NCBI GenBank assembly: GCA_937928555.1
Contig: CALFWR010000016.1
Span: 1 to 64,000, forward strand
Source: an uncultured Pirellulaceae bacterium
Lineage (GTDB): Bacteria; Planctomycetota; Planctomycetia; Pirellulales; Pirellulaceae
Direction of reading: 5' to 3'
Length of the DNA: 64,000 bases
Position 1 is the first letter of the stretch. Each line of letters starts with the position of its first letter. A program made the translations under genes and the position numbers. Positions 1 through 64,000 of this stretch are shown piece after piece. A model generated the notes under the pieces. It was not told the DNA's origin, ran no database searches, and saw only the letters and a list, made by a program, of their open reading frames with translations.

Positions 1-563
1 GTGAACAGCTTCCTTTGGTAATTTTGATCAACCGGCAGTCCGCCAGTGCGAGCGAAATTGTGGCCGGTTGTTTGCAGGATCACGAACGTGCTTTTTTGAT
101 CGGTGAGCGTACGTGGGGCAAAGGGACGGTGCAGAATGTGATTCCAATCCGCCGCAATGGTGTGTTGAAATTGACGACGGCCAGCTATTGGCGACCCAGC
201 GGCAAGCATATCGATCGGCACGACGAGATTTCAGTTCGTACCAAAGAATGGGGAGTGCTTCCCAATCCAGGTTACGTGTTGTCGATCAGCGAAGATGAGT
301 TTGAAGAGAACTACCGTCATCGAAACGTCCGCGATATTGAGTCGTTGATCCCACGTGACCTTCGGGAATCGCTTCGTCCGTTGTTGTTGAGAGTCCAGTT
401 GAGCGACGACGACAGCGAAGAGAAGACGGTCAACGCGGAAAGCGAGCTTGATGACGATGGTCAACCGGCAACGATTCCAATGACGCAGCCCGAGCATGTT
501 GATCGCGTGCTTGAAAGTGCAGTCGAGTATTTGCAGACGATGTTCAAAAAACGGGCGGCTTAA
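1..563 (+). CDS. S41 family C-terminal processing peptidase, 3' part
   Basis: The frame is open from the window edge (first full codon at base 3), so only the C-terminal 186 or so codons are present. The visible part starts at the catalytic core. NRQSASASEIVAG carries the S41 nucleophile serine (as in Tsp/CtpA), and WGKGTVQ carries the catalytic lysine about 25 residues later. Members of this family are periplasmic serine proteases that cleave proteins near their C-terminus. The upstream PDZ domain and signal peptide must lie outside the window. After the core there is an acidic tail of about 90 residues (DDDSEEK, ELDDD). A hairpin followed by a T-run lies just downstream. Confidence 0.9.
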   Translation, partial: EQLPLVILINRQSASASEIVAGCLQDHERAFLIGERTWGKGTVQNVIPIRRNGVLKLTTASYWRPSGKHIDRHDEISVRTKEWGVLPNPGYVLSISEDEFEENYRHRNVRDIESLIPRDLRESLRPLLLRVQLSDDDSEEKTVNAESELDDDGQPATIPMTQPEHVDRVLESAVEYLQTMFKKRAA

Positions 564-606
564 GGTTTTTGCCAGAAGTCGCAAGCCATTTGCGCATAAG
601 GTTGAG

Positions 607-641
607 GCCACAGCTGTGTTTCAACTGTGGCTTTTGTTTTT
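607..641 (+). terminator. Rho-independent terminator after the S41 protease
   Basis: Inverted repeat GCCACAG (607-613) / CTGTGGC (625-631) followed by TTTTGTTTTT. It lies 44 bases past the protease stop codon and is oriented for the plus strand. Confidence 0.7.
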
Positions 642-686
642 ATAAATGGCAGACCACCCGTTTGAGATCGTGTCGTTTCAGCTCGT

Positions 687-1145
687 TTAGACAAACAGGC
701 TGACCAGGAATTGCCCGCCGGCGTTATCAACCCGGCTTTTGACCTCCAGCCCAGGCTCGAGCCGTGACATGCGGTCGACCAACCAATCCGCGGCGACTTC
801 GGCGTCTTCTGTGGTTGGGCATCTCGCCATCGCTTCACGACCACCTTTTCGCAAAAGCCGATCAGCTGTGGCGATGATCGGTGCAGGATCGGACACGATC
901 AAATGCTCGGGCCATTTCACGACCGCGTCGACAGCCCCTTTGCCAGTATTGCAACCAACATGGGCCAGGCGTTCTGGAGGAGGCGAAGATTTGTCTTTTT
1001 TGAGCTTCTTCGATTTGGCTTTTGTGATCCGGCTGTCGACGCTTGCGCCGCGTGGATCGTTGGATGACATGTTGCGGTCAACAGGTTCATCACACAACCA
1101 ACATCGCCAGCCATCTCGTTCTCCGACTTCGTCAACACGTGCCAT
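687..1145 (-). CDS. HNH-type zinc-motif protein
   Basis: A 152-residue protein. The ATG at 1145 is chosen because CAGGAAAA lies just upstream; longer in-frame starts lack a ribosome site and would run into the HU terminator. The N-terminal half has RDGWRCWLCDEPVD, then a segment with ASVDSRI, then LAHVGCNTGKGA. The order C-x2-C ... D ... H-x2-CN is the layout of HNH endonuclease-like ββα-metal motifs. The canonical first His of HNH is replaced around VDS, so nuclease activity is uncertain. A lysine-rich linker separates the two Cys/His clusters. The C-terminal half (about residues 85-152) has no recognisable motif. It is transcribed in the same direction as the HU gene but separated from it by a terminator. 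Confidence 0.65.
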   Translation of the reverse strand: MARVDEVGERDGWRCWLCDEPVDRNMSSNDPRGASVDSRITKAKSKKLKKDKSSPPPERLAHVGCNTGKGAVDAVVKWPEHLIVSDPAPIIATADRLLRKGGREAMARCPTTEDAEVAADWLVDRMSRLEPGLEVKSRVDNAGGQFLVSLFV

Positions 1146-1226
1146 TTTGTTTTCCTGGTGGAGTTGTTCGTTGATTCTTAACCAAACCATTGCCTGGTTG
1201 TTATCCGTATCCAACTTATTGCGCAT

Positions 1227-1258
1227 AAAAAAACCGCGTCCCCGAAGGCACGCGGCTT
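1227..1258 (-). terminator. Terminator after the HU gene
   Basis: On the minus strand, AAGCCGCGT and ACGCGGTTT form a 9-bp stem (one G-U pair) with a GCCTTCGGGG loop, followed by a run of T. It begins about 30 bases after the HU stop codon and separates HU from the HNH-like gene. Confidence 0.75.
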
Positions 1259-1287
1259 GAATTGATAAGCAGTTGAAAAAACAACTA

Positions 1288-1617
1288 CTAAGCAACCATG
1301 TCCTTGAGACCCTTGAGAGGTCGAATCTTTACAACTTTACGAGCTGGCTTTGGCTTGGCCCAAACCATTTCGCCAGTACCCGGGTTGCGAACTTCTCGCT
1401 TGGGCATGGCTGGCTTGTGCTGGCAGACGATCTTGCAAAGACCGGGGATAGTGAACTGTCCACTTCCGCCACGCTTGCCGATTTGCGCTTCAATCTGACC
1501 AGCGAGTGCATCGAATACCCCAGCAATTTCTTTTTTGCTAAGGCCCGTTGCGTCGGCCAGGTTGTTCATAATTTCAGACTTTGTGGGTGGCTTGGGGCCG
1601 GCGGCTTTCTTCGCCAT
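1288..1617 (-). CDS. HU family DNA-binding protein
   Basis: A 109-residue nucleoid-associated protein. The ATG at 1617 is preceded by GGAGGATACCT, a strong ribosome site, so the longer frame is rejected. The N-terminal MAKKAAGPKPPTKSEI precedes the HU helices (NNLADATGLSKKEIAGVFDALAGQI). The β-arm follows, with the conserved GTGEMVWAKPKPARKVVKIRP, corresponding to the RNPxTGE...A...PxFKPG region of HU/IHF. It bends DNA non-specifically and probably acts as a dimer. A rather basic N-terminus and the GGSGQFTIPG stretch are typical of planctomycete HU variants. It is monocistronic, with its own terminator. Confidence 0.9.
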   Translation of the reverse strand: MAKKAAGPKPPTKSEIMNNLADATGLSKKEIAGVFDALAGQIEAQIGKRGGSGQFTIPGLCKIVCQHKPAMPKREVRNPGTGEMVWAKPKPARKVVKIRPLKGLKDMVA

Positions 1618-1963
1618 AGGTATCCTCCAACGTGTATCGGGACTTAGTAAAAATAAGTCGAAAAAACCGGTGTATTTAACGTAATCCGTCCCTTTTGAGG
1701 ACGCGGGAATTAGACCTGGTTGGTCCAATAATTCAAGTCAGTGTGCTTCAAAAACCACGGCAGTAGGGGCATTTTTGCCCAAAAACACCCAAATTCCCCG
1801 CTTTTTTAGGTTCGACAAGCAGTTTGAAGCGAAAAAACACGTGTTTCGGGCAAGCCAATAAACTGGATCTCTTTCATTTTCAAATTGACAATCCAACCGC
1901 TCACCAGGCCGCTGTCGGAAGTAAAGTTGGTTTATCAACACGAAGTTAGGCAAAGATCAACCG
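1618..1963. promoter_or_regulatory. Divergent promoter region between HU and the DUF1592 gene
   Basis: This 346-base gap has no convincing gene and should hold both divergent promoters. Two short palindromes are visible: GACTTA/TAAGTC around 1644-1662, near the HU start, and AAACACGTGTTT at 1835-1846. Either could be an operator, but nothing shows a regulator binds there. No -35/-10 pair could be called with confidence. Confidence 0.4.
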
Positions 1964-4363
1964 ATGTGCAGTCAGTTCAATTCCGGCTCTTCTCGATTCG
2001 ATTTCGAGTCACCCACCGACCGCGCGGCCAGAACCTGTAAACGAGTTTTCGGATCGTCTCTGTTTATCGCCGCGGCGCTGATGTTCGCGTCGGTTCAACC
2101 CGTGTTCGCCATCCAGGATTCGCAGACGGCGAAACTGCGAAAGCTCCAGCGTCAGTTTTCCGATCAGATCAGGCCGATACTTGAAACCCACTGCGGCGAC
2201 TGCCACTGGGGTGACTCTTCTGACGCGGATCTTAATCTCGAAGCCTACCAAACGATCGAACAGGTTCTCGACGGGCGCAAGAAATGGAAGAAAGTCCTCG
2301 TTCGCACCGCCGCCCGCGAGATGCCGCCAGAAGATTGCGAACCGATCCCTGATCAGCAGCACCAACAGCTGTTGGACTGGACTGAAACCATGCTCAACAG
2401 TGTGGATTGCACGAACATCAATCCCGGTCGCGTCACGATTCGCCGCCTTAACCGCACCGAGTATCAAAACACGATTCGCGACCTGACAGGGGTCACGTAC
2501 AAGACAGACGGCAATTTTCCGGCCGACGATGTTGGCTACGGATTCGACAACATCGCCGATGTCCTTTCGCTGTCCCCGATCCTGATGGAGAAATACCTCA
2601 AAGCAGCCGAAGAAATCTCCCGCCTGGCGATCGATGACGCGACAAACTACCGGTTCAGCAAGTCGATTCGCGGGAAGGACTTTACGACCAGTGATGGAAA
2701 TCTCTTTAATAGTGGCAACCTGTTGTTTGCAGCCAATTCCACCGCTTCAGTAGAATTCAACGTCTCCGAAAAGGGACGCTACCGGGTCCGCATTTTGGCC
2801 TCTGCCGATCAGGCCGGAGACGAGAAAGCAAGGTTCCGGATCGACATCGATGGTGGACAGAGGAAAGTGCTCACCGTCAACAAATCCAATCCGGACCAGG
2901 AAGAACTGGTCGCCGAGTTCGGCGTTACCAAAACAGGCCCCGTCAAGCTGAACGTTACATTCGAGAACGACTACTGGAAACCGCCGGCAGACCGTAACCT
3001 GATGATTTCGGGTTTGACTTTCCAAGGGCCGACCAACGTTCGTTCGGCCAGCTACAAAAAGATCGTCGTGGGAAAGGCAGGCGATTCGCCCCAGAAAAAC
3101 CGGAAGCTGGCCAGAAAGTCCATTTCGATTTTTGGCTCACGGGCCTACCGGCGTCCAATCAAAAGCGACGAAGTGGACCGCCTGATGAAACTTTACGATG
3201 CCGCCAGCGAAGCGGGGGACTCCTTTGATCAGGCGATTCGTTATCCAATCCAGGCGGTTTTGGTCTCGCCCCATTTCCTTTACAAGATTGAACAGCCTCC
3301 CGCTGCCGGGGAAATTCGGGAACTGAACGACTTTGAACTGGCCACCAGATTGTCGTACTTTCTCTGGAGTTCGATGCCCGATTCGCAACTGTTCAAGGTC
3401 GCGACCCAGGGCAAACTGAAAGACCCCGAAGTCTTTCGGCAGCAGATATCACGAATGCTCAAGGACAAACGAGCCCGTGCGGTGGTGCAGAATTTTGCAG
3501 CCCAGTGGCTCCAGCTTCGTTCGCTTGCTCGCGTGCAACCGGATCAGGATCTGTTCCCGGGCGTCGATGATCAACTGCGACGCGACATGGCCACCGAAAC
3601 AAAACTGCTGGTCTACGATCTGATTCGCAATGATGCCCAAGTGATGGATTTACTCAAAGCCGATTACACGTTTCTGAACGAACGGTTGGCCAGGCACTAC
3701 GGCATCGACGGAATCGAGGGCAACAAGTTCCGAAAAGTGTCTGCGGTAAAAACGCGCCGCGAAGGATTGCTCAGTCATGGCAGCATTCTCACATTGACTT
3801 CCAATCCAAACCGAACTTCGCCGGTCAAGCGCGGCAAGTGGATCATGGAGAACCTTTTGGGCGAAGAGCCACCGCCGCCTGATCCTGATGCGATGCAACT
3901 CGAAGACCAACCGAAATTGACCGGAACCCTGAGGCAGCGAATGGAGCAGCATCGGGCTGATCCTGCCTGCGCCGTTTGCCACAAAGTCATGGACGAGCTT
4001 GGGTTTGCCCTGGAGGGCTTTGATCCGGTAGGGCGTTTTCGGCAGCGCGACGAAACAGGCGAAATTGATGACCGCGGCGAGTTGCCCGACGGCACCAGAT
4101 TTCTTGGCTCCAAAGAGTTGCAGGTCACGATACGCACTGCGATGCGAAAAAAGTTCGTGCGTTGTCTTTCAGAGAAGATGTTGATTTACGCGATCGGGCG
4201 TGGACTCGAATATTATGACGAGTGTACCGTTGACCAGATAACCGATCACCTGAAAGAGAAAGACTTTCGGTTCACTGAATTGATTGCTTTGGTTTGCGAA
4301 AGTGATCCGTTTCGAAAACGCTATGGTGAAGGGGCCTCCCGCAGTGGCGACTCCGGAGAATAA
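1964..4363 (+). CDS. DUF1592-type secreted cytochrome-like protein (DUF1587/1592/1588/1585)
   Basis: A 799-residue protein of the planctomycete DUF1592 family. A hydrophobic stretch at about residues 29-49, ending in FAIQ, looks like a signal peptide. A haem-type CGDCH motif lies at 77-81 in a PSCyt-like domain. RRLNRTEYQNTIRDLTG is the DUF1587 signature. A carbohydrate-binding-like segment (about 240-350) precedes SRAYRRPI (DUF1595) and DFELATRLSYFLWSSMPD (DUF1592). RTSPVKRGKWIMENLLGEEPPPP is DUF1588, and DUF1585 is at the end. A second CxxCH is at 669-673 (CAVCH). The family is extracytoplasmic; its function is not established. It is paired with the DUF1552 gene 21 bases downstream, the usual arrangement in planctomycetes. 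Confidence 0.93.
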   Translation: MCSQFNSGSSRFDFESPTDRAARTCKRVFGSSLFIAAALMFASVQPVFAIQDSQTAKLRKLQRQFSDQIRPILETHCGDCHWGDSSDADLNLEAYQTIEQVLDGRKKWKKVLVRTAAREMPPEDCEPIPDQQHQQLLDWTETMLNSVDCTNINPGRVTIRRLNRTEYQNTIRDLTGVTYKTDGNFPADDVGYGFDNIADVLSLSPILMEKYLKAAEEISRLAIDDATNYRFSKSIRGKDFTTSDGNLFNSGNLLFAANSTASVEFNVSEKGRYRVRILASADQAGDEKARFRIDIDGGQRKVLTVNKSNPDQEELVAEFGVTKTGPVKLNVTFENDYWKPPADRNLMISGLTFQGPTNVRSASYKKIVVGKAGDSPQKNRKLARKSISIFGSRAYRRPIKSDEVDRLMKLYDAASEAGDSFDQAIRYPIQAVLVSPHFLYKIEQPPAAGEIRELNDFELATRLSYFLWSSMPDSQLFKVATQGKLKDPEVFRQQISRMLKDKRARAVVQNFAAQWLQLRSLARVQPDQDLFPGVDDQLRRDMATETKLLVYDLIRNDAQVMDLLKADYTFLNERLARHYGIDGIEGNKFRKVSAVKTRREGLLSHGSILTLTSNPNRTSPVKRGKWIMENLLGEEPPPPDPDAMQLEDQPKLTGTLRQRMEQHRADPACAVCHKVMDELGFALEGFDPVGRFRQRDETGEIDDRGELPDGTRFLGSKELQVTIRTAMRKKFVRCLSEKMLIYAIGRGLEYYDECTVDQITDHLKEKDFRFTELIALVCESDPFRKRYGEGASRSGDSGE

Positions 4364-4384
4364 CATGCGACAAAAGGAACAGAG

Positions 4385-5758
4385 ATGAGTCACAAAAACA
4401 TTTCGCGGCGCACGATGCTGCGTGGCGCTTTGGGTGCCGGAATTGGGTTGCCCTTTCTGGAGGCCATGTCGCCGGCTGCCCCTTTGATTTCAGCGGCGAA
4501 TTCCACAATCGCCCGATCCGCAGTTGAAGGGCCGCCGATGAGGATGGCTTTTCTGTATGTGCCCAATGGGATGCACATGCCGCACTGGACGCCCGGCGAG
4601 GGCAAGGATCAATTCAGGCTTCAGCCGATCATGAAGCCGATTGCCGAATTTCGTGACCAGATGAATGTGCTCTCGGGCCTGACACTCGATGGCGCGTTTG
4701 CACACGGGGATGGCGGCGGAGACCACGCCAGATCGGTTGCTTCTTTTTTGACCGGCGCACATCCGAAAAAGACCAACGGTTCCAATATCCGCAACGGGCG
4801 GTCGGTGGACCAGGTCGCGGCTGACCAGATCGGGCATTTGACGCCGCTCAAGTCGCTTGAGCTTGGCACCGAAGACAGCGCCCCGGCGGGGCAATGCGAT
4901 TCGGGTTACAGTTGCCTGTACACGTCCAATGTTTCGTGGCGCACCGAAAGGTCGCCGCTGGCCAAAGAAGTCAATCCGGCGGCTGTTTTTGAGCGATTGT
5001 TTGGCGGATCGACCGCACAAATCGACCCGCGTTCTCTCGCCCGCCGGGAACGGGATCGCAAAAGCATTCTGGATTTCGTTTCCCAGGAAGCCAAAATCCT
5101 TTCCAACAACCTTGGCGTCCAGGGCCGACGGAAACTTGATGAATACCTCTACGCCGTCCGCGACATCGAGCGGCGGATTCAAAGATCAGACAAACTGGGC
5201 GAAGCCGAAAAAGGCGTGCCCGATGCGCCGCGACCGGTCGGCGTCCCGGCCGACTATGGCGAACACGTTAAACTGCTGTTCGACATGATCGCGTTGGCGT
5301 TTCAAACCGATTCCACTCGCGTAATTTCGTTCATGTATTCCAACGCCGGAAGTAATCGCCCCTACAGGAACCTGGGCATTCGCGATGGCCACCACAACAT
5401 TTCGCATCACGGTGGCTCGGATGAAAAGCAACAGAAGATTGCAAAAATCAACACCTACCACATGACGCTGCTGCATCATCTCATTGACCGACTGTCGAAA
5501 ATCCCCGAAGGCAACGGCACGCTGCTGGATCATTGCATGGTGCTGTACGGCAGCGGCATTGCCGACGGTAACAGCCACGATCATCGTGACCTTCCCATCT
5601 GCATGTTTGGGGGATCAGCGGGAGGAATCAAAACCGGGCGACACTTGCAGCTCGACAGTGGTACGCCGCTGACGAATCTTTACCGGTCCATGTTGGCGAA
5701 AGTCGGAGCCCCGGTCGACAAGTTCTCCGATTCCAATGGCATCGTCAATTTGACATAA
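4385..5758 (+). CDS. DUF1552 family Tat-exported protein
   Basis: A 457-residue protein that starts 21 bases after the DUF1592 stop, so the two probably form one transcript. AAAGGAACAGAG before the ATG is a usable ribosome site. The N-terminus MSHKNISRRTMLRGALGAG has a twin-arginine signal, and the hydrophobic part runs to about residue 35. Typical DUF1552 features follow: RMAFLYVPNGMHMPHW near the start, NVLSGL, and GDGGGDHARSVASFLTG. A C-terminal MVLYGSGIADGNSHDHRDLP includes the HDHRDLP motif shared with DUF1501/sulfatase-like folds. The family is distantly related to alkaline-phosphatase-fold proteins; no substrate is known. Pairing with a DUF1592 gene is characteristic of planctomycetes and some Verrucomicrobia. 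Confidence 0.92.
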   Translation: MSHKNISRRTMLRGALGAGIGLPFLEAMSPAAPLISAANSTIARSAVEGPPMRMAFLYVPNGMHMPHWTPGEGKDQFRLQPIMKPIAEFRDQMNVLSGLTLDGAFAHGDGGGDHARSVASFLTGAHPKKTNGSNIRNGRSVDQVAADQIGHLTPLKSLELGTEDSAPAGQCDSGYSCLYTSNVSWRTERSPLAKEVNPAAVFERLFGGSTAQIDPRSLARRERDRKSILDFVSQEAKILSNNLGVQGRRKLDEYLYAVRDIERRIQRSDKLGEAEKGVPDAPRPVGVPADYGEHVKLLFDMIALAFQTDSTRVISFMYSNAGSNRPYRNLGIRDGHHNISHHGGSDEKQQKIAKINTYHMTLLHHLIDRLSKIPEGNGTLLDHCMVLYGSGIADGNSHDHRDLPICMFGGSAGGIKTGRHLQLDSGTPLTNLYRSMLAKVGAPVDKFSDSNGIVNLT

Positions 5759-5947
5759 ACCTGTAACCGTCGCCCGAGCGAAAAAATTGACTTGGCCGGT
5801 TCATCCCTCGAATCCGCTTTAGTCCGCATGAGCGCCCTGCCAAGCGGAGGGTGGAAAGAGAGAACGACTGAGCCGCTTGAGTTTTGCTGGTCTGAGGTCG
5901 AAGAGTCGAAATGGGGTATGCCGTTTTGACGCTGATAGGCCATTGAA

Positions 5948-6601
5948 ATGAACAAACTGACTCATGTCGTTGCCTTATTGGTGTTGTTGCTGGCGATGGT
6001 CGAGGTCAACGCCGACATCATCAGTTACTGGAACTTCAACAGCTACGACGGTGACGCCAACAACATCGCAGCCGATACGGGCGCCGGGGTGATTGATATC
6101 GATGGCACTTGGACGGCTACGGATTTGAATAATTTTAGTGGCAGCACCATCAATACCCTTGGCGGTGATCCCGCTGGAAGCTCTCTGTCGCTAGTCGGTC
6201 AGGGCAACAACGGCAACGGTTTTGATATCGCGATCGATACGACGTCTTTTGAAAATTTGGAGCTGTCGTTCGCGACCAGAAGGTCAACAACAGGCTTCGA
6301 TTCCAATACGGTGCTGTACTCCTCTGACGGTGGCACAAACTTTTTGCAGCTAGGTGGCGCTTTTGTTCCCGGTGGCAGTTTCGGTCTTGAGACGTTTGAC
6401 TTTTCTGCAATTTCTTCTCTGAATAACAATGCAGATGTCGTCCTGCGGATTGTTCTCAACGGTGCGACTACCGGCAGCGGCAACAACCGGTTTGACAATA
6501 TTCAGATCAATGGCGACACGATCACATCGGTCCCTGAACCGACATCCGCTGTGTTGCTGGGTGTTTTGGGCATCGGTGTGCTTGTTCGACGCCGGAAGTA
6601 A
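5948..6601 (+). CDS. PEP-CTERM sorting-signal protein
   Basis: A 217-residue exported protein. An N-terminal signal peptide (LTHVVALLVLLLAMVEVNA) is followed by a Gly/Asn/Thr-rich β domain (about 25-190) that resembles secreted lectin-like or adhesin-type modules. The tail VPEPTSAVLLGVLGIG with VRRRK is a textbook PEP-CTERM signal: PEP motif, hydrophobic helix, basic end. In known systems an exosortase removes this tail and the protein goes to the outer surface or matrix. No exosortase gene is in the window. The ATG has only a weak ribosome site (GCCATTGAA region). Expression appears independent of the neighbours on either side. Confidence 0.88.
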   Translation: MNKLTHVVALLVLLLAMVEVNADIISYWNFNSYDGDANNIAADTGAGVIDIDGTWTATDLNNFSGSTINTLGGDPAGSSLSLVGQGNNGNGFDIAIDTTSFENLELSFATRRSTTGFDSNTVLYSSDGGTNFLQLGGAFVPGGSFGLETFDFSAISSLNNNADVVLRIVLNGATTGSGNNRFDNIQINGDTITSVPEPTSAVLLGVLGIGVLVRRRK

Positions 6602-6727
6602 ATTCGCTGCCCTGCCGATGTCTTCTGAAAGCGGACCTCCCTGGATCGCGTGATTTTTTCGTTGAGCGGTTTCCCTGAAGGCGATTGCGGCAAATAATGT
6701 CTTCTCTCGCCAACTACGGAGACTTCC

Positions 6728-7675
6728 ATGAGCTATTACGACGATCGACGACAGGTACGCCGCCAGAAACGAAGAAGCATTTTTTCAGGGATGAAGCTGC
6801 GGCTGTTGATCGGCGGTGCGATTGTTGTCTTTTCGATGCTGCGATTTTACAGCAAAGGTCAGGTGAACCCGATCACTGGAGAGACCCAACCGGTCGACAT
6901 GACGATCGACCAAGAAATTCGCATGGGCATCCAAAGCGCTCCGCAGATGGGCCAACTGTCGGCCAACCGTCGCGCGCAAGCCCGTGTCGAACAGGTTGGC
7001 ATGCGGTTGGTGACTCGACTGGAACAGGAGCTCTATCGCCGCGACAAACCGGTTCGTAATCCCTATGCGTTCGAGTTTCATTTGCTGAGTGACAGGCGAA
7101 CTGTCAACGCTTTCGCACTTCCCGGGGGCCAGGTGTTCATCACCGAAGCTCTCTTCAACCAACTTGAAAGTGAAGATCAGCTTGCTGGAGTTTTGGGTCA
7201 CGAGATTGGCCATGTGATTGAACGGCATGGCTCGGTGCGGATGGCCAAGGGTAGCCTGATTCAGGGGCTTGTCGGTGCTGCGGGTGTCGCTGGTGGAAGT
7301 GTGTCGTCATCAAACATGGCCTCCTACGTTGGAAAGATGGCCCAGATGAAATACGGCCGCAATGACGAGTTGGAGTCAGATATTTGGGGCGTTCGGTTAA
7401 TGCTGCTTGCCCAATACGACCCCGAGGCGCTTTTGGGCGTGATGGACATTCTGGAAAAGTCCGCCGGCGGGAGCAGTACGCCAGAATTTCTTAGCACCCA
7501 TCCGCGGCCAGCGAATCGCAAGGAGCACATCAAGAAGGTCCTCAAAACCATCGAAGACCAAATGGGCGCCCAGCGGATGAAGGAACTTCAGCAAATGGGT
7601 ACTCAGCGCACCGAAGAACGTCAGCAAATGGACCCCCGAAAGATGGAAGACCTTCGTCGGCGGATATTTGAATGA
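6728..7675 (+). CDS. M48 family zinc metalloprotease
   Basis: A 315-residue membrane-anchored protease. The N-terminus is basic (RRQVRRQKRRS) with a hydrophobic anchor at about 24-40. The catalytic HEIGHVIERH puts the zinc ligands at His158 and His162 and the catalytic Glu at 159. The third ligand is probably Glu214 in NDELESD. LPGGQVFITEALF is the conserved edge strand of M48 peptidases. The end is glutamine- and arginine-rich with repeated QQM(G/D) units (about 285-315), likely a charged coiled tail. The family degrades misfolded or specific membrane-associated proteins (as in BepA/LoiP and HtpX relatives). The ATG at 6728 is preceded by GGAGACTTCC. The reading frame at 6685 is a shadow. 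Confidence 0.9.
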   Translation: MSYYDDRRQVRRQKRRSIFSGMKLRLLIGGAIVVFSMLRFYSKGQVNPITGETQPVDMTIDQEIRMGIQSAPQMGQLSANRRAQARVEQVGMRLVTRLEQELYRRDKPVRNPYAFEFHLLSDRRTVNAFALPGGQVFITEALFNQLESEDQLAGVLGHEIGHVIERHGSVRMAKGSLIQGLVGAAGVAGGSVSSSNMASYVGKMAQMKYGRNDELESDIWGVRLMLLAQYDPEALLGVMDILEKSAGGSSTPEFLSTHPRPANRKEHIKKVLKTIEDQMGAQRMKELQQMGTQRTEERQQMDPRKMEDLRRRIFE

Positions 7676-7856
7676 ATAAGGCCGCGCGGGTCGGAAGTGC
7701 CCGGGCGTTCGATGATCCGGGTTGGTGAACGTTGAACCAGCTTCATAACGCCAACGGCGACTCTTGACCGCGGCGCGCTCTAACCCGGGGCCTCCGGCCA
7801 ACGGCTCACTTTTGCGTCCCGATTCGGTGCCGAAGCGTGACCGATCCGGCCACATC

Positions 7857-9239
7857 CTACGTGTGGATCGCCCGGCCGCCGACGGCGAGTGCGGCTTCCT
7901 GCATGATCTCCGAAAGCGTTGGATGAGCATGGCAGCAACGTGCAAGGTCTTCGCTGCTGGCTCCAAAGTTCATCGCAATGGCGGCTTCCGCGATCAAATC
8001 GCCGGCACGTGGTCCAATCGCGTGAACGCCCAAAATCCGATCGGTATCCGCCGCGGCAAGGATCTTGATTTTTCCTTCGGCGCTGCCCATCGCCCGGGCT
8101 CGGCCGTTGGCCCCGAAGGGACAGGTGCCTTTCTTATAGGAAACACCGGCCTCCTTGAGTTGCTGTTCCGTTTTACCAACCGACGCAATTTCCGGGTGCG
8201 TGTAGACGATCGCGGGAATCGTTTCGTAGTTAACGTGTCCGACGCCCTTGGTCAAAAACTCAACCACGGCGATGCCTTCTTCGGATGCCTTGTGGGCCAA
8301 CATCGCACCCCCGATACAATCGCCGATTGCAAAGACGCTCGGTACCGAAGTCTGTAATCGCTCGTTGGTTTCAATAAAGCCACGTTTGTCCGTTTTGATT
8401 CCCACGGCATCCAGGCCGATGTCTCTGGTGTTGGGGGCTCGTCCGGCCGAAACAAGGACACGATCGCATTCGATTGTCTCGCCGCCTCTGACAGAGACAG
8501 TGCATTTGTCCCCTTCGCGCGAAACGGACTCGACCCACATCCCGGTTCGAAACTGCAGCCCTTGCTTTTCAAAAGTCTTCACCGCAGAGCGGGCAATCTC
8601 CTGATCGAGCCCACCAAGGACTTTGTCCATCGCTTCGAGGATGATGACTTCGGCCCCCAAACGGCTCCATACCGAACCTAGCTCCAAGCCAATGTAGCCG
8701 CCGCCGATCACGACAAGCTTTTTGGGAACGCTGGAATAGGAAAGCGCTGCGGTGCTGTCGCCGATTCGGTCGCCGTCGAGCTCAATGCCTGGCAATGACA
8801 TCGGGACGCTGCCGGTCGCCAGCAGAATGGTGCTGGCCGACACGGTTTCGCCGGTAGAAACCTCGATCGTGCTACTGCTGGTCAGCTTGCCGCGGCCGAC
8901 AATGGCGGTGACCTTGTTTTTCTTCAGCAGCATCGCGATGCCACCGGTGAGCGTGTCGACGACTCCGGCTTTACGCTTCATCATCGCGCCCAGGTCCACC
9001 GTCAGTTTGCTGGCCGTGATCCCGTGTTCCATCATGTGGTCGCGGGCTTCGACCAGCAGGTGACTGGATTCGAGAAGCGCCTTGCTGGGGATGCAGCCCA
9101 CACGCAGGCAGGTACCGCCGAATTTGGAGTTCTCGTCGATGACTGCGGTTTTTAAACCGAGCTGCGCACCGCGAATCGCGGCCACATAGCCGCCCGGTCC
9201 ACCACCAAGAACAACGAGATCAAATTGTTTTTCCGCCAT
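7857..9239 (-). CDS. lpdA: Dihydrolipoyl dehydrogenase (E3)
   Basis: A 460-residue FAD flavoenzyme that reoxidises dihydrolipoamide on E2 using NAD+. GGGPGGYVAA (12-21) is the FAD-binding fold. GGTCLRVGCIPSK has the redox disulfide Cys44/Cys49. GGGYIGLELG is the NAD-binding motif. ATGSVP and AIGDC are the usual flavin contacts. HAHPTLSE near the C-terminus contains the catalytic His-Glu dyad pair. Length and motif order are standard. It is the last gene of a sucA-sucB-lpdA set, 106 bases downstream of sucB, so it most likely serves the 2-oxoglutarate dehydrogenase complex and perhaps other lipoyl complexes. Confidence 0.96.
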   Translation of the reverse strand: MAEKQFDLVVLGGGPGGYVAAIRGAQLGLKTAVIDENSKFGGTCLRVGCIPSKALLESSHLLVEARDHMMEHGITASKLTVDLGAMMKRKAGVVDTLTGGIAMLLKKNKVTAIVGRGKLTSSSTIEVSTGETVSASTILLATGSVPMSLPGIELDGDRIGDSTAALSYSSVPKKLVVIGGGYIGLELGSVWSRLGAEVIILEAMDKVLGGLDQEIARSAVKTFEKQGLQFRTGMWVESVSREGDKCTVSVRGGETIECDRVLVSAGRAPNTRDIGLDAVGIKTDKRGFIETNERLQTSVPSVFAIGDCIGGAMLAHKASEEGIAVVEFLTKGVGHVNYETIPAIVYTHPEIASVGKTEQQLKEAGVSYKKGTCPFGANGRARAMGSAEGKIKILAAADTDRILGVHAIGPRAGDLIAEAAIAMNFGASSEDLARCCHAHPTLSEIMQEAALAVGGRAIHT

Positions 9240-9345
9240 GGGAGTCGCTTAAAGGTTGTGAGGTCTGGAATTTGAATTTTGATCGCGAATCAGGGTTTTG
9301 AACAGAAGCACGCCGCATCGCCGTCTGGCACAGCGGACTGCCGCG

Positions 9346-10677
9346 TCAGACTTCTAGGAACAATCGAGCGGGTTCCTCGAGGACTTCCTTGATGGTCCTC
9401 AGAAAAGTCACCGCTTCACGACCGTCGACAATTCGGTGATCGTAGGTCAGCGCCAGATACATCATCGGGCGAATCACAATTTCTTTTTCGACCACCATGG
9501 CTCGGTCCTGAATCGCGTGCAGGCCAAGGATCCCGCTTTGAGGTGGATTGACGATCGGCGTTGAAAGCAGCGAACCGTAAACGCCGCCGTTGCTGATCGT
9601 GAAAGTTCCACCTTCGAGATCCGCCGGACTGACTTTGTTGTCTGCCGCCAAAGCAGCGTACTCGCCGATTTTGCGTTCGATGTCGGCAAAGCTCATTCGT
9701 TCGACGTTGCGAAGGATCGGAACCAGCAGGCCTTTGCCGCCCCCGATGGCGATGCCGATGTCCTGGTAATTTTTGCTGATCACATCGGTGCCACGGATCT
9801 CCGAATTGATCGCCGGAAAGCGACGAAGTCCCTCAACGGCAGCTTTCGCAAAGAAGCTCATAAAGCCAAGCTTGACGCCGTGTTTTTTGAGGAAGGCTTC
9901 CTTGTACTTTTTCCGCAAGTCCATCACCGGCTTCATGTCGACTTCGTTGAACGTCGTCAACAGGGCTGCCGTCTGCTGGGCTTCGACCAGACGTTTGGAG
10001 ATGGTGCGACGGATCATGCTCATGGGCTTGACCGATTCCTCGCGCGGTCCCATCGAATCGTTCCACTCTTCGGTCTGTGACGCGATCGAACTCGACGCCG
10101 AGGCAGCGGGTCGCGGTGGCGCAGCGGGAACCGGTGGCGGTAGCGGAGGTGCCGAACCGGGAGCCGGAGCATGGCCGCCGGGTTGCAGTCCCTTTTGCGT
10201 CACGTAACTGAGGACGTCCTCTTTGAGCAATCGCCCGCCTGGCCCTGAAGGCGTGATCGCGTCGGCGGAGATTTTGTATTCGGTTAGCATTACCTGGGCG
10301 GCGGGCATAATCCAGTCGGCTTTGTGTGTTGCAGCCGACCCGGCCGCTGGCGGTGGTTCTGCGACCGCTGCGGTGGATGAGTCGCCGCCTCCGGCAGATG
10401 CCGTCGCTGTCGCGGAACTTGAGCCCGCCGCAGGAGCTGATGCGGATTCGTCAATCTGGCACAGCAACGATCCGACTTTGGCAATCTGTCCGTTCTCAAC
10501 AGCGACCGAACTGAGCACCCCGGCCACCGGAGCGGCGAGAGCTTGAGAGGCCTTTTCGGATTCAAGTTCAACAAGATCATCATCGGTGGTGACATAGTCT
10601 CCGGGCTCTTTGAGCCACTGAAAGACCATCACTTCCTGAATGGAATCGCCAAACTCGGGGACTTTGACTTCGAACAT
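9346..10677 (-). CDS. sucB: Dihydrolipoamide succinyltransferase (E2 of 2-oxoglutarate dehydrogenase)
   Basis: A 443-residue E2 that transfers the succinyl group from lipoamide to CoA. The lipoyl domain (1-76) has the lipoylated lysine in ELESEKAS (Lys42). An Ala/Ser/Pro-rich linker (about 80-118) precedes the peripheral subunit-binding domain ([16 protein letters not shown]). A second Pro/Ala linker leads to the catalytic domain from about 210, ending with HRIVDG (about 414-419), the His/Asp pair of CoA acyltransferases. The succinyl rather than acetyl assignment rests on being directly downstream of sucA. It has the same strand and gap (about 100 bases) as its neighbours, suggesting one operon. 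Confidence 0.95.
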
Positions 10678-10781
10678 TTGATTCTCGAAAAGCTACAGGT
10701 TAAACCGAAGGGGTATCGGTCGTCAGGTGCCGGGACGTTCAGGCAGAAGTCCGTTTGCACCGGGAAACTGGCCAGTTGAAT

Positions 10782-13592
10782 TTAGCCCTGGTTGGCTGGG
10801 GTCGTTTGAGCCGTTCCCATGGCTTCGGCGAACAAATCCGCCTGCTCAATTTTGTGCGTTTTCTTTGATCCGGTGGAGGGGCTGGCGGACTCTGGCCGGG
10901 TAATCGCGGAAATTTTCCAAGTATCTTCAAGCCCATACTCGTCCCAGCGGACCTTGATGAAGTACCAGGCCCCCATATTGCGAGGCTCTTCCTGGACCCA
11001 GTAGACCGGCGTCCCTTGCGGATACGCCTCCAGGGCGGCCCGAATCTCGTCAGCGGGAAACGGATAAAGCTGCTCGACGCGAATCACGGCAAAATCGCTG
11101 CGACCGAGTTCCTCACGTTCGGTAATCAGGTCGACACAGACCTTTCCTGAACCGACAAGGATCCGCGCCGGGTTGGCCGAAGGTGGGACTTGCTCGTCGC
11201 CGATGACGCGGGCGAAACGCCCGGTCGTCAGGTCTTCCATTGGCGACATGACTTTTGGATGGCGAAGCAGATTCTTGGGAGTGAACACGATCAGGGGTTT
11301 GCGCCACTTGCGAACGATCTGCCGACGAAGCAGGTGAAAGTACTGGGCCGCCGAAGTCGGATAGCAGATCTGCACATTGTGTTCTGCGGCTCCGGTCAGG
11401 AAGCGTTCGATGCGAGCGCTGCAGTGTTCCGGACCGCTGCCTTCGAATCCGTGCGGCAACAGCATGACCAAACCGCTCAGCCGGTTCCATTTGTCTTCGG
11501 CGCTGCAGATGAACTGGTCGATGATCACCTGAGCGGTGTTCACAAAATCTCCGAACTGGGCTTCCCAGCAAACAAGCCCGTCAGGACTGTCCAGGCTGTA
11601 GCCATAGTCAAAACCAAGCACTCCTGCTTCGCTAAGGGGGCTGTTGATGACGTCGACCGGAGCCTGGCCTTCGTCAATGTGAGCCAACATCTGGTAGCGA
11701 CGGCCATTTTCTGAATCGTAGATCACCGCATGGCGTTGGCTGAAAGTTCCCCGCCCACAATCCTGCCCGGAAAGCCGTACCGGATGGCCTTCTAGGGCCA
11801 GTGATCCAAAGGCAGCCAGTTCGGCCATCGCCCAATCGAGCGGACGGTCTCCGACGGCCGCACGAGCACGTGAATCGAGAACCTTGGCCAGCTTTCGATT
11901 CGGCGTGAAACCCTCAGGCACCTTGGAGATTTGATTTAACACATAAGTTAACTTGCCCGCGGGCACACCGGTGTCGACATCCTTGGACGGGTCTTCTTCG
12001 CCGCCTTCAAAGCCCGCCCAGATGCCCTGCCCGGACTGGATATCGCAAGTAAAGTGTTCCTTTCTCGCGGCCTGATACTGGGCTTCCAGCTTTTCCTTGC
12101 GGGTTTTCACCAGCGAGACGGCTTCTTCTGCGGTAACTTCCTGGAACTTCAGCAGTCGATCCAGATAGCCTTCGCGAACCGACTTTCGATTGTCAATTTT
12201 TTGGTACATCATTGGCTGGGTGTACCGCGGTTCATCCATCTCGTTGTGGCCGTGGCGCCGGTAACAGTACATGTCGATCACCACATCACGATGGAACGTT
12301 CTGCGAAACTCCATCGCCAGGTTGACGACCTGGGCGACGGCTTCGGGGTCTTCGCCGTTGACGTGAAAGATCGGAATCTGCAACATTTTCGCGATGTCGC
12401 TGGCGTACGTGGTGCTGCGTCCGTCTCCCGGATTGGTCGTGAACCCAACCTGATTGTTGACGATCACATGAAGCGTACCGCCGACCTTGTAGCCTCCCAG
12501 TTGGCTCAGGTTCAGTGATTCCTGAACCACGCCTTCACCGGCAAACGCAGCATCGCCATGAATCAACACGCACATCGTTCGGGAGCGCCACTGGTCGCCA
12601 GCACGATCCTGCTTTGCCCGCGCACGCCCCATCGCAACAGGATTCACAAACTCGAGGTGGCTGGGGTTGAAGCACAGCGAAAGGTGAACTTTTTTGCCTT
12701 TGCTGGTGGTCCAGTCGTTGCTGTGTCCCATGTGGTACAACACGTCGCCGCCACCGCGTTTGGACTCGGGGTCAGGATCGTCGAATCCCCAGAAAATGTT
12801 TTCCCGGCGCTTGCCCATGATGTTGGCCAACACGTTCAAGCGACCGCGGTGAGCCATCCCGATGACGACTTCGTTGATGTCGTGCTCGCCGGCTTTTTCT
12901 AGGGCAAGGTCCAGCAAGGGAATCAAAGTTTCGGCGCCTTCTAGGGAAAACGTTTTGGCACCGGCGAACTTGCGGCGGACGAACTCTTCGAAGATCACCG
13001 CATCGGTCAGGCGAGTCAGGATTCGCACCTGCGTGTTGCGATCAAGGCTGATTCGATTCTGGCTGCTCTCCATGCGGGATTGAAGCCAGTAGCGAACATC
13101 GTGGTCGTCGATGTGCATGAACTGGGCGCCGATGCTGCGGCAGTAGGTGTTCCGCATCAACTGCACGATGTCTTCGAGTGTCTGAAAATTTTGCCCGCCG
13201 ACGGTCCGCGCCGAAAACGTACGATCAAGCTCGCCGGGGTGCAGGCCGTAAGATTCCGGTTTGAGTTCGCTGTTGGTTTTGCGGGGCATCCCCAGTGGGT
13301 CAATTCTGGCTTCTAGGTGGCCGCGAACCCGAAACCCGCGCACCAGTTGGTCGACGCGATCCTGAAGCTGCGCAACCGATTTGCTGTTGGGCGTTTCCGC
13401 CGTGGCTGACCCGCTAATCGTGCCCGGTGTCGATGGAAGCAAGGCGGCACCGTCGGGAACCGGTCCCGACGATCCGCCGAAGTGTGGAGCCATCGTCCGG
13501 AAGTACTCTTGCCATTCGGGCGGAAGCGAAGAAGGGTCTTTTTGGTAGTCTTCAAAAAGACTGTCGACGTAAGCGCGACTGAAAACGTTCAT
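10782..13592 (-). CDS. sucA: 2-oxoglutarate dehydrogenase E1 component
   Basis: A 936-residue thiamine-diphosphate enzyme that decarboxylates 2-oxoglutarate and succinylates E2 lipoyl groups in the TCA cycle. NVFSRAYVDSLFEDYQKDP is the E1 N-terminal E2-binding segment. HRGRLNVLANIMGKR, GDVLYHMGHS and HGDAAFAGEGVVQESLNLS are the classical motifs of the TPP and 2-oxoglutarate site. DMYCYRRHGHNEMDEP is the conserved GHNE region. The C-terminal transketolase domain has LPHGFEGSGPEHCSARIERFL. Length matches E. coli SucA (about 930). It is first in the sucA-sucB-lpdA set. The start ATG at 13592 follows an untranscribed stretch of about 300 bases that should carry the promoter. Confidence 0.97.
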   Translation of the reverse strand: MNVFSRAYVDSLFEDYQKDPSSLPPEWQEYFRTMAPHFGGSSGPVPDGAALLPSTPGTISGSATAETPNSKSVAQLQDRVDQLVRGFRVRGHLEARIDPLGMPRKTNSELKPESYGLHPGELDRTFSARTVGGQNFQTLEDIVQLMRNTYCRSIGAQFMHIDDHDVRYWLQSRMESSQNRISLDRNTQVRILTRLTDAVIFEEFVRRKFAGAKTFSLEGAETLIPLLDLALEKAGEHDINEVVIGMAHRGRLNVLANIMGKRRENIFWGFDDPDPESKRGGGDVLYHMGHSNDWTTSKGKKVHLSLCFNPSHLEFVNPVAMGRARAKQDRAGDQWRSRTMCVLIHGDAAFAGEGVVQESLNLSQLGGYKVGGTLHVIVNNQVGFTTNPGDGRSTTYASDIAKMLQIPIFHVNGEDPEAVAQVVNLAMEFRRTFHRDVVIDMYCYRRHGHNEMDEPRYTQPMMYQKIDNRKSVREGYLDRLLKFQEVTAEEAVSLVKTRKEKLEAQYQAARKEHFTCDIQSGQGIWAGFEGGEEDPSKDVDTGVPAGKLTYVLNQISKVPEGFTPNRKLAKVLDSRARAAVGDRPLDWAMAELAAFGSLALEGHPVRLSGQDCGRGTFSQRHAVIYDSENGRRYQMLAHIDEGQAPVDVINSPLSEAGVLGFDYGYSLDSPDGLVCWEAQFGDFVNTAQVIIDQFICSAEDKWNRLSGLVMLLPHGFEGSGPEHCSARIERFLTGAAEHNVQICYPTSAAQYFHLLRRQIVRKWRKPLIVFTPKNLLRHPKVMSPMEDLTTGRFARVIGDEQVPPSANPARILVGSGKVCVDLITEREELGRSDFAVIRVEQLYPFPADEIRAALEAYPQGTPVYWVQEEPRNMGAWYFIKVRWDEYGLEDTWKISAITRPESASPSTGSKKTHKIEQADLFAEAMGTAQTTPANQG

Positions 13593-13895
13593 TTGACTGA
13601 TTGCCAGCGATTTCGGGAGTCGTGGCTTTTCGGGAACTCAGCGTGGTGGCTACCGTCTCATCCTGATCCGAACACGATTTCAAATCCCGATCGCCACAGG
13701 GCTAAAACTTATCCAATCACACGTTTTGCGGCTATCCGCATCAACACAAAAAGCCACCATTGGCGTCGATTTTTCCAAACTTTTGCCGTTGGAGCAGGGG
13801 GCGGTATTCGGGCGGAACTCAACCGGCGCAGCGGAGTCGACACTCAAGCGGGTACCGAAACAACAGTGAACCACCCAGCCGCTTCCTGCAACTTG
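13593..13895. promoter_or_regulatory. Upstream region of sucA
   Basis: A 303-base gap between sucA and the first R1 repeat. No gene could be supported; reading frames here are shadows. It probably holds the promoter of the sucA-sucB-lpdA operon, but no -10/-35 pair or operator is clear by eye. Confidence 0.35.
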
Positions 13896-14083
13896 CCCGG
13901 AATTATTCACCACGACGGGCGTTGATTCTACGTTTGGCCAACAGGAGCAAGGGAAAAACTGAATTTCAACAAGAAATGTGAATCATTCGGTAGGTGAAAG
14001 ACACAGCGATCGTTTCATCGCATTAGAGTAACCGATCACTGTCTCAACTGATTCTGACGCCCACGCTTGGTGAATAATCTGGG
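13896..14083 (+). repeat. R1 repeat, copy A (188 bp, MITE-like)
   Basis: Left end CCCGGAATTATTCAC, right end TGAATAATCTGGG, with the R1 core (GTTTGGCCAACAGGAGCAAG). CTTG lies immediately on both sides, consistent with a 4-bp target duplication. It lies 7 bases past the end of the gene at 14091-14747, without interrupting it. Confidence 0.85.
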
Positions 14084-14090
14084 CTTGCAT

Positions 14091-14747
14091 CTACCGCGTC
14101 GGAAAAGCCGTGATTACGCGGTCATCGGCAAGAACAAGCTTTACCCGTTTGAGCTCACGACCACCGTTTCGCTTGCCCTTGGCTCCGCCGTCGAAGCCAA
14201 CCTTGCGGTTCATCTCCACGACATAGGTGTTTTTGCCCTGAGACCGATCGGCCTGGACGCGACTGGATTTCGCTTTGGCCAGTTCGTACGCCTCGTCGAT
14301 CAACTTGAAGACCTCAACGCCTTTTTCCAGAAAAATCCCGTGGGCGGGCTTTGATGGATTGTCCTTGCAATGCAATAGCACGTGCTCAATCCGATGCTCG
14401 CTGCGACTGGGCGTGTACACCAGGCCCGCCGGAGACCTGTAGCGGTTGTCGCCTGTGCTGGTCAGCCAGTTGCGGACCGCTGTCCCGGCATCTCCAGCGG
14501 CGGAATCTTTCGCCGAGTTGGATTTTTGGTTTTGGCCCGGCAGTTTCGCGTCGTATTTGAAATCGCCCGAAGAACTGTCGCCCCTGTCCTTGTTGTTGTC
14601 GGCCTGACTGAGTGACGGCAACTGCATATTCAAGACCCGCTCAAGCGTAGGGCGGGTGAAGTGATAGGCTCCCGCCAGCAACAGCAGGCCTATAATGATG
14701 AGCAACTGTTTGGAATTAACTTTTTTGGAGTTAGCTTGAACGTTCAT
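14091..14747 (-). CDS. Single-pass membrane-anchored protein, unknown function
   Basis: A 218-residue protein. The ATG at 14747 (MNVQANSKK...) is preferred over the longer frame because a basic N-terminus and a hydrophobic anchor (LLIIIGLLLLAGAYHF, about 13-28) follow directly. The next 60 residues are low-complexity (Ser, Asp, Asn, Lys, Gln), probably a flexible periplasmic linker. The C-terminal domain (about 95-218) contains SEHRIEHVLLHCKDNPSKPAHG and ends in VIEMNRKVGFDG-like and RVKLVLADDRVITAFPTR stretches. The His pattern (HRIEH, LLHC, AHG) and the closing strands recall small BECR-type RNase or toxin domains, but this is only a resemblance. It is divergent from the gene at 14850. The stop codon is 7 bases from R1 copy A. 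Confidence 0.7.
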   Translation of the reverse strand: MNVQANSKKVNSKQLLIIIGLLLLAGAYHFTRPTLERVLNMQLPSLSQADNNKDRGDSSSGDFKYDAKLPGQNQKSNSAKDSAAGDAGTAVRNWLTSTGDNRYRSPAGLVYTPSRSEHRIEHVLLHCKDNPSKPAHGIFLEKGVEVFKLIDEAYELAKAKSSRVQADRSQGKNTYVVEMNRKVGFDGGAKGKRNGGRELKRVKLVLADDRVITAFPTR

Positions 14748-14849
14748 GAAGGATCTTGCTGGATTTCTGGCGGGATCGAAGCCACAGTTTCGCAAATCCT
14801 CTGAACTTGGCAACACGAACCACAGCCCCCTTTTTTCGGACTTGGACCA

Positions 14850-15173
14850 TTGATTGACGCAATTCGCGCCCAAATGCTGCTGCTGAAGTGCCGCGGCGAC
14901 GAAATCTGGTCCGAGGAAGTTTGCCGCAAGGAAGGCGTGCCCCAAAACTGGATCGACGAACTGGCCGAAAACTACGAATCCGGTTTCGACCAAAATGAAA
15001 ATATGATCTTCACCGACGATGGACTGACCAACCAGTATCGCGGAGTAAGTGACTTGCTGTTGGCCCGTCGACTGGCCGAACGGATCGGAATCGACTGGCC
15101 ACTCGCAACCATGGGGATCCTTGGCCGCAGAAACCAGGTAGACGCGATCAAGGAAATGCTTGACGAGATCTAG
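14850..15173 (+). CDS. Small conserved acidic protein, unknown function
   Basis: A soluble protein of about 107 residues. The frame opens at TTG 14850; an ATG at 14874 (MLLLKCRGDEIW) is an alternative, and neither has a clear ribosome site. It is rich in charged residues (DEIWSEEVCRKEG, DELAENYESGFDQNEN) with a short helix-rich C-terminus (LLARRLAERIGIDWP ... AIKEMLDEI). No signal peptide, membrane segment or metal motif is visible. It looks coding from its codon use and balanced composition. It is divergent from the membrane protein at 14747, with 102 bases between starts. I do not recognise the family; it may be a planctomycete-specific protein. Confidence 0.6.
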   Translation: MIDAIRAQMLLLKCRGDEIWSEEVCRKEGVPQNWIDELAENYESGFDQNENMIFTDDGLTNQYRGVSDLLLARRLAERIGIDWPLATMGILGRRNQVDAIKEMLDEI

Positions 15174-15442
15174 ATTTCACCAACTGTCGCGGGACTTCTG
15201 TTGCTAGCAGTTAAATGACGAAAAGTGCTGTCCGCCAAAGCGCGGGCGTTGCGATACAAGGTGGAATAATCCACAGGCAATTGGCAGAGCTAAACTTTTC
15301 CATTTTGCCCAGTCGATACAGGAAATATCGAAAACTCTTTTCGTTCACGGATGACAACTTACGGGCGGGCGGGTCCTGCCTTCCAATGATCCCGATTTTC
15401 TGGGCAGGAACCAAGACCTGGTCGCTCTACGGAGGCAAGAGT

Positions 15443-16222
15443 ATGAGCCAGGTTTCTAGCACCCCGATGCAACATTGGATCTCCCACAAAGTCCTTGCTG
15501 TTGTTTTTTTCTTCTCGTTGTGTTGCAGCGCGTTCACACAAACCAACGCTCAGGTCGGCAAAGAGTCCGGGCTATGGGAGTGGACCCCCATCGCCGACCA
15601 TCACCATTCCATTGTGGAAATTAACTCTGCGGGTGGAACCGGGACCGGTGTTGTCGTTGAAATCGATGAAGACAAACCTCTCAAGGGAGGATTTGAAGGC
15701 TACGTTTTGACGGCCTACCACGTTGTTCAGGATGACAACGGCGATGGCAAAATCAAAGTCAAATATCGCAATGGGAAACGGGCACGCAAATGCCGCATCG
15801 TCCATTCGGATGAACAAAAGGACGTGGCTTTGCTGTGGGTATGGGTGCCCGATGGCATCACCTGCTCGCCGGTCGCCAGCGATCCGATCGAATCCGGCGA
15901 TCGACTTGAATTCGCGGGACTCGGTGGTGGCTCTCAGCTGAAGTGCTGCATCCGCCACTTTGCCGCTGTGGCTTCGAGTCCGTCGAGCCTCGAAAAGATT
16001 TTTGCCGATGTCCCGCTGCTGCCGGGTGATTCTGGTGGGCCTGTTTTCAATGAGAAACGGGAAGTCGTTGGCATCATTTCCGGGGGATGGTTCTGGTTCA
16101 ACAGTGGAATCACAACGCCATCGGGTTCGTTGATTCGAACGACCTGGCCGGCTCGGGCCAGCAATGTTGGGCCTTTGAAGACATTGATCGCTCAAAAGAA
16201 CGAAACCATCACCCAGCGCTGA
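15443..16222 (+). CDS. Secreted trypsin-like (S1) serine protease
   Basis: A 259-residue chymotrypsin-fold protease. The ATG at 15443 is chosen because GGAGGCAAGAG lies just upstream and a signal peptide follows (VLAVVFFFSLCCSAFTQTNAQ, about residues 17-37). The catalytic triad is visible: His in LTAYHVVQ, Asp in KDVALLWV, Ser in LLPGDSGGPVF. There is no PDZ domain, so it is not a full DegP/HtrA protein. The C-terminus (about 225-259) is short. It is probably periplasmic or secreted. It is monocistronic, and the palindromic R2 repeat begins 20 bases after the stop and may act as its terminator. Confidence 0.88.
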   Translation: MSQVSSTPMQHWISHKVLAVVFFFSLCCSAFTQTNAQVGKESGLWEWTPIADHHHSIVEINSAGGTGTGVVVEIDEDKPLKGGFEGYVLTAYHVVQDDNGDGKIKVKYRNGKRARKCRIVHSDEQKDVALLWVWVPDGITCSPVASDPIESGDRLEFAGLGGGSQLKCCIRHFAAVASSPSSLEKIFADVPLLPGDSGGPVFNEKREVVGIISGGWFWFNSGITTPSGSLIRTTWPARASNVGPLKTLIAQKNETITQR

Positions 16223-16241
16223 CTTCCAGGTTCAGGCAAGC

Positions 16242-16375
16242 CTAGTGGTTTGTTACGGCTAAGAATTAGGGTTGGCAATTTTAGCCGTTTTGGCGATAGC
16301 CACGGTTTTCGCAGCTTCAACCGTGGCTATCGCCAAAACGGCTTATCCTAAAATTGAGCTGTGACAAAGCACTAG
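16242..16375 (+). repeat. R2 palindromic repeat, copy 1
   Basis: 134 bp. The outer imperfect inverted repeat is CTAGTG(G/C)TTTGT(T/C)AC at both ends. Inside is a perfect 25-bp inverted repeat (16283-16307 and 16319-16343; AGCCGTTTTGGCGATAGCC) with an 11-base loop. Transcribed from either strand it would fold into a very stable hairpin. A second copy, split by R1, is at 32260-32585. Confidence 0.85.
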
Positions 16376-16546
16376 ACGGTAAAAACCAAAACTATTGCAT
16401 GTGTGCCTTTGCAAAACCGTCCTGATTAGATGGCGATTTGCGAAATTTCATACGAAAAAAGAAGGTCGCCAATTTCGTAAGGTAACTCACTTCAATTACG
16501 ATGTCCGTTAACTAAACCACGGAAATTCTTTTTGAAGGTGTTAAGT

Positions 16547-19024
16547 ATGACGAAATTGAGGCGAAGAGCGGGAGTCAAATCGGGAGTTAACTATCAGGTG
16601 CTGGAGCCCCGCAAAGTGCTCGCACCTCTTTTTCCGATTTACGTCAACGGTGAGCTTTCTCTGGGGGATCCTGATTCGGCAGCCCCATATCCGCTCGATC
16701 AGACGTTCGCGTTAGAAACCAATCCGGACGCAACCAAAACAATCTATCTGGACTACGACGGATTTCGCTCGGTCAACAACCGGTGGAATCACGACATCGA
16801 TTTTCCCGCATTTAGTCTTGATGGCGACACCGAGAACTTCAGTGATGCCGAGTTGATTCAGATTCAGCTACAGCTGCAAACCGTCGCCGAAGACTTCGCG
16901 CCGTTCGACATTAACGTCACCACCAGATTCCCGGGCATCGAAGCTCTTCGTCGAACTGGAGCCGCTGACCAGACCTGGGGTATTCGCGTCGTCAACACTC
17001 AACCCACCGACGGGTTCGGAGAAGATTTTGGCGGCGTGGCGTTTCTTAACAGCTTCAACGATTCTGAAGACACGCCCGCGTTTACCGTTCAGGGCGGAGT
17101 GAACGTTGGCGCGTTGACGAATTCGCACGAGGTCGGCCACTCGCTTGGCTTGCTCCACGACGGTCTTGGTGATATCCCGACTCACCCCGGCGCAGGCACC
17201 GGCCAGTTCAGTTGGGGTCCGCTCCTTGGAGCCCCCTTCAATGCCAACATCACGCAATGGAGTAATGGAGACTACGCCAACTCCACCAACAGCCAGGATG
17301 ACTTTCAGGTTATCACCAGCCGTGCCAACGGTGTTGAATTCAGGACCGATGAAGCCGGCAACAACCCCTCAAGTGCCGCTGACCTTCCCAGCGAAGACGG
17401 CGGTGTTTCGACCTTTGGGTTTATCGCTGACCGCAATGACCTGGACTATTACGAATTCAGCACTAGTGGTGGAAACGTAACGTTCACAGCAGAGGTATTC
17501 CAGGGAAGCCCAAATCTGGATGTCGAACTTCAGATCGTTGATTCCAATGGACAGACCGTCGCGATTAACTCTCCGGTCAACAGTTTGAATGCTTCGATTA
17601 GCACCTTCCTGACCGAAGGGACCTACTTCCTGGTTGTTGACGGTGTGGGCCGGGAGGGATCCTATTCGGACTACGGAAGCGTCGGCTTTTACACTCTCGA
17701 AGGTCAATTCCCTCCAGCCGAAGAACCCTCTGCTGTGGTTGGTGAATCCGGAATCGTCACGAACGTTTTCCATCAGTTCACAACCATCCAGTTCGACCAG
17801 ACGTACGAAAACCCTGTGGTGATCGCAGGGCTTCCGACTCGAAACGGTGGCGACCCGGTCACCGTTCGTGTTCGCAATGTGACTTCCAACAGCGCCGAAA
17901 TTGCACTTCAGGAATGGCTGGGACAGGACGGCCTTCACGGTTTTGAAACGGTAAGCTATGCGGTCTTTGAAGCCGGCGAGCACACGCTTGCTGATGGAAC
18001 AAGGATTCTTGCTGGAGTCGCCGGAGGACAGAACCATCGCTTCAGGCCGCACAGTTTCGGGAATACTTTCTCAAGAAGCCAGGAAGTCCCCGTTGTTCTG
18101 GCTCAGACCGTTACCAATAACGAAGCTTCCACCGTCGCGGCCAGAATCCGCGGACTCAACAGGCGTGGGTTCTCGTTGCGACTCGCCGAAGCCAACGCAG
18201 ACAACCGCATTCATGCCAACGAGCAGGTTGCATGGGTTGCGATCGAGCAGGGCATCGGACGCAACGGTCAGAACAGGTTCATTGCTGATGCAACCGCCCT
18301 TGCAGTGACTCATCAGAATTTCAGGATCAACTACGGACCTCCTTTCAGCTCGACGCCGAACCTGTTCGCCCTCGCCCAGACTCATCGTGGTGGGGACCCG
18401 TTCCAGATTCGCTTGCGTAACGCTAACCGGTTTGGGGCCACGGTCTTCCTGGAAGAAGAGCAGTCCGGAGACCTGGAAATTACTCACAACCCGGAACGAG
18501 TTGGCTACCTCGCGATTTCCAACGGAATGCTCGAACCAGCAGCCATCTCCCGCGCGGCGTCCTTTAGCGCTTCAGCAAACCAGCTACCGGACGGGGCGGC
18601 CCTGCGGAAAACCGGTCGCCTTGTCGATGGCGACCTCTCGAAGGCATTTGCCGAAATGAACTCCTACGTGTTCCAGCCCAAGGGGCTTGAAGCCGATGGA
18701 GCTCTGCTCGCAGGCCTCGGTGGTGGTGACAAAGGCGTGGCTTCGTCAACCGATGCGACTCGCATGGTCGACTTCCGAGCTCAACAAACGTCTTCAACGA
18801 CTGCCAATGTTGCAGCGCGGGATGTTGCTGGCCCGCAAGGTCCACAAAGTCTACAAGCAGCCGTCGAAGCTCGTGACGTTTCAGGGCTTGCCGGATCTAT
18901 CGACTACGTCTTCGCCGGAATTGACCTGGATTTCGAAGTGCAAGACAGTCAAAAGGATCTCAAGAACCTCGGTGACATTTACGACGACAAAACCGAAGAT
19001 CTCATTTCAATTGACCTCCTGTAG
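16547..19024 (+). CDS. LEPR-motif surface metalloprotease with PPC and H-type-lectin-like repeats
   Basis: An 825-residue protein. The ATG at 16547 is preferred (GAAGGTG upstream) over the TTG at 16532. There is no ordinary signal peptide; instead NYQVLEPRKVLAP near the N-terminus is the LEPR-type motif of large planctomycete surface proteins. TIYLDYDGF starts a metzincin-like domain with HEVGHSLGLLHDG (about residue 194), a zinc site of the HExxHxxGLxH class. A bacterial pre-peptidase C-terminal-type domain follows (about 280-385, SADRN-DLDYYEF). Three similar β modules then span about 395-690. They have patterns such as NPVVIAGLPT...VRVRN, VPVVLAQT...ARIRG and PNLFALAQT...IRLRN, which resemble H-type lectin domains. 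The C-terminal 120 residues are unassigned. Confidence 0.82.
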   Translation: MTKLRRRAGVKSGVNYQVLEPRKVLAPLFPIYVNGELSLGDPDSAAPYPLDQTFALETNPDATKTIYLDYDGFRSVNNRWNHDIDFPAFSLDGDTENFSDAELIQIQLQLQTVAEDFAPFDINVTTRFPGIEALRRTGAADQTWGIRVVNTQPTDGFGEDFGGVAFLNSFNDSEDTPAFTVQGGVNVGALTNSHEVGHSLGLLHDGLGDIPTHPGAGTGQFSWGPLLGAPFNANITQWSNGDYANSTNSQDDFQVITSRANGVEFRTDEAGNNPSSAADLPSEDGGVSTFGFIADRNDLDYYEFSTSGGNVTFTAEVFQGSPNLDVELQIVDSNGQTVAINSPVNSLNASISTFLTEGTYFLVVDGVGREGSYSDYGSVGFYTLEGQFPPAEEPSAVVGESGIVTNVFHQFTTIQFDQTYENPVVIAGLPTRNGGDPVTVRVRNVTSNSAEIALQEWLGQDGLHGFETVSYAVFEAGEHTLADGTRILAGVAGGQNHRFRPHSFGNTFSRSQEVPVVLAQTVTNNEASTVAARIRGLNRRGFSLRLAEANADNRIHANEQVAWVAIEQGIGRNGQNRFIADATALAVTHQNFRINYGPPFSSTPNLFALAQTHRGGDPFQIRLRNANRFGATVFLEEEQSGDLEITHNPERVGYLAISNGMLEPAAISRAASFSASANQLPDGAALRKTGRLVDGDLSKAFAEMNSYVFQPKGLEADGALLAGLGGGDKGVASSTDATRMVDFRAQQTSSTTANVAARDVAGPQGPQSLQAAVEARDVSGLAGSIDYVFAGIDLDFEVQDSQKDLKNLGDIYDDKTEDLISIDLL

Positions 19025-19056
19025 CCTCCTGTGAGCCACTGGCAATTCCAAACCAC

Positions 19057-19090
19057 AAAGGCGGCTCCTTGCGAGTCGCCTTTTTGTTTG
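19057..19090 (+). terminator. Terminator after the LEPR metalloprotease
   Basis: Stem AAAGGCGGCT / AGTCGCCTTT (one G-U pair) with a short loop and then TTTTTGTTT, on the plus strand, 32 bases after the stop codon. Confidence 0.75.
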
Positions 19091-19139
19091 GTGCCTGGTC
19101 GACACGATTCAGCCAGAATCAGCGCCCGCCGATTCGCCC

Positions 19140-19643
19140 CTACTCCAACGCATTTTCGGATATGTTTCGAACGCCGATTCCGCCACCCTGATCGGAATAG
19201 CCCACAAATTTTCCATTCCTGAATGACAGCCTCAGTCCGTGTTCTTCTTCCCAATCGCATTCGCCGTCAAAGAACAAATGCACATCTGAGGCGGAGCAGT
19301 CACCAGGAACAATAATTGATTCGATGCGGTAATGCTTGCCGATGTTTTCACGATTGATATGCCTCAGATCATAGTCTGAAAGGTCCATCAGTTCATCGCA
19401 TAGAGCCCGCGCCATTTCGGCGACATCATCCATCGAATCAACGATCTCCGCAGGCAAGTCAAAAAGGGTGTTGGCAATTTCAATTTGTCGATCCGTCGGC
19501 AGCACGTTTTCGTCCGGATCTGTGTTCTTGTATTCACAATGGTTGTAGATCGTCACCGTGACGGGATTGGAAAGCAATGGCACCCGTTGCCCCATGGCAG
19601 ACCACCAGTACGTATCCCATTGGAAATCAGATTTTTTTAGCAT
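19140..19643 (-). CDS. DUF6985-like domain protein
   Basis: A 167-residue protein. The ATG at 19643 has GAGGATCGATCC upstream, so the longer frame to 19679 is not used. A Trp-rich start (FQWDTYWW) is followed by GQRVPLLSNPVTVTIYNH and then an acidic section on polymerisation- or enzyme-like Ile/Val strands, ending with SFRNGKFVGYSDQGG. The first half resembles DUF6985, a family without a known role; the match is by eye. There is no signal peptide, so it is probably cytoplasmic. It is followed at 29 bases by the gene at 19673-20221, both on the minus strand. Confidence 0.65.
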   Translation of the reverse strand: MLKKSDFQWDTYWWSAMGQRVPLLSNPVTVTIYNHCEYKNTDPDENVLPTDRQIEIANTLFDLPAEIVDSMDDVAEMARALCDELMDLSDYDLRHINRENIGKHYRIESIIVPGDCSASDVHLFFDGECDWEEEHGLRLSFRNGKFVGYSDQGGGIGVRNISENALE

Positions 19644-19672
19644 GGATCGATCCTCGTTGCGTCGCGGTCGAG

Positions 19673-20221
19673 CTACCAACGACGTTGCCTTCCAAAAAGA
19701 TAATCAATCGCAGTTGCGGCGGCTTCCGACTGCGGAATAAATCGGAGCTTCCCAGCCTTGCCGTCGAGCCTGCCAAGGTACTTTGGCGTGACACTCCGGG
19801 CATGGTTTCTTATATAGCCACAGTCCTCGCCCGCGAAGTAAGCAGAAACAGTTCCCCGCGCAAGGTCGATCACGTGCTCCGAAACGGCATCATCAAGGTA
19901 CAGGATCGGGCCGGTGGGTGCATCCAGCAAATAGCAGTTGATCGGATAACCGCCGCACGTATCCACAGCCATTTCTTGCCTTTCGCCGCGAGCGTCCTGG
20001 GTATGCACAGCGATCCAGCGGTCGTACTCCGCCATCATCGGGTGAATGCCAATTCGCGAGTGCTCAATTTCGAACTCCGTATCCGAGATCCTGAAATCCG
20101 TCGTTTCCGTCACAAAGCTGTGCTCAAACAGTTGGTAATACGGCGAATTCACGAACAACATTAGCAACAACGCACTAATCGCAATTGCCAAAAACAGGCA
20201 GCCTGCAGTTTTTCGATTCAT
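19673..20221 (-). CDS. Membrane-anchored protein, unknown function
   Basis: A 182-residue protein. The ATG at 20221 begins MNRKTAGCLFLAIAISALLLMLF, a single N-terminal membrane anchor or uncleaved signal. An alternative ATG at 20245 would overlap the upstream gene by about 20 bases. The outer domain has an ordered, mostly β composition (EMAVDTCGGYPINCYLLDAPTGP, FAGEDCGYIRN) with two Cys pairs (CGG..NC and DCG) that may form disulfides. No catalytic motif is seen. It lies between the DUF6985-like gene and the three-helix membrane protein, all three on the minus strand with short gaps, so they may be co-transcribed. Confidence 0.6.
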   Translation of the reverse strand: MNRKTAGCLFLAIAISALLLMLFVNSPYYQLFEHSFVTETTDFRISDTEFEIEHSRIGIHPMMAEYDRWIAVHTQDARGERQEMAVDTCGGYPINCYLLDAPTGPILYLDDAVSEHVIDLARGTVSAYFAGEDCGYIRNHARSVTPKYLGRLDGKAGKLRFIPQSEAAATAIDYLFGRQRRW

Positions 20222-20225
20222 GGTT

Positions 20226-20531
20226 TCAGCCCTTGAGCCGTTCATTTTCGCCGGGCCGGTTGTTTCCCAACAAAGCCAAACCGCCAAGCCAAATCAATGT
20301 GTACACCGTCGATGGCAACCATCCAACAATCACAGCCAGTCCCGGAGCCAGGCTGCCATAATCAGGCGTAAACGAAAGATGATACTGCCCGCCGATGATC
20401 AAAAGAATCCACAGCGCTGCGACAGAGCAAACGACCGCTATTAAACGATGCCGGACAACCGCAAATAGCAACGGCGGGGTGACCAGAAACGCAGCGGTCA
20501 TCACAAGATCAACAATACCCAAGTTGTTCAC
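20226..20531 (-). CDS. Small integral membrane protein, three predicted helices
   Basis: About 101 residues from a GTG at 20531, the start that leaves the first helix intact. Starts at 20657 (basic extension, overlaps the neighbouring gene) and ATG 20501 are also possible. Three hydrophobic segments are visible: LGIVDLVMTAAFLVTPPLLF, LIAVVCSVAALWILLIIGG and LAVIVGWLPSTVYTLIWLGG. A short charged C-terminus (NNRPGENERLKG) follows. I recognise no family. It is between an alpha/beta hydrolase upstream and the gene at 20221 downstream, all minus strand. Confidence 0.5.
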   Translation of the reverse strand: MNNLGIVDLVMTAAFLVTPPLLFAVVRHRLIAVVCSVAALWILLIIGGQYHLSFTPDYGSLAPGLAVIVGWLPSTVYTLIWLGGLALLGNNRPGENERLKG

Positions 20532-20613
20532 CTGAAATGGACAATACGAGTGATCACCAAACCCCGACCGTCGCAGCAACGCTTTGCGGAAGACCTTCTC
20601 GCGCGCAGCGTTG

Positions 20614-21279
20614 CTACCTCCCGATGATCTGCGACGCTTTTTCGGGCTGAGTCTCAAGAATCAAATGTGGCCCGTCAATATTGAGAATCGTCGTGTCAGG
20701 GTTGAGTACCACCATTTGATCGACGCAGCGACGCGGCACAAGTCGGTCTTTTGTTGGTCGGAGATATTCAAGCCGGCACTTCAGATTCGAATATTCGCTC
20801 GAGACATCGACATTCTGAACTAGGCGAAAGCGATGTCGCAAGACTGCTGGTGTGTTTTGGCGTATCGCCGATCGCAGGGTCGGTACCAGCGATTTGCAGC
20901 CACCCACAAAGAAGTGACCGGCAACCAGCGATGGCAGCGGAAGGCGAAACATCGCGGACCATGGCAAGATCGCCGCAGTTTTGGGAACCGGTGAGGTCAC
21001 GAAACTTGCAACCAGCGTCAATCGGGTAACGACTTGAGGATAACGGTGAGCGAGCAGAACTCCGATTGGGCCGGAGAATGATTGGGCAATAATATGACAG
21101 GACGCGAGATTCTGGACGAAATCCGAGAAATGATTGGCTAGGGCAGCGTAATCTGCCTCAGGATCAGAAGGCAAGGTTTTCGCAACAACACATCTGCTTC
21201 GGGCGAACCGCTCGCAGAATTCTCCAAGCATCAAGTCTGTGCCATCGAGTCCCGGCAGAATTAAAACCGTGGTGTTCAT
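20614..21279 (-). CDS. Alpha/beta hydrolase fold protein
   Basis: About 221 residues from the ATG at 21279 (MNTTVLILPGLDGTD), the usual start of this family; an ATG at 21342 would add 21 residues. The oxyanion-hole region is ILPGLDGTD. The nucleophile elbow is AQSFSG with a serine at the usual place, although the first Gly of G-x-S-x-G is Ala. The acid is probably Asp in TKDRLVP and the catalytic His is in DGPHLIL near the end, completing a Ser-Asp-His triad. There is no signal peptide. Substrate is unknown; esterase, lipase or thioesterase are all possible. The R1 repeat copy B lies upstream at 21364. Confidence 0.75.
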   Translation of the reverse strand: MNTTVLILPGLDGTDLMLGEFCERFARSRCVVAKTLPSDPEADYAALANHFSDFVQNLASCHIIAQSFSGPIGVLLAHRYPQVVTRLTLVASFVTSPVPKTAAILPWSAMFRLPLPSLVAGHFFVGGCKSLVPTLRSAIRQNTPAVLRHRFRLVQNVDVSSEYSNLKCRLEYLRPTKDRLVPRRCVDQMVVLNPDTTILNIDGPHLILETQPEKASQIIGR

Positions 21280-21363
21280 ATCGCAACGAATTGTCTTGTC
21301 AAATGTCTCGCCGAATGTTCTGCCAAATGGTAACAGCGACATGCTTCCCGTGGTCGAACATCA

Positions 21364-21551
21364 ACCGGAATTATTCACGACGACGGGCGTTGATTCTACG
21401 TCTGGCCAACAGGAGCAAGGGAAAAGCTGAACTTCAACAAGAAATGTGAGTCATCCGGTAGATGAAAACCACAGCGATCGTTTGATCGCATCAGAGTCGC
21501 GGATCACTGTCGGAACTGACGCTGACGCCCACGCCTCGTGAATAATCCGGG
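21364..21551 (+). repeat. R1 repeat, copy B (188 bp, MITE-like)
   Basis: Left end CCGGAATTATTCACGACGAC, right end CCTCGTGAATAATCCGGG. ATCAA lies directly before the left end and directly after the right end, a clear 5-bp duplication. The core is the same as the other R1 copies. It lies between two minus-strand genes. Confidence 0.9.
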
Positions 21552-21573
21552 ATCAATCGCGACAGGTCGGCGG

Positions 21574-22662
21574 CTACCCTTGCTTCACGCCGGTGGCGAT
21601 GTGGTAGCGACGGCTTTGAAAGACTTCGCAGTCGGTGAACCACGTGGCAAGATTGTCACGGTACCACTGTGGTTTGCGGGTCACCAGGACCATGCGACCA
21701 CCGGGACGAAGCGCCTTTTGGGACGTTTCGACGAAGTGCCTCGCAATTTTGAAGTCCGAGTAGTACGGGGGATTGGCCAGTGCCATGTCAAAAGTGCCTG
21801 CTCGCTGGCCCAGTTCGCCATCGTGATTGACTTCGGCGGTGATATTGGAAAGACCGTTGAGCCTAGCGCCTTTTTGCAGACAGTCGACGGCCCGCGCGTG
21901 ACTGTCGATAGCAAACAGCTGCGCCGACCGATCGCGGGTCGCCAACGCCAGGCTCATCGCGCCGCTGCCGCAACCGATTTCGATAATACTTGACTCGGGA
22001 AAGACCTCGATTGAATCGAGAATCTGTCGGGCTCCGTTATCGAACTGGCGATGCGCGAACACCCCGGGGCGGGTAATGACCTGGATCAGGTTGCCTTCGT
22101 CGCGAACCGCCAGGGTGCAGGAAAAGTCTTTGAACTTCTTGAGTGGTTTCTTTTTGGTCACGTAGTAGACGACCGCGTCCTTGAACTTGCGGACTTTGAC
22201 CGATTTGTCAAAGGACTGCATTTGCCCCAGCAGCCATTTGTCTTTGGGGTTGTCGATGCCGACCGCGAGGATTCCGCCATCGCGCAGATTTTGGTAACCG
22301 TTTTGCAGAAAATCCCTCGCCAATTCGGATTCACCGCCTTTGTGCAGGGAAATCGCGACCAGATCGACGGCCTTTTCCAACGGCCAGTCTGCGGCACAGA
22401 GAACGTTGGCGTGCGTTTCGCTCAGCTCTGCATCGGCTAGCTGCGCGTGGTGCCGATCCAGAAACCATGCCGAGACGTTGGCGTCGCTGCGGTTTTTGGC
22501 AAGTCTTCCCGCGATTTGTGCGCGACCGCAAGAAAGGACCACGATGTCGCGACCCGGAATTGCATTGACGACCGAAAACAGGCGTTCTTCTGAAACACGA
22601 ATTTCGACTTTTCTGGCCGCTGGGGCGGCGATGGATTTCTTTTCGTTGGGAACTTCGTTCAT
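21574..22662 (-). CDS. RsmC/RlmG-type rRNA guanine-N2 methyltransferase
   Basis: A 362-residue protein with the two-domain layout of RsmC and RlmG. The N-terminal pseudo-methyltransferase domain is at about 1-190 (DIVVLSCGRAQIA, then LLGQM). The active C-terminal SAM-binding domain has IIEIGCGSGAMSLALA (motif I) and FDMALANPPYYSD, where NPPY is the catalytic motif of base-amine methyltransferases. These enzymes methylate guanosines in 16S or 23S rRNA in the cytoplasm; which of the two cannot be told here. The ATG at 22662 lacks a strong ribosome site. It is divergent from the small gene at 22699. Confidence 0.82.
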   Translation of the reverse strand: MNEVPNEKKSIAAPAARKVEIRVSEERLFSVVNAIPGRDIVVLSCGRAQIAGRLAKNRSDANVSAWFLDRHHAQLADAELSETHANVLCAADWPLEKAVDLVAISLHKGGESELARDFLQNGYQNLRDGGILAVGIDNPKDKWLLGQMQSFDKSVKVRKFKDAVVYYVTKKKPLKKFKDFSCTLAVRDEGNLIQVITRPGVFAHRQFDNGARQILDSIEVFPESSIIEIGCGSGAMSLALATRDRSAQLFAIDSHARAVDCLQKGARLNGLSNITAEVNHDGELGQRAGTFDMALANPPYYSDFKIARHFVETSQKALRPGGRMVLVTRKPQWYRDNLATWFTDCEVFQSRRYHIATGVKQG

Positions 22663-22698
22663 GACTGAAGGGTAGTTACAATCGACACGGGGGAATCA

Positions 22699-22938
22699 AT
22701 GGCTGATCGAAAAAAACGAAACAGTGATAGCGAATTGGAATCGCCGGGTGATCAAGCGCGTCGCAAGTATCTTTATCGCCGGATGGTAATGGGCCAAAAA
22801 ATCAAACTTCCCTCTCGCTTGGCCAAAAAACTTGTCGGGCCCGATTGCGCCTACCACCTTTATCGTGGTCTTCATGGCGAGAGTGACCAATCCGACCGCC
22901 AATCAAAAGACAGCTTGGGTACCGAGACAGCCAAGTAG
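22699..22938 (+). CDS. Small basic protein, unknown
   Basis: A 79-residue hydrophilic protein (MADRKKRNSDSELES...). The ATG is preceded by GGGGGAATCA, a strong ribosome site, which supports it being real. It is rich in Lys and Arg in the first half (ARRKYLYRRMVMGQKIKLPSRLAKKLVG) and acidic/polar at the end. There are no hydrophobic stretches. It starts 36 bases from the divergent methyltransferase start, so the two share a promoter region. A nucleic acid-binding role is possible but not shown. Confidence 0.55.
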   Translation: MADRKKRNSDSELESPGDQARRKYLYRRMVMGQKIKLPSRLAKKLVGPDCAYHLYRGLHGESDQSDRQSKDSLGTETAK

Positions 22939-23016
22939 CTCGACTTTTGAAGTCCGGTTTTTACCCATTGGCGAGGCGCGTTACTTGGGGACTGTCACAA
23001 AATAAAATCCGCATTT

Positions 23017-23084
23017 GGTAACCCGACGCGTAAGCGAGGCGGGGGTTGAATAGATGAAAATCCTCGCTTGGGTGTCGGGCTACC
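23017..23084. repeat. Imperfect inverted repeat, REP-like
   Basis: Arms of 23 bases (23017-23039 and 23062-23084) read GGTAACCCGACGCGTAAGC and its imperfect complement, matching at CCCGAC and AAGCGAGG. It would form a hairpin. It lies in the gap between the small protein and tRNA-Glu, which otherwise shows no gene. Confidence 0.6.
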
Positions 23085-23244
23085 TCGGTTTAGTCTCAAA
23101 CAAAGGGAACTTATTTCGAGACAAATCTTTAAGCGGCAATCCTGAACCGGGACGGAACAGGCACCAGTCGAACCAGTCGACAAAAGTCAGCGCATAAAAA
23201 AGTCAGCGCATAAAAAAAGCCCGACAAAATGCAGGCTTCTTCAG

Positions 23245-23316
23245 TGACCCCTACGGGATTCGAACCCGTGTTGCCGGCGTGAAAGGCCAGTGTCCTAACC
23301 ACTAGACGAAGGGGCC
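23245..23316 (-). tRNA. tRNA-Glu (anticodon TTC)
   Basis: 72 bases on the minus strand. The acceptor stem GGCCCCT/AGGGGTC has a G-U pair, the anticodon loop is CCTTTCACG (anticodon TTC), and the T-loop region is GGGTTCGAATCCC. No encoded CCA. The preceding A at the discriminator position is normal. The csrA gene begins about 115 bases away on the same strand. Confidence 0.95.
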
Positions 23317-23430
23317 GGTGAACTTGGAGAAGATCGGCAAGCTGACGTCAACACATCAGCAAATCGCTCCATTTCGTGAAGCGAATAGTTGAACAAAAAC
23401 GTTCCAGTCGTCAAGCCCGAAGATTTGACG

Positions 23431-23661
23431 TTATCCCTGATCGGCTGGGGCGGGGTTTTTCCCGACTGTTTCTTCGTCGTTTGCGGTGTTTTGCGATTCT
23501 GATCGCATGATCGCCTCATAGACTTCACGACGATGCACCGGCACTTCCTTGGGGGCTTCAACACCCAAACGGACCTTGTCACCGCGAATTTCAACCACAA
23601 CGATCGAGATGTCATCGTTGATGACGATGCTCTCGTTCTTTTTTCGTGATAATACTAACAT
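23431..23661 (-). CDS. csrA: Carbon storage regulator CsrA
   Basis: A 76-residue RNA-binding regulator. [18 protein letters not shown] is the conserved first strand, and [30 protein letters not shown] is the full CsrA core that binds GGA motifs in mRNA leaders. The final 25 residues ([15 protein letters not shown]...) are an acidic extension beyond the usual 60. It probably forms a homodimer that represses translation. AAGAAGGA lies upstream of the ATG. The flanking 5' region (23662 onward) has no gene. Confidence 0.96.
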
Positions 23662-24069
23662 GTTCCTTCTTCTCTTTTGTACGTCCCTGAACCGCCTGAA
23701 TCTCTCCGGTTGAAGCGAGCGATTCGAAAATCTAATCCATTAAACTTTAAATGTGCCCAAATAAGAGTCAATTAAACCTCCCCCGATTACTTGGGAATTA
23801 GGTCGATTGTTCAAAAAAAGCTAAAGTTTGGGGATTGCTATCGCCAAAAAGAGCGGAATTACCGGGTTCAGGTTCACTTCTGCGGCAAAACGCTTGCTCA
23901 AGGCTCGGATATACGGTTCATCCGAAGAATCGCCGGAAAGTGACCTTGGACACCTTTGAGTTGTAACTGCAAGCATTTTCCGGCCAGATTAACATTTTGT
24001 TGGCCCACTGCCCGCAGATCATTGCGTACCTATACTTGCAGCAGTGCGCACCGATTCCAATGGATTCAG
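23662..24069. other. 408-base gap between csrA and the DUF2203 gene
   Basis: The two genes are divergent, so both promoters should lie here. There is A+T-rich sequence near 23740-23830 (AAATCTAATCC, TAAACTTTAAATG) and no gene, tRNA or clear palindrome. Confidence 0.35.
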
Positions 24070-24534
24070 ATGATTACAGCAAAAGCCAGCCACGCCGGAG
24101 ACCTACTTCAGCAAAAGCTTGAGTTCGCCAACTCCACGATTGTCTACCTCAAAGTCGTCGTAGGGGAGATTGTGCATCAAACCGAAGAGCATCGGTCGAC
24201 ACGACAGCGGCTTGAGCAGTTGGACGTGCATCGACAATTGGCAGGTGGCGATGAGCTTTATTCCTCGGAACTGAGGTCCGTTGAACTGATGGCTGACGAA
24301 CTTTGTGGCCGGATCAAAGATTGTTACCGGGAACTGGATCAGATCGAGGGAATTACTTTCTCTGAAAGCGAGCCCGATACGATAGAATTCCCGCTGAAAG
24401 TTGAAACCGGGACGGTCCATTTGAGCTGGCGTTTGGGTGAGGATTCGGTCCAGTTTTGGCATTGGGGTGATGAGAGCAAAGACTCCCGTCGCCCGGTGGA
24501 GTTGCTGATCGGTTCGACATTGCGGGAGCATTGA
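24070..24534 (+). CDS. DUF2203 family protein
   Basis: About 154 residues from the ATG at 24070 (MITAKASHAGDLL); the longer frame to 23956 has no signal or family match. Helical N-terminal two thirds (LLQQKLEFANSTIVYLK, HRSTRQRLEQLDVHRQL, ELRSVELMADELCGRIKD) are followed by the DUF2203 signature near the end: VHLSWRLGEDSVQFWHWGD then DSRRPVE. Family function is unknown; members are small cytosolic proteins. The gene is 106 bases upstream of rsfS on the same strand, so it may be co-expressed. Confidence 0.8.
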   Translation: MITAKASHAGDLLQQKLEFANSTIVYLKVVVGEIVHQTEEHRSTRQRLEQLDVHRQLAGGDELYSSELRSVELMADELCGRIKDCYRELDQIEGITFSESEPDTIEFPLKVETGTVHLSWRLGEDSVQFWHWGDESKDSRRPVELLIGSTLREH

Positions 24535-24640
24535 TTGAGATTAAGTCGCGAACATAAGTATCCTTGCCGGGTCTTTCTGCTTTGGCCCAATCCGGATTTG
24601 AAGCAAGGTGATGTCAGGACAATCTGCGCAGGAGCTCTGC

Positions 24641-25138
24641 GTGACTGAGAAAGAAAAAGATATCGACGTGTCATCCGAAGCAAACGATTCCACTTCTTCG
24701 ACGTTGGATTCATCTGATCGAGACGGGGCCGAACATTCACCATCCGGGGCTGCGTTGAACCGCATCAACCCGGAGCGCAGTCTGGAGTTGGCGAAAGCTG
24801 CCGCGCTGGTTGCTGCTGAAAACGGAGGAACTGATCTGCTGGTGCTTGATATGTCCGGCCAGACTGCAATCTTTGACTACTTCGTCATTGCAACGGGTAC
24901 CAGTCGTCGTCAGCTTCATGCGATGAGTGAAGAGATTGATGATCGACTCGAAAAAGATCTCAACGACAAGCGGATGAATATTGACGGTTACGCAGAAAGC
25001 CGCTGGATCGTGCTGGACTACGGAACGGTTGTGATTCACCTGTTCGAAGAAGAGGCCCGCGAGAATTACAGCCTCGAGTCACTGTGGGCTGATGCCAAGC
25101 CAGTTGACTTGACTGAATTGCTGCGGGACATTCGCTAA
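24641..25138 (+). CDS. rsfS: Ribosome silencing factor RsfS
   Basis: About 165 residues. The start is GTG 24641, which has AGGAG 6 bases upstream; GTG 24608 and ATG 24611 are alternatives with weaker ribosome sites. The first 45 residues are a Ser/Asp/Glu-rich extension. The conserved DUF143 domain follows (ELAKAAALVAAENGGTDLLVLDM, FDYFVIATGTSRRQLHAMSEEI, EGYAESRWIVLDYGTVVIHLF-type core). It binds L14 on the 50S subunit and blocks joining with 30S when nutrients are short. The C-terminus (ADAKPVDLTELLRDIR) matches the family. The gene runs with the DUF2203 gene. Confidence 0.93.
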   Translation: MTEKEKDIDVSSEANDSTSSTLDSSDRDGAEHSPSGAALNRINPERSLELAKAAALVAAENGGTDLLVLDMSGQTAIFDYFVIATGTSRRQLHAMSEEIDDRLEKDLNDKRMNIDGYAESRWIVLDYGTVVIHLFEEEARENYSLESLWADAKPVDLTELLRDIR

Positions 25139-25177
25139 CGTCGGAAGTTGCGAATGGCCTTTTGGCTCGGATGGTTG

Positions 25178-25371
25178 CCTCGGATTGGCGAGGTGCGGGC
25201 ATTGCTTTCCGTTCAGCCGATCAGCAACGCATCTTTTTGAAAGAATCGTGGTGTTGGGCCTCGCAGTTGGGCTGCATCAACGAAGTGAACCGAAGTCCGC
25301 GCGGCGGTCGGGCTTTGGCGTTCTCCGGGCGTGATTCGAAACCGGTGGATAACTCCGGTGAATAATTCCGG
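25178..25371 (-). repeat. Strongly diverged R1b-type copy (R1c)
   Basis: About 194 bp. Its plus strand aligns with the reverse complement of R1b at 52703-52890. Shared blocks include TTTC.GTT.AGCC.AT.AGCA.CGC and CATCAACGA.GTGAACCGAA, and the end reads TGAATAATTCCGG. It differs by roughly a third of its bases and a net 12-base insertion. Ends are eroded and no target duplication is visible. Confidence 0.5.
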
Positions 25372-25593
25372 TCTAATGAAACTCGATGGCGGTTCTTACC
25401 GGTAATTCGCTTGCCAATGGCGTGAATTTGTAAGAGATTGCCGAAGGTAGCGGTTAGGCAGGTTGGGCGATCGGTTGTCAGAACGAAATCATCATTTTGC
25501 TTTGAAGGTTCGTCGGCTGTGACTATAGTTGAGGCCTTCTCGAAATCTTCGCGACAACCGCCTCAATCTCTGGCAATATTGGAGTTCCTTACA

Positions 25594-26049
25594 ATGCGAC
25601 AGTTCTGTTACCTCGGTCTTGCTGTAATTGCTTTGACCTGTTTTTCCGATTCAATCTCCGCCCAAGACCTTGATGTTCCGCTGAAGAATCAGGTTTTCGT
25701 ATCAGTTGATCGGAATAATGATTTGAACGGCAGTATTGTCGATCTTGCCGATCTTAAAGTGGAAACTGAATTTGGTCAGGTTTCGATTCCGATGGCCAAG
25801 GTGGATGGCATCAAAATGCACGCCGATGCCAAAGACAACTCAATCATTGCGTTCAAGAATGGTGATCTGGTCACCGGCAAGGTTGTTCTGGAAGTGGTCA
25901 AGCTGAAAACCGAATGGGGAACAGCCCACATCAACACGGAAAAAATTAAAACGATCATGAACTCGAAGAGCTCGCGATTCTACTCCGACAATTCAACCGG
26001 ACGACCTGTTTGGCGATTTTCCAAGTCAGGTCCTACGGCTGCAAAGTAG
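25594..26049 (+). CDS. Secreted protein, paralogue 1 of a three-gene cluster
   Basis: A 151-residue exported protein. The ATG at 25594 has TTGGAG nine bases upstream and begins a signal peptide (LGLAVIALTCFSDSISA). The mature part is one repeating β module: TEFGQVSIPMAKVDGIKMH, then NSIIAFKNGDLVTGKV, then a second LKTEWGTAHINTEKI. These match TAFGDVTIPMSEVAGVKFH and VVVLINGDSVTGI in the gene at 27044, so the two are related. The module looks like a small SH3-like barrel repeated twice. No enzyme motif is seen. It has its own terminator at 26073. Confidence 0.75.
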   Translation: MRQFCYLGLAVIALTCFSDSISAQDLDVPLKNQVFVSVDRNNDLNGSIVDLADLKVETEFGQVSIPMAKVDGIKMHADAKDNSIIAFKNGDLVTGKVVLEVVKLKTEWGTAHINTEKIKTIMNSKSSRFYSDNSTGRPVWRFSKSGPTAAK

Positions 26050-26072
26050 GCCTTTTGCAAAGGCAGGAAAGA

Positions 26073-26099
26073 AAGCCGGCTTGAGGGTCGGCTTTTTTT
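26073..26099 (+). terminator. Terminator between paralogues 1 and 2
   Basis: AAGCCGGC / GTCGGCTT (one G-U pair) with a short loop and a T-run, 23 bases after the stop of the gene at 25594. Confidence 0.75.
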
Positions 26100-26112
26100 G
26101 TACTGCATACTT

Positions 26113-26937
26113 ATGAAACATCTCCAGATATTACTCGGATCGTTCCTGTTGTTGGTTCTGTTCGCATCCACGATTTGGTCTCAGGATACGAATCGGCGAA
26201 AAGTCACCGGCGTCATCAACGGCGAAGATGTAGTCGGACCGATGCCCGGAATCCAGGCCATCGTGTCGATGACCGATCAGCGAATGACGCTGCTTCGTCA
26301 GCAGGGAGGCCTGCAGATACCTGTGCCGCCGGAACTCAAGAACGTCCAGTCTGTGGTGTTGAAGAGACCCAGCTACTTCAAGGACAAAACCGCTAGAGCT
26401 TTTGCTCAATCGATGCTTCAGGGCCAGTCGGTTGTTGTCGATGTTAGCGAATCGATTTTGGATCGGATCGACTATCAGCCCATTGAGCTGAAGGTTTACG
26501 AGGCCGGATTTTCCAGCGTATTGCTACGGTACACCGGGGGGCTCTCTGCTTTGAAGAGAGCGAACCGACAGATTGGAGACCCCGAAGTGGACAGCCCGCT
26601 TGTAACACTCAAGTTCAGTAGCGGTCGGGCGATCAGGGGGCGGATCAAAGGTCTCAAGTCGCTGGAAATTTTGTCCACGATTGGCAAACTGAACGTGGAT
26701 CTGGAAAAGTTAAACAGAATCCGGATCGGCAAAAAAGGAAATCTCAAATTTGAGATGCCCAGCGGTAATCGGATATCCGGTACGATTTCCGTCAGTGAAT
26801 TTGTGCTGTTGAATCGATGGGAGAACGAGACGTTTCAGTTTCAGAGCGTCAGCGAAATCATCATTGATAAGACAGCTGTCCTTGCTGCATCGCCACAAGG
26901 CGCAGTAGCAGGTCCGAGTGTGATTATTGCCAAGTAA
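26113..26937 (+). CDS. Secreted protein, gene 2 of the cluster
   Basis: A 274-residue exported protein. The ATG at 26113 is followed by LQILLGSFLLLVLFASTIWSQ, a signal peptide. The middle has a region like paralogue 3 (PPELKNVQSVVLKRPSYF against PPDKQNVISEIQIGFKD, and SVVVDVSESILDRID against ATVLVDDALLAKIK). The C-terminal part has SSGRAIRGRIKGLKSLEILSTIGKLNVDLEKL and MPSGNRISGTISVSEF, two of the same short β units as paralogue 1. The protein is probably extracytoplasmic. No active site is recognisable. It starts 13 bases after the terminator of paralogue 1, so it needs its own promoter in a very short space or read-through. Confidence 0.7.
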   Translation: MKHLQILLGSFLLLVLFASTIWSQDTNRRKVTGVINGEDVVGPMPGIQAIVSMTDQRMTLLRQQGGLQIPVPPELKNVQSVVLKRPSYFKDKTARAFAQSMLQGQSVVVDVSESILDRIDYQPIELKVYEAGFSSVLLRYTGGLSALKRANRQIGDPEVDSPLVTLKFSSGRAIRGRIKGLKSLEILSTIGKLNVDLEKLNRIRIGKKGNLKFEMPSGNRISGTISVSEFVLLNRWENETFQFQSVSEIIIDKTAVLAASPQGAVAGPSVIIAK

Positions 26938-27043
26938 TCTGCGGACAACCGGCCAACTTTTAAATAAAATAGGAACTCTACAATTTCGACATTGTCGCCG
27001 TTTTGCGAGTCGCCGAGTTCTGAACATTTTCGATGGAGAAACC

Positions 27044-27829
27044 ATGAAACCGCTTTTTTTTCAGGCAACCGCAACCGCTGCGTTGCTTGTTTTCGGATTT
27101 GCTGCAACCGCTGTTGCCCAGGACGCTCCCTATCAGATGATTCTGACTCAGGGAAATCTTGATGCGTTAGTAGACGGAACATTGCTCAAGTCACCGGTTC
27201 CTCCGGACAAACAGAATGTGATTTCCGAAATCCAGATTGGATTCAAAGACACCGAAGGTGCCACACCGGTCGAGTTGAACGTGGATGTGGTGATGAATGG
27301 TGGCAGGGCCACTGTTTTGGTTGATGACGCCCTGTTGGCGAAAATCAAAGGCCAACCCGTTCGCTTTGACGTCAACGGTCGTCCTCTCAACACCGTGATG
27401 TTGAAATATGATGCTCCTGTCACCGATCCGATGCTCAATCAGGCGGGTGGCGAAGGTATTGTCTTTTTGAGAATCGGCGATTCAAAACGGATGGCAGGAA
27501 AGCTGAACGCATTTGAGCAGATCAGCCTCAAGACGGCGTTTGGCGACGTCACCATCCCCATGTCTGAAGTTGCCGGTGTCAAGTTCCATACGACCGCCGA
27601 TGACAAAGCCGTTGTGGTGCTCATTAACGGCGATTCGGTCACAGGAATTCCATCGCTACCGGCTATCCAGTTGTCCACTGATTGGGGTCGTGCCGACATT
27701 GATCCTGAGTTCATTCAGTCGCTGACGTCCGCATCGGGAGCCAGGTTCCGTCAGGTCAATTCTGATTTTGGTATTCGCTGGGTGCTGCAGACTGGCAACG
27801 CCTTTGCTCCGCCTGCCCTGGGCAATTAG
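27044..27829 (+). CDS. Secreted protein, paralogue 3 of the cluster
   Basis: A 261-residue exported protein. The ATG at 27044 has GGAGAAACC immediately upstream. Signal peptide ATAALLVFGFAATAVAQ. The first half (25-140) matches gene 2; the second half has the same β module as paralogue 1 (TAFGDVTIPMSEVAGVKFH then VVVLINGDSVTG, LSTDWGRADIDPEF). It therefore looks like a fusion of the two neighbouring modules. Acidic, no cysteine. The role is unknown; a scaffold, envelope or sensor function is possible. It is followed, after 46 bases, by a lone R1 end and then the convergent glycosyltransferase gene. Confidence 0.72.
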   Translation: MKPLFFQATATAALLVFGFAATAVAQDAPYQMILTQGNLDALVDGTLLKSPVPPDKQNVISEIQIGFKDTEGATPVELNVDVVMNGGRATVLVDDALLAKIKGQPVRFDVNGRPLNTVMLKYDAPVTDPMLNQAGGEGIVFLRIGDSKRMAGKLNAFEQISLKTAFGDVTIPMSEVAGVKFHTTADDKAVVVLINGDSVTGIPSLPAIQLSTDWGRADIDPEFIQSLTSASGARFRQVNSDFGIRWVLQTGNAFAPPALGN

Positions 27830-27875
27830 TTGGCTGACCCGGCGACTGGCACCCGGCACCTTTGTTGCCCTTTAC

Positions 27876-27891
27876 TCGTGAATAATCCGGG
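27876..27891 (+). repeat. Solo R1 terminal repeat
   Basis: TCGTGAATAATCCGGG, the 16-base right end of R1, without a left end or core. It sits between two convergent genes, 6 bases from the glycosyltransferase stop codon. Confidence 0.6.
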
Positions 27892-27896
27892 TTCAG

Positions 27897-29759
27897 TCAG
27901 TGGCGCTGAAAAGACGAAGGCTTGGCGGCAGTGGTCTTTGCTCCATCGACCTGAACCAAAATAAGCGTCTCGCTTTTAAGAAATCGATTTGCTGTCTGGA
28001 TGACTCTCACGTCTCCGGGCAGCTTTTCTTTTAACTGCTCCAGACCGGTGTCCGTTGTGAGGACGTAGTTTTCACCACCGTAAGCGGCAAATTGTCTGGC
28101 AGAAGGCCTTTCGATGGTCTCCCAGAACTCCCGTTCCCGCATTCGCTGCGGCAGGCCCGGGTCTTCAACGTCGTCGGTGCGCAGTTCCAGAATCGGGTGG
28201 GCGGAGTAGTAGATCCAACTGGATTCGAGGCATCCAAAAGTGGCCACGTTGGCATTGGGACTCCTTTGCAGAAATTCAGCAAACGGAAAGCGGTTTTGTT
28301 GACCGATTTGCCCCGAAAGAACTCCGAACATTGCGAAACACAGCATCGCTGCGCCGCCGGCAAAACCCGCCAGGAATCGATGGGCGGCGTGTTGCCGGGA
28401 AGCCAGACAAATTCCGCCACTGACCAGCGGTATCACACCGATGAGTCCGTAAACTGCCCGAAGCTCTGGAAAAAAATGGGAAGCAATCACCAGCCCGATC
28501 GCTAGGCACAGCCCTGAAGCAATCCACGCCCCGGTTGCGAGTTGCCACAACCATGCGGGAACAAGCGGTTGTTTCAATTTGACGCCAAAGCTGAAGTGAC
28601 GGCTCAGCACAAATGCCGTGATTATCGCCAGCGCCGGATAGCAGGGCGTGACGTAGCTGGGCAGTTTGGTGCTGACGATGGAGAAACTCACGACCTGAAC
28701 GGTGATCCAGATCAATCCAAAGCGTATGCCCGGAGGAAAATTCGTTCGCTGTTTGCCAAAGCGACCGATGCACAACGCCGCCACCACGGGCCCCCAAAAC
28801 ATGGACCAGGGAAAGAATCCCGCGAGGATCGCCAGCGGGTAAAACCAGAGCCCACCGCTGTGATTCTCAAAAGTCCGAGTTGCCCGGCCAAAGTTCTCGG
28901 TCAGGAAGAACTGCGAAGTAAAAGCGCCGTCCGTTTCGAGGCCGACCAGGACAAACCAGGGCGCCGATATCGCCAGCACGATACAGCCACCTGCCAGGGG
29001 GCGCATCGATTGCAGTACGGCCAGGAAATTTTGCGGATGAAAAGGCATCGCAAGCGACTGCAACATTCCATATGAATTTGAATCGGACTGAAAATGTGCC
29101 TGCCTTTCCTGGAGCAGAAACCAGCCCATCATCGCCATCGGCAAGACAAAGCCAACGGGGCCTTTGGCCAGCACGGCCAGTCCCAACATCAGGTAGATGC
29201 CCAAAAAGCAGCCCCGCGATTCAAAAGGTGACTCCCAGGGATCCGCTTTTGAATTGCCCGAGGACTTGCTCCATCCGCTGACGAAAAATGCAAGCGCCGC
29301 TGTGCAGAAAAAGATCAGGATGGAGTCCGGAGTCGCTGCCCTGGCGGCAACACAGAACATCAGGTTGGTGCAAAGCGCCAAAGAGGCGATCAGGGCGGTC
29401 ATTTGATCAAAGAAAATTCTGGCGATACGCCATGTGAGCAGGCAAGTTCCAACAGCGGCCAATGCACTAAAGAAACGCCCCGCAAACTCGCCCGTGCCAA
29501 AGACCTGATAGGCTAGCATCATGAGCCAGTAGAGAAGCACCGGCTTTTGCGCGCGGATCTGATCGTTGAACGTGGGAACGATCCAGTCGCCCCTCGCCAT
29601 CATCTCTGCCGCACAGCCGGCGTTTCGAGGTTCATCGCGATCCCAGTAAGGAGCTTCGCCAAGCCCGCTGAAAAAGATGACCGTCGCAAAGACAACAATC
29701 AGTCCCAGCGGCGCCCAGCGGCCCCACTCTGGAACTTTCTGCTTTTGTTCATTCACCAC
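27897..29759 (-). CDS. ArnT-like glycosyltransferase (GT39/GT83 type)
   Basis: A 620-residue polytopic membrane protein with about 12 hydrophobic segments. PYWDRDEPRNAGCAAEMMARGDWIVP is the conserved first loop of ArnT and PMT glycosyltransferases, where the DE(P) acidic residues are catalytic. AQKPVLLYWL and ARAATPDSIL follow as in the family. Members transfer a sugar from an undecaprenyl- or polyprenyl-linked donor to lipid A, proteins or other acceptors at the outer face of the inner membrane. The acceptor is unknown here. The C-terminal soluble part (about 490-620) is shorter than in PMT. It is followed at 57 bases downstream of its start by the DUF3467 gene. Confidence 0.88.
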   Translation of the reverse strand: MVNEQKQKVPEWGRWAPLGLIVVFATVIFFSGLGEAPYWDRDEPRNAGCAAEMMARGDWIVPTFNDQIRAQKPVLLYWLMMLAYQVFGTGEFAGRFFSALAAVGTCLLTWRIARIFFDQMTALIASLALCTNLMFCVAARAATPDSILIFFCTAALAFFVSGWSKSSGNSKADPWESPFESRGCFLGIYLMLGLAVLAKGPVGFVLPMAMMGWFLLQERQAHFQSDSNSYGMLQSLAMPFHPQNFLAVLQSMRPLAGGCIVLAISAPWFVLVGLETDGAFTSQFFLTENFGRATRTFENHSGGLWFYPLAILAGFFPWSMFWGPVVAALCIGRFGKQRTNFPPGIRFGLIWITVQVVSFSIVSTKLPSYVTPCYPALAIITAFVLSRHFSFGVKLKQPLVPAWLWQLATGAWIASGLCLAIGLVIASHFFPELRAVYGLIGVIPLVSGGICLASRQHAAHRFLAGFAGGAAMLCFAMFGVLSGQIGQQNRFPFAEFLQRSPNANVATFGCLESSWIYYSAHPILELRTDDVEDPGLPQRMREREFWETIERPSARQFAAYGGENYVLTTDTGLEQLKEKLPGDVRVIQTANRFLKSETLILVQVDGAKTTAAKPSSFQRH

Positions 29760-29816
29760 GCTGCAAATCCTTTTGCAATTTGTGATCCTGAGGTTGCAGA
29801 GTTATTCCGCTTTCCT

Positions 29817-30128
29817 TTATTCCGTTTTGGTTTCGGGGGCGATGGCCCGCTTGCGAATGTCTGTTTCCAGTTGGCCAAATATTTCCTCGTGCCTTTTGAC
29901 TGAAACATGAAGGGCATGCAGCAACCGTTTGGCGGTATAGAAATTCATGACCACTCGCTGCTGAATTTCCACGCTGGACTGGGGAGCGTTGATCGGTTGT
30001 GCATTCATTCCAAAATCGATGATCATCTCTTCTGCTGAACCGGTAACGCGGCAAAAGTTGGCGTAGCAGCTGACCGATTTGGAGTCGTCCACTGAGGTTG
30101 GTTGGTTGGTTTTTTCCTGTTCAGCCAT
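29817..30128 (-). CDS. DUF3467 domain protein
   Basis: A 103-residue cytosolic protein. The ATG at 30128 (MAEQEKTNQPT) is chosen; the longer frame adds only MDFK. The DUF3467 core is present: YANFCRVTGSAEEMIIDFGMNAQ, then VEIQQRVVMNFYTAKRLLHALHVSV. The family is small, widespread and without assigned function. N- and C-termini are charged. The gene is divergent from the SUMF1-fold gene at 30292 and precedes the glycosyltransferase on the same strand, with a 57-base gap. Confidence 0.85.
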   Translation of the reverse strand: MAEQEKTNQPTSVDDSKSVSCYANFCRVTGSAEEMIIDFGMNAQPINAPQSSVEIQQRVVMNFYTAKRLLHALHVSVKRHEEIFGQLETDIRKRAIAPETKTE

Positions 30129-30291
30129 CTTAAAATCCAAAAAGTCAAGTAAAGATGCCGGATTATAGGGAATCGCAGGCAGGGAACTAACCCTAATTGG
30201 AGCCCGGAACCTTGGTAAAACGCAGGTGTTTAATTAACTTATAGCCCGCTTGAATCTATAATTCGGTTGTCCAGATCAACCCAGGAGAATC

Positions 30292-31557
30292 ATGTTGTTT
30301 GCCAAGATCCAACATCTGTTCGCATTCGTTTGTTTGTTTTCCGTTTCTGTCGTGTCGGCGCAGAAGCCCGCCACAGAAGTAAGTGGGACGTCGGTCCCCA
30401 AAGCCGATACCGCTCTTCGGCAAGTCGAAGGTGCGGGCATCGTAAAGGAAAAGCCCTCCGAAGGCCGGTTTGTCGATCTGGGCGATGGCCGGTTCATGGT
30501 TCCCTACACTGCCAAAATTCCCGGTACTGATATCGAGTACTCGATGGAGCCGATCCCTGGCGGAACTTACACGATGGGAACCGAAGACGGTGAAGACGAC
30601 ACGCAGCCAGCGTTTCGCGTCAAGGTCAAGCCGTTCTGGATGAGCAAGTTCGAGATGACCTGGGCCGAGTACTGGCGATACATGCAAATGGATAAAGCCC
30701 TCAGGGCTCTCCAAGAAAAGGGGGCTCGCGTGGTCACCGATGAAAACCGGATTGATGCCGTGACGGCTCCATCGGCACTTTATGACCCTTCGTTCACCTA
30801 TGAAGGAGGCCAGGAACCAGAGCAATGCGCCGCTACGATTACGCAGTACGCGGCCAAGCAATACACAAAATGGCTGAGCCTTTCGACAGGCGAGTTCTTT
30901 CGTTTGCCGTACGAGTCCGAATGGGAGTACGCTTGCCGGGCTGGAACGGACACCCGGTTTTACTTTGGCGATGACGAAAGCGAACTTGAAGAGCACGCCT
31001 GGTTCGAGAGCAACGCGGGCGAAGAACGTCACACCGTTGGCGAACTTAAACCCAATCCCTGGGGCCTGCACGACATGTACGGCAACGCGTCGGAGTGGAC
31101 ATTGGACCAATACTCCGAAGAAGGCTACGTCCAGGCCAAAGATATGGGTGACGATGATGTGTTGAATCCCGAGAAGGCCTACAACAAACCTGTCAAACTG
31201 ACTTCTCGTGTCATTCGAGGGGGATGTTTTCTGAACGATGCCGAAGCTTGTAATAGCTTTGCAAGGATTGCTTCCCAGTCCAAAGAGTGGCGCGACAGTG
31301 ATCCAAATCGTCCTAGGAGCCCATGGTGGTTCACCGATGAGCCCGCAACGGGCGTCGGTTTTCGTTTAATTCGACCGTTGGAGATTCCATCGCGGGAAGC
31401 TCGCGAGGAATTCTGGAAAGCCGATCTCAGATCGATCGATCGTGATGCCCGCAACCGGATCCATGAGAATGGACGCGGAACCTATGGCATCATCGACGAG
31501 CAGCTTGATGAAGATCTGGCCGCTGAGGACATCGATATGTCCCTTGATGATGAGTAA
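30292..31557 (+). CDS. SUMF1/formylglycine-generating-enzyme fold protein, catalytic Cys pair incomplete
   Basis: A 421-residue exported protein. CCAGGAGAATC precedes the ATG, and a signal peptide (LFAFVCLFSVSVVSAQ) follows. The SUMF1 domain (about 85-365) begins MEPIPGGTYTMGTEDGE and contains FWMSKFEMTWAEYWRYM, FRLPYESEWEYACRAGT, GLHDMYGNASEWTLD and RGGCFLNDAEACNSFAR. In true formylglycine-generating enzymes two cysteines follow RGGS (about 3 and 8 positions on). Here the first is Asn and only the second (AEACN) remains, with an extra Cys right after RGG. It is therefore probably not an active FGE but one of the structural FGE-fold proteins common in planctomycetes. The tail is Asp/Glu-rich (LDEDLAAEDIDMSLDDE). 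Confidence 0.85.
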   Translation: MLFAKIQHLFAFVCLFSVSVVSAQKPATEVSGTSVPKADTALRQVEGAGIVKEKPSEGRFVDLGDGRFMVPYTAKIPGTDIEYSMEPIPGGTYTMGTEDGEDDTQPAFRVKVKPFWMSKFEMTWAEYWRYMQMDKALRALQEKGARVVTDENRIDAVTAPSALYDPSFTYEGGQEPEQCAATITQYAAKQYTKWLSLSTGEFFRLPYESEWEYACRAGTDTRFYFGDDESELEEHAWFESNAGEERHTVGELKPNPWGLHDMYGNASEWTLDQYSEEGYVQAKDMGDDDVLNPEKAYNKPVKLTSRVIRGGCFLNDAEACNSFARIASQSKEWRDSDPNRPRSPWWFTDEPATGVGFRLIRPLEIPSREAREEFWKADLRSIDRDARNRIHENGRGTYGIIDEQLDEDLAAEDIDMSLDDE

Positions 31558-31882
31558 GCTTGCGACCCAATCACGGCGGTGAATTTACCAATTGTTCGTA
31601 GTGCCGGCTGCGGCCGGAGTTCTGCGTTCCAACACATTCTGATTCCTGCCAAAGCCGGTGTATTCACTTTGCCCATGCTGGTATCGTGCTCAATGACGCC
31701 GATCGTCGGCAGTTAGGGTGTTCGTGGGGGTTCAAGTTTGCGGGTTGGGCGGATTGGCTGCAACAGTAAGGATCGGTGGTTTTGGTGGGTTGCTTGAACT
31801 CTCACGGCTGGTGGCGGTTTGCTGACTTTCTCCCAATTCGCGCGTCGATTATGAAGAGGACGCAACAGGGAGAAAAGCGAAA
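31558..31882. other. 325-base gap, no gene seen
   Basis: Between the SUMF1-fold gene and the small gene at 31883. Nothing coding, no strong hairpin and no R1/R2 sequence was found. G/T-rich stretches (31715-31800) are unremarkable. Confidence 0.35.
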
Positions 31883-32161
31883 ATGTCTCAACCGGCTCAG
31901 CCCTCTACATCAACGATTCGCAAGATTGCCAACGATCGTCTTTCAGCGATTTACATGAAAGAGAATTCGTTGTCGATCCCGCCCGCTGCGCAGGAAAGCT
32001 ACCTGTTCGAAAACAATCATTACGTCGGCGTTCGATTCGTTGCCAACGATTTGACTTTTGAATGGCGTCTCGGTGACGAGAACGCGAGCATTCATCGCGG
32101 CAAAGAACAGATTGAGACCGTCGCCGTTTCTGCATTCTCGACGGTCCGCAAAGCGGCATAG
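31883..32161 (+). CDS. Small hypothetical protein
   Basis: A 92-residue protein. The ATG has AGGGAGAAAAGCGAAA upstream. MSQPAQPSTSTIRKIANDRLSAI then SYLFENNHYVGVRFVANDLTFEWRLGD; the second part is a plausible β-rich fold. No signal peptide, no cysteine and no family recognised. Note WRLGD resembles the WRLGED of DUF2203, but nothing else does. It stands alone between the SUMF1-fold gene and the R2/R1 repeat cluster. Confidence 0.55.
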   Translation: MSQPAQPSTSTIRKIANDRLSAIYMKENSLSIPPAAQESYLFENNHYVGVRFVANDLTFEWRLGDENASIHRGKEQIETVAVSAFSTVRKAA

Positions 32162-32259
32162 CGACGATGGCACGGGTTGGACCCGTTCGTCAGGCCCACG
32201 CTCGCTGTATCAACCAAGTCACACGTCTGAGTCTTTGCCAAGCCTGAGTCTTGGTGGTC

Positions 32260-32585
32260 CTAGTGGTCTGTCACAGCTTAATTTTAGGATTAGCCGTTTT
32301 GGCGATAGCCACGGTTTAAACCCGGATTATTCACGACGACGGACGTCGATTCTACGTCTGGCCAACAGCGGCGATGGAAAAGCTGAATTTCAACACGAAA
32401 TGTAAATCATTCAGTAGATGAAAACCACAGCGATCGTTTCATCGCATCAGCGTCTCGGGTCACTGTCTCAACTGATTCTGACGCCCGCGCCTCGTGAATA
32501 ATCCGGGTTAACAGGCAATAACCGTGGCTATCGCCAAAACGGCTCACACGGTGAATCCTCATTTCTAGTTGTGACAAACCACCAG
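32260..32585 (+). repeat. R2 palindromic repeat, copy 2, split by R1
   Basis: Left part 32260-32320 (CTAGTGGTCTGTCACAGCTT ... GCCACGGTTT), right part 32508-32585 (AACCGTGGC ... GTGACAAACCACCAG). Removing 32321-32507 gives a sequence like copy 1, with the hairpin arms AGCCGTTTTGGCGATAGCC facing each other. The insertion site is within the hairpin loop. Confidence 0.85.
32321..32507 (+). repeat. R1 repeat, copy C, nested in R2
   Basis: 187 bp, CCCGGATTATTCACGACGAC to CCTCGTGAATAATCCGGG. TAA is found on both sides if the terminal base pair A/T is counted as part of the element. It is inserted in the loop of R2 copy 2. Confidence 0.88.
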
Positions 32586-32592
32586 TGGCGTG

Positions 32593-33384
32593 CTACTTTT
32601 TCTGCGTCGGTTTCGTTGTCGCTGCTGCGGTTTTGTTGACACCGCGAAAGGTCAGCAGGTCAACCCGCTTGAAGGCCAGCCATTCGCCGCGCGCGTTGCG
32701 GATGCGTTCCTGATCCAGTGTCGATAGCCCGTCGATCAGCGTATGGGTCGAAGACATCTTCAAGCCCTTTGTGATCAGGGCGTTGGGCTGCATCACCAGG
32801 TCGACTTTGGACGGAAGCCATCCCACCTTCTTGATGGCTTCGTTGAGGCGAAGTCTCGCAAAGGGTGGAAATCCGCCAGGATGCGAAGCACTCAGCCTTG
32901 TGAAAGTATCGAGGAAATCGGTGTAGGACGTGAGGTAACTTGCGTTGGGTGGCCTTTGGCCGCTGATTTTGTACTTGAACGTCGAACTGGAAAGTTCAAC
33001 AGTGTTGCCTGTGACGTCGGTTGTCTCTGTGAATGCTTCGTTAACCAGGAATGCCAGTTCGGAATTTTCGGCGACTTCTTTGCGAAGGCTTTCGACAAGC
33101 TGGAGCAGTCGGTGGTCGGTCAGTTCAACCTGGACTTTTCGATTCAGGTCCAGCAGTGATACCGCTCGCAAACGCGAGTCATAGATGCGGGTTTCAAGAA
33201 CGTGGGGCGGCGTCGCCTGGTCGAGCTTCAAGTCGAAAACGAGGTTGCCCTGGAACAGCGTTACGTTTTGCGATACCGGTTCCTTGTCGTCACCGGCGTA
33301 GATCATGGTTTCGATTTTGAAATCCTGCGCGGTGGCAATAGCACAGCACAGAGCGATAGCGCAGGCGACAACAAGTTTGGTCAT
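32593..33384 (-). CDS. Secreted protein, unknown
   Basis: A 263-residue exported protein. The ATG at 33384 has GAGGGTTGCC upstream, and a signal peptide follows (LVVACAIALCCAIATAQ), so the 356-residue frame is rejected. The mature part begins DFKIETMIYAGDDKEPVSQNVTLFQGNLVFDL, typical of planctomycete outer-membrane lipoprotein-sorting-like or LolA-like β proteins, then LDLNRKVQVELTDHRLLQLVE and an α/β C-terminal half. No catalytic motif. The last 30 residues are Thr/Ala/Lys-rich. It ends 8 bases from R2 copy 2 and reads toward it. Confidence 0.7.
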   Translation of the reverse strand: MTKLVVACAIALCCAIATAQDFKIETMIYAGDDKEPVSQNVTLFQGNLVFDLKLDQATPPHVLETRIYDSRLRAVSLLDLNRKVQVELTDHRLLQLVESLRKEVAENSELAFLVNEAFTETTDVTGNTVELSSSTFKYKISGQRPPNASYLTSYTDFLDTFTRLSASHPGGFPPFARLRLNEAIKKVGWLPSKVDLVMQPNALITKGLKMSSTHTLIDGLSTLDQERIRNARGEWLAFKRVDLLTFRGVNKTAAATTKPTQKK

Positions 33385-33667
33385 GGCAACCCTCGACGAA
33401 CGGAACGTGGTCGGAGGGTACAAAATCCGTCTGTCCAGGTCCAGATCGATCGCTAGCGTGAAAAAAACAGGGCAAATGGGCGAGCGGCGCGTGGGTCCGG
33501 CGTTGAATAATTGCGAAACAGTGAGCCGTTGGCCGTGAGGCCTCGGCTCGAGCCGCGATGCGATTTGAAAAGCAGTTGGCGTTTTGACGCTGGATCGACG
33601 TTGAAGAGAATCGTCGAACGCGTGGGTGCTTCGGGCCCGCGGCTTTACGGCCAGTCGGCTCACTTCT

Positions 33668-35452
33668 CTATCGACGGAGCTTTGCCGAGAACCCGATCAC
33701 GGCCAACACCAGGAACGTGCCCAGCCCGCCAATGATGTAGGGTGCCGCGTCGGCGTACTTGCCATCAGTCACCACGTTGTAAACGCCGCCGCAAGATTGA
33801 GCGATCGCTCCGACAACGGCAACCAGCATCAGGATGTTCCAGATGCTCATCCGGGCACCGGTCGGTTTGAAATCGCCCATGACATCCCGGCTGTTCATCA
33901 ACAGGAAGAACGCAATGTAAGCGATCGGCAGCAGGATCCCGGCAAAGGTCGAAGTAATCACCAACAACCAGGTTGCTGATTGCGTTCCCCAAATCCAGAT
34001 CCAACTGACACCCATCGCCAGGGCCAGCAGTGCGCCGATGAACCGGTACGGGATGCTTTCGAAGTTCCCGAACATCTCGGCGAATGCGTATCCGTTGATC
34101 AACATGAGGATGTAGATCGTGGAAAAGCCCATCGCCAGAGCGCCGATGCCAAAAACCAGCTTTGCCGCATTGGGCGTGCCGGGAGAGAGCTTCATTAGCA
34201 CCGGCTCAAGGGTCGTGGCGAGTTGCCCCGCGTTGGGTCGGACGAGCGAAAGCGACAGCTTGCGTTCCTCTTCGGAAAGTCCGGCAGCGAATTCGGCGAT
34301 CACCTGTTGCTTGTCGGCGATCGCTTCCTTTTTGGCTTCTTCGGTCGCATCCTCGGCCGTGTCGATTTTGATCAGTGCCAATGCTTCTTCGTTGCCTTCG
34401 TTGACGCTGACGTATCGCTTTTCAAGAACCGAAGCGGCTCCCTTGAACAGCGGGCTCTGCTGAACCTCTGCGGCGTTCTTTGACAGAAAGTTTGTATCCG
34501 CTTTGGCGTGGAATGCGTGAGCCGAAGCAATCACGATGCAGGACGTCACCAGAATGAACGGAATCGCGGTGGCGACAATCAGTTCCACGCGCGTGATGCC
34601 ACGGAAGGTAGGTTTGTTCCAGCCACGCTGAATCAGCGAGTAAGGTAACAGAAAGGTCATGTTCAACCCAACCGCTGTCGCTGTCACGCCGATCATGACT
34701 TTCCGCTGATTCTTGAGCAATTCGCCTTCGTAGAATTCCCGAACACTTCCGTCCATCGTGCCCAGCATGGTCTGGAGGCTTTCGCTGGGGTTGTTCCACT
34801 GGAGAAAGTTCGGAAGGTAACCTTGAACAATCTCCGGCCAGTTCAGTTCCCCCTGCATGCCAAGTGCGACCACGACGCCGACAAAGCACAACACGACAAG
34901 GCCGACGATCAGTTTGAGCAGGAAGTCCACGATCCGAAACGTGGCACCGGGCCGAAAGCTGAGGAGGGTCAGGAGCATGGCAACCGCCGCCACAACCAGG
35001 GTCACTACCAGTTTCGGGTCTGCACTGCCGACGTGGTTGGCAAGATTGGGAAAGAGCGAGTCATTGACCGCGGTGTAGCAAAGGCTGAACTGTCCGAGAA
35101 TGAAAATCATGTTGGCCAAAATCGTGGCCAACAGCCATCCCACACCCAGAACCGGGTTAATGTGTTCGTTGATCGCCGCGTAGGGGCGAACGCCGGAGGT
35201 GACGGTGACGTAGGCAATCGCCATCAGCATCACCAGGCCAACAAGCATCGCGACCACCTGCAGCCAAAGCATGCTGGTGCCGGACATCATCCCAAGATAG
35301 AGGGCCCCGCCGAGCGATCCGCCACCCAGGGTGATCGCGGCTTGCAGCCAACCCGGGCCCGACAGTCGCATGAAGGCAAAGGTCGTCGCAAGGGGGCCGC
35401 GGGCCTGAGCGTTGGTCAGAATTTCTTCGTCGCGGAAAGCTTGCTGGCTCAT
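33668..35452 (-). CDS. NRAMP-like divalent metal transporter family protein
   Basis: A 594-residue polytopic protein. The ATG at 35452 (MSQQAFRDEEIL) is preferred; the longer frame adds a low-complexity leader. The start RGPLATTFAFMRLSGPGWLQAAITLGGGSLGGALYLGMMSG is a degenerate form of the NRAMP opening (DPG-N is replaced by GPGWLQ), and GFSTIYILMLINGYAFAEMFG, IPYRFIGALLALAMGVSWIWIWGTQSATWLL follow. A long charged soluble insertion (about 355-455, EEAKKEAIADKQQV) is unusual. The DPGN metal-binding signature is not intact, so the transported ion is uncertain. It could be a Mn2+/Fe2+/Mg2+ importer. The next gene downstream (32593) is on the same strand. Confidence 0.75.
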   Translation of the reverse strand: MSQQAFRDEEILTNAQARGPLATTFAFMRLSGPGWLQAAITLGGGSLGGALYLGMMSGTSMLWLQVVAMLVGLVMLMAIAYVTVTSGVRPYAAINEHINPVLGVGWLLATILANMIFILGQFSLCYTAVNDSLFPNLANHVGSADPKLVVTLVVAAVAMLLTLLSFRPGATFRIVDFLLKLIVGLVVLCFVGVVVALGMQGELNWPEIVQGYLPNFLQWNNPSESLQTMLGTMDGSVREFYEGELLKNQRKVMIGVTATAVGLNMTFLLPYSLIQRGWNKPTFRGITRVELIVATAIPFILVTSCIVIASAHAFHAKADTNFLSKNAAEVQQSPLFKGAASVLEKRYVSVNEGNEEALALIKIDTAEDATEEAKKEAIADKQQVIAEFAAGLSEEERKLSLSLVRPNAGQLATTLEPVLMKLSPGTPNAAKLVFGIGALAMGFSTIYILMLINGYAFAEMFGNFESIPYRFIGALLALAMGVSWIWIWGTQSATWLLVITSTFAGILLPIAYIAFFLLMNSRDVMGDFKPTGARMSIWNILMLVAVVGAIAQSCGGVYNVVTDGKYADAAPYIIGGLGTFLVLAVIGFSAKLRR

Positions 35453-35619
35453 GGGCGTTCTGATTTTTTGGGGGAAGGTGGCAGGCCACAAAAACGTAGC
35501 CGGATTCGCCAAAACCCGGGGCCGGGACGACTCGCCCTTTCAGGAGGGTCTTCCGCAAGGCTCCGAAGTGAGGCAACTCCGGCCGTCGTTATTGTAGTCG
35601 CTTTGGCAAAAGCGTGGTC

Positions 35620-36699
35620 CTACTCCAGGCCCTTTTCGGCCAGGTATCTTTCCACATCCAGTGCCGCCATGCAGCCGGTGCCTGCTGAAGTTACAGCTTG
35701 GCGGTAGTAATCGTCCGCCACGTCACCCGCAGCGTAGACCCCTTCGACACTTGTGTTGGTGCGGAAGGCCTGTGTCCAGATCAGGTAACCTTTATCGTTG
35801 GTTTCCAATTTGCCGGACAGGAACGAAGTATTCGGCGTGTGGCCGATGGCGACGAACATCCCGCCAACATCAAGCTGCGAAACGGAATCGTCTTTTGTGC
35901 TTTTGACTTTCAGTCCGCTGACCAGTTCCATGCCAGAATCAGCGTGGACTTCGCCAAGGACTTCTTCGACGACGGTGTTCCAGAGGATTTCAATTTTCGG
36001 ATGGTCCATGGCCCGTTTCTGCATAATCTGCGAAGCCCGCATCTCGTCGCGGCGGACCAGCATGTAGACTTTTTTGCAGGTTTTGAGATTGGCCAAGTAG
36101 GAGGCTTCTTCGACCGCGGTGTCGCCACCGCCAACGACTGCGACTTCCTTGTTCCAGAACACAGGAAGGGCTCCGTCGCAAACCGCACACGCGCTGACGC
36201 CTTTGTTTTTGTATTTCTCTTCCGACTCAAGGCCAAGATAATTGGCCCGCGCTCCGGTGGCGATGATGATCGTGTGAGTCTCAACCGGGTCGCCGTTGGC
36301 GGGAATGACACGCATCGGCGTCGATTCGAAATCCACATCCACGATGTCGTCCGAGATCACGCGGGTGCCAAAGTTCAACGCCTGCTGCTTCATCAGTTCG
36401 ACCAGTTCAATGCCCTGAACGGCGTAGTGGTACTCGCCGTCTTTCATGTGATCGGGTGCCGGTGGCAGTCCCGAGTGGCGGTCTTTGTCGACGGCGGTTT
36501 CCACAAATTTGCGGACATTGCCAAAAGGAAAGCCGGGGTAGTTCTCGACTTCAGTGGTGTAGGCCAGTTGCCCCAGCGGCCGCATGTGATCCTGGAATGT
36601 GCCTTCGAAGACCAATGGGTTAAGGTTGGCACGAGCTGCGTAAATGGCAGCGGACCATCCTGCAGGACCGCTTCCGATGATGACGACTTTTTCTGGCAC
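35620..36699 (-). CDS. trxB: Thioredoxin reductase
   Basis: A 359-residue FAD/NADPH oxidoreductase that reduces thioredoxin. GSGPAGWSAAIYAARANL is the FAD site, CAVCDG (Cys171/Cys174) the redox centre, GGGDTAVEEASYL the NADPH-binding motif, and YAAGDVADDYYRQAVTSAGTGCMAALD the FAD-binding end. Usual length is about 315-325; the extra residues appear as an insertion at about 70-95 (DKDRHSGLPPAPDHMKDGEYH). That insertion is common in planctomycete TrxB-like proteins, but I cannot verify it. No thioredoxin gene is nearby. It is divergent from the Cys-rich gene at 36753, with a 53-base gap. Confidence 0.93.
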   Translation of the reverse strand: MPEKVVIIGSGPAGWSAAIYAARANLNPLVFEGTFQDHMRPLGQLAYTTEVENYPGFPFGNVRKFVETAVDKDRHSGLPPAPDHMKDGEYHYAVQGIELVELMKQQALNFGTRVISDDIVDVDFESTPMRVIPANGDPVETHTIIIATGARANYLGLESEEKYKNKGVSACAVCDGALPVFWNKEVAVVGGGDTAVEEASYLANLKTCKKVYMLVRRDEMRASQIMQKRAMDHPKIEILWNTVVEEVLGEVHADSGMELVSGLKVKSTKDDSVSQLDVGGMFVAIGHTPNTSFLSGKLETNDKGYLIWTQAFRTNTSVEGVYAAGDVADDYYRQAVTSAGTGCMAALDVERYLAEKGLE

Positions 36700-36752
36700 T
36701 GAATTCTCCGTGCTTGTTCGAAAAGGACTCGGCTGGTTTTTAATCCAGCGAC

Positions 36753-37721
36753 GTGAAAGAATTGCGGATTATAGAAACTGTTGTTCTTCTGGACGACCCG
36801 TCACTGCTGGTTCTTACGTCAATGAAGCGAACTGCCGCGATCCTTGGGCCAACTCCGCCTTTTTTGCGCTGGGCCATCGCCCTGCCCTGCCCGCTGCGGG
36901 ATCTGGAGACAAAGGCCAGCCTGCCCGATGCCACGTTTCGCCAATTGCGATCCCTGCGGGCTTTGTCCGTCGGCGAGCTCGAAGGCCGCGTCAAGGAAGG
37001 GTTCTGTTTGCACCACGACACGATCAACGGGGATTCGCGGCTCGGTTTTCCAGTCGACGAAGTTCTCCAGGCTTACGGCGGCGAGGCGCCGGTTCGGTCG
37101 GCCTGCGATGCGTGCCCGGCAAACGTACCGCTCGATGGTGCGGCCAAAGTCGGCCTGGCGGGTTGCTTTGGTTGGCTGGCGTTTCCCGATGATCAGTCCG
37201 ATGGCACCGGGGAGTTTATGCGTTTGATGCGATGCCAGTCAGACGCGGCGATGGAAGTTCCTTTGGTCGAAGCCTTTCAGCGGGCCACCGATTCGATGCC
37301 GTTTGAGCTTTCGCCGAACTTTGCAGCGACGACGCCGCGCTGGTTCGGAGTTTGGGGCAACGGCAAGTTGGACGGTCGCGATTTGAAGCTACTTGAAAGT
37401 TGCTGCGCCAAAGTCCACAGCAACCAGACGGGTTGGCTGCGGTTTGTTGCCGCGATACGAGCCTGCGCCGAAGGCTCGCTGACGTTGGTAACCGATCTGG
37501 TTCCTCGCGGGTGTTCGGATGGAACATGGTGGACGCTTGAGCCCGCATGCGCGAAGTGCTCGGTCACACGCGATCGGTCGGTTGCGGTTTGTCCTTGCTG
37601 CGGCACGACGGCCAAGCCTTTGCATGAGCGAAAGCTGAAGGTGCTGGGTCTGCGTCCGTATCTTGATTTGCGGCACGTCGTTGGGGACGAGGGTTTGCAA
37701 CGCTTGCGAGACAAGCCCTGA
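36753..37721 (+). CDS. Cys-rich protein with a zinc-ribbon-like end, unknown
   Basis: A 322-residue protein from a GTG at 36753; an ATG at 36822 (MKRTAAILGPTPPF) is an alternative, and neither has a strong ribosome site. CDACPAN (about 116-122) is followed by LEPACAKCSVTRDRSVAVCPCCGTTAKPLHERK (about 262-295). The latter has CxxC and CxCC pairs with spacing like a zinc ribbon. There is no signal peptide. The middle (SQTGEFMRLMRCQSDAAMEVP, GVWGNGKLDGRD) has no known match. It shares a promoter region with trxB. I do not recognise it beyond the metal-binding look; R1 copy D follows its stop. Confidence 0.6.
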   Translation: MKELRIIETVVLLDDPSLLVLTSMKRTAAILGPTPPFLRWAIALPCPLRDLETKASLPDATFRQLRSLRALSVGELEGRVKEGFCLHHDTINGDSRLGFPVDEVLQAYGGEAPVRSACDACPANVPLDGAAKVGLAGCFGWLAFPDDQSDGTGEFMRLMRCQSDAAMEVPLVEAFQRATDSMPFELSPNFAATTPRWFGVWGNGKLDGRDLKLLESCCAKVHSNQTGWLRFVAAIRACAEGSLTLVTDLVPRGCSDGTWWTLEPACAKCSVTRDRSVAVCPCCGTTAKPLHERKLKVLGLRPYLDLRHVVGDEGLQRLRDKP

Positions 37722-37817
37722 GTCGTTGGCGGTAACGCATCCAATCGTGTCGAGCGTCTGTGTCGTTCCGGCGACTGGTGGGGTTGTGCTGGGCAAATTG
37801 GTGCTTTTTCCCATTAG

Positions 37818-38004
37818 CCCGGATTATTCACGAGGCGTGGGCGTCAGAATCAGTTGAGACAGTGATCCGCGACTCTGATGCGATCAAACGATTGCTGTGG
37901 TTTTCATCTACCGAATGACTCAATTTTCTTGTTAAAGTTCAGCTTTTCCCTCGCTCCTGTTGGCCAGACGTAGAGTCAACGCCCGTCGTCGTGAATAATC
38001 CGGG
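37818..38004 (-). repeat. R1 repeat, copy D (187 bp, minus orientation)
   Basis: CCCGGATTATTCACGAGGCG at left, GTCGTCGTGAATAATCCGGG at right (the reverse of A, B, C). ATTAG flanks it on both sides, a clean 5-bp duplication. It sits between the Cys-rich gene and the MerR/TPR gene. Confidence 0.92.
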
Positions 38005-38106
38005 ATTAGAATCGCACCGGCTTTACTTCGGCACTTGCGTGCAGAGGTTGGAAAAAGTTATGACTATCACTGATTCCCAATCCCCAATCCGCCTTTCCCC
38101 ATTCCA

Positions 38107-39306
38107 ATGCCCGAGCCTGTCCCACAAATCCCGCTGCGGCTTCATGAGGAAACGATTCTCTACGGAAAATACGTCGCGGTGTACGGAAGATTGGGCGGGA
38201 TGAGCCGCAAGGAGTTTGGACGATTGCTGGAATCCAAAGGCGGCGCGTTGGTGGACTTGGCCGATGCGAGGTTGGATCTTGTGGTGATCGGCGCCGAAAG
38301 CCAGGGGCGAACGTCGATTTCTGACACAGCCGAAACGGTCACTGAAACGGGGCTGTGGGAATCGCTGGGATTCGTCGAGCCCGAGTCGGTGACGGGCCGC
38401 TTGTACACCCCGGCGATGTTGGCAGAACTGTTGTCCGTTCCGGTGTCGACGGTGCGGCGTTGGTATCGACGCGAGTTGATCAAGCCGGTGCATCAGTTCA
38501 AAAAGCTTCCCTACTTTGATTTTGAAGAAGTGGCTTCGGCGCGGCGGATTGCGAGGCTGATCGATTCCGGGCAATCGCCGGCGGCTATCGAATCCCGTTT
38601 GTCGGACTTGGCCAAAGAAGGTGGAGGTCGTCGATCGCTTTCGCAGCTTTCGATCATTGTTCAGGGGAAAGACATCCTGCTGCGTCAGGGAGATGGCTTG
38701 ATTGAGCCCGGTGGTCAGCAGTTGTTGGACTTCGAACCCGGCGCCGAATCCGCTTCAGCCGTTTCCTCATTTGGTAGCACTCAGGACGATGCACCGACGA
38801 CAATCGGGTTTCCGTTGCTTGACGATTCCGGCAACGATCGTGAGTTGAGCGGCGGGGACCTGCTCGAGTTGGCGATTGATTTCGAAGACGATGGCGACGT
38901 GGCGGCGGCGATTGGTTGCTATCGGACGTTGCTGATGGTTGACGGTCCCAAAGCCGATTTGGTGTTTCGCGTGGCGGAGCTTTTGTATCAGAGCGGTGAT
39001 TTGAATGCCGCGCGGGAGCGGTACTACCAGGCGATCGAGCTTGAGCCATCGTTTGTCGAAGCCCGAGCGAGTCTTGGTTGTGTGCTGATGGAGCTTGGTG
39101 AAAGCGAACTTGCGATTTCGTCTTTTCAGGGTGCTCTGGACCAGCATCAGAACTACCCCGACGTGCATTTTCATCTGGCCAAAATTTTCACCGAAGCCGG
39201 CCGCAACGCAGAAGCCATTGGGCATTGGGAGTCTTTCTTGCAGTTGGCACCGCGCAGTCCCTGGGCCGAAGAGGCGCGGGCGGAGCTGGAGAGACTCGAG
39301 ACGTAA
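38107..39306 (+). CDS. BRCT-like / MerR-HTH / TPR fusion protein
   Basis: A 399-residue cytosolic protein in three parts. Residues about 12-66 ([29 protein letters not shown]...DLVVIG) look like a BRCT domain. Residues about 98-175 ([53 protein letters not shown]) are a MerR-type winged helix for DNA binding. Residues about 256-399 form at least three TPR units ([68 protein letters not shown]). Such fusions are reported as planctomycete BRCT/MerR/TPR proteins, but I have not checked. A DNA-damage- or stress-related regulator is possible. ATG 38107 is usable; a very short gap precedes hslV. Confidence 0.82.
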
Positions 39307-39338
39307 CGCTGCATTCATTTTTCGCTACAATCTGGCTC

Positions 39339-39875
39339 ATGAAAATTCACGCAACAACAATTCTCTGTGTCGAAAAAAACGGGCAGGTCGCCATCGGCGG
39401 CGACGGGCAGGTGACCTTGGGCAATGCCATCATGAAGGGCGATGCCATGAAGATCCGCAAATTGCTTGACGGCAAAGTCCTGGTGGGCTTTGCCGGAAGC
39501 AGCGCCGACGCGTTTGCCTTGATGGAACGATACCAAGGTTACCTCAAAGATTCGCCCAAGAATATCACTCGAGCCGCGACCGAACTGGCCAAACAGTGGC
39601 GGACTGACAAAGCTCTCCGCCAGTTGGAGGCTTTGTTGATCACCACCGACGGCACAACCATTCTGCTTGTCAGCGGAACCGGAGACGTGATTCAGCCAAC
39701 TGATGGGATCGCGGGAATCGGTTCGGGTGGTAATTATGCGATCGCTGCCGCCAAAGCCCTCAAGGCGCACAGCACCCTGTCAGCCGCCGAGATTGTTCGT
39801 GAAAGTTTGACGATCGCTGGCGGAATTGACATCTACACCAATACCAATATCGTCGTCGAGACGATCGACGCTTAG
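39339..39875 (+). CDS. hslV: ATP-dependent protease subunit HslV
   Basis: A 178-residue proteasome-like threonine protease. The ATG at 39339 gives [29 protein letters not shown]; the longer frame overlaps the neighbour. The mature protein should begin at the first Thr of TTIL, with the conserved Lys in [29 protein letters not shown] and [33 protein letters not shown] match the family. It forms double hexamers with the HslU ATPase, absent from the window. It starts 33 bases after the BRCT/MerR/TPR stop, so they may share a transcript. R1 copy E follows directly. Confidence 0.95.
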
Positions 39876-39895
39876 GGATGCTGGACTTGTATTAC

Positions 39896-40082
39896 CCCGG
39901 ATTATTCACGACGAAGGGCGTTGATTCTACGTCTGGCCAACAAGAGCAAGGGAAAAGCTGAACTTTAACAAGAAAATTGAGTCATCCGGTAGATGAAAAC
40001 CACAGCGATCGTTTGATCGCATCAGAGTCGCGGATCACTGTCTCAACTGATTCTGACGCCCACGCCTCGTGAATAATCTGGG
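39896..40082 (+). repeat. R1 repeat, copy E (187 bp)
   Basis: CCCGGATTATTCACGACGAA to CTCGTGAATAATCTGGG. The flanks (ATTAC and ATCAA) do not match well, so the target duplication has decayed or never formed. Confidence 0.85.
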
Positions 40083-40452
40083 ATCAATGGGAGCGATCCG
40101 AGGCACGGGTTGCCGACCCAAAATAACGCCCACCGACGCGGTCCGAGCGATTTGGCTACGCCATCGCTCACGAGCCACTTCTTTCACGTCGCATCAAGTG
40201 GATTCGTCTACCGTGACCGACCAAGTCGCGACCAAGCACGACGAAATGCGGCGACAGCTTTTGGTTTTGGATTCCATCGCTTTCAACGGCCGTCGTCGCA
40301 TAAAAGGCAGTGCTCACAAGACCCACATCTCACCAGCGATACGACTTCTCACCAGCGATACGACTTGGCATCGGCGAAGCAATGACTGTCGAAGTGGATT
40401 TCATCCGAAATGCTCCGGGAGCAGGGAGTTCCGGCGAATCACGCTGCCTTAA
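40083..40452. other. 370-base segment between two same-orientation R1 copies
   Basis: No gene supported: the reading frames here are short, have poor starts and lack a ribosome site. It contains a tandem direct repeat of the 17-mer CACCAGCGATACGACTT (about 40331-40366). Flanked by R1 copies E and F, both plus orientation. Confidence 0.4.
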
Positions 40453-40639
40453 CCCGGATTATTCACGACGACGGGCGTTGATTCTACGTCTGGCCAACAG
40501 CAGCAAGGGAAAAACTGAATTTCAACAAGAAATGCAAATCATCCAGTAGATGAAAACCACAGCGATCGTTTCATCGCATCAGAGCTGCGGATCACTGTCT
40601 CAGCTGATTCTGACGCCCACGCCTCGTGAATAATCCGGC
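40453..40639 (+). repeat. R1 repeat, copy F (187 bp)
   Basis: CCCGGATTATTCACGACGAC to CTCGTGAATAATCCGGC (last base changed). CTTAA flanks both ends, a 5-bp duplication. Confidence 0.9.
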
Positions 40640-40825
40640 CTTAATCAGCCCGGTTAACGTGCATCGATTGCTCAGCCTCGTTCTGCGGCCAACAACAAGG
40701 CAACGCTAGCAAGGGTTGGCGGGTAGCTGATATTTGTGTAGCCACCCTGTCGTCATAAGATGAGTTTTTGGCAGCTATCGGGCCGGCATTGGGCCTGTTC
40801 GACATCAGAGTGGAGATGTGTTGAT

Positions 40826-41632
40826 ATGAGTACCCGCGTAAAAGGCAATCGTCGTTCGTTCTCGCAGCTGTTTCGCGGTGATTCGTCGCCCGAGTCGAAC
40901 AACGAGGCGGTCGAATATGACTTTCCGGACGCCAGCAATAAAGCCGTGCCAAGCCCGTTTCGGTTTCAGATCGATCACGACAACCTATTGTCGGAACTGG
41001 GGGCAAAGTATCAACCTTCCAAGCGGCATCACAACTATTTGATCTATTACTGGAAGCATTTTCGGGACATTCGTTTGCAGGTCGAACGTGTACTGGAGAT
41101 TGGTGTCCAGACGGACCGCTGCCTGAAGATGTGGGAAGAGTTTTTCCCAAATGCGACGATCTATGGAGCTGACATTGACCCGCTTTGCAAGGCTTTCGAA
41201 GGGGACCGCCGCAAGGTGTTCATAGGTGATCAGGGAGATCATCAGTTTTGCCGCAGTTTGGTGTCAGCCGCCGGCGGCGCGTTCGATATCATCATTGACG
41301 ACGGAAGCCATCTGGTTGAGCACCAGATCAAGAGCTTCAACTGGTTGTTTCCGGCTCTGACCGATCACGGGATCTACGTGATGGAGGATACCGGCGGCGC
41401 GGTGGGCGACGTTGAGCTCAAGACCATCAGCAGCTTGCGAAAGCTGGTCGACAACATCATGTATTGGCCTGAGGATTACCGTCCCGAAGACTGGGGCTAT
41501 CTGTCAGAGTTCGACGATGCGGCATCGTGGGCCGACCACAATATTATTGGGGCGTCGTTTTACCGTTGGATCGCGTTTGTAATGCGAGGCAACAACCCGG
41601 GTGACAACGCGTTTCTTCACAAGAAAACTTAA
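40826..41632 (+). CDS. Class I SAM-dependent methyltransferase (CmcI/macrocin-type)
   Basis: A 268-residue soluble protein. The ATG at 40826 (MSTRVKGNRRSF) has GGAG ten bases upstream. VERVLEIGVQTDRCLKMWEEFFPNATIYGADIDPLC has motif I and the acidic end of β2 (ADID) that bind SAM. FDIIIDDGSHLVEHQ holds the Asp-Asp-His triad typical of the CmcI/TylF O-methyltransferase-like family. There is no membrane segment. The N-terminal 60 residues (NNEAVEYDFPDASNK) are unassigned. Substrate is unknown; sugars, lipids or secondary metabolites are all possible. R1 copies F and G flank it. Confidence 0.8.
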   Translation: MSTRVKGNRRSFSQLFRGDSSPESNNEAVEYDFPDASNKAVPSPFRFQIDHDNLLSELGAKYQPSKRHHNYLIYYWKHFRDIRLQVERVLEIGVQTDRCLKMWEEFFPNATIYGADIDPLCKAFEGDRRKVFIGDQGDHQFCRSLVSAAGGAFDIIIDDGSHLVEHQIKSFNWLFPALTDHGIYVMEDTGGAVGDVELKTISSLRKLVDNIMYWPEDYRPEDWGYLSEFDDAASWADHNIIGASFYRWIAFVMRGNNPGDNAFLHKKT

Positions 41633-41648
41633 TCCCACTAACACTTAC

Positions 41649-41835
41649 CCCGGATTATTCACGAGGCGTGGGCGTCAGAATCAGTTGAGACAGTGATCCG
41701 CGTCTCTGATGCGATGAAACGATCGCCGTGGTTTTCATCTACCGGATGATTTACATTTCTTGTTGAAGTTCAGCTTTTCCCTTGCTCCCGTTGGCCAGAC
41801 GTAGAATCAACGCCCGTCGTCGTGAATAATCCGGG
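41649..41835 (-). repeat. R1 repeat, copy G (187 bp, minus orientation)
   Basis: CCCGGATTATTCACGAGGCG to GTCGTCGTGAATAATCCGGG. Its right end joins directly to a partial R1b element, and the flanks (CTTAC, TTCAT) do not match. Confidence 0.85.
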
Positions 41836-41836
41836 T

Positions 41837-41938
41837 TCATCAACGAGGTGAACCGAAATCTGGGCGACAATCCAGCTTTGACCTTCGCGTCAGTGAGGCT
41901 CAATTCAAATCAACGCCCGTCGTCGTGAATCATTCCGG
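41837..41938 (-). repeat. Partial R1b (102 bp) joined to R1 copy G
   Basis: TTCATCAACGAGGTGAACC ... GTCGTCGTGAATCATTCCGG equals the reverse complement of the first 102 bases of R1b at 52703-52804, with about 5 differences. Its other half is missing and is replaced by R1 copy G. Confidence 0.8.
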
Positions 41939-41981
41939 TTCATGGAAGTTGCCAAAGCCGCTGGAGGTAAGCTTCTGGGGC

Positions 41982-42335
41982 TCAGGCAAGTCGAAGCGAT
42001 TCGGCGGCTCGGACGCCGGCCAGCAAGCTGCTGTAGATCGCCACGCCGATCACGAGCATTGGGCTTACTCGTTCAAGGCCTCCATACCAGCACATTACTG
42101 CAAACGGGCTGACTGCGAACGAGGCAACCGTCGTGTAGATCGCTGCCCGCCAAAAACCCAAAACGCAGCTCTTTTTTCCCGGCAGCGTCGCATGTGCCGC
42201 AAGAGGTCCGAAAAGTGGCGGACAGCAGACGATCGCATAAAGCAGGCCTGCGTTGTTGACCGCGAACACGATGCAGCAGGCCGTGACACCGGCCAGCAAA
42301 TGCCCAACGCTGAACTTTCTCGAGCTTTTAACCAT
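41982..42335 (-). CDS. Small integral membrane protein
   Basis: A 117-residue protein with three hydrophobic segments (LLAGVTACCIVFAVNNAGLLYAIV, IYTTVASFAVSPFAVMCWYG, VIGVAIYSSLLAG). The N-terminal FSVGHLLAGVTACCIVFAV is like the short N-terminal module seen in many planctomycete membrane proteins. It starts 52 bases downstream of the GspM-like stop and is on the same strand; it may be the last gene of the secretion operon or only a neighbour. No known function. Confidence 0.6.
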   Translation of the reverse strand: MVKSSRKFSVGHLLAGVTACCIVFAVNNAGLLYAIVCCPPLFGPLAAHATLPGKKSCVLGFWRAAIYTTVASFAVSPFAVMCWYGGLERVSPMLVIGVAIYSSLLAGVRAAESLRLA

Positions 42336-42387
42336 GAGCAGCGGCGACGAAATGCATGCGATCGTGGGCCCCCGTCACGCTGCCACC

Positions 42388-43650
42388 CTACAGCAGCGGT
42401 TCGCTTAACTTGCTGCCACGTTCGAAGCGAAGCAGCTTGCCATCGACTTCGATTGTGACGGTGGAACCATCGATTGACCGCACGACCCACTTTTGATCGT
42501 CCAGATCGAACTTATCGCCGGCCTTGAGATACATCGACTCAAGCTTGGGAGAACGGGTAACGATCAGCGCCTTGCGGACTCCATCGACGCCTTGTACCAA
42601 ACCGTTCACGTACGTCTGGGTCGCGACCTTGGCGGGCGGATCAGGTGGTTTCGTGTTTCCCTTCTTGTTACTGACGGGCTTTTCCACGAAAGAAATCTCG
42701 AATGGAAGCTCAAACGTTTTCGCCGGCAATCCATCGTCACGAACCAGCACCTTGAAGTCATACTTGCCCTTTTCCTGTGGAGGAATTGTGAGCGTGATAT
42801 CGCGAACCGATGCCGATTTGGGCTGTTCGGAAAGGCTGGCACTCTGGACCGATGAATCGAGTAACTCAAACGAAAGCAGATCGTCCCTGTCAACGTCCTT
42901 GGCACGCAGCTTAACTTTGCCTTCGTTGCCAACGTAGAATTCCCGTTTGCGGGGTTTCTCGAGCACGGGTTGATTGTTTGCGGGTCCGAAAATGTTTCGC
43001 TCCAGAACCAGTTGAAACTCTTCGACGGACCGTGAATCGTTGGTGTAAACCGGGAACTGATCGACGCTCTCGGGGCCATCGACCAGTGAAAGGACTTCGC
43101 TTTCCAAAGTCAACTGGAGTTCGCCGGTCAAAACCATTTTGCCTCCGGGCGCCTTTTTTCGCAGCGGCTTGATGACAAGCTGATTGAGCCTGTGCAGGTG
43201 ATCTGCTCGGTAATATTCGTTCAGGAACGAGACCAGTTGAGGCAATGTCGCTTTGGGGCGGACGGTAAAACGGATGCTTTTACCGACAAGGTTGCCTTCG
43301 TATTTGATTTGGTCGTCGTCACGAATGCTGGTGCCATTGTGCGTCATGCCCGAATCCGACACGAGTTTGTTGAGCCACGTGCGGTAGTCGTTTTTCGCTG
43401 TCTGGGTAACCGAAGGCAAGCTGGTGGAACGATAGTAGCTTTGTCGCCGACGAGCCTTGAGGCCCTGGTGGAATTTGTCTTCTTCGGCTGAAATCTGCGA
43501 GACCAAGCCAGTGATCTGGATTGAGTTTTCGTTGTAGCGGTCGAGAAACCAAAATCCCACGTACGCAAGGATCGCAATCGGAAGCAGCGAACCGACAAAC
43601 AGTGCCAGCTTTTGCTCTCGAGCTGAAAGGCTTTTGTACCAATCCATCAT
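42388..43650 (-). CDS. Type II secretion GspM/PilO-like protein with GspC/PilP-like end
   Basis: A 420-residue inner membrane protein. A basic N-terminal (LSAREQKLAL) and one membrane segment (about 18-36) are followed by a PilO/GspM-type periplasmic coiled region (about 40-195). A linker with ERNIFGP, a phrase found in PilP/GspC-type proteins, leads to a β domain (about 230-335). The end (about 355-420, TYVNGLVQGVDGVRKALIV ... FERGSKLSEPLL) looks like a GspC homology region that in known systems binds the secretin. The start overlaps the upstream gene by 4 bases (ATGA), showing translational coupling with the PilM/PilN-like gene. Confidence 0.75.
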   Translation of the reverse strand: MMDWYKSLSAREQKLALFVGSLLPIAILAYVGFWFLDRYNENSIQITGLVSQISAEEDKFHQGLKARRRQSYYRSTSLPSVTQTAKNDYRTWLNKLVSDSGMTHNGTSIRDDDQIKYEGNLVGKSIRFTVRPKATLPQLVSFLNEYYRADHLHRLNQLVIKPLRKKAPGGKMVLTGELQLTLESEVLSLVDGPESVDQFPVYTNDSRSVEEFQLVLERNIFGPANNQPVLEKPRKREFYVGNEGKVKLRAKDVDRDDLLSFELLDSSVQSASLSEQPKSASVRDITLTIPPQEKGKYDFKVLVRDDGLPAKTFELPFEISFVEKPVSNKKGNTKPPDPPAKVATQTYVNGLVQGVDGVRKALIVTRSPKLESMYLKAGDKFDLDDQKWVVRSIDGSTVTIEVDGKLLRFERGSKLSEPLL

Positions 43651-45194
43651 TCGGCCTCCGAATCAACAGGCTCGGTCGAAACAGGTTGGTTTGAGGCGCG
43701 GCCCTGGGCAAAGATCCGTGCTTTTTCGTCGAGCATTTTTCTCCAACTGGCGTCGCGTTGAGGAAACGTTACAACGGCATCAAGCACAGTCCGGTAGTCG
43801 GCGTCGGCTGATGGCTGCGATCCTTTGGGATCCACCAGGTAGGGGCGTTTTACAAGCTCCCGAGTGGCGGCGGACCCAATTTCGTTGCTGGTGGCTTTGA
43901 ATTTGATATCCAAACGTGGTTGCTGACTTCTCATTCCGGCGGTGAAAGATTCAACGATCGTGTCGTCAGCGGTGAGAAAGTGCTGACTGAATTGTTTCAA
44001 CTCTTCGAGCCAGTTGACGTCGTCCTTTTTCCAGTTGTCGATCACTCCGGTGCGGCCGATCACAAAATCCACCGAAGGCCGGACTCCTTTGGCTGCGTTG
44101 TCTTCCTGCGCCAATTTCAGTTTCTCTGTTAATTCTTTGGCTTCGTTGGCTTGTGAACGGAGAACCCACCAGCCGATTCCGATCGTTAGCAGAGCAGTGA
44201 TGCCAGCGAGTGTACTGTAAAGCCACAAGCGGTTGCTATTGGATTGAACTTCTGGGCGTTTGGTCGGATTGAGAAAATCGATCGCCGGTGATTTGTCATC
44301 CGCAAGGTCAGTCAGGCTGCCCAGCAGAGAAGCGTATTGCCAGCGACGTGCCGCTGCGAAATCATCTGTGCCAACTTTCTTGTGGGCTTCGAATCCCGCG
44401 AACGGATCGATCGACGAAACTTCCAGGCCAAGTCGCTGGCTAAGGTTCCCAGCCAGGTGCTTGTTGGTCGCAGGGTCATCGACAAGGATGACTTTAGAGA
44501 TGTCCCCGACGCCAGGTTGTCGTTTGAGTGACGCCAGGGTGCGTCGGACCTCGCTGATCAGCTTTTGGCTTTGCGCTTCGGGAGTTTGCGAGCCTTGGGT
44601 GCGAATCGTTCGCGTCGAGACCGGACTGTTGCCTTTGGTGACGATCAGATCCGTATTGCCATCGCCTGCATGAATGATCAGCGACGCCCCGTCGTGGTCA
44701 AGTGCACTGCCGAGAGATTCGATGGTCGCGAAGGGTCGCAGCACGATCCGCTTCAGTCGCAGGCCGGCGCCTTCGACGATACCACGGGCCTTGTCGGCGA
44801 CTTCCGGCGGGATGGCGGTTGCCAGAACGCGGCGGGTTTGGGATGGATCGGCGTCTAGGCTGACAAAGTCCAACAGCCAACGGTCGTTGAAAGACGCAAA
44901 ATCACTTTTGGCTTTGAATTTGACCATGTCCGGAAGTTCTTCATCCGGAGACGGCGGCAAGCTTATCTCGCGAAGTTCACCTTCGGAGCGAGAGACCACC
45001 ACAACGGTGTCGCTTTTCGCCCACCCGTTGGCTTCGACGATCTCTTTGAGCGTTTCTGCGATCGCTTCGGGGCTTTGATCGGGATCCAGTGCAGCGCCGC
45101 CAACGTAATTCAGGCGCAGGCGTGAGCCGGACGCCGATTGTGCTGCGGCGACAAGAATTTGTTGGGGCGTTATTTCAACGGCGACGATTGCCAT
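43647..45194 (-). CDS. Type II secretion GspL-like protein (PilM actin-like + PilN-like)
   Basis: A 515-residue inner membrane protein. The first 310 residues (VAVEITPQQILVAAAQSAS ... SLIIHAGDGNTDLIVTKG) are an actin-like PilM/GspL cytoplasmic domain. A membrane segment (LYSTLAGITALLTIGIGWW, about 322-345) and a periplasmic PilN-type part with QANEAKELTEKLKLAQED follow. So PilM and PilN are one gene here, as in GspL. It docks the GspE ATPase to the membrane platform. It overlaps the next gene by four bases. A 209-base gap separates it from gspK. Confidence 0.8.
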   Translation of the reverse strand: MAIVAVEITPQQILVAAAQSASGSRLRLNYVGGAALDPDQSPEAIAETLKEIVEANGWAKSDTVVVVSRSEGELREISLPPSPDEELPDMVKFKAKSDFASFNDRWLLDFVSLDADPSQTRRVLATAIPPEVADKARGIVEGAGLRLKRIVLRPFATIESLGSALDHDGASLIIHAGDGNTDLIVTKGNSPVSTRTIRTQGSQTPEAQSQKLISEVRRTLASLKRQPGVGDISKVILVDDPATNKHLAGNLSQRLGLEVSSIDPFAGFEAHKKVGTDDFAAARRWQYASLLGSLTDLADDKSPAIDFLNPTKRPEVQSNSNRLWLYSTLAGITALLTIGIGWWVLRSQANEAKELTEKLKLAQEDNAAKGVRPSVDFVIGRTGVIDNWKKDDVNWLEELKQFSQHFLTADDTIVESFTAGMRSQQPRLDIKFKATSNEIGSAATRELVKRPYLVDPKGSQPSADADYRTVLDAVVTFPQRDASWRKMLDEKARIFAQGRASNQPVSTEPVDSEAE

Positions 45195-45403
45195 GGTGAC
45201 GATTCAATTGGGATGAAAACTTCAGACCGCTGGATTGATCACGGTTCGATGAGCCGCGAATCGTCTTTCGATTCTGGCGACGAATCCGGCTGACGGAATT
45301 TGATTGGAAAGTGAATGTTTGTTTGCAAAATTAAATTGAGATTGAGAACCAGTATAAATCGGAAAAAAACGTGTTCCTGCGGCTTCTCCGCAAAGTCGAT
45401 CGC

Positions 45404-47005
45404 CTATTTCGATTGGGTGGCTTCAAGTTCCGATCCGAGGGCTTCGATCGAATAACCGGTCTGCAAATGGCTCTTGTCCCGCCACAGCAGGATTTGCGGC
45501 ACCGGAACGGTCGTATCGAGAATCGCTTCGGCGCGGGATGTTCCTCGTCCGTCGCCAAAGTAACCGACGATTTCGGCACGAAAGACGGCCCCTTGAGCAC
45601 AAATGAACGGAATCAGCTGCTGCATTCTCTGCACTGCCGGTTGGCCAAATCCAAGCCGCCCTTCGGCCAGGAGCCATGTTTCATACTTGCGGTTGATGTC
45701 CGCAAAACTCGGATCGTCCAATTCGAACTCGCGAGCGTTGATAATCTCTTCCAGCAGTTCTTCGTCCATGCCTGGAATTCCTGCCAGGACGACGCGGGGC
45801 GCCTGCATGATGTTGATTCGTCCGGGAATCGAGGCCCCTTCGAAAACGGTCAGCGATTGCATGGCGACCGGCAGCGTCGCTCCAAACGAAAGGGACTCCA
45901 GCGGCGAGCGCACAAACACTGGCTCGCCTTCTTCGTTTTCGGCTTCGACGAACAAATCCACTAGGTCGACCACCGATGCGAAAGTAAACTCGCCGGTCGC
46001 GTCTTCAGGAACTTCGAATGGTATTTCGGCTCCCGACACGATGACGTCTTCATTTTCTTCGTCGGGAATCGATGCCGATGGGCCGTTGATTCGATAAATC
46101 AAAATCAGGTTCGCCCAGTCGTCGTCGAAAGCACTTTTCAGGTCATCGTAAAGTTGATCCAGATCCTGACCGTTGATGTTGATTCGCGGCAGGCCTTCGC
46201 TGGTGCGATTGTTTTCCTTACTGTACAGCGTCAGATAGTTGGCCCAGCCCAGTTCGAGTTCCGCTTCAGCCGAAGAGACTCCGCCAAGCGACGCTTCGAC
46301 GTCATCCAAAATGCCGTTGCGGTTGATGTCCAAGCCAAACAGCAACTCGGGCGTCACGCCTTCGACCAGCAACAGTTCGTCAAGGCTGTCCAGAGGACCA
46401 TTTTTGGCGTTGTAGGGGGGAGACTTGGAAGAGTAATGGCCGCTCTCAAAACCGCCTTCTCTGGGTTCATCGTCCGGATCGACAAAATCCAGCATCGCCG
46501 CTGCGATGGATTCGGTCATGTCCGGAAGCGACATCAGAACCTGCATCGCCGCAGTCGGTTCGTAAAACTCCCAATACGGAAGCGCATTGATGTTGATCTT
46601 GCTGGACTCATCGACAACTCCATAGCGAGTGCCTTCGAGAATTCCGTCGTTAAGCGATGGTGCGACCAGCGTGAATCGGCCTGTTCGATCCTGGCGAGCG
46701 GAACCTTCTGCGTCTCGAACGACCGGAATCCCACGGAACTTTTCCTCGTTGTCCCATCGGCCACCGAGCTCAAAAACCTCGGCTTCGGGGCGGGCAAGAT
46801 AAAGACGCGTGTACTCAAGACCCGAATCGACCAGGTACTTCGACTGCACTCGCTTGGTCACCAGCAGGGCGGCTTCCTGTTCGACCAACATTAGCGACGA
46901 AAAGGCGTAAACCGAAAGAGCCAGTACAGCCACAGTCACCAGCACCACCAGCAACAGCGAGCCGCTTCGCTGGCGGCAAACCAATCTGCAACGGGCGTTT
47001 CTCAT
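45404..47005 (-). CDS. gspK: Type II secretion pseudopilin GspK
   Basis: A 533-residue pseudopilin that would cap the pseudopilus tip. The N-terminal CRQRSGSLLLVVLVTVAVLAL has a type IV pilin-like cleavage site (G/S). As in GspK generally, the fifth mature residue is not Glu. SSKININALPYWEF and several AMLDFVDPDDEPREGG-type segments match the large GspK α domain with Ca2+-binding acidic patches. The C-terminal region (AVFRAEIVGYFGDGRGTSRAEAILDT) also fits. It overlaps gspJ by four bases (ATGA), so they are co-translated. It is larger than typical GspK (about 330). Confidence 0.85.
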   Translation of the reverse strand: MRNARCRLVCRQRSGSLLLVVLVTVAVLALSVYAFSSLMLVEQEAALLVTKRVQSKYLVDSGLEYTRLYLARPEAEVFELGGRWDNEEKFRGIPVVRDAEGSARQDRTGRFTLVAPSLNDGILEGTRYGVVDESSKININALPYWEFYEPTAAMQVLMSLPDMTESIAAAMLDFVDPDDEPREGGFESGHYSSKSPPYNAKNGPLDSLDELLLVEGVTPELLFGLDINRNGILDDVEASLGGVSSAEAELELGWANYLTLYSKENNRTSEGLPRININGQDLDQLYDDLKSAFDDDWANLILIYRINGPSASIPDEENEDVIVSGAEIPFEVPEDATGEFTFASVVDLVDLFVEAENEEGEPVFVRSPLESLSFGATLPVAMQSLTVFEGASIPGRINIMQAPRVVLAGIPGMDEELLEEIINAREFELDDPSFADINRKYETWLLAEGRLGFGQPAVQRMQQLIPFICAQGAVFRAEIVGYFGDGRGTSRAEAILDTTVPVPQILLWRDKSHLQTGYSIEALGSELEATQSK

Positions 47006-47925
47006 TGTTCCTCCACCGGTTCGGCCATCGGAAGGTGAACAGTCAACACGTGCTGAATCAACTCTTCCTGACTTCGCGAACTTGCCTGAAAAGTTTCCGG
47101 ATTCCCAGATCGTAGCGGGTCGACGGTGACACGAATCTCAACCGCCGTGGGAAACCCGCCCTGGTCTTCGGAATCCCAAGTAGAATTCCAGCTTTCTCCG
47201 TCGAAATAACGGAACGAAACCGCTGCGACCTCGCCTGCGACAAGCTGCGCGTCCTCGTCGGGCGAAGCGACGATGGATTCTTCACCTCGAAAGTTCGCCA
47301 CCGCGCGGTCGACCGATCGCCGATAAAGCCCACCCGGCACACTCGCCTGGGCGAGCGCCAGAGCATCATCCACCGCGCCGGGCTGCGAACTGAAAAAATA
47401 ACTCACCGCTCGAATGTCCGAAGGCGTTCGCTGCTGAGCCTGACTGGTGATCAGGGGGTTGTACTGGTCCAAACGCGGCAGACGGCTGATGTCAACGCGG
47501 ATCGAATTCACGCCACCGATGAACGACGGTCGAAAGGCAACCACTTCCTCTTCGCCCACAAGGTCGCCGTCCTCTTCGTCTTCGATCTCTTCCTCTGTGA
47601 TGGCTCCGCTTTGCAGGGCGATCGTCTGTTGCAGCACCTGCAATCCCGAAAAGTCGGTTGCTTTATATTGGAGCGCCGCACGAATGTCATTGGCGATCAT
47701 GTTCAGTGTCGCTTTGGCCACCGCTTCGCGCTCGACCGCATTCTGCTGGCGATTCAGTTGCACCATGTACACCCGAATCGACGTCGTCACCATCGCGCCG
47801 ACGATCACCGTCAGCCCCAAAGCAAGGATCAGCTCAAGCAGCGTGAACCCGCGCTTCGTCGCAACACAAGCCACCTTGCGGCGACGGCCATCCGTCACTG
47901 CGATTTGTTCGAAATTCAAGTTCAT
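47002..47925 (-). CDS. gspJ: Type II secretion pseudopilin GspJ
   Basis: A 307-residue protein. A 28-residue basic leader ends in KRG; cleavage before FTLLELILALGLTVIVG gives Phe1 and Glu5 as in all major pseudopilins. The rest (VYMVQLNRQQNAVEREAV ... NMIANDIRAAL) is the GspJ β fold, with loops rich in acidic residues (EEIEDEEDGDLVGEEE). It forms the tip complex with GspI and GspK. The start of the gene overlaps gspI by four bases. Longer than the usual 200 residues. Confidence 0.85.
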   Translation of the reverse strand: MNLNFEQIAVTDGRRRKVACVATKRGFTLLELILALGLTVIVGAMVTTSIRVYMVQLNRQQNAVEREAVAKATLNMIANDIRAALQYKATDFSGLQVLQQTIALQSGAITEEEIEDEEDGDLVGEEEVVAFRPSFIGGVNSIRVDISRLPRLDQYNPLITSQAQQRTPSDIRAVSYFFSSQPGAVDDALALAQASVPGGLYRRSVDRAVANFRGEESIVASPDEDAQLVAGEVAAVSFRYFDGESWNSTWDSEDQGGFPTAVEIRVTVDPLRSGNPETFQASSRSQEELIQHVLTVHLPMAEPVEEQ

Positions 47926-48341
47926 TGAGCCCTCGCTTCGAGAGGGTCATAATCGGGATCGATCAGGAACCGGACGACCGACACCGATACCTGGCGAGTG
48001 GCTTCGGGTGAATTTTCGACGACGACCCGGGCGGCCAGCAATCCGGGCTCGGTCGCCTGCTGGATTTCAACGGAATAAGTCCAATCGGTTTCTCCGGCTA
48101 CCGGCGTTTTTCCAGCGCCTTGTGGCTCAATCGCGCCCGCGGCCAACTGAGCCATCGTCGAATCGGCGATGCGATTGGCTGCATTGATCAGCCTCGCGTT
48201 GCGGACCGATTTGTAGCCAAGAAAGAACCCACGCCCGACGACGACCATCGAACCGCCCAAAATCGCCAGCGAAAGGATGACTTCCAGCAGCGTGTACCCA
48301 CGGCCATACCGGGCTCTCAATTTTCGCTGTGCTCGCAACAT
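47922..48341 (-). CDS. gspI: Type II secretion pseudopilin GspI
   Basis: A 139-residue protein. RGYTLLEVILSLAILGG carries the prepilin site (G/Y) and Glu5. It is followed by FFLGYKSVRNARLINAANRIADSTMAQL, the GspI helix, and a small β end. It pairs with GspJ and GspK at the pseudopilus tip. It overlaps gspJ by 4 bases and begins 5 bases after gspH stops, all consistent with one transcript. Confidence 0.85.
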   Translation of the reverse strand: MLRAQRKLRARYGRGYTLLEVILSLAILGGSMVVVGRGFFLGYKSVRNARLINAANRIADSTMAQLAAGAIEPQGAGKTPVAGETDWTYSVEIQQATEPGLLAARVVVENSPEATRQVSVSVVRFLIDPDYDPLEARAQ

Positions 48342-48346
48342 AAACT

Positions 48347-48928
48347 CTACCTCAGTCTCTGCAAACGAACGGATTTGGTCAGCCCGGTCAGGCCACGCAG
48401 TTGGACTTCGACCAGGCCACCGATTTTGTTTTGCAAAACGATTCTTGCATCCTGTGAAGTCCCATCGGGATAAAACAGAACTTGCTGCAAGCCCGCACCG
48501 GCGTTGCCCGATTCAGAAATAAGCTGAGCCCCGCGAGCGTCTTCGGCCACCTGGTCAACCACAAAGTTCACGCCTTCGGGAAGCAGTCCCTGAATGAAGC
48601 TGCCTTTGGCTTGTTGTCGTGACTCGTTAAGCGATTGCTGGACCCGCGCGATCTGCTGGGGTGCCTGAGCAAACGGGGCGACGTCGAACCAGTTGCCACC
48701 CCTAGCGATAAAGACAGCAAACACATCGCCCTCTTTGACCGCACTGACGCGGGCCTGCCCCATCGCGGCCCGAACACTGTCGGCGCCGCGATCGAGAGCC
48801 TGTTGCTGAAAGATGCGATTGATCGACATCACTGAAAGTGCAGCAAGCACCCCAAGGATGCCCATCACCAGAATCAACTCAAGCAACGTAAATGCTGAAC
48901 GCTCAATTTTGCCGCGTTGATGATTCAT
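48347..48928 (-). CDS. gspH: Type II secretion pseudopilin GspH
   Basis: A 193-residue pseudopilin. The leader ends in RSA and the mature part begins FTLLELILVMGILG, so the residue before the cut is Ala, not Gly. That is tolerated by some prepilin peptidases but is unusual. The rest (GADSVRAAMGQARVSAVKEGD) is the GspH/FimT β fold. It sits between gspG and gspI with short gaps. GspH is the minor pseudopilin that links the tip complex to the GspG shaft. Confidence 0.82.
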   Translation of the reverse strand: MNHQRGKIERSAFTLLELILVMGILGVLAALSVMSINRIFQQQALDRGADSVRAAMGQARVSAVKEGDVFAVFIARGGNWFDVAPFAQAPQQIARVQQSLNESRQQAKGSFIQGLLPEGVNFVVDQVAEDARGAQLISESGNAGAGLQQVLFYPDGTSQDARIVLQNKIGGLVEVQLRGLTGLTKSVRLQRLR

Positions 48929-48958
48929 CGCACCTCCAACCCTGTGTTATCAAAAGGG

Positions 48959-49393
48959 TTATTGGCCGCGGACAGGAATATCGTCAGCGGTTCCTTTGGC
49001 ACCATCGGCTCCATTGGAAGTAATAATCAACTGATCCTGATTGGCGTTGTAACTGAAGCTGTACTGGTTTTTCCAGGGATCAACGGGAATCTTTGCATCT
49101 TCGAAGTAAGGACCGCTCCAGCTTGATTTGTTGACACCGCTAGGAAGCGTCACAAGGTCCTGCAACGAACGCGGCGGGCTACCGACTTCCATCTCGTACA
49201 TGCGACAGATCTTTTTGATGTTGTCGATCTCGAATGTCGCAGCGCGGACTTTCTGGTTCACGCCAAGCTTGTTGTAGGCGACCGTTCCGATGCCAGCCAG
49301 GACGACCAGAATGGTCATTACAAGCAAAAGCTCCAGCAGCGTGAAACCTTCACGCCGACGCAATCGTCGCCGGCTTTGTCTGGAAGTTGACAT
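48959..49393 (-). CDS. gspG: Type II secretion major pseudopilin GspG
   Basis: A 144-residue major pseudopilin. A 16-residue very basic leader (RRRLRRREG) precedes FTLLELLLVMTILVVLAGIGTVAY, with Glu at mature position 5. The family marks are EIDNIKKICRMYEMEVGSPP and then DPWKNQYSF, and an Asp-rich Ca2+-type loop at the end (NGADGAKGTADD). It polymerises into the pseudopilus. It is the first pseudopilin after gspF, with a 117-base gap. Confidence 0.9.
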   Translation of the reverse strand: MSTSRQSRRRLRRREGFTLLELLLVMTILVVLAGIGTVAYNKLGVNQKVRAATFEIDNIKKICRMYEMEVGSPPRSLQDLVTLPSGVNKSSWSGPYFEDAKIPVDPWKNQYSFSYNANQDQLIITSNGADGAKGTADDIPVRGQ

Positions 49394-49510
49394 TGAATTT
49401 CCTCTATTTTCAGTAACAAATTGATTGTTGGTGATTTGGGTTGCCGGAGAAGTTTCCCGCTACGCCCGATAAAACTCGATTTCGGGCGTGGAGTTCCGAA
49501 AAAGTCGAAA

Positions 49511-50731
49511 TTATCCAACAGTTTGCCCCATTTTCATGATCGGAGTCAGAAGTGCCACCACCACAAACAGCACGACCACGGCCATTACGACCAGCATTAG
49601 AGGTTCGATCATTTTGACCGCGATGTCCAGTCGTCTCATCGTCTGTTTTTCCAGCCCGTCGGCGATCGACACGAGAACTTCATCGAGCGTGTTGGACTCT
49701 TCGGCGACGCTGAGCATCTCGGTGACGTTGGCCGGAAAATGCCCGGATCGGGCCAGCGGCGCGGACAAGGATTCACCCGAAGTGACGTTTTCGGTTGCTT
49801 CGGCCACGGCGATCGATAGCATCTTGTTTCCGGCGGCTTCACGACTGATATCGAGCCCCTTGAGAATCGGGACACCGTTTCCCATCAACGTTCCCAAGAC
49901 GCGGCAAAACCGGGCCACCGCCAGACTTTGCAGGATCGGGCCGACCACCGGAAGCTTCAGTTTCCAGCGGTCCACAAACAGCTTGCCGGATTCAGTACTG
50001 ATCTGGTGACGCACGACCGCAAACAATGCGCCCATGCCCAAGAGTATGAACAAGCCATACTGCCGCATCACGTCGCTGAGCCACAATAGCCATTCAGTGG
50101 CCGCAGGAAGTTGGCCTTCTCTTCGCAGGTCATCAAACACTTCCGCAAATTTGGGCACAAAGAACACGATCAGAATCGTAACGATCACGGTACCAAGGAC
50201 CGCAAGAATCGCCGGGTAGATCATCGCCCCCACGGTGCGAGATTTCAGTTCCGCCTGTTGTTCGGTAAACGAACCGACCCGCGACAGGGCGTCTTCGAGG
50301 AATCCGCCTTCGGCTCCCGCTCGCGACATGTTGATCGCCATGTTGCTGAAGACTTTCGGATGCCGGGCAAATGATTTGTAAAGCTCTTCGCCGTCTTCGA
50401 CCCGGGCAATCACATCGTCCATCGCTTCGCGAAGGGATTTGATTTTTGATTGATCACGAAGCAGCGTCAGTGAACGAATCAGTGGAACGCCGTTGTTCAG
50501 CAGTGACGAAAGCTGCTCATAAAAGATCGCCATTTTGTAGTCATTGACACCGCCGCCAAAACTCAGTTCGAAGTTCGCCCCGCCCTTGGCCTCTTCGCTG
50601 TTGTGTACCTTGACCGGGAAAAGCGATTTAGCCGAAAGACGACTGATCACGTCGGCTTCAGAATTGGCGGACATCGAACCTTCGACTTTGTCCCCGGAAA
50701 GGTCGCGCGCGATGTAAGTAAATTCAGGCAT
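49511..50731 (-). CDS. gspF: Type II secretion inner membrane platform protein GspF
   Basis: A 406-residue protein with the three membrane helices of GspF. The ATG at 50731 (MPEFTYIARDLSGDKVEGSM) is the family start; the longer frame is rejected. Two copies of the T2SF domain are visible (KMAIFYEQLSSLLNNGVPLIRSL and FCRVLGTLMGNGVPILKGLD), with SRAGAEGGFLEDAL and AEESNTLDEVLVSI. It anchors the assembly ATPase GspE at the cytoplasmic face. It is preceded by gspE with a 57-base gap. Confidence 0.93.
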   Translation of the reverse strand: MPEFTYIARDLSGDKVEGSMSANSEADVISRLSAKSLFPVKVHNSEEAKGGANFELSFGGGVNDYKMAIFYEQLSSLLNNGVPLIRSLTLLRDQSKIKSLREAMDDVIARVEDGEELYKSFARHPKVFSNMAINMSRAGAEGGFLEDALSRVGSFTEQQAELKSRTVGAMIYPAILAVLGTVIVTILIVFFVPKFAEVFDDLRREGQLPAATEWLLWLSDVMRQYGLFILLGMGALFAVVRHQISTESGKLFVDRWKLKLPVVGPILQSLAVARFCRVLGTLMGNGVPILKGLDISREAAGNKMLSIAVAEATENVTSGESLSAPLARSGHFPANVTEMLSVAEESNTLDEVLVSIADGLEKQTMRRLDIAVKMIEPLMLVVMAVVVLFVVVALLTPIMKMGQTVG

Positions 50732-50788
50732 TGTGTGGATGCAACGTTGAAGCCATCTGTCAAAGCCCGTCAACCGAGCCCCGATGGC

Positions 50789-52486
50789 TTAATCGATGCG
50801 ATCTCCTTTTGTGATCCGTAAAATTTCGTCCACGGAAGTCCGCCCGCTGAGGACTTTTCGCCAGCCATCATCGCGTAGCGTCTTCATCCCGCCGTTAACG
50901 CAGGCTTTTTTGATCTCCCAGGTACTTGCACGTCGCTGAGCCAAATCGCGGACTTCTTCGCTGGTCACCAAAAGCTCATAAACGCCCATTCGCCCGGTAT
51001 AACCAACGTTTCGGCACTCGCGACATCCTACCGGTTGATACAGCGGACCATCAATCCGGTCGATCGGAAAATCGCTGGGCAGGTCAAGTTTCGAAACGTC
51101 GATGGCTTTGCGACAATTCAAACACAGCCGCCGCACAAGCCGCTGGGCCATCACCGCTTCGACGGTGCTGGCAACCAAAAACGGCTCCACGCCCATATCG
51201 CACATCCGCGTGAACGCTCCCGCCGCATCGTTGGTGTGCAGGGTGCTGAAGACAAGGTGTCCGGTCAACGAAGCCTGAATCGCGTTCTCGCCCGTTTCGC
51301 TGTCACGAATCTCACCGACCAGCACAATGTCAGGGTCGTGACGAAGGATGCTTCGCAGCGAGTTGGCGAAAGTCAGCCCGATCTTGCTGTGTACCTGAAT
51401 CTGGTTGATACCGGCAAGCTGGTACTCGACCGGATCTTCGGTGGTAATGATCTTTGTCGATGGCGTGTTGATCTCGATCAGCGAACTATAGAGCGTGGTC
51501 GTTTTTCCCGAACCCGTTGGGCCGGTTACCAAAATGATCCCGTAAGGAATCCGGATCAGTTTGCTAAACGTCTCATAAGTCTCATCCGCCATGCCCAAGC
51601 TTTTGAGTTCGAACTTCATCGAACCTTTGTCAAGAATACGCATCACCAGTGATTCGCCGTGGATCATCGGGATCACCGACACACGCACGTCGACTTCGCG
51701 GCCTTTGACTTTGAGTTTGATCCGGCCGTCCTGGGGCAGCCGTTTTTCAGCGATGTTCAGCCTGGCCATGATTTTCAGGCGGCTGATGATCGCGGCGCGG
51801 AAATGGTTGATCTCTGGCGGAACCGGTTGGGTGTGCAAGATACCGTCGATGCGGTAGCGAACGACAATCCGTTCGGCCTGCGACTCTATGTGAACGTCAC
51901 TGGTCCGCGTATCGATGGCCTCGAGAAGAATCTCGTTCACCAAGCGAATCACGCTGGCTTCCTGGGCCATCTCCGACAGTTCACTGCCGTCGGTTTCGAT
52001 GTCTTCCAGTAGCTCGACACCGTCTTCGATCTTCTGCTCGATCAAGCCTTCGATCGTCTCGCCACCGACACCCATGTGGGCTTTGACCAGTTTGGCAATC
52101 TCGCTACGTTCGGCAAGAACGGGCTCAACCGCCATCCCCGTCGCAGCGCTGGCTTCGTCAAGCGGATAAAGGTCTGTCGGATCGGCGGTGGCGACGATCA
52201 ATACGTCGTCGCGGATTTCCACCGGAAAGATCAATTGGCGGTAGATCAACTTTTGCGGAAAAGTATCCAGCAGCGTAAGGTCAACGCGGTGGTTGGCCAA
52301 ATCAAGAAAATCGACACCGTGCTCGTCTGCCAGAGCTTCATAAGCCTGCTTCCTGCCGATCAAGTCATTTCGATCGAGTTCTCCAAGAAGCGCCTCGCCG
52401 TCAAGTTCACGGGATGGATCGATTTGGCTGAGTTGCTGATCGGAGATCAAGCCGCGTTCAACCAGAAGTTCGCCGATTTGATTCAT
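50789..52486 (-). CDS. gspE: Type II secretion assembly ATPase GspE
   Basis: A 565-residue cytoplasmic ATPase that powers the pseudopilus. The N-terminal regulatory domain (about 1-150) is MshEN-like (LLVERGLISDQQLSQID, IGRKQAYEALADEH). The C-terminal core has Walker A GPTGSGKTTTLYSSL (about 322-336), the Asp and His boxes (TTEDPVEYQLAGINQ, LRSILRHDPDIVLVGEIRD) and a zinc-binding pair CLNCRK ... GCRECRNVGYTGR. Everything needed for catalysis is present. It is first in the operon; the gap upstream (52487 on) should carry the promoter. Confidence 0.95.
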   Translation of the reverse strand: MNQIGELLVERGLISDQQLSQIDPSRELDGEALLGELDRNDLIGRKQAYEALADEHGVDFLDLANHRVDLTLLDTFPQKLIYRQLIFPVEIRDDVLIVATADPTDLYPLDEASAATGMAVEPVLAERSEIAKLVKAHMGVGGETIEGLIEQKIEDGVELLEDIETDGSELSEMAQEASVIRLVNEILLEAIDTRTSDVHIESQAERIVVRYRIDGILHTQPVPPEINHFRAAIISRLKIMARLNIAEKRLPQDGRIKLKVKGREVDVRVSVIPMIHGESLVMRILDKGSMKFELKSLGMADETYETFSKLIRIPYGIILVTGPTGSGKTTTLYSSLIEINTPSTKIITTEDPVEYQLAGINQIQVHSKIGLTFANSLRSILRHDPDIVLVGEIRDSETGENAIQASLTGHLVFSTLHTNDAAGAFTRMCDMGVEPFLVASTVEAVMAQRLVRRLCLNCRKAIDVSKLDLPSDFPIDRIDGPLYQPVGCRECRNVGYTGRMGVYELLVTSEEVRDLAQRRASTWEIKKACVNGGMKTLRDDGWRKVLSGRTSVDEILRITKGDRID

Positions 52487-52702
52487 GGACTTTTTCGTTG
52501 ACGTGTTGGCAGCGGATCAGGAAAGTTTTCGGTTTTTCGAAAAGCCAACGGCAAAAGACATGCTAATTGGCTACCTGTTTAAGTACCGGCCCGTTGGCTA
52601 CAAAGCCCACGATTGCGGCAAGTATTGGGTGTACTTCCTGCGAATTTGGAGGTTCAGGACGGTCGTGCCAATCATATCGGCTCAAATAATCCCACAGTCA
52701 AA

Positions 52703-52890
52703 CCGGAATGATTCACGACGACGGGCGTTGATTTGCATTGAAACTCACTGACGCAAAGGTCAAAGCTGGATTGTCGCCCGGATTTCGGTTCACCTCGTTG
52801 ATGAAGTCCAGACCAAAGACTCTTTTCCAACGCGTGCGATGCTCATTGGCTAAACTGAAAGTTACGCCCACGCCTCGTGAATAATCCGGG
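52703..52890 (+). repeat. R1b repeat, complete copy (188 bp)
   Basis: The same first 30 bases (CCGGAATGATTCACGACGAC then GGGCGTTGATT) and last 25 bases (CGCCCACGCCTCGTGAATAA then TCCGG) as R1. The middle is different. Read on the minus strand it is an open frame of about 60 codons with INEVNRNPGDNP. It lies upstream of gspE. Confidence 0.85.
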
Positions 52891-52912
52891 TTAAAGGTTG
52901 CCAATCACACCC

Positions 52913-52976
52913 AGGAAACGCACTGCCGTGTTGGGGTGAGGGAATTCGCCTTTCGACGAACCGCAGTGCGTTTCCT
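52913..52976. repeat. Palindromic repeat with 14-bp perfect arms
   Basis: AGGAAACGCACTGC (52913-52926) and GCAGTGCGTTTCCT (52963-52976) with a 36-base loop. It starts 22 bases after R1b. It could be a terminator, a small transposon remnant or another palindrome family. No second copy was noticed in the window. Confidence 0.65.
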
Positions 52977-53312
52977 AGGTATGATCGCGTCTCTCCGGTG
53001 AAACCCCGTCTCTCGCTCAAGGTTTCGATATTTCACAGATTCTCGATATCGTCTTTTCAGGTCCGCCACGCCGAGCACGACGGTGAAACCCTTCACGACT
53101 TGTACCGCTATCGCTCGTGTTGCGTTCTGGTGACATCCGGCGATCGTTCAGCCGAAGGCATCGGCCGCGCCGTACCCTCGGGCCATCGAAGACTCGTGGA
53201 CGATAGAGAGAGTTTGGTGCCAGAGCAGTCGTCGGCGAAGCTGATTCAACGACGCCCCGGCAAATCGAAGCCACCTACGCCGGGATGTGTTCAACCAGTT
53301 CACGATGTTCAC

Positions 53313-53425
53313 GATAAACATCTGTCAAACGGATCCGTTTCGCCGTAGGAGATGCCGCCTTTGATGCCGCCGCCGGCTAAAAATATGTCGCCTGGTTTGG
53401 TGTGGTGGTCCCGACCGATGCCTTG
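53313..53425 (-). pseudogene. DUF1501 gene fragment
   Basis: The minus strand between 53425 and 53324 translates as [19 protein letters not shown] followed by [13 protein letters not shown]. This is the C-terminal motif of DUF1501 proteins (GRDH ... AGGGIKGG ... YG.TD.F). The frame then stops at 53313. Nothing else of the gene is visible: upstream is the R1 copy H at 53428, and downstream there is no match. So about 34 codons remain of a gene of about 450. DUF1501 proteins are Tat-exported and usually paired with a DUF1553 protein. Confidence 0.75.
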
Positions 53426-53427
53426 AG

Positions 53428-53615
53428 CCCGGATTATTCACGAGGCTTGGGCGTCAGAGCCAGTTCCGACAGTGATCCGCGACTCTGATGCGATGAAACG
53501 ATCACTGTGGTTTTCATCTACCGGATGATTCACATTTCTTGTTGAGATTCGTCTTTTCCCTTGCTCCCGTTGGCCAGACGTAGAATCAACGCCCAAGCCT
53601 CGTGAATCATCCGGG
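53428..53615 (-). repeat. R1 repeat, copy H (188 bp, minus orientation)
   Basis: CCCGGATTATTCACGAGGCT to AGCCTCGTGAATCATCCGGG. The internal hairpin is perfect in this copy (ACAGTGATC / GATCACTGT). Flanks TTGAG and CTGAA do not match. It abuts the DUF1501 fragment. Confidence 0.85.
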
Positions 53616-53642
53616 CTGAAAGACACATTGGAATAAATCCAG

Positions 53643-53670
53643 CGAATCGGGCTACCGTAGCCCGGATTCG
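53643..53670. repeat. Short palindrome near the WD40 gene
   Basis: CGAATCGGGCTAC followed by C and then GTAGCCCGGATTCG, a near-perfect inverted repeat of 13-14 bp. It lies in the 309-base gap between R1 copy H and the WD40 gene, which otherwise should contain the promoter of that gene. Confidence 0.55.
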
Positions 53671-53924
53671 CGATAGCAGTTCTGGCAAAGATTAACGATT
53701 GCAACAGTTCTGTAACCGCTGCCTTGGCTCAATGTGGGGGCGTCAGCATTGAACTTTGATCAGTTGGCCGCTTGGAATCCGATAACGCTTACGTCCGTCT
53801 GTCCCACACCGACGGAGATTCCCGCAAATTCAACTGTGACCATTCGTTGGCGTCAGGAAGGCGTCGGTGTCGTGAGACGCCTGGCTGCAGAACGATTGAA
53901 TTGCGGCATTCAAGGAGGAAACCC

Positions 53925-55019
53925 ATGATCCAACGGCGTCATTTTCTTGGCTCTACCGCACTCACCGCGTTGGGTTTGGCCGCCAATCCGGCACTTTTGT
54001 TGGGCAAATCGAGCCCTCCAGTTCCCGACATGCTTGACTGGGAAAGCCGCAAAATAGCCACCGTTCGGGATACGCGTGCGACTCGGCGCCCCGTCGTCAC
54101 GGGCGTAAGCCTACAGCGCGAAGGCCGTTTGATCGCGACTGTCGGCGACGACCATCTGATCAGTTTGTACGATTTCAAAACGGGCCTGTTCGTTCGCCAT
54201 CTTCGCCGCCACACCGACTGGGTTCGTGCGGCAGTGTTCTCTGCTGACAGCAAAAACCTGTTTACTTGTTCGCACGACCGCAATCTGATCCGCTGGGACA
54301 TCAGCGACCAGACGGCCACCGCTAAACCGCTGGTCCTCCAGAGGGAAGCCATCATCAACCTCGCGGTCAGCCACGACTCGGAAAAAGTCGCCAGTGTAGG
54401 GCACAGCAAATTTGCTTTTGTTCACAACGTCGAAGGCCAACAACTGTCTCGCCTTCCCTGCTCCTGCGACGACAATCACGCGGTGGCTTTTTCCATGGAC
54501 GATTCACTTCTGGCCGTCGGAGGCCGCTGCGGCACGATTCGCGTTTTCGACCTCAAGACCGGTAGCGTCGCCCACCAAATCAAAGCTCATCGCCGTCGAA
54601 TTCGTGGCCTTGAGTTTAACTCTTCGGATGAACTTGTCAGTGTTGGCGAAGACCAAGTCGTCCGCATCAATCGGCTTGACGACACCAACGGTTCTCACCA
54701 ACTTCCACGGATGGCGACCAAGCTTTACGCCGTCCACACGATTGCGCCGTCTACGATCGCAACTTCGGGAAGCGACAACCTGATTCACATCTGGGACATC
54801 CGGAATCGATCGGAAATTGGGGTATTGGAAGGCCATGCCGGCACCGTGACCTGCATGGACATGGCGCAAAACGTGTTCGTTTCTGGCAGTTACGACGCAA
54901 CGTTCCGAATCTGGATTCCGAGAACGGACGAAGTTGCAATGGTTCAGCCGAATCAGGATGCGTCGAGCATGGCCAGCAGAGGCACGCGGCAGCCATCTGC
55001 GTGGCAGGCTCGCCGCTAG
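53925..55019 (+). CDS. WD40 repeat protein with Tat-like signal
   Basis: A 364-residue protein. The ATG at 53925 has AAGGAGGAAACCC upstream, so the longer frame is not used. MIQRRHFLGSTALTALGLAANPALLLG is a twin-arginine-type signal. About seven WD40 repeats follow, ending in DHLISLYD, DRNLIRWD, CGTIRVFD, DNLIHIWD and DATFRIWI. These make a β-propeller that usually binds partners and has no catalytic residues. The C-terminus (about 335-364) is Gln/Ser/Arg-rich. It starts before and overlaps the upstream part of the SdrD protein frame, but the next true gene begins 67 bases after its stop. Confidence 0.85.
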   Translation: MIQRRHFLGSTALTALGLAANPALLLGKSSPPVPDMLDWESRKIATVRDTRATRRPVVTGVSLQREGRLIATVGDDHLISLYDFKTGLFVRHLRRHTDWVRAAVFSADSKNLFTCSHDRNLIRWDISDQTATAKPLVLQREAIINLAVSHDSEKVASVGHSKFAFVHNVEGQQLSRLPCSCDDNHAVAFSMDDSLLAVGGRCGTIRVFDLKTGSVAHQIKAHRRRIRGLEFNSSDELVSVGEDQVVRINRLDDTNGSHQLPRMATKLYAVHTIAPSTIATSGSDNLIHIWDIRNRSEIGVLEGHAGTVTCMDMAQNVFVSGSYDATFRIWIPRTDEVAMVQPNQDASSMASRGTRQPSAWQARR

Positions 55020-55086
55020 GACTTCCGCCAACTTTCGCTCTTCCTCTCCTCCCGCCCGATTTTTTTCACCTAAAAGCGAATTCAAT

Positions 55087-58000
55087 ATGAGCTTGTTCCA
55101 AAAAATCTCGACTCGTCTTCTTGGTAAAAACAAAGACCCCAAAGCAGCCGAAGTTGCCAAAAACGCAATGCTTCGTCGCTGCCGGTTCGAAGTCATGGAA
55201 GAGCGCCGGGTGCTCACTGCCGATCCGGTGATCGCAGCCGTCACTTTCGTCGAAGGCGACGCTGGACAGGACACAACGCCCGACTTCTTCGAAGTCAGCT
55301 TTGTCGGTGGCGCTGAAACAACTCAGCTGACGCAGTTCACCATCAACGGAGACCAGGACCTCTCAGGCGACCTGTCCGATGGCGACGTGTTTTTTGATGT
55401 TGGCGAACAGGCTCGGGGAGCAGGCGGATCCCACGGTTTTGAGTTTGACAACAATGCAAGTTTGGGAGTCAATGCCAGCGACATTCAGGGCGTCAGCGTT
55501 TCCGAAGATGGACTTTCGCTGGTCGTTGACGTTCTCAATTTTGAAGCCGGCGACGTGTTGGCGTTCACGATCGACGTGGACGAAGTCGAGCGTTTCCGGG
55601 TCGACAGGATTGCCTCGGGAGTCGAGTTCGAAGGTTCGTTCTTCGACGCCGAATTCGTTGATGACAACTACACGTTTGATCCGCTTGATATCTCAACCAC
55701 CGTGATCCTTGACGGTGACTTTGTGCAGCCTCAGTTCGAAGGCGTGTTTTTTGACGAGTTCAACAATTTGTTCGCGGAAGGCGAATCGGTCGCGGGCGAC
55801 AGCATTGATTTGACTCGCGACAACGAAGAAGGCCAGGCTGACCGTAGTGCTGCGGCGGTCGATGCGTTCACTCCGGTCGCAAGACCTGTTGAAATCTCGG
55901 GTACCGTTTTCCACGATGAAGACATCGACTGCGTTCACGATGGCACCGAAGACGGAATTTCAGGAGTTTCAATTGAACTTCAGCGGCTCAATGACGCCGG
56001 AGTTTACGAGACGGTAGCCACCACGTTGACCGATGAAAACGGTGACTACGAATTCGGCCAGGAGCTTGGGCTTGCGCCCGGAAACTTCCGCCTGATCCAA
56101 ATTCAGCCTGACGGTTTCTTGAGCGTCAACGCTGGTGGTGGGCAAGTCGAAGGCGTCGCAACCGGAGAAACACTCGCCGACCGCAATGGCGAACCGAACG
56201 TGATCGGCAACATCGAAATCCCGTTGGGCAACACGGCGGCAACGGATTTGGATTTCAAGGAAGTCCTTCCTGCGTATATCGAAGGCAACGTGTTCCATGA
56301 CGCAAACGACAATGGAATTCGGGAGTCTAACGAAGAAGGCATCGCCAACGTTCTGATCGAAGTCACTCGGCTTGGTCCCCAGCAAGGTGCCGCCAACGAT
56401 CCGTTCGCGGACTTCACTCCGATTTCGGTTCGCACCGATGCCAACGGGCATTACAGCGTCGAAGGCCTTCCCCCGGGCATCTACGAAGTCGTCGAAATCA
56501 ACAACTACCCGCCCGGTGAAGAGGATCCCTTGGCGCCGTTCCTTGACGGACAGGACACCATCGGTACGGTCGATGGCGTGCCTACAGGACAACAGGGCAA
56601 CGACCGACACACCCAAATTGAACTCGCTGCCGGCGAGCATGGTATCGAGTACAACTTTGGTGAACTTCAAGCCGGTTCCGTTAGCGGCTATGTGAGTGTT
56701 GACGTGCCGGGGCAGGGCAAGCTGGATCCTTCTGATCCCGATTTTGAACCCATCTCCGGCGTCACGATCCAGTTGCTGGACGAACAGGGTAACGTTGTTG
56801 AAACGACCAGCACCGACAATAACGGCTTCTACGAGTTTGATGAATTGAGGCCCGGAACGTATTCGATCGTTCAGGTCCAACCCAATGGGTTCCTTGATGG
56901 GGCCGACGTGGTCGGTAACGTCGCTGGAGTCCAAACTGGCATCGCGGGCGACGATCGATTTGACAATGTAGTGATCGGGTCGGGCGAATCGGGAACGCAA
57001 TACAACTTCTGTGAGCACGAGCCGGCGTCGATCAAAGGCGTCGTTTACCACGACCGCAACGACAATGGGATTCAGGATGCTGGCGAAGAAGGAATCGAAG
57101 GGGTGTTGATCGAGCTGTTTGACGGCGATGGAAATCTCATCGCGTCGGTCCTCACTGACGCCGACGGTCACTACTGCTTCGAAGACCTGATCGCCGGCGA
57201 ATACCACGTGCAGCAGACACAGCCAGAAGACTTCATTGACGGTCGGGACACGCTGGGGCAACGCGGCGGCAGCGATCCGGGCCAAGTCGAAAACGACGTC
57301 TTCTGGGTCAACCTAGAAGGCGGAGACAACGCGGTAAACTATAACTTTGGCGAGCTATTGCCGGCCAGTATTTCGGGGTTCGTCCACACCGATCTGGACG
57401 GAAATTGTATGCTCGACACCACCGCTGGCGAAAACCCGCTGGCCAACGTGCTGATCGAGTTGCTTGATGCAGACGGCAATGTCGTCGACACTGTGGAAAC
57501 AGACGCCAACGGCGCGTATACCTTCGGCAATCTTCGGCCGGGGACATACACGCTTCGACAGGTCCAGCCGGATGGATTCTTTACCGGCGGAGAGAGAGTC
57601 GGTTCCGGTGACGGAACAGCGAGCGAAAATCTGTTGGGCGAGATCACGGTTTCTTCGGGTGATCGCCTGGTGGATTACAACTTCTGCGAGCACCCTCCGG
57701 CTGAAATTCACGGTCTGGTTTTTGAAGACGGGCCGGCGTTCGAAACCGAAACGGGCGAAGTTCCAGCGAACTTCCGTAGTCTTCGCGATGGAGTTTTTCA
57801 GGCAGACACCGACACGCCGCTCGAAGGGGTGCGAGTTCAGCTTTTCTACTTCGTCGATCCCGCTGGCGAAAACAATGCCATCAGCCCACGCCCGGTGACA
57901 CTGGGCGAAGTCCAGGCCGAGTTCTACACGCATCTGGGAACTGATGATCCCAACGCAGAAATTTTTGTCGAGACAGACGAAAATGGAGAGTACTGGTTTC

Positions 58001-59442
58001 AGGGCTTGCCGCAAGGAAGCTACATCGTGGTCCAGACACAACCCGACGGACTGGTCGATTCAAATGACAGCTCCGGGCCAACCGAAAACGGACTTAGCGG
58101 GTTCACGTTCAACAACGAAAATGACCTTGTCACCGCAATCTCTCCGTTGACCGAAACGTTCTCCGACAGCCAACTGCAGGACACCGTTGCCAATATTCGG
58201 GTTAATCCCGGCGGAGTGTCGATCCAGAATAACTTCTCCGAAGTCCGCGTCTTGCAAGTCGATCCTGTCGATCCGGTTTTGAATCCCTTCGGCGCTGGCC
58301 CCACGACTCCTCCGCCGATCCAAAATCCGCTTCGCCCAAGTCCAGGAATCACGGGCCTTCCTGGTTTGGCCGGTGCCCAAAGCGGGAACTTTACGTCGAT
58401 CGTTGGTAGCTCGCGAGGGGCGGCGTTCCAAACAGAAGCCCAGGCGGTCGCTGACAATGCTTACACCTGGCACTTGAGTGTCATCAACGGCGGAAGCCCT
58501 CGCGGTGAAGGCGAAGGTGCGTCCCCGCAAACCGCATGGCAGCAAGTCGGCTACATCAGCAACGCCGACTGGTCGCGATTCGACATGGAAAGTGCCGTTT
58601 GGACGTTCACGACCACCCAGGATGATGACATTCGAATCAACGGATTGACGCAGCGGTTCGGAGCCATCGGTGGGATCCCGGTTGTGGGTGACTTTGATGG
58701 AGACGGAATCGATGAAGTCGCCGTCTTCAAAGACGGTTTCTGGATGATCGACATCAATCGTAACGGCCGCTGGGATCGCGAAGACCTCCTAGCAAGGCTT
58801 GGTGATGCCGATGACCGACCTGTCACTGGTGACTGGGACGGCGATGGCAAAGACGACATCGGGATCTACGGTCCGATCTGGGAGGGCGACGTCAACGCGA
58901 TCGCACATGAGCCCGGTTTGCCGAACCCTGAAAACCAGAATACCAATCTGCACAAAAACGTGCCGCCACGTGACAACCACGCGACCAATGGCGCTCGCAC
59001 GATGAAGCTGTCGACGTTTGGCACGCAGCAGTCTGACGTTGTGGATCACGTGTTTGGTCCCGATGAAGAATCGCTGATGCCGATTGCCGGCGACTGGACC
59101 GGCACAGGCATCCGCAGCATCGGTGCCTTCCATGATGGCGTCTGGAAGTTGGACATCAATGGCGACGGCCAGTTCGATCACGAAGACGAAATCGTGAACT
59201 TTGGGCAAGCCGGCGACAAGCCCGTCGTGGGTGACTTCAATGGCGACGGCATCGAAGACCTTGCCGTCTACCGAAACGGAACTTGGATCATCGATTCCAA
59301 CGGCAACCGTGAGCTTGAAATCACCGACAAGACGTTTGAGCTTGGTGGTGCTGCCGATACGCCGATCGCGGGTGACTGGGATGGCGACGGCACCGACGAG
59401 CCCGCGATTTACAGCCAGCAGGGTGTTTCAGGGCTGAATTAA
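55087..59442 (+). CDS. Large surface protein with SdrD-B repeats and FG-GAP repeats
   Basis: A 1451-residue protein. The ATG at 55087 (MSLFQKISTRLLGKNK) is chosen as the family start; MEERRVLTADPVIA at about 37-50 is the LEPR/VLTAD surface motif. Six SdrD-B modules begin at about residues 268, 397, 528, 646, 757 and 872, each with GxVxxDxNxNGxxD-like calcium loops and ending in YNFGE or YNFCE. A linker (about 1050-1130, PPPIQNPLRPSPG) follows. The C-terminal 250 residues are FG-GAP/VCBS-type repeats (VVGDFDGDGIDEVAVF, VTGDWDGDGKDDIGIY, VVGDFNGDGIEDLAVY, IAGDWDGDGTDEPAIY). The protein probably forms a calcium-stabilised fibre on the cell surface, with a β-propeller-like cap. Confidence 0.87.
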   Translation: MSLFQKISTRLLGKNKDPKAAEVAKNAMLRRCRFEVMEERRVLTADPVIAAVTFVEGDAGQDTTPDFFEVSFVGGAETTQLTQFTINGDQDLSGDLSDGDVFFDVGEQARGAGGSHGFEFDNNASLGVNASDIQGVSVSEDGLSLVVDVLNFEAGDVLAFTIDVDEVERFRVDRIASGVEFEGSFFDAEFVDDNYTFDPLDISTTVILDGDFVQPQFEGVFFDEFNNLFAEGESVAGDSIDLTRDNEEGQADRSAAAVDAFTPVARPVEISGTVFHDEDIDCVHDGTEDGISGVSIELQRLNDAGVYETVATTLTDENGDYEFGQELGLAPGNFRLIQIQPDGFLSVNAGGGQVEGVATGETLADRNGEPNVIGNIEIPLGNTAATDLDFKEVLPAYIEGNVFHDANDNGIRESNEEGIANVLIEVTRLGPQQGAANDPFADFTPISVRTDANGHYSVEGLPPGIYEVVEINNYPPGEEDPLAPFLDGQDTIGTVDGVPTGQQGNDRHTQIELAAGEHGIEYNFGELQAGSVSGYVSVDVPGQGKLDPSDPDFEPISGVTIQLLDEQGNVVETTSTDNNGFYEFDELRPGTYSIVQVQPNGFLDGADVVGNVAGVQTGIAGDDRFDNVVIGSGESGTQYNFCEHEPASIKGVVYHDRNDNGIQDAGEEGIEGVLIELFDGDGNLIASVLTDADGHYCFEDLIAGEYHVQQTQPEDFIDGRDTLGQRGGSDPGQVENDVFWVNLEGGDNAVNYNFGELLPASISGFVHTDLDGNCMLDTTAGENPLANVLIELLDADGNVVDTVETDANGAYTFGNLRPGTYTLRQVQPDGFFTGGERVGSGDGTASENLLGEITVSSGDRLVDYNFCEHPPAEIHGLVFEDGPAFETETGEVPANFRSLRDGVFQADTDTPLEGVRVQLFYFVDPAGENNAISPRPVTLGEVQAEFYTHLGTDDPNAEIFVETDENGEYWFQGLPQGSYIVVQTQPDGLVDSNDSSGPTENGLSGFTFNNENDLVTAISPLTETFSDSQLQDTVANIRVNPGGVSIQNNFSEVRVLQVDPVDPVLNPFGAGPTTPPPIQNPLRPSPGITGLPGLAGAQSGNFTSIVGSSRGAAFQTEAQAVADNAYTWHLSVINGGSPRGEGEGASPQTAWQQVGYISNADWSRFDMESAVWTFTTTQDDDIRINGLTQRFGAIGGIPVVGDFDGDGIDEVAVFKDGFWMIDINRNGRWDREDLLARLGDADDRPVTGDWDGDGKDDIGIYGPIWEGDVNAIAHEPGLPNPENQNTNLHKNVPPRDNHATNGARTMKLSTFGTQQSDVVDHVFGPDEESLMPIAGDWTGTGIRSIGAFHDGVWKLDINGDGQFDHEDEIVNFGQAGDKPVVGDFNGDGIEDLAVYRNGTWIIDSNGNRELEITDKTFELGGAADTPIAGDWDGDGTDEPAIYSQQGVSGLN

Positions 59443-59658
59443 GTAATTAAGTTTCGCGAGGGCTATCCGGGTCGGCTGGGACGGCCCTTCGACATCCTGA
59501 ACCCGTTTGTCCAGCGGAGAAATCGGCGGCAGCAGAACGCTGTTCCGCCGCAGTATCCTGCCTGGCCCGGACGCCCGGGCGTGCCAAGCAATGATCGCTC
59601 AGAGTCCAAGTAGCAGCGACGCGTTATCGTTGGATTTGATTTGTTGCCGGGCAGTGAG

Positions 59659-60162
59659 TTACTTTCCCTGTAAAGTTTTAGATTCAATGTTCATCAACTG
59701 AAACCGGTTCTGCATGATCTTTCGATCACCGGAGCAAATCAGACAGCTGAAATCAAAAAGATCGCCCACGTGCGATTCGAGTACCACGGTGGCTTCTAGG
59801 ACATCGCCCGGTCGGGCAAAACCCGTGTACTTGGCGCGCTTGATTCGAACCAGAACGCCCAACGCGTATTCGTTGTGAAACGGGTCGTGGGTATCGAAGT
59901 CCTGCATCGGGTTGAAGTTCCCGGCAATCAGAACACCCGCCGACTGGGTGGAAAATTCCTGCATCATCGCCCCGGGCATGATCGGGGCACCGGGAAAGTG
60001 GCCTTTGATGAAATACGAATCATCCCCAACGGTGTGGCGAGTGACGATCTTTTCGGCTTCGAACTGAACGACTTCGTCAACCAACAGGTAGGGGGCGCGA
60101 TGGTGAAGGTAGTCTTCGATGCTCTCAAAGCGATGTTGAAAGTGTTTTTTGATGGATGACAT
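59659..60162 (-). CDS. FabZ-like beta-hydroxyacyl-ACP dehydratase
   Basis: A 167-residue hot-dog fold protein. RAPYLLVDEVVQFEAEKIV and GHFPGAPIMPGAMMQEFSTQSAG are the FabZ/FabA active-site segments: the catalytic His is in GHFPG and the acidic residue is the Glu in MMQEF. VRIKRAKYTGFARPGDVLEATV is the conserved back strand. It would dehydrate 3-hydroxyacyl-ACP in fatty acid or lipid synthesis. N-terminal 20 residues (MSSIKKHFQHRFESIEDYLHH) are longer than usual. Neighbours are unrelated; an ACT-domain gene is on the same strand upstream, 48 bases before its start. Confidence 0.85.
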   Translation of the reverse strand: MSSIKKHFQHRFESIEDYLHHRAPYLLVDEVVQFEAEKIVTRHTVGDDSYFIKGHFPGAPIMPGAMMQEFSTQSAGVLIAGNFNPMQDFDTHDPFHNEYALGVLVRIKRAKYTGFARPGDVLEATVVLESHVGDLFDFSCLICSGDRKIMQNRFQLMNIESKTLQGK

Positions 60163-60209
60163 GGCAGCCGGAGTGTTTTTAATGCGGGCGTACAGACGGG
60201 TTAAGACTT

Positions 60210-60590
60210 CTACCGCGAAAACTCATAACCATTTTCTTCGAGAACCCGAGTTGCGTCGAGAAAATTGGATTTTTTTACAAGGACGAAGTCAGTGCGGAAA
60301 GTGCTGACCACAAAAACTCCGATCTTGGCCTGTGCCAGAACTCCTGTCAGGCCCGCAATGATTCCAACTTGATCAAACTCAAACGGCCCCGCCAGCTTCA
60401 GGCAACTCCAGCCACCATCGGACTTGACGTGATCCGGAACTGTATCAGCAAGACAAACGATCGACAGTTCGTCCTCGGCTCGCGAAACGGAGGTAAAAGG
60501 CCCCGTGACCCATGCCGGAATCGCGGATTCAGGGGCAAGCTCGCAGATCGCAAATTCACCGGGGATTCGAATGATATTCAGCGGATTCAT
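60210..60590 (-). CDS. ACT domain protein
   Basis: A 126-residue cytosolic protein of the ACT_7 type. The N-terminal PGEFAICELAPESAIPAWV and the ACT fold (SIVCLADTVP, WSCLKLAGPFEFDQVGIIAGLTGVLAQAKIGVFVVSTFRTDFVLVKKSNFLDATRVLEENGYEF) are clear. Members bind small ligands such as amino acids and regulate enzymes. No DNA-binding or enzyme domain is attached. It runs into the FabZ-like gene on the same strand with a 48-base gap. Confidence 0.85.
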   Translation of the reverse strand: MNPLNIIRIPGEFAICELAPESAIPAWVTGPFTSVSRAEDELSIVCLADTVPDHVKSDGGWSCLKLAGPFEFDQVGIIAGLTGVLAQAKIGVFVVSTFRTDFVLVKKSNFLDATRVLEENGYEFSR

Positions 60591-60945
60591 TTGGCCAGAT
60601 TCGGTTTGTCATTTCGTGAGCAAAGTCCCAGCGTGGTAAAACGATGATGCACTGGAGTTTCGCCTTGGGGTATGCTGATTGTTTGCAGCAAGACCTGCAA
60701 AGAGGTTCTTCCCGGAATTTAATCCGGGTTAATGGTTGACCTTGAAGCCCGAGGAAGTCGTCGTGGGATTTGTCAGAATTCCTGATGGGATACAAAAAGA
60801 AATTTGGCGAATCAGACTACGTTCATTATCGACAACAATAGTCTACGCGATGTTCACCGACAACAAACCCGGACGGGCTTGCAAAGAGCGTATCTTCCTG
60901 ACCGACTGACGATTTCTCCTCTGTATAATTGATGTACCTCTGTCC
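60591..60945. promoter_or_regulatory. Region upstream of the ACT and sulfatase genes
   Basis: A 355-base gap between divergent genes. Contains a small palindrome CCCGGAATTTAATCCGGG (60713-60730) that resembles the two R1 ends joined together. No gene is supported. Promoters for both neighbours should be here, but no convincing -35/-10 pair was found. Confidence 0.35.
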
Positions 60946-62427
60946 ATGCCAAGCCACATCATGCACTTTCACAAACTTTTGATTTTGTTCATTGCGACGT
61001 TGTCAGCCACGGCTTCGGTCAGCGCCTACGGCGAAACGCACTCGACCGGACTGCCGAACTTTGTTGTCATTTTTATCGACGATATGGGCTACAACGACAT
61101 CGAACCCTTCGGAGCCAAAGGAATCCACACACCGCACCTGAACCAAATGGCAGCCCAGGGCATGAAGTTCACCGACTTCCAGGTTTCATCGGCCGTTTGC
61201 AGCGCGTCACGGGCCTCGCTGCTTACCGGCTGCTACCATCGCCGGATCAACATCACCGGTGCCATCATGCCCAATCATAACCGTGGGCTTCATCCTGACG
61301 AAATCACCATTGCAGAGATGTGCAAAACCAAAGGCTACAAAACGGCGTGTTTTGGAAAGTGGCACCTGGGCCACCATCCGGATTTCATGCCTACCCGGCA
61401 GGGTTTTGACGAGTACTTTGGGTTGCCTTACTCCAACGACATGTGGCCCTACAATCCGGGTGCCGATGACCCCAATGTCAAAGCTCACAAACACAAGTTC
61501 CCGAAGCTGCCGCTGTATGAAAATGAAAAGATCGTCAACGACGACGTCAAGCCCGAAGACCAGGCTCAGCTAACGACGTGGTACACCGAAAAAGCAGTGG
61601 ACTTTATAAAGCGGAACAAAGACGAGCCCTTTTTTCTGTATCTGCCGCACACAATGGTTCACGTGCCGATCTACGTGTCCGATAAATTCAAAGGCAAAAG
61701 CAAACGAGGGCTTTACGGCGACGTCGTGATGGAGCTCGACTGGTCCGTGGGACAGATCAACAAAGCACTTGCTGATTCAGGCATCGCGGACAACACCCTA
61801 GTGGTTTTTACCAGCGACAACGGGCCGTGGCTGAATTACGGCGACCACGCTGGACTTGCGACGCCACTGCGTGAAGGCAAGGGCACGACGTTCGAGGGCG
61901 GTTGCCGGGTGCCGACGCTGATGAAGTGGCCCAGCATGATCCCTGCGGGAAAAACCTGCGACCAATTGCTGTCCACGATCGATCTTTTTCCCACCATCGC
62001 CAATCGCATCGGCGCACCGTTGCCTGACCACAAGATCGATGGCGTCGATGTTCTCCCGGTACTGAAAGATCCCGAAAGCACCGTCGATCGCAAGTACTTT
62101 TTTCACTACTACTCCGGCGGCCAACTGCACGCGGTGCGAGACCAGCGGTGGAAGTTACATTTTGAGCACCAGTACCGAACGCTGGGCGATCGCGAAGCCG
62201 GCAAAGATGGCATCCCTGTAAAATACAGCCAGAAAAGCATCTCGCTTTCATTGTTTGATCTGGATAATGACATCGGCGAAACAACAGACGTCAAAGACAA
62301 GCATCCCGACGTCGTGGAGCGGCTCAAAAAAGCTGCTGACATTTGCCGCGGGGAATTGGGCGATACGCTGACTGAAACAGTCGGCGAAGCCCTCCGGCCA
62401 GCCGGAAAGCACGCGCCAGCCGACTGA
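60946..62427 (+). CDS. Sulfatase
   Basis: A 493-residue exported type I sulfatase. Signal peptide LLILFIATLSATASVSAYG follows a start at ATG 60946 (60961 is an alternative). DDMGYNDIEPFGAKG is the metal-binding strand; Asp45 and Asp46 bind Ca2+. VSSAVCSASRASLLTGCYHRR is the sulfatase motif: Cys85 in C-S-A-S-R is the residue converted to formylglycine. WHLGHHPDFMPTRQGFDEYFGLP and VVFTSDNGPWLNYGDH complete the active site. It removes sulfate from polysaccharide or other esters, typical of marine planctomycetes. The C-terminal 60 residues have no known domain. Confidence 0.93.
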   Translation: MPSHIMHFHKLLILFIATLSATASVSAYGETHSTGLPNFVVIFIDDMGYNDIEPFGAKGIHTPHLNQMAAQGMKFTDFQVSSAVCSASRASLLTGCYHRRINITGAIMPNHNRGLHPDEITIAEMCKTKGYKTACFGKWHLGHHPDFMPTRQGFDEYFGLPYSNDMWPYNPGADDPNVKAHKHKFPKLPLYENEKIVNDDVKPEDQAQLTTWYTEKAVDFIKRNKDEPFFLYLPHTMVHVPIYVSDKFKGKSKRGLYGDVVMELDWSVGQINKALADSGIADNTLVVFTSDNGPWLNYGDHAGLATPLREGKGTTFEGGCRVPTLMKWPSMIPAGKTCDQLLSTIDLFPTIANRIGAPLPDHKIDGVDVLPVLKDPESTVDRKYFFHYYSGGQLHAVRDQRWKLHFEHQYRTLGDREAGKDGIPVKYSQKSISLSLFDLDNDIGETTDVKDKHPDVVERLKKAADICRGELGDTLTETVGEALRPAGKHAPAD

Positions 62428-62434
62428 GCGCGGA

Positions 62435-62455
62435 CTACCGGCTGCAAGCCGGTAG
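62435..62455. repeat. Palindrome after the sulfatase
   Basis: CTACCGGCT / AGCCGGTAG, a 9-bp perfect stem beginning 8 bases after the sulfatase stop. It may serve as a terminator, though no T-run follows. A second pair AAATCGGG / CCCGATTT is at 62463-62498. Confidence 0.5.
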
Positions 62456-62495
62456 GTTCAATAAATCGGGCTCGCGACTGAATTCGCCGCCCGAT

Positions 62496-62984
62496 TTATG
62501 AATCGCGAAAACCACCTGCCGTAGGGCCGGTTCCTACCGGCCATCTTTGCATTGATAACTGTAGGAGACGACCACCCGTAGGGCCGGTTCCTACCGGCCA
62601 TCTTTGCATTGATAACTGCAGGAGACGATCACCCGTAGGGCCGGTTCCTACCGGCCATCTTTGCTTTGATAACTGTAGGAGACGACCACCGACGCAGGAC
62701 AGTAAAGCCAGTCGACTGAATCGCGAAAACCTGCCGTAGGGCCGGTTCCTACCGGCCCAGTCAAGGAACGTGCCGCCGTAGCCGGCTTTTGGGTAGCGAT
62801 CCACGTAGTCGTGAAAGTATCGATACAACTCGCCGCCGTGAAGCAACCAGTCCGCCACCGCGACGCTCAGCACCGTGTCGTCAGTCACGCAGCAATGCTC
62901 TGCAAAAAAATCAAAGTCCGTCGATTTGGTTGGAAAGTGCTCGTAGTGCGAGCCAACAACATCCCCGACGATCGCGCCCTGCAT
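62496..62984 (-). pseudogene. ADP-ribosylglycohydrolase gene, 5' fragment
   Basis: The first 75 or so codons (from ATG 62984) are MQGAIVGDVVGSHYEHFPTK, DDTVLSVAVADWLLHGG, and YPKAGYGGTFLDW, the start of a DraG-type ADP-ribosylhydrolase with its metal-binding DDT. The match stops at about 62757, where the repeat unit GGGCCGGTTCCTACCGGCCC begins. After this the frame reads through the tandem repeats (CQLSMQRWPVGTGPT-like units), with nothing of the catalytic C-terminal two thirds. The product cannot be an active hydrolase. Confidence 0.75.
62520..62690. repeat. 57-bp tandem repeat, three copies
   Basis: Three copies of a 57-bp unit start at 62520, 62577 and 62634 (CGTAGGGCCGGTTCCTACCG ...), differing at a few bases. 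57 is a multiple of 3, so a reading frame stays open through the array. A partial fourth copy starts at about 62733. Each unit contains GGGCCGGT / ACCGGCC(C), a hairpin. GAATCGCGAAAACC plus CTGCCGTAGGG is repeated at 62500 and 62718. Confidence 0.9.
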
Positions 62985-63192
62985 GGCTTCCTCTGTGGTG
63001 GTAAGTTGAAATCGTTGAGCTTACCCGGATTCGTATCGAAACGCCGCGAGCGATGGTTTTTTCGGAAAATGATTGCCGCTGGAAGCCAGACCTACGTATC
63101 GTGATCAGTTAAATTCAATAAAGGAGAAAAAGTTCCACGCTTGGTGTAAGAAACAGCGCTTTTCGCCGTTGAGCCGTGTAAAAGGACAGGAC

Positions 63193-63798
63193 ATGGAACC
63201 ATCATTTTCAACTCGGTACTCGCTGATCGGAAAGCTCGGCAACCCCCGCGACGCGGAATCGTGGTCTGAGTTTGCGTCGATCTACCAGCCGGTCATCTTT
63301 CGCATCTGCCGCAAAAAAGGCCTGCAACACGCCGACGCGACAGACGTCACCCAGGAAGTGCTGGCGCAGGTCGCCAGGTCAATCGACAAGTTCGACGCGG
63401 ACCATCCCGGGGCGACGTTTCGCGGTTGGCTGTATCGTGTCACCCGCAATTCGGTGGTCGATTTCTTTCGCGATCAAAATCGCAAGCCCACCGTTTCGGC
63501 CGGGACCGATGTGTTTGCCAACGTGCAGCATCCGGACGCCGGCAGCGAGGAGTTTTACATGGAGTTTCAGCGGCAGATATTTCTGACGGTATCTCGCGAA
63601 GTCGCCGCCAGGGTCAACGCGACCACGTGGAAGGCTTTTTGGGAAACCGAAATGGAAAAACGATCGCCAGAGGAAGTCGCAGTAGAGCTTGGGATCACCG
63701 TCGGAGCACTCTACGTGGCCCGCTCGCGAGTTTTGGCGCGGCTCAAAAAGGCAGCCGCAGTCCGATTACAGGAAACAGGAATGGGAGCCCGACCATGA
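63193..63798 (+). CDS. ECF family RNA polymerase sigma factor
   Basis: A 201-residue σ70-type ECF factor. The ATG at 63193 has AAAGGACAGGAC upstream; the frame opening at 63073 adds only a leader. σ2 is at about 25-90 (ASIYQPVIFRICRKKGLQHADATDVTQEVLAQVARSIDKF then GWLYRVTRNSVVDFFRDQ), and σ4 at about 135-190 (TWKAFWETEMEKRSPEEVAVELGITVGALYVARSRVLARLK). The type is one that planctomycetes encode in large numbers. It would direct RNA polymerase to a small set of genes. Its stop overlaps the next ATG (ATGA), so it is coupled to the zinc-finger gene downstream. Confidence 0.92.
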   Translation: MEPSFSTRYSLIGKLGNPRDAESWSEFASIYQPVIFRICRKKGLQHADATDVTQEVLAQVARSIDKFDADHPGATFRGWLYRVTRNSVVDFFRDQNRKPTVSAGTDVFANVQHPDAGSEEFYMEFQRQIFLTVSREVAARVNATTWKAFWETEMEKRSPEEVAVELGITVGALYVARSRVLARLKKAAAVRLQETGMGARP

Positions 63799-64000
63799 AT
63801 CCCAACGAACACATTTCCGATCATGATATTCTTTCCATTGTTCAAGCGAATCCGGAAACGGACGTTGCGAGACACGTGGAAACGCACGTGTCGCACTGCC
63901 AGCGATGTCAAAGCAGAATGGTCGACATCGCGGCCGACCCGCAATGGCGAAACGAGTTCTCCGACAGCGTGACGTCGCTTGGGATCGATTCATCTATCGA
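63795..64000 (+). CDS. Putative zinc-finger anti-sigma / kinase, 5' part
   Basis: Overlaps the sigma factor stop by 4 bases and runs off the window. The first 68 codons read MNPNEHISDHDILSIVQANP, then ARHVETHVSHCQRCQSRMVDIAA. HVSHCQRC is an HxxxCxxC zinc-binding anti-sigma type motif. In planctomycetes this position after an ECF gene is often a serine/threonine kinase or a zinc-finger anti-sigma protein. The kinase or transmembrane domain would be outside the window, so which it is cannot be decided. Confidence 0.7.
   Translation, partial: MNPNEHISDHDILSIVQANPETDVARHVETHVSHCQRCQSRMVDIAADPQWRNEFSDSVTSLGIDSSI

Follow-up and report, generated by a model that had tools for sequence, protein, structure and literature searches.

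R1 and R2 form a new and unusually abundant MITE family in the genome of an uncultured Pirellulaceae bacterium. The insertion of R1 into this genome is demonstrated by target-site duplications and by related empty sites. Both elements are likely to be non-autonomous MITE families with common ends that were mobilised in trans by a transposase, putatively of the IS1380 family. An earlier note had described R1 as MITE-like, non-autonomous and mobile, and all three attributes are supported by the inverted ends, the 5-bp duplications, the related empty sites and the absence of a long reading frame.

Copies in the window and structure of the elements

The window, a stretch of 64,000 nucleotides, contains all eight R1 copies (A–H) listed previously. 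The unit is 187 bp long rather than 187–188 bp, with copy H alone measuring 188 bp. Copy A starts at 13897 instead of 13896, and its flanking duplication is real but comprises 5 bp (CTTGC), not CTTG; copy B is present and starts at 21365 instead of 21364. With this correction, the matching flanks reported for A, B, D and F hold as exact 5-bp duplications in four of the eight copies. Two further elements had been overlooked, namely half of an R2 element cut at its boundary with copy G, and a diverged R2-type element with 67% identity to copy B. On the other flank of copy G, the missing half of the former was not observed. The features, including a palindromic repeat (R3), are as follows.

13897–14083, forward: R1 copy A; target-site duplication CTTGC on both sides
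16242–16375, no strand assigned: R3 palindromic repeat, uninterrupted; related empty site for copy C
21365–21551, forward: R1 copy B; target-site duplication ATCAA
32260–32320, no strand assigned: left half of an R3 palindrome split by copy C
32321–32507, forward: R1 copy C, in the R3 palindrome loop; flanks TTAAA / TTAAC, one mismatch
32508–32585, no strand assigned: right half of the same split R3 palindrome
37818–38004, reverse: R1 copy D; target-site duplication ATTAG
39896–40082, forward: R1 copy E; non-matching flanks ATTAC / ATCAA
40453–40639, forward: R1 copy F; target-site duplication CTTAA
41649–41835, reverse: R1 copy G; non-matching flanks, adjoins the half R2 element
41836–41939, reverse: half R2 element (first ~103 bp)
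52703–52890, forward: R2-type element with R1 ends and length and another interior; flanks TCAAA / TTAAA
53428–53615, reverse: R1 copy H; non-matching flanks TTGAG / CTGAA

At 187 bp, R1 is a short element (below about 600 bp) with terminal inverted repeats, and neither R1 nor R2 contains a transposase gene, as expected of MITEs. The 16-bp terminal inverted repeats described earlier are present, but the conserved ends extend further, to about 29 bp on the left and 34 bp on the right. The 16-bp terminus is exact at the left end of 46 and at the right end of 43 of 75 sampled R1 copies, and mean conservation reaches 0.953 in the left end and 0.942 in the right end, compared with 0.812 in the interior. 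Variants common to several copies avoid the ends (1.79 per site in the left end, 5.06 in the interior and 1.24 in the right end), whereas private mutations do not (0.59, 0.58 and 0.88 singletons per site, respectively). This difference suggests that the ends were selected during transposition and that neutral decay followed.

Insertion, abundance and spread

Flanks and placement were analysed in an 809-kb sample with 99 full-length elements (75 R1 and 24 R2), divided into two subsamples of 53 and 46. An exact 5-bp duplication flanks 49 of the 99 elements (26/53 and 23/46), while re-pairing of the flanks yields expectations of 1.71 and 1.38. Considered by type, 37/75 R1 and 12/24 R2 elements are exactly duplicated, against re-paired means of 1.85 and 0.78; the matching flanks noted earlier are thus far beyond chance. 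Among lengths of 2 to 9 bp, none apart from 5 bp is clearly enriched, and the fixed-length duplication typical of a MITE is found in both subsamples. The target follows the rule NTNAN on both sides in 59/75 R1 and 18/24 R2 elements; this pattern makes up 0.049 of intergenic 5-mers. Counting against this picture, the half of the sampled elements without an exact duplication resembles the consensus no less than the other half does (0.860 and 0.855, respectively).

Filled and empty sites, whose comparison in close relatives the earlier note had proposed, were found here as related (paralogous) sites, located within further repeats of this genome; such evidence of insertion is expected of a MITE. 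The loop site of R3 (TTAAC/GTTAA) holds R1 at copy C and on contig C149, and R2 on C35; at least two of these insertions are therefore independent. An R1 element on C87 lies inside a second repeat, which has seven uninterrupted relatives at 67.6–77.5% identity. The empty-site evidence comprises the R3 and C87 cases only, as other matches were often to the element's own locus or among R1/R2 elements themselves; a weak match for copy F (73%, gapped at the junction, locus L169) was left out of the count.

The 16-bp terminus occurs with at most one mismatch at 1115 positions genome-wide (563 + 552), compared with 0 + 0 for a reversed-pattern control, and extrapolation from the sample gives a total of approximately 600 elements. 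Within the sample, 88 of the 91 elements that could be placed are intergenic and three fall in weakly scored frames; eight were unplaceable. The previous statement that no copy lies inside a complete gene holds for the window, where no copy falls in a script-called gene by its midpoint. Beyond the window, an IS4-family transposase frame on contig C96 is broken by a partial R1 that sits at the contig end. A search for the other half of this gene gave no match, so the insertion there is visible from one side only. No full-length R1 was found among 27 other genus members, 240 genomes from the family or 391 from the phylum, and searches of viral contigs for the end patterns gave 0, 0 and 2 stretches.

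The probable helper transposase

The earlier note had reported no transposase for R1 in the window, and a search with the PF13701 and PF01609 profiles gave no match on its contig. With the same two profiles, no autonomous element carrying R1's full ends was found in this genome, a 91% complete draft. Type II MITEs lacking a matching insertion sequence are among those described (PMC3542288). The helper of R1 and R2 is quite probably an IS1380-family transposase, because paired ends of the form CCCG(G/A)ATTATTCA occur in three IS1380 elements from genomes elsewhere in the order. The first, L117 (G062:C620), is a 1699-bp element encoding a 498-aa transposase that scores 304.8 bits to NF033539 (cut-off 180). 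It carries CCCGGATTATTCAT at both ends and TTAA on both sides. This tetranucleotide (4 bp, not 5) may not be a duplication, as the inverted repeat of L117 runs on outwards across it. The second, L124, has ends CCCGAATTATTCATCA / CCCGGATTATTCATCA with GGGAG on both sides; it is only 1149 bp long, has a stop in its gene, and its GGGAG breaks the NTNAN rule. The third, L116, bears CCCGAATTATTCATAA at both ends and shows no duplication. Facing pairs of such ends were detected at 3 of 46 IS1380 loci (in three genomes) and at 0 of 35 IS4 loci, where the independent numbers are smaller, because one gene accounts for several of the 46 and a single element for 13 of the 35. When every locus with one such end or more is counted, the two families do not differ (6/46 and 4/35).

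Duplications in the IS1380 family measure 4–5 bp, a range that includes the 5 bp of R1 and R2. Direct repeats of 5 bp have been reported for ISEcp1, a member of this family (PMC2887853). A comparison of the R1 interior with the IS1380 loci gave no convincing match (31 bp, E 0.14). The IS1380 sequences in the bacterium's own genome were rejected as partners: the gene on C119 has different ends (CTAGTCCTTAAACAAG), and the remnant on C30 is a fragment whose single end matches that of R1 at 10 of 16 bases.

The alternative that R1 and R2 are MITEs served by another transposase family, with ends of the CCCGG type by coincidence, is considerably less probable. It would accommodate the similarity to the IS1380 ends, which covers approximately 13 bp of the ~29–34 bp conserved, the contrast between the 5-bp NTNAN duplication of R1 and the 4-bp TTAA of L117, the best complete IS1380 match, and the outcome of the two-profile search of the genome for a partner. 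Against it stand the paired ends in three IS1380 elements, each from a different genome and one of them flanked on either side by a 5-bp repeat, and the lack of such pairs among the IS4 loci. The genome's single PF01609 (IS4) gene, moreover, belongs to an element with different ends. This gene, on C96, was a candidate partner because of CCCGGATTATTCATCAG just beyond it but was rejected: in another genome, a relative present in 13 copies ends in CCGAATGGCACTGTCGGG, and most of these copies carry direct repeats that by eye measure some 8–10 bp; C96 shows the same right end.

Under the favoured IS1380 assignment, one transposase acting in trans would have moved both R1 and R2, which share the left and right ends. 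The enzyme would bind these ends, excise the element and link it to target DNA cut in a staggered fashion at NTNAN. Insertions would survive mainly between genes; the source transposon may have been lost or may lie where the assembly is incomplete, and the present copies would be decaying without a host function.

Relation to known systems and implications

A short protein-coding sequence in R2, and perhaps in R1, would be compatible with mobilisation as MITEs but is very improbable. In several R2 copies, a single frame with recurring residues stays open across most of the element, and the R2 consensus is open over 58 codons. Other R2 copies, however, contain stops or frame-changing indels, two peptides composed from copies have no Pfam match, and the longest stop-free stretch of the R1 consensus is 36 codons; R2 was thus rejected as a coding element. 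Hardly credible is a host-functional repeat under selection (a terminator, attenuator, protein-binding site or structured RNA, like REP/BIME), for which the intergenic placement, the 11 elements between divergent genes, against ~20 predicted by their fraction of intergenic bases, and a long hairpin of the consensus (−66 and −70 kcal/mol, without a shuffle control) could speak, whereas the duplications and empty sites show transposition, private mutations are about equal in ends and interior and reveal no constraint after insertion, the 27 genus mates have no full-length copy, the sole Rfam match in the window at the gathering threshold is a tRNA, and RNAalifold gives only −2.3 kcal/mol (mixed R1/R2 alignment).

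REP/BIME sequences are not known to make a target duplication, and R1 and R2, with 187 bp and 5-bp duplications, do not fit their definition. The former are palindromes of 20–40 bp, and REP-type repeats have been reported in the planctomycete phylum (PMC3733652). As MITEs, R1 and R2 share with Correia, Chunjie, QMITE2 and MITEPye1 a short, gene-free structure with inverted ends, direct repeats and often intergenic placement (PMC10969869, PMC11578231). They differ in copy number, with an estimated 600 full-length elements against 1–3 (MITEPye1) to >120 (Correia), and in the helper, a likely IS1380 enzyme where IS1182 was proposed by the authors for MITEPye1 (PMC10969869, PMC11578231). IS1380 insertion sequences of the order such as L117 resemble R1 in their inverted ends starting CCCGGATTATTCA and in short flank repeats; L117 differs in encoding a transposase, in an end similarity that stops after ~13 bp and in its TTAA. 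ERIC elements presumably differ from R1 and R2 in sequence. They are alike in reaching hundreds of copies in some genomes; among the figures taken from a MITE review, the highest is 711 copies in Photorhabdus luminescens (PMC10969869). Eukaryotic piggyBac elements, for whose transposases those of IS1380 were used as an outgroup, likewise have mostly CCC-type ends and TTAA-like targets (PMC10813416), whereas R1 and R2 reside in a bacterial host and use 5-bp NTNAN. The literature joining IS1380 with MITEs or inverted repeats, taken mostly as listed entries, describes no IS1380-driven MITE, and that on MITEs and planctomycetes, judged mainly by titles and the first part of abstracts, describes no planctomycete MITE.

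A broader reading, for and against which we see about equal weight, is that R1 and R2 represent an IS1380/piggyBac-type swarm, among the largest bacterial MITE loads described, which arose within the history of one species from several source elements that relied on a single transposase, since lost. The genome would then preserve the rise and decay of this swarm in fossil form, and selection would have shaped its ends solely while the elements were transposing. Some 600 elements of 187 bp would amount to roughly 112 kb, or 2.3% of the assembly. With so many copies, selection acting in the course of transposition can be separated from drift that follows insertion, and a single chromosome is provided with hundreds of scattered points for recombination.

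Copies of R1 and R2 in the window and the genome

All eight R1 copies (A–H) claimed in the earlier note were found in the window, at positions agreeing to within one base, and the unit, given there as 187–188 bp, is 187 bp. Two elements of R2, the type with the ends of R1 and another interior, were overlooked in that reading: one lies at 52703–52890, and half of another (41836–41939) adjoins copy G. Copy G and the first ~103 bp of R2 together occupy 41649–41939, and the remaining R2 half was not seen; this junction perhaps reflects a nested insertion, then deletion or recombination between elements. Elsewhere in the window, a 57-bp unit containing GTAGGGCCGGTTCCTACCGGCC is present in three tandem copies (62494–62690), and a 1502-codon frame (54934–59442) carries diverged internal repeats (families D5–D7).

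The window's genome comprises 4.87 Mb in 168 contigs and is 91% complete. A search allowing one mismatch located the 16-bp end CCCGGATTATTCACGA 563 + 552 times genome-wide, and its reversed-pattern control 0 times. A profile built from R1 detected 99 full-length and 22 partial matches in an 809-kb sample, which contains 184 ends within one mismatch. Scaling the 1115 ends by this sample yields approximately 600 full-length elements genome-wide, an extrapolation from a non-random sample and not a count. By interior, the 99 full-length elements comprise 75 R1 and 24 R2, corresponding to approximately 454 R1 and 145 R2 genome-wide when extrapolated from the same non-random sample. R1 and R2 are almost certainly MITEs.

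Insertion sites and target duplications

Genes were called on codon usage by our own procedure (535 genes, coding fraction 0.793). Among the 91 placed elements, 88 are intergenic and 3 lie within weakly scored frames, with 8 more at stretch ends; the neighbours of the intergenic elements are tandem (53), convergent (24), or divergent (11). Joining the flanks suggests a spanning frame at 4 elements, and therefore some insertions may touch genes.

Identical 5-bp flanks border 26/53 elements in one sample and 23/46 in a second, as against 1.71 and 1.38 expected from re-paired flanks. In the first set, T occupies position 2 of 25/25 exact duplications and A position 4 of 24/25. The resulting pattern, NTNAN, is present on both flanks of 59/75 R1 and 18/24 R2 copies, compared with 4.9% of intergenic 5-mers. 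The matching flanks described previously for A, B, D, and F are exact over 5 bp (4/8), while C has one mismatch and E, G, and H show no match; these three belong to the 24/75 R1 copies in the 809-kb sample whose flanks differ at two or more of the 5 positions. Such mismatched flanks are perhaps traces of recombination between copies.

R3, a near-palindromic repeat of ~134 bp with CTAG at its start and end, is a landing site for R1 and R2. The 809-kb sample contains nine matched intervals, three of them near full length.

Copies of R3
Window 16242–16375: uninterrupted R3, a near-palindrome of ~134 bp
Window 32260–32320 and 32508–32585: R3 halves split by R1 copy C
L169 5836–5969 and L168 7153–7286 (other stretches analysed): further copies

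Joining the flanks of copy C restores a palindromic R3 with 80% identity over 139 columns to the uninterrupted copy at 16242–16375, a related empty site. The loop position filled by copy C is also filled by R1 on contig C149 and by R2 on contig C35, whose palindrome carries an additional R1 with ATGAG at both flanks. Because the R1 and R2 interiors differ, at least two independent loop insertions occurred; the two R1 insertions (copy C and C149) could be one event copied along. On contig C87, R1 lies inside another repeat, for which seven uninterrupted relatives (67.6–77.5% identity) are the related empty sites. On contig C96, an IS4-family transposase frame is broken by an R1 that is itself truncated where the contig stops; a search for the far half of the frame gave no match. 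In another genome (L129), an IS1380-like element is bordered by an end (GACAGACCACTAG) that, by eye, resembles that of R3.

Candidate transposase

Judging from the ends, the transposase of R1 and R2 would probably be of the IS1380 type. A PF13701 search of the genome gave three matches: an IS1380 gene on contig C119 that spans two overlapping frames, the longer scoring 204.2 bits to NF033539; a fragment on contig C30; and, weakly, the C96 IS4 gene, the sole match to PF01609. The C119 gene was rejected as the partner of R1, as its ends differ from those of R1. A single end of related type (CCCGAATATTTCATCG) remains alongside the C30 fragment.

Among other genomes of the same order, a complete IS1380 element of 1699 bp (L117) carries CCCGGATTATTCAT at each end and is flanked by TTAA on either side. 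Locus L116 has CCCGAATTATTCATAA at both ends with no visible duplication, and L124 (1149 bp, containing a stop) has ends of R1 type and GGGAG on both sides. Facing end pairs were found at 3/46 IS1380 loci versus 0/35 IS4 loci, the loci being non-independent in either set, and at least one end at 6/46 versus 4/35 of these non-independent loci. Given these single-end frequencies, only end pairs discriminate IS1380 from IS4. The 35 loci, relatives of the C96 IS4 transposase, bear planctomycete names, among them that of the planctomycete Kuenenia, in all but one case (labelled Verrucomicrobia); from this, the host of the window's genome would be a planctomycete.

Distribution and sequence variation

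Ends within one mismatch are present in 13/59 other genomes, with a maximum of 12 per genome. Of the 27 other genomes of the genus, only G015 matched R1 DNA, with three matches of 26–28 bp at the right end; the remaining 26 had none. Among the best two or three candidates scored per genome, the search of 240 other genomes of the family gave only G015 and one 34-bp match in G320, and that of 391 other genomes of the phylum, an overlapping set, gave none. G015 contains paired ends of R1 type spaced 83 to 121 bp, which in L142 show the same left/right difference as R1. Since G015 has such pairs, ends of R1 type predate R1.

Some R2 copies are open through most of their length (e.g., L035 6513–6700 and L043 1343–1529), with the recurring residues GVGV.FS...EVNRN...FN; other R2 copies are broken. 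Inside a 489-bp R1 copy (L033 13327–13815; G000:C16:97327–97815), which has TTGAG on both sides, lies an insertion of ~302 bp. It has separate inverted ends, AGGGTGTA(A/G)TCTCGCTG, and, judged by eye, a GTTGGC duplication of 6 bp. This insertion perhaps represents a further MITE family.

Pairwise identity among the 75 R1 copies has a median of 0.89 and reaches 0.989 in the closest pair; therefore, most movement was not very recent. Variants common to at least two copies number 1.79 per site in the left end, 5.06 in the interior, and 1.24 in the right end, and single-copy variants 0.59, 0.58, and 0.88, respectively. We read this pattern of variation as indicating that the R1 ends would be selected when the elements move, with no constraint afterwards.
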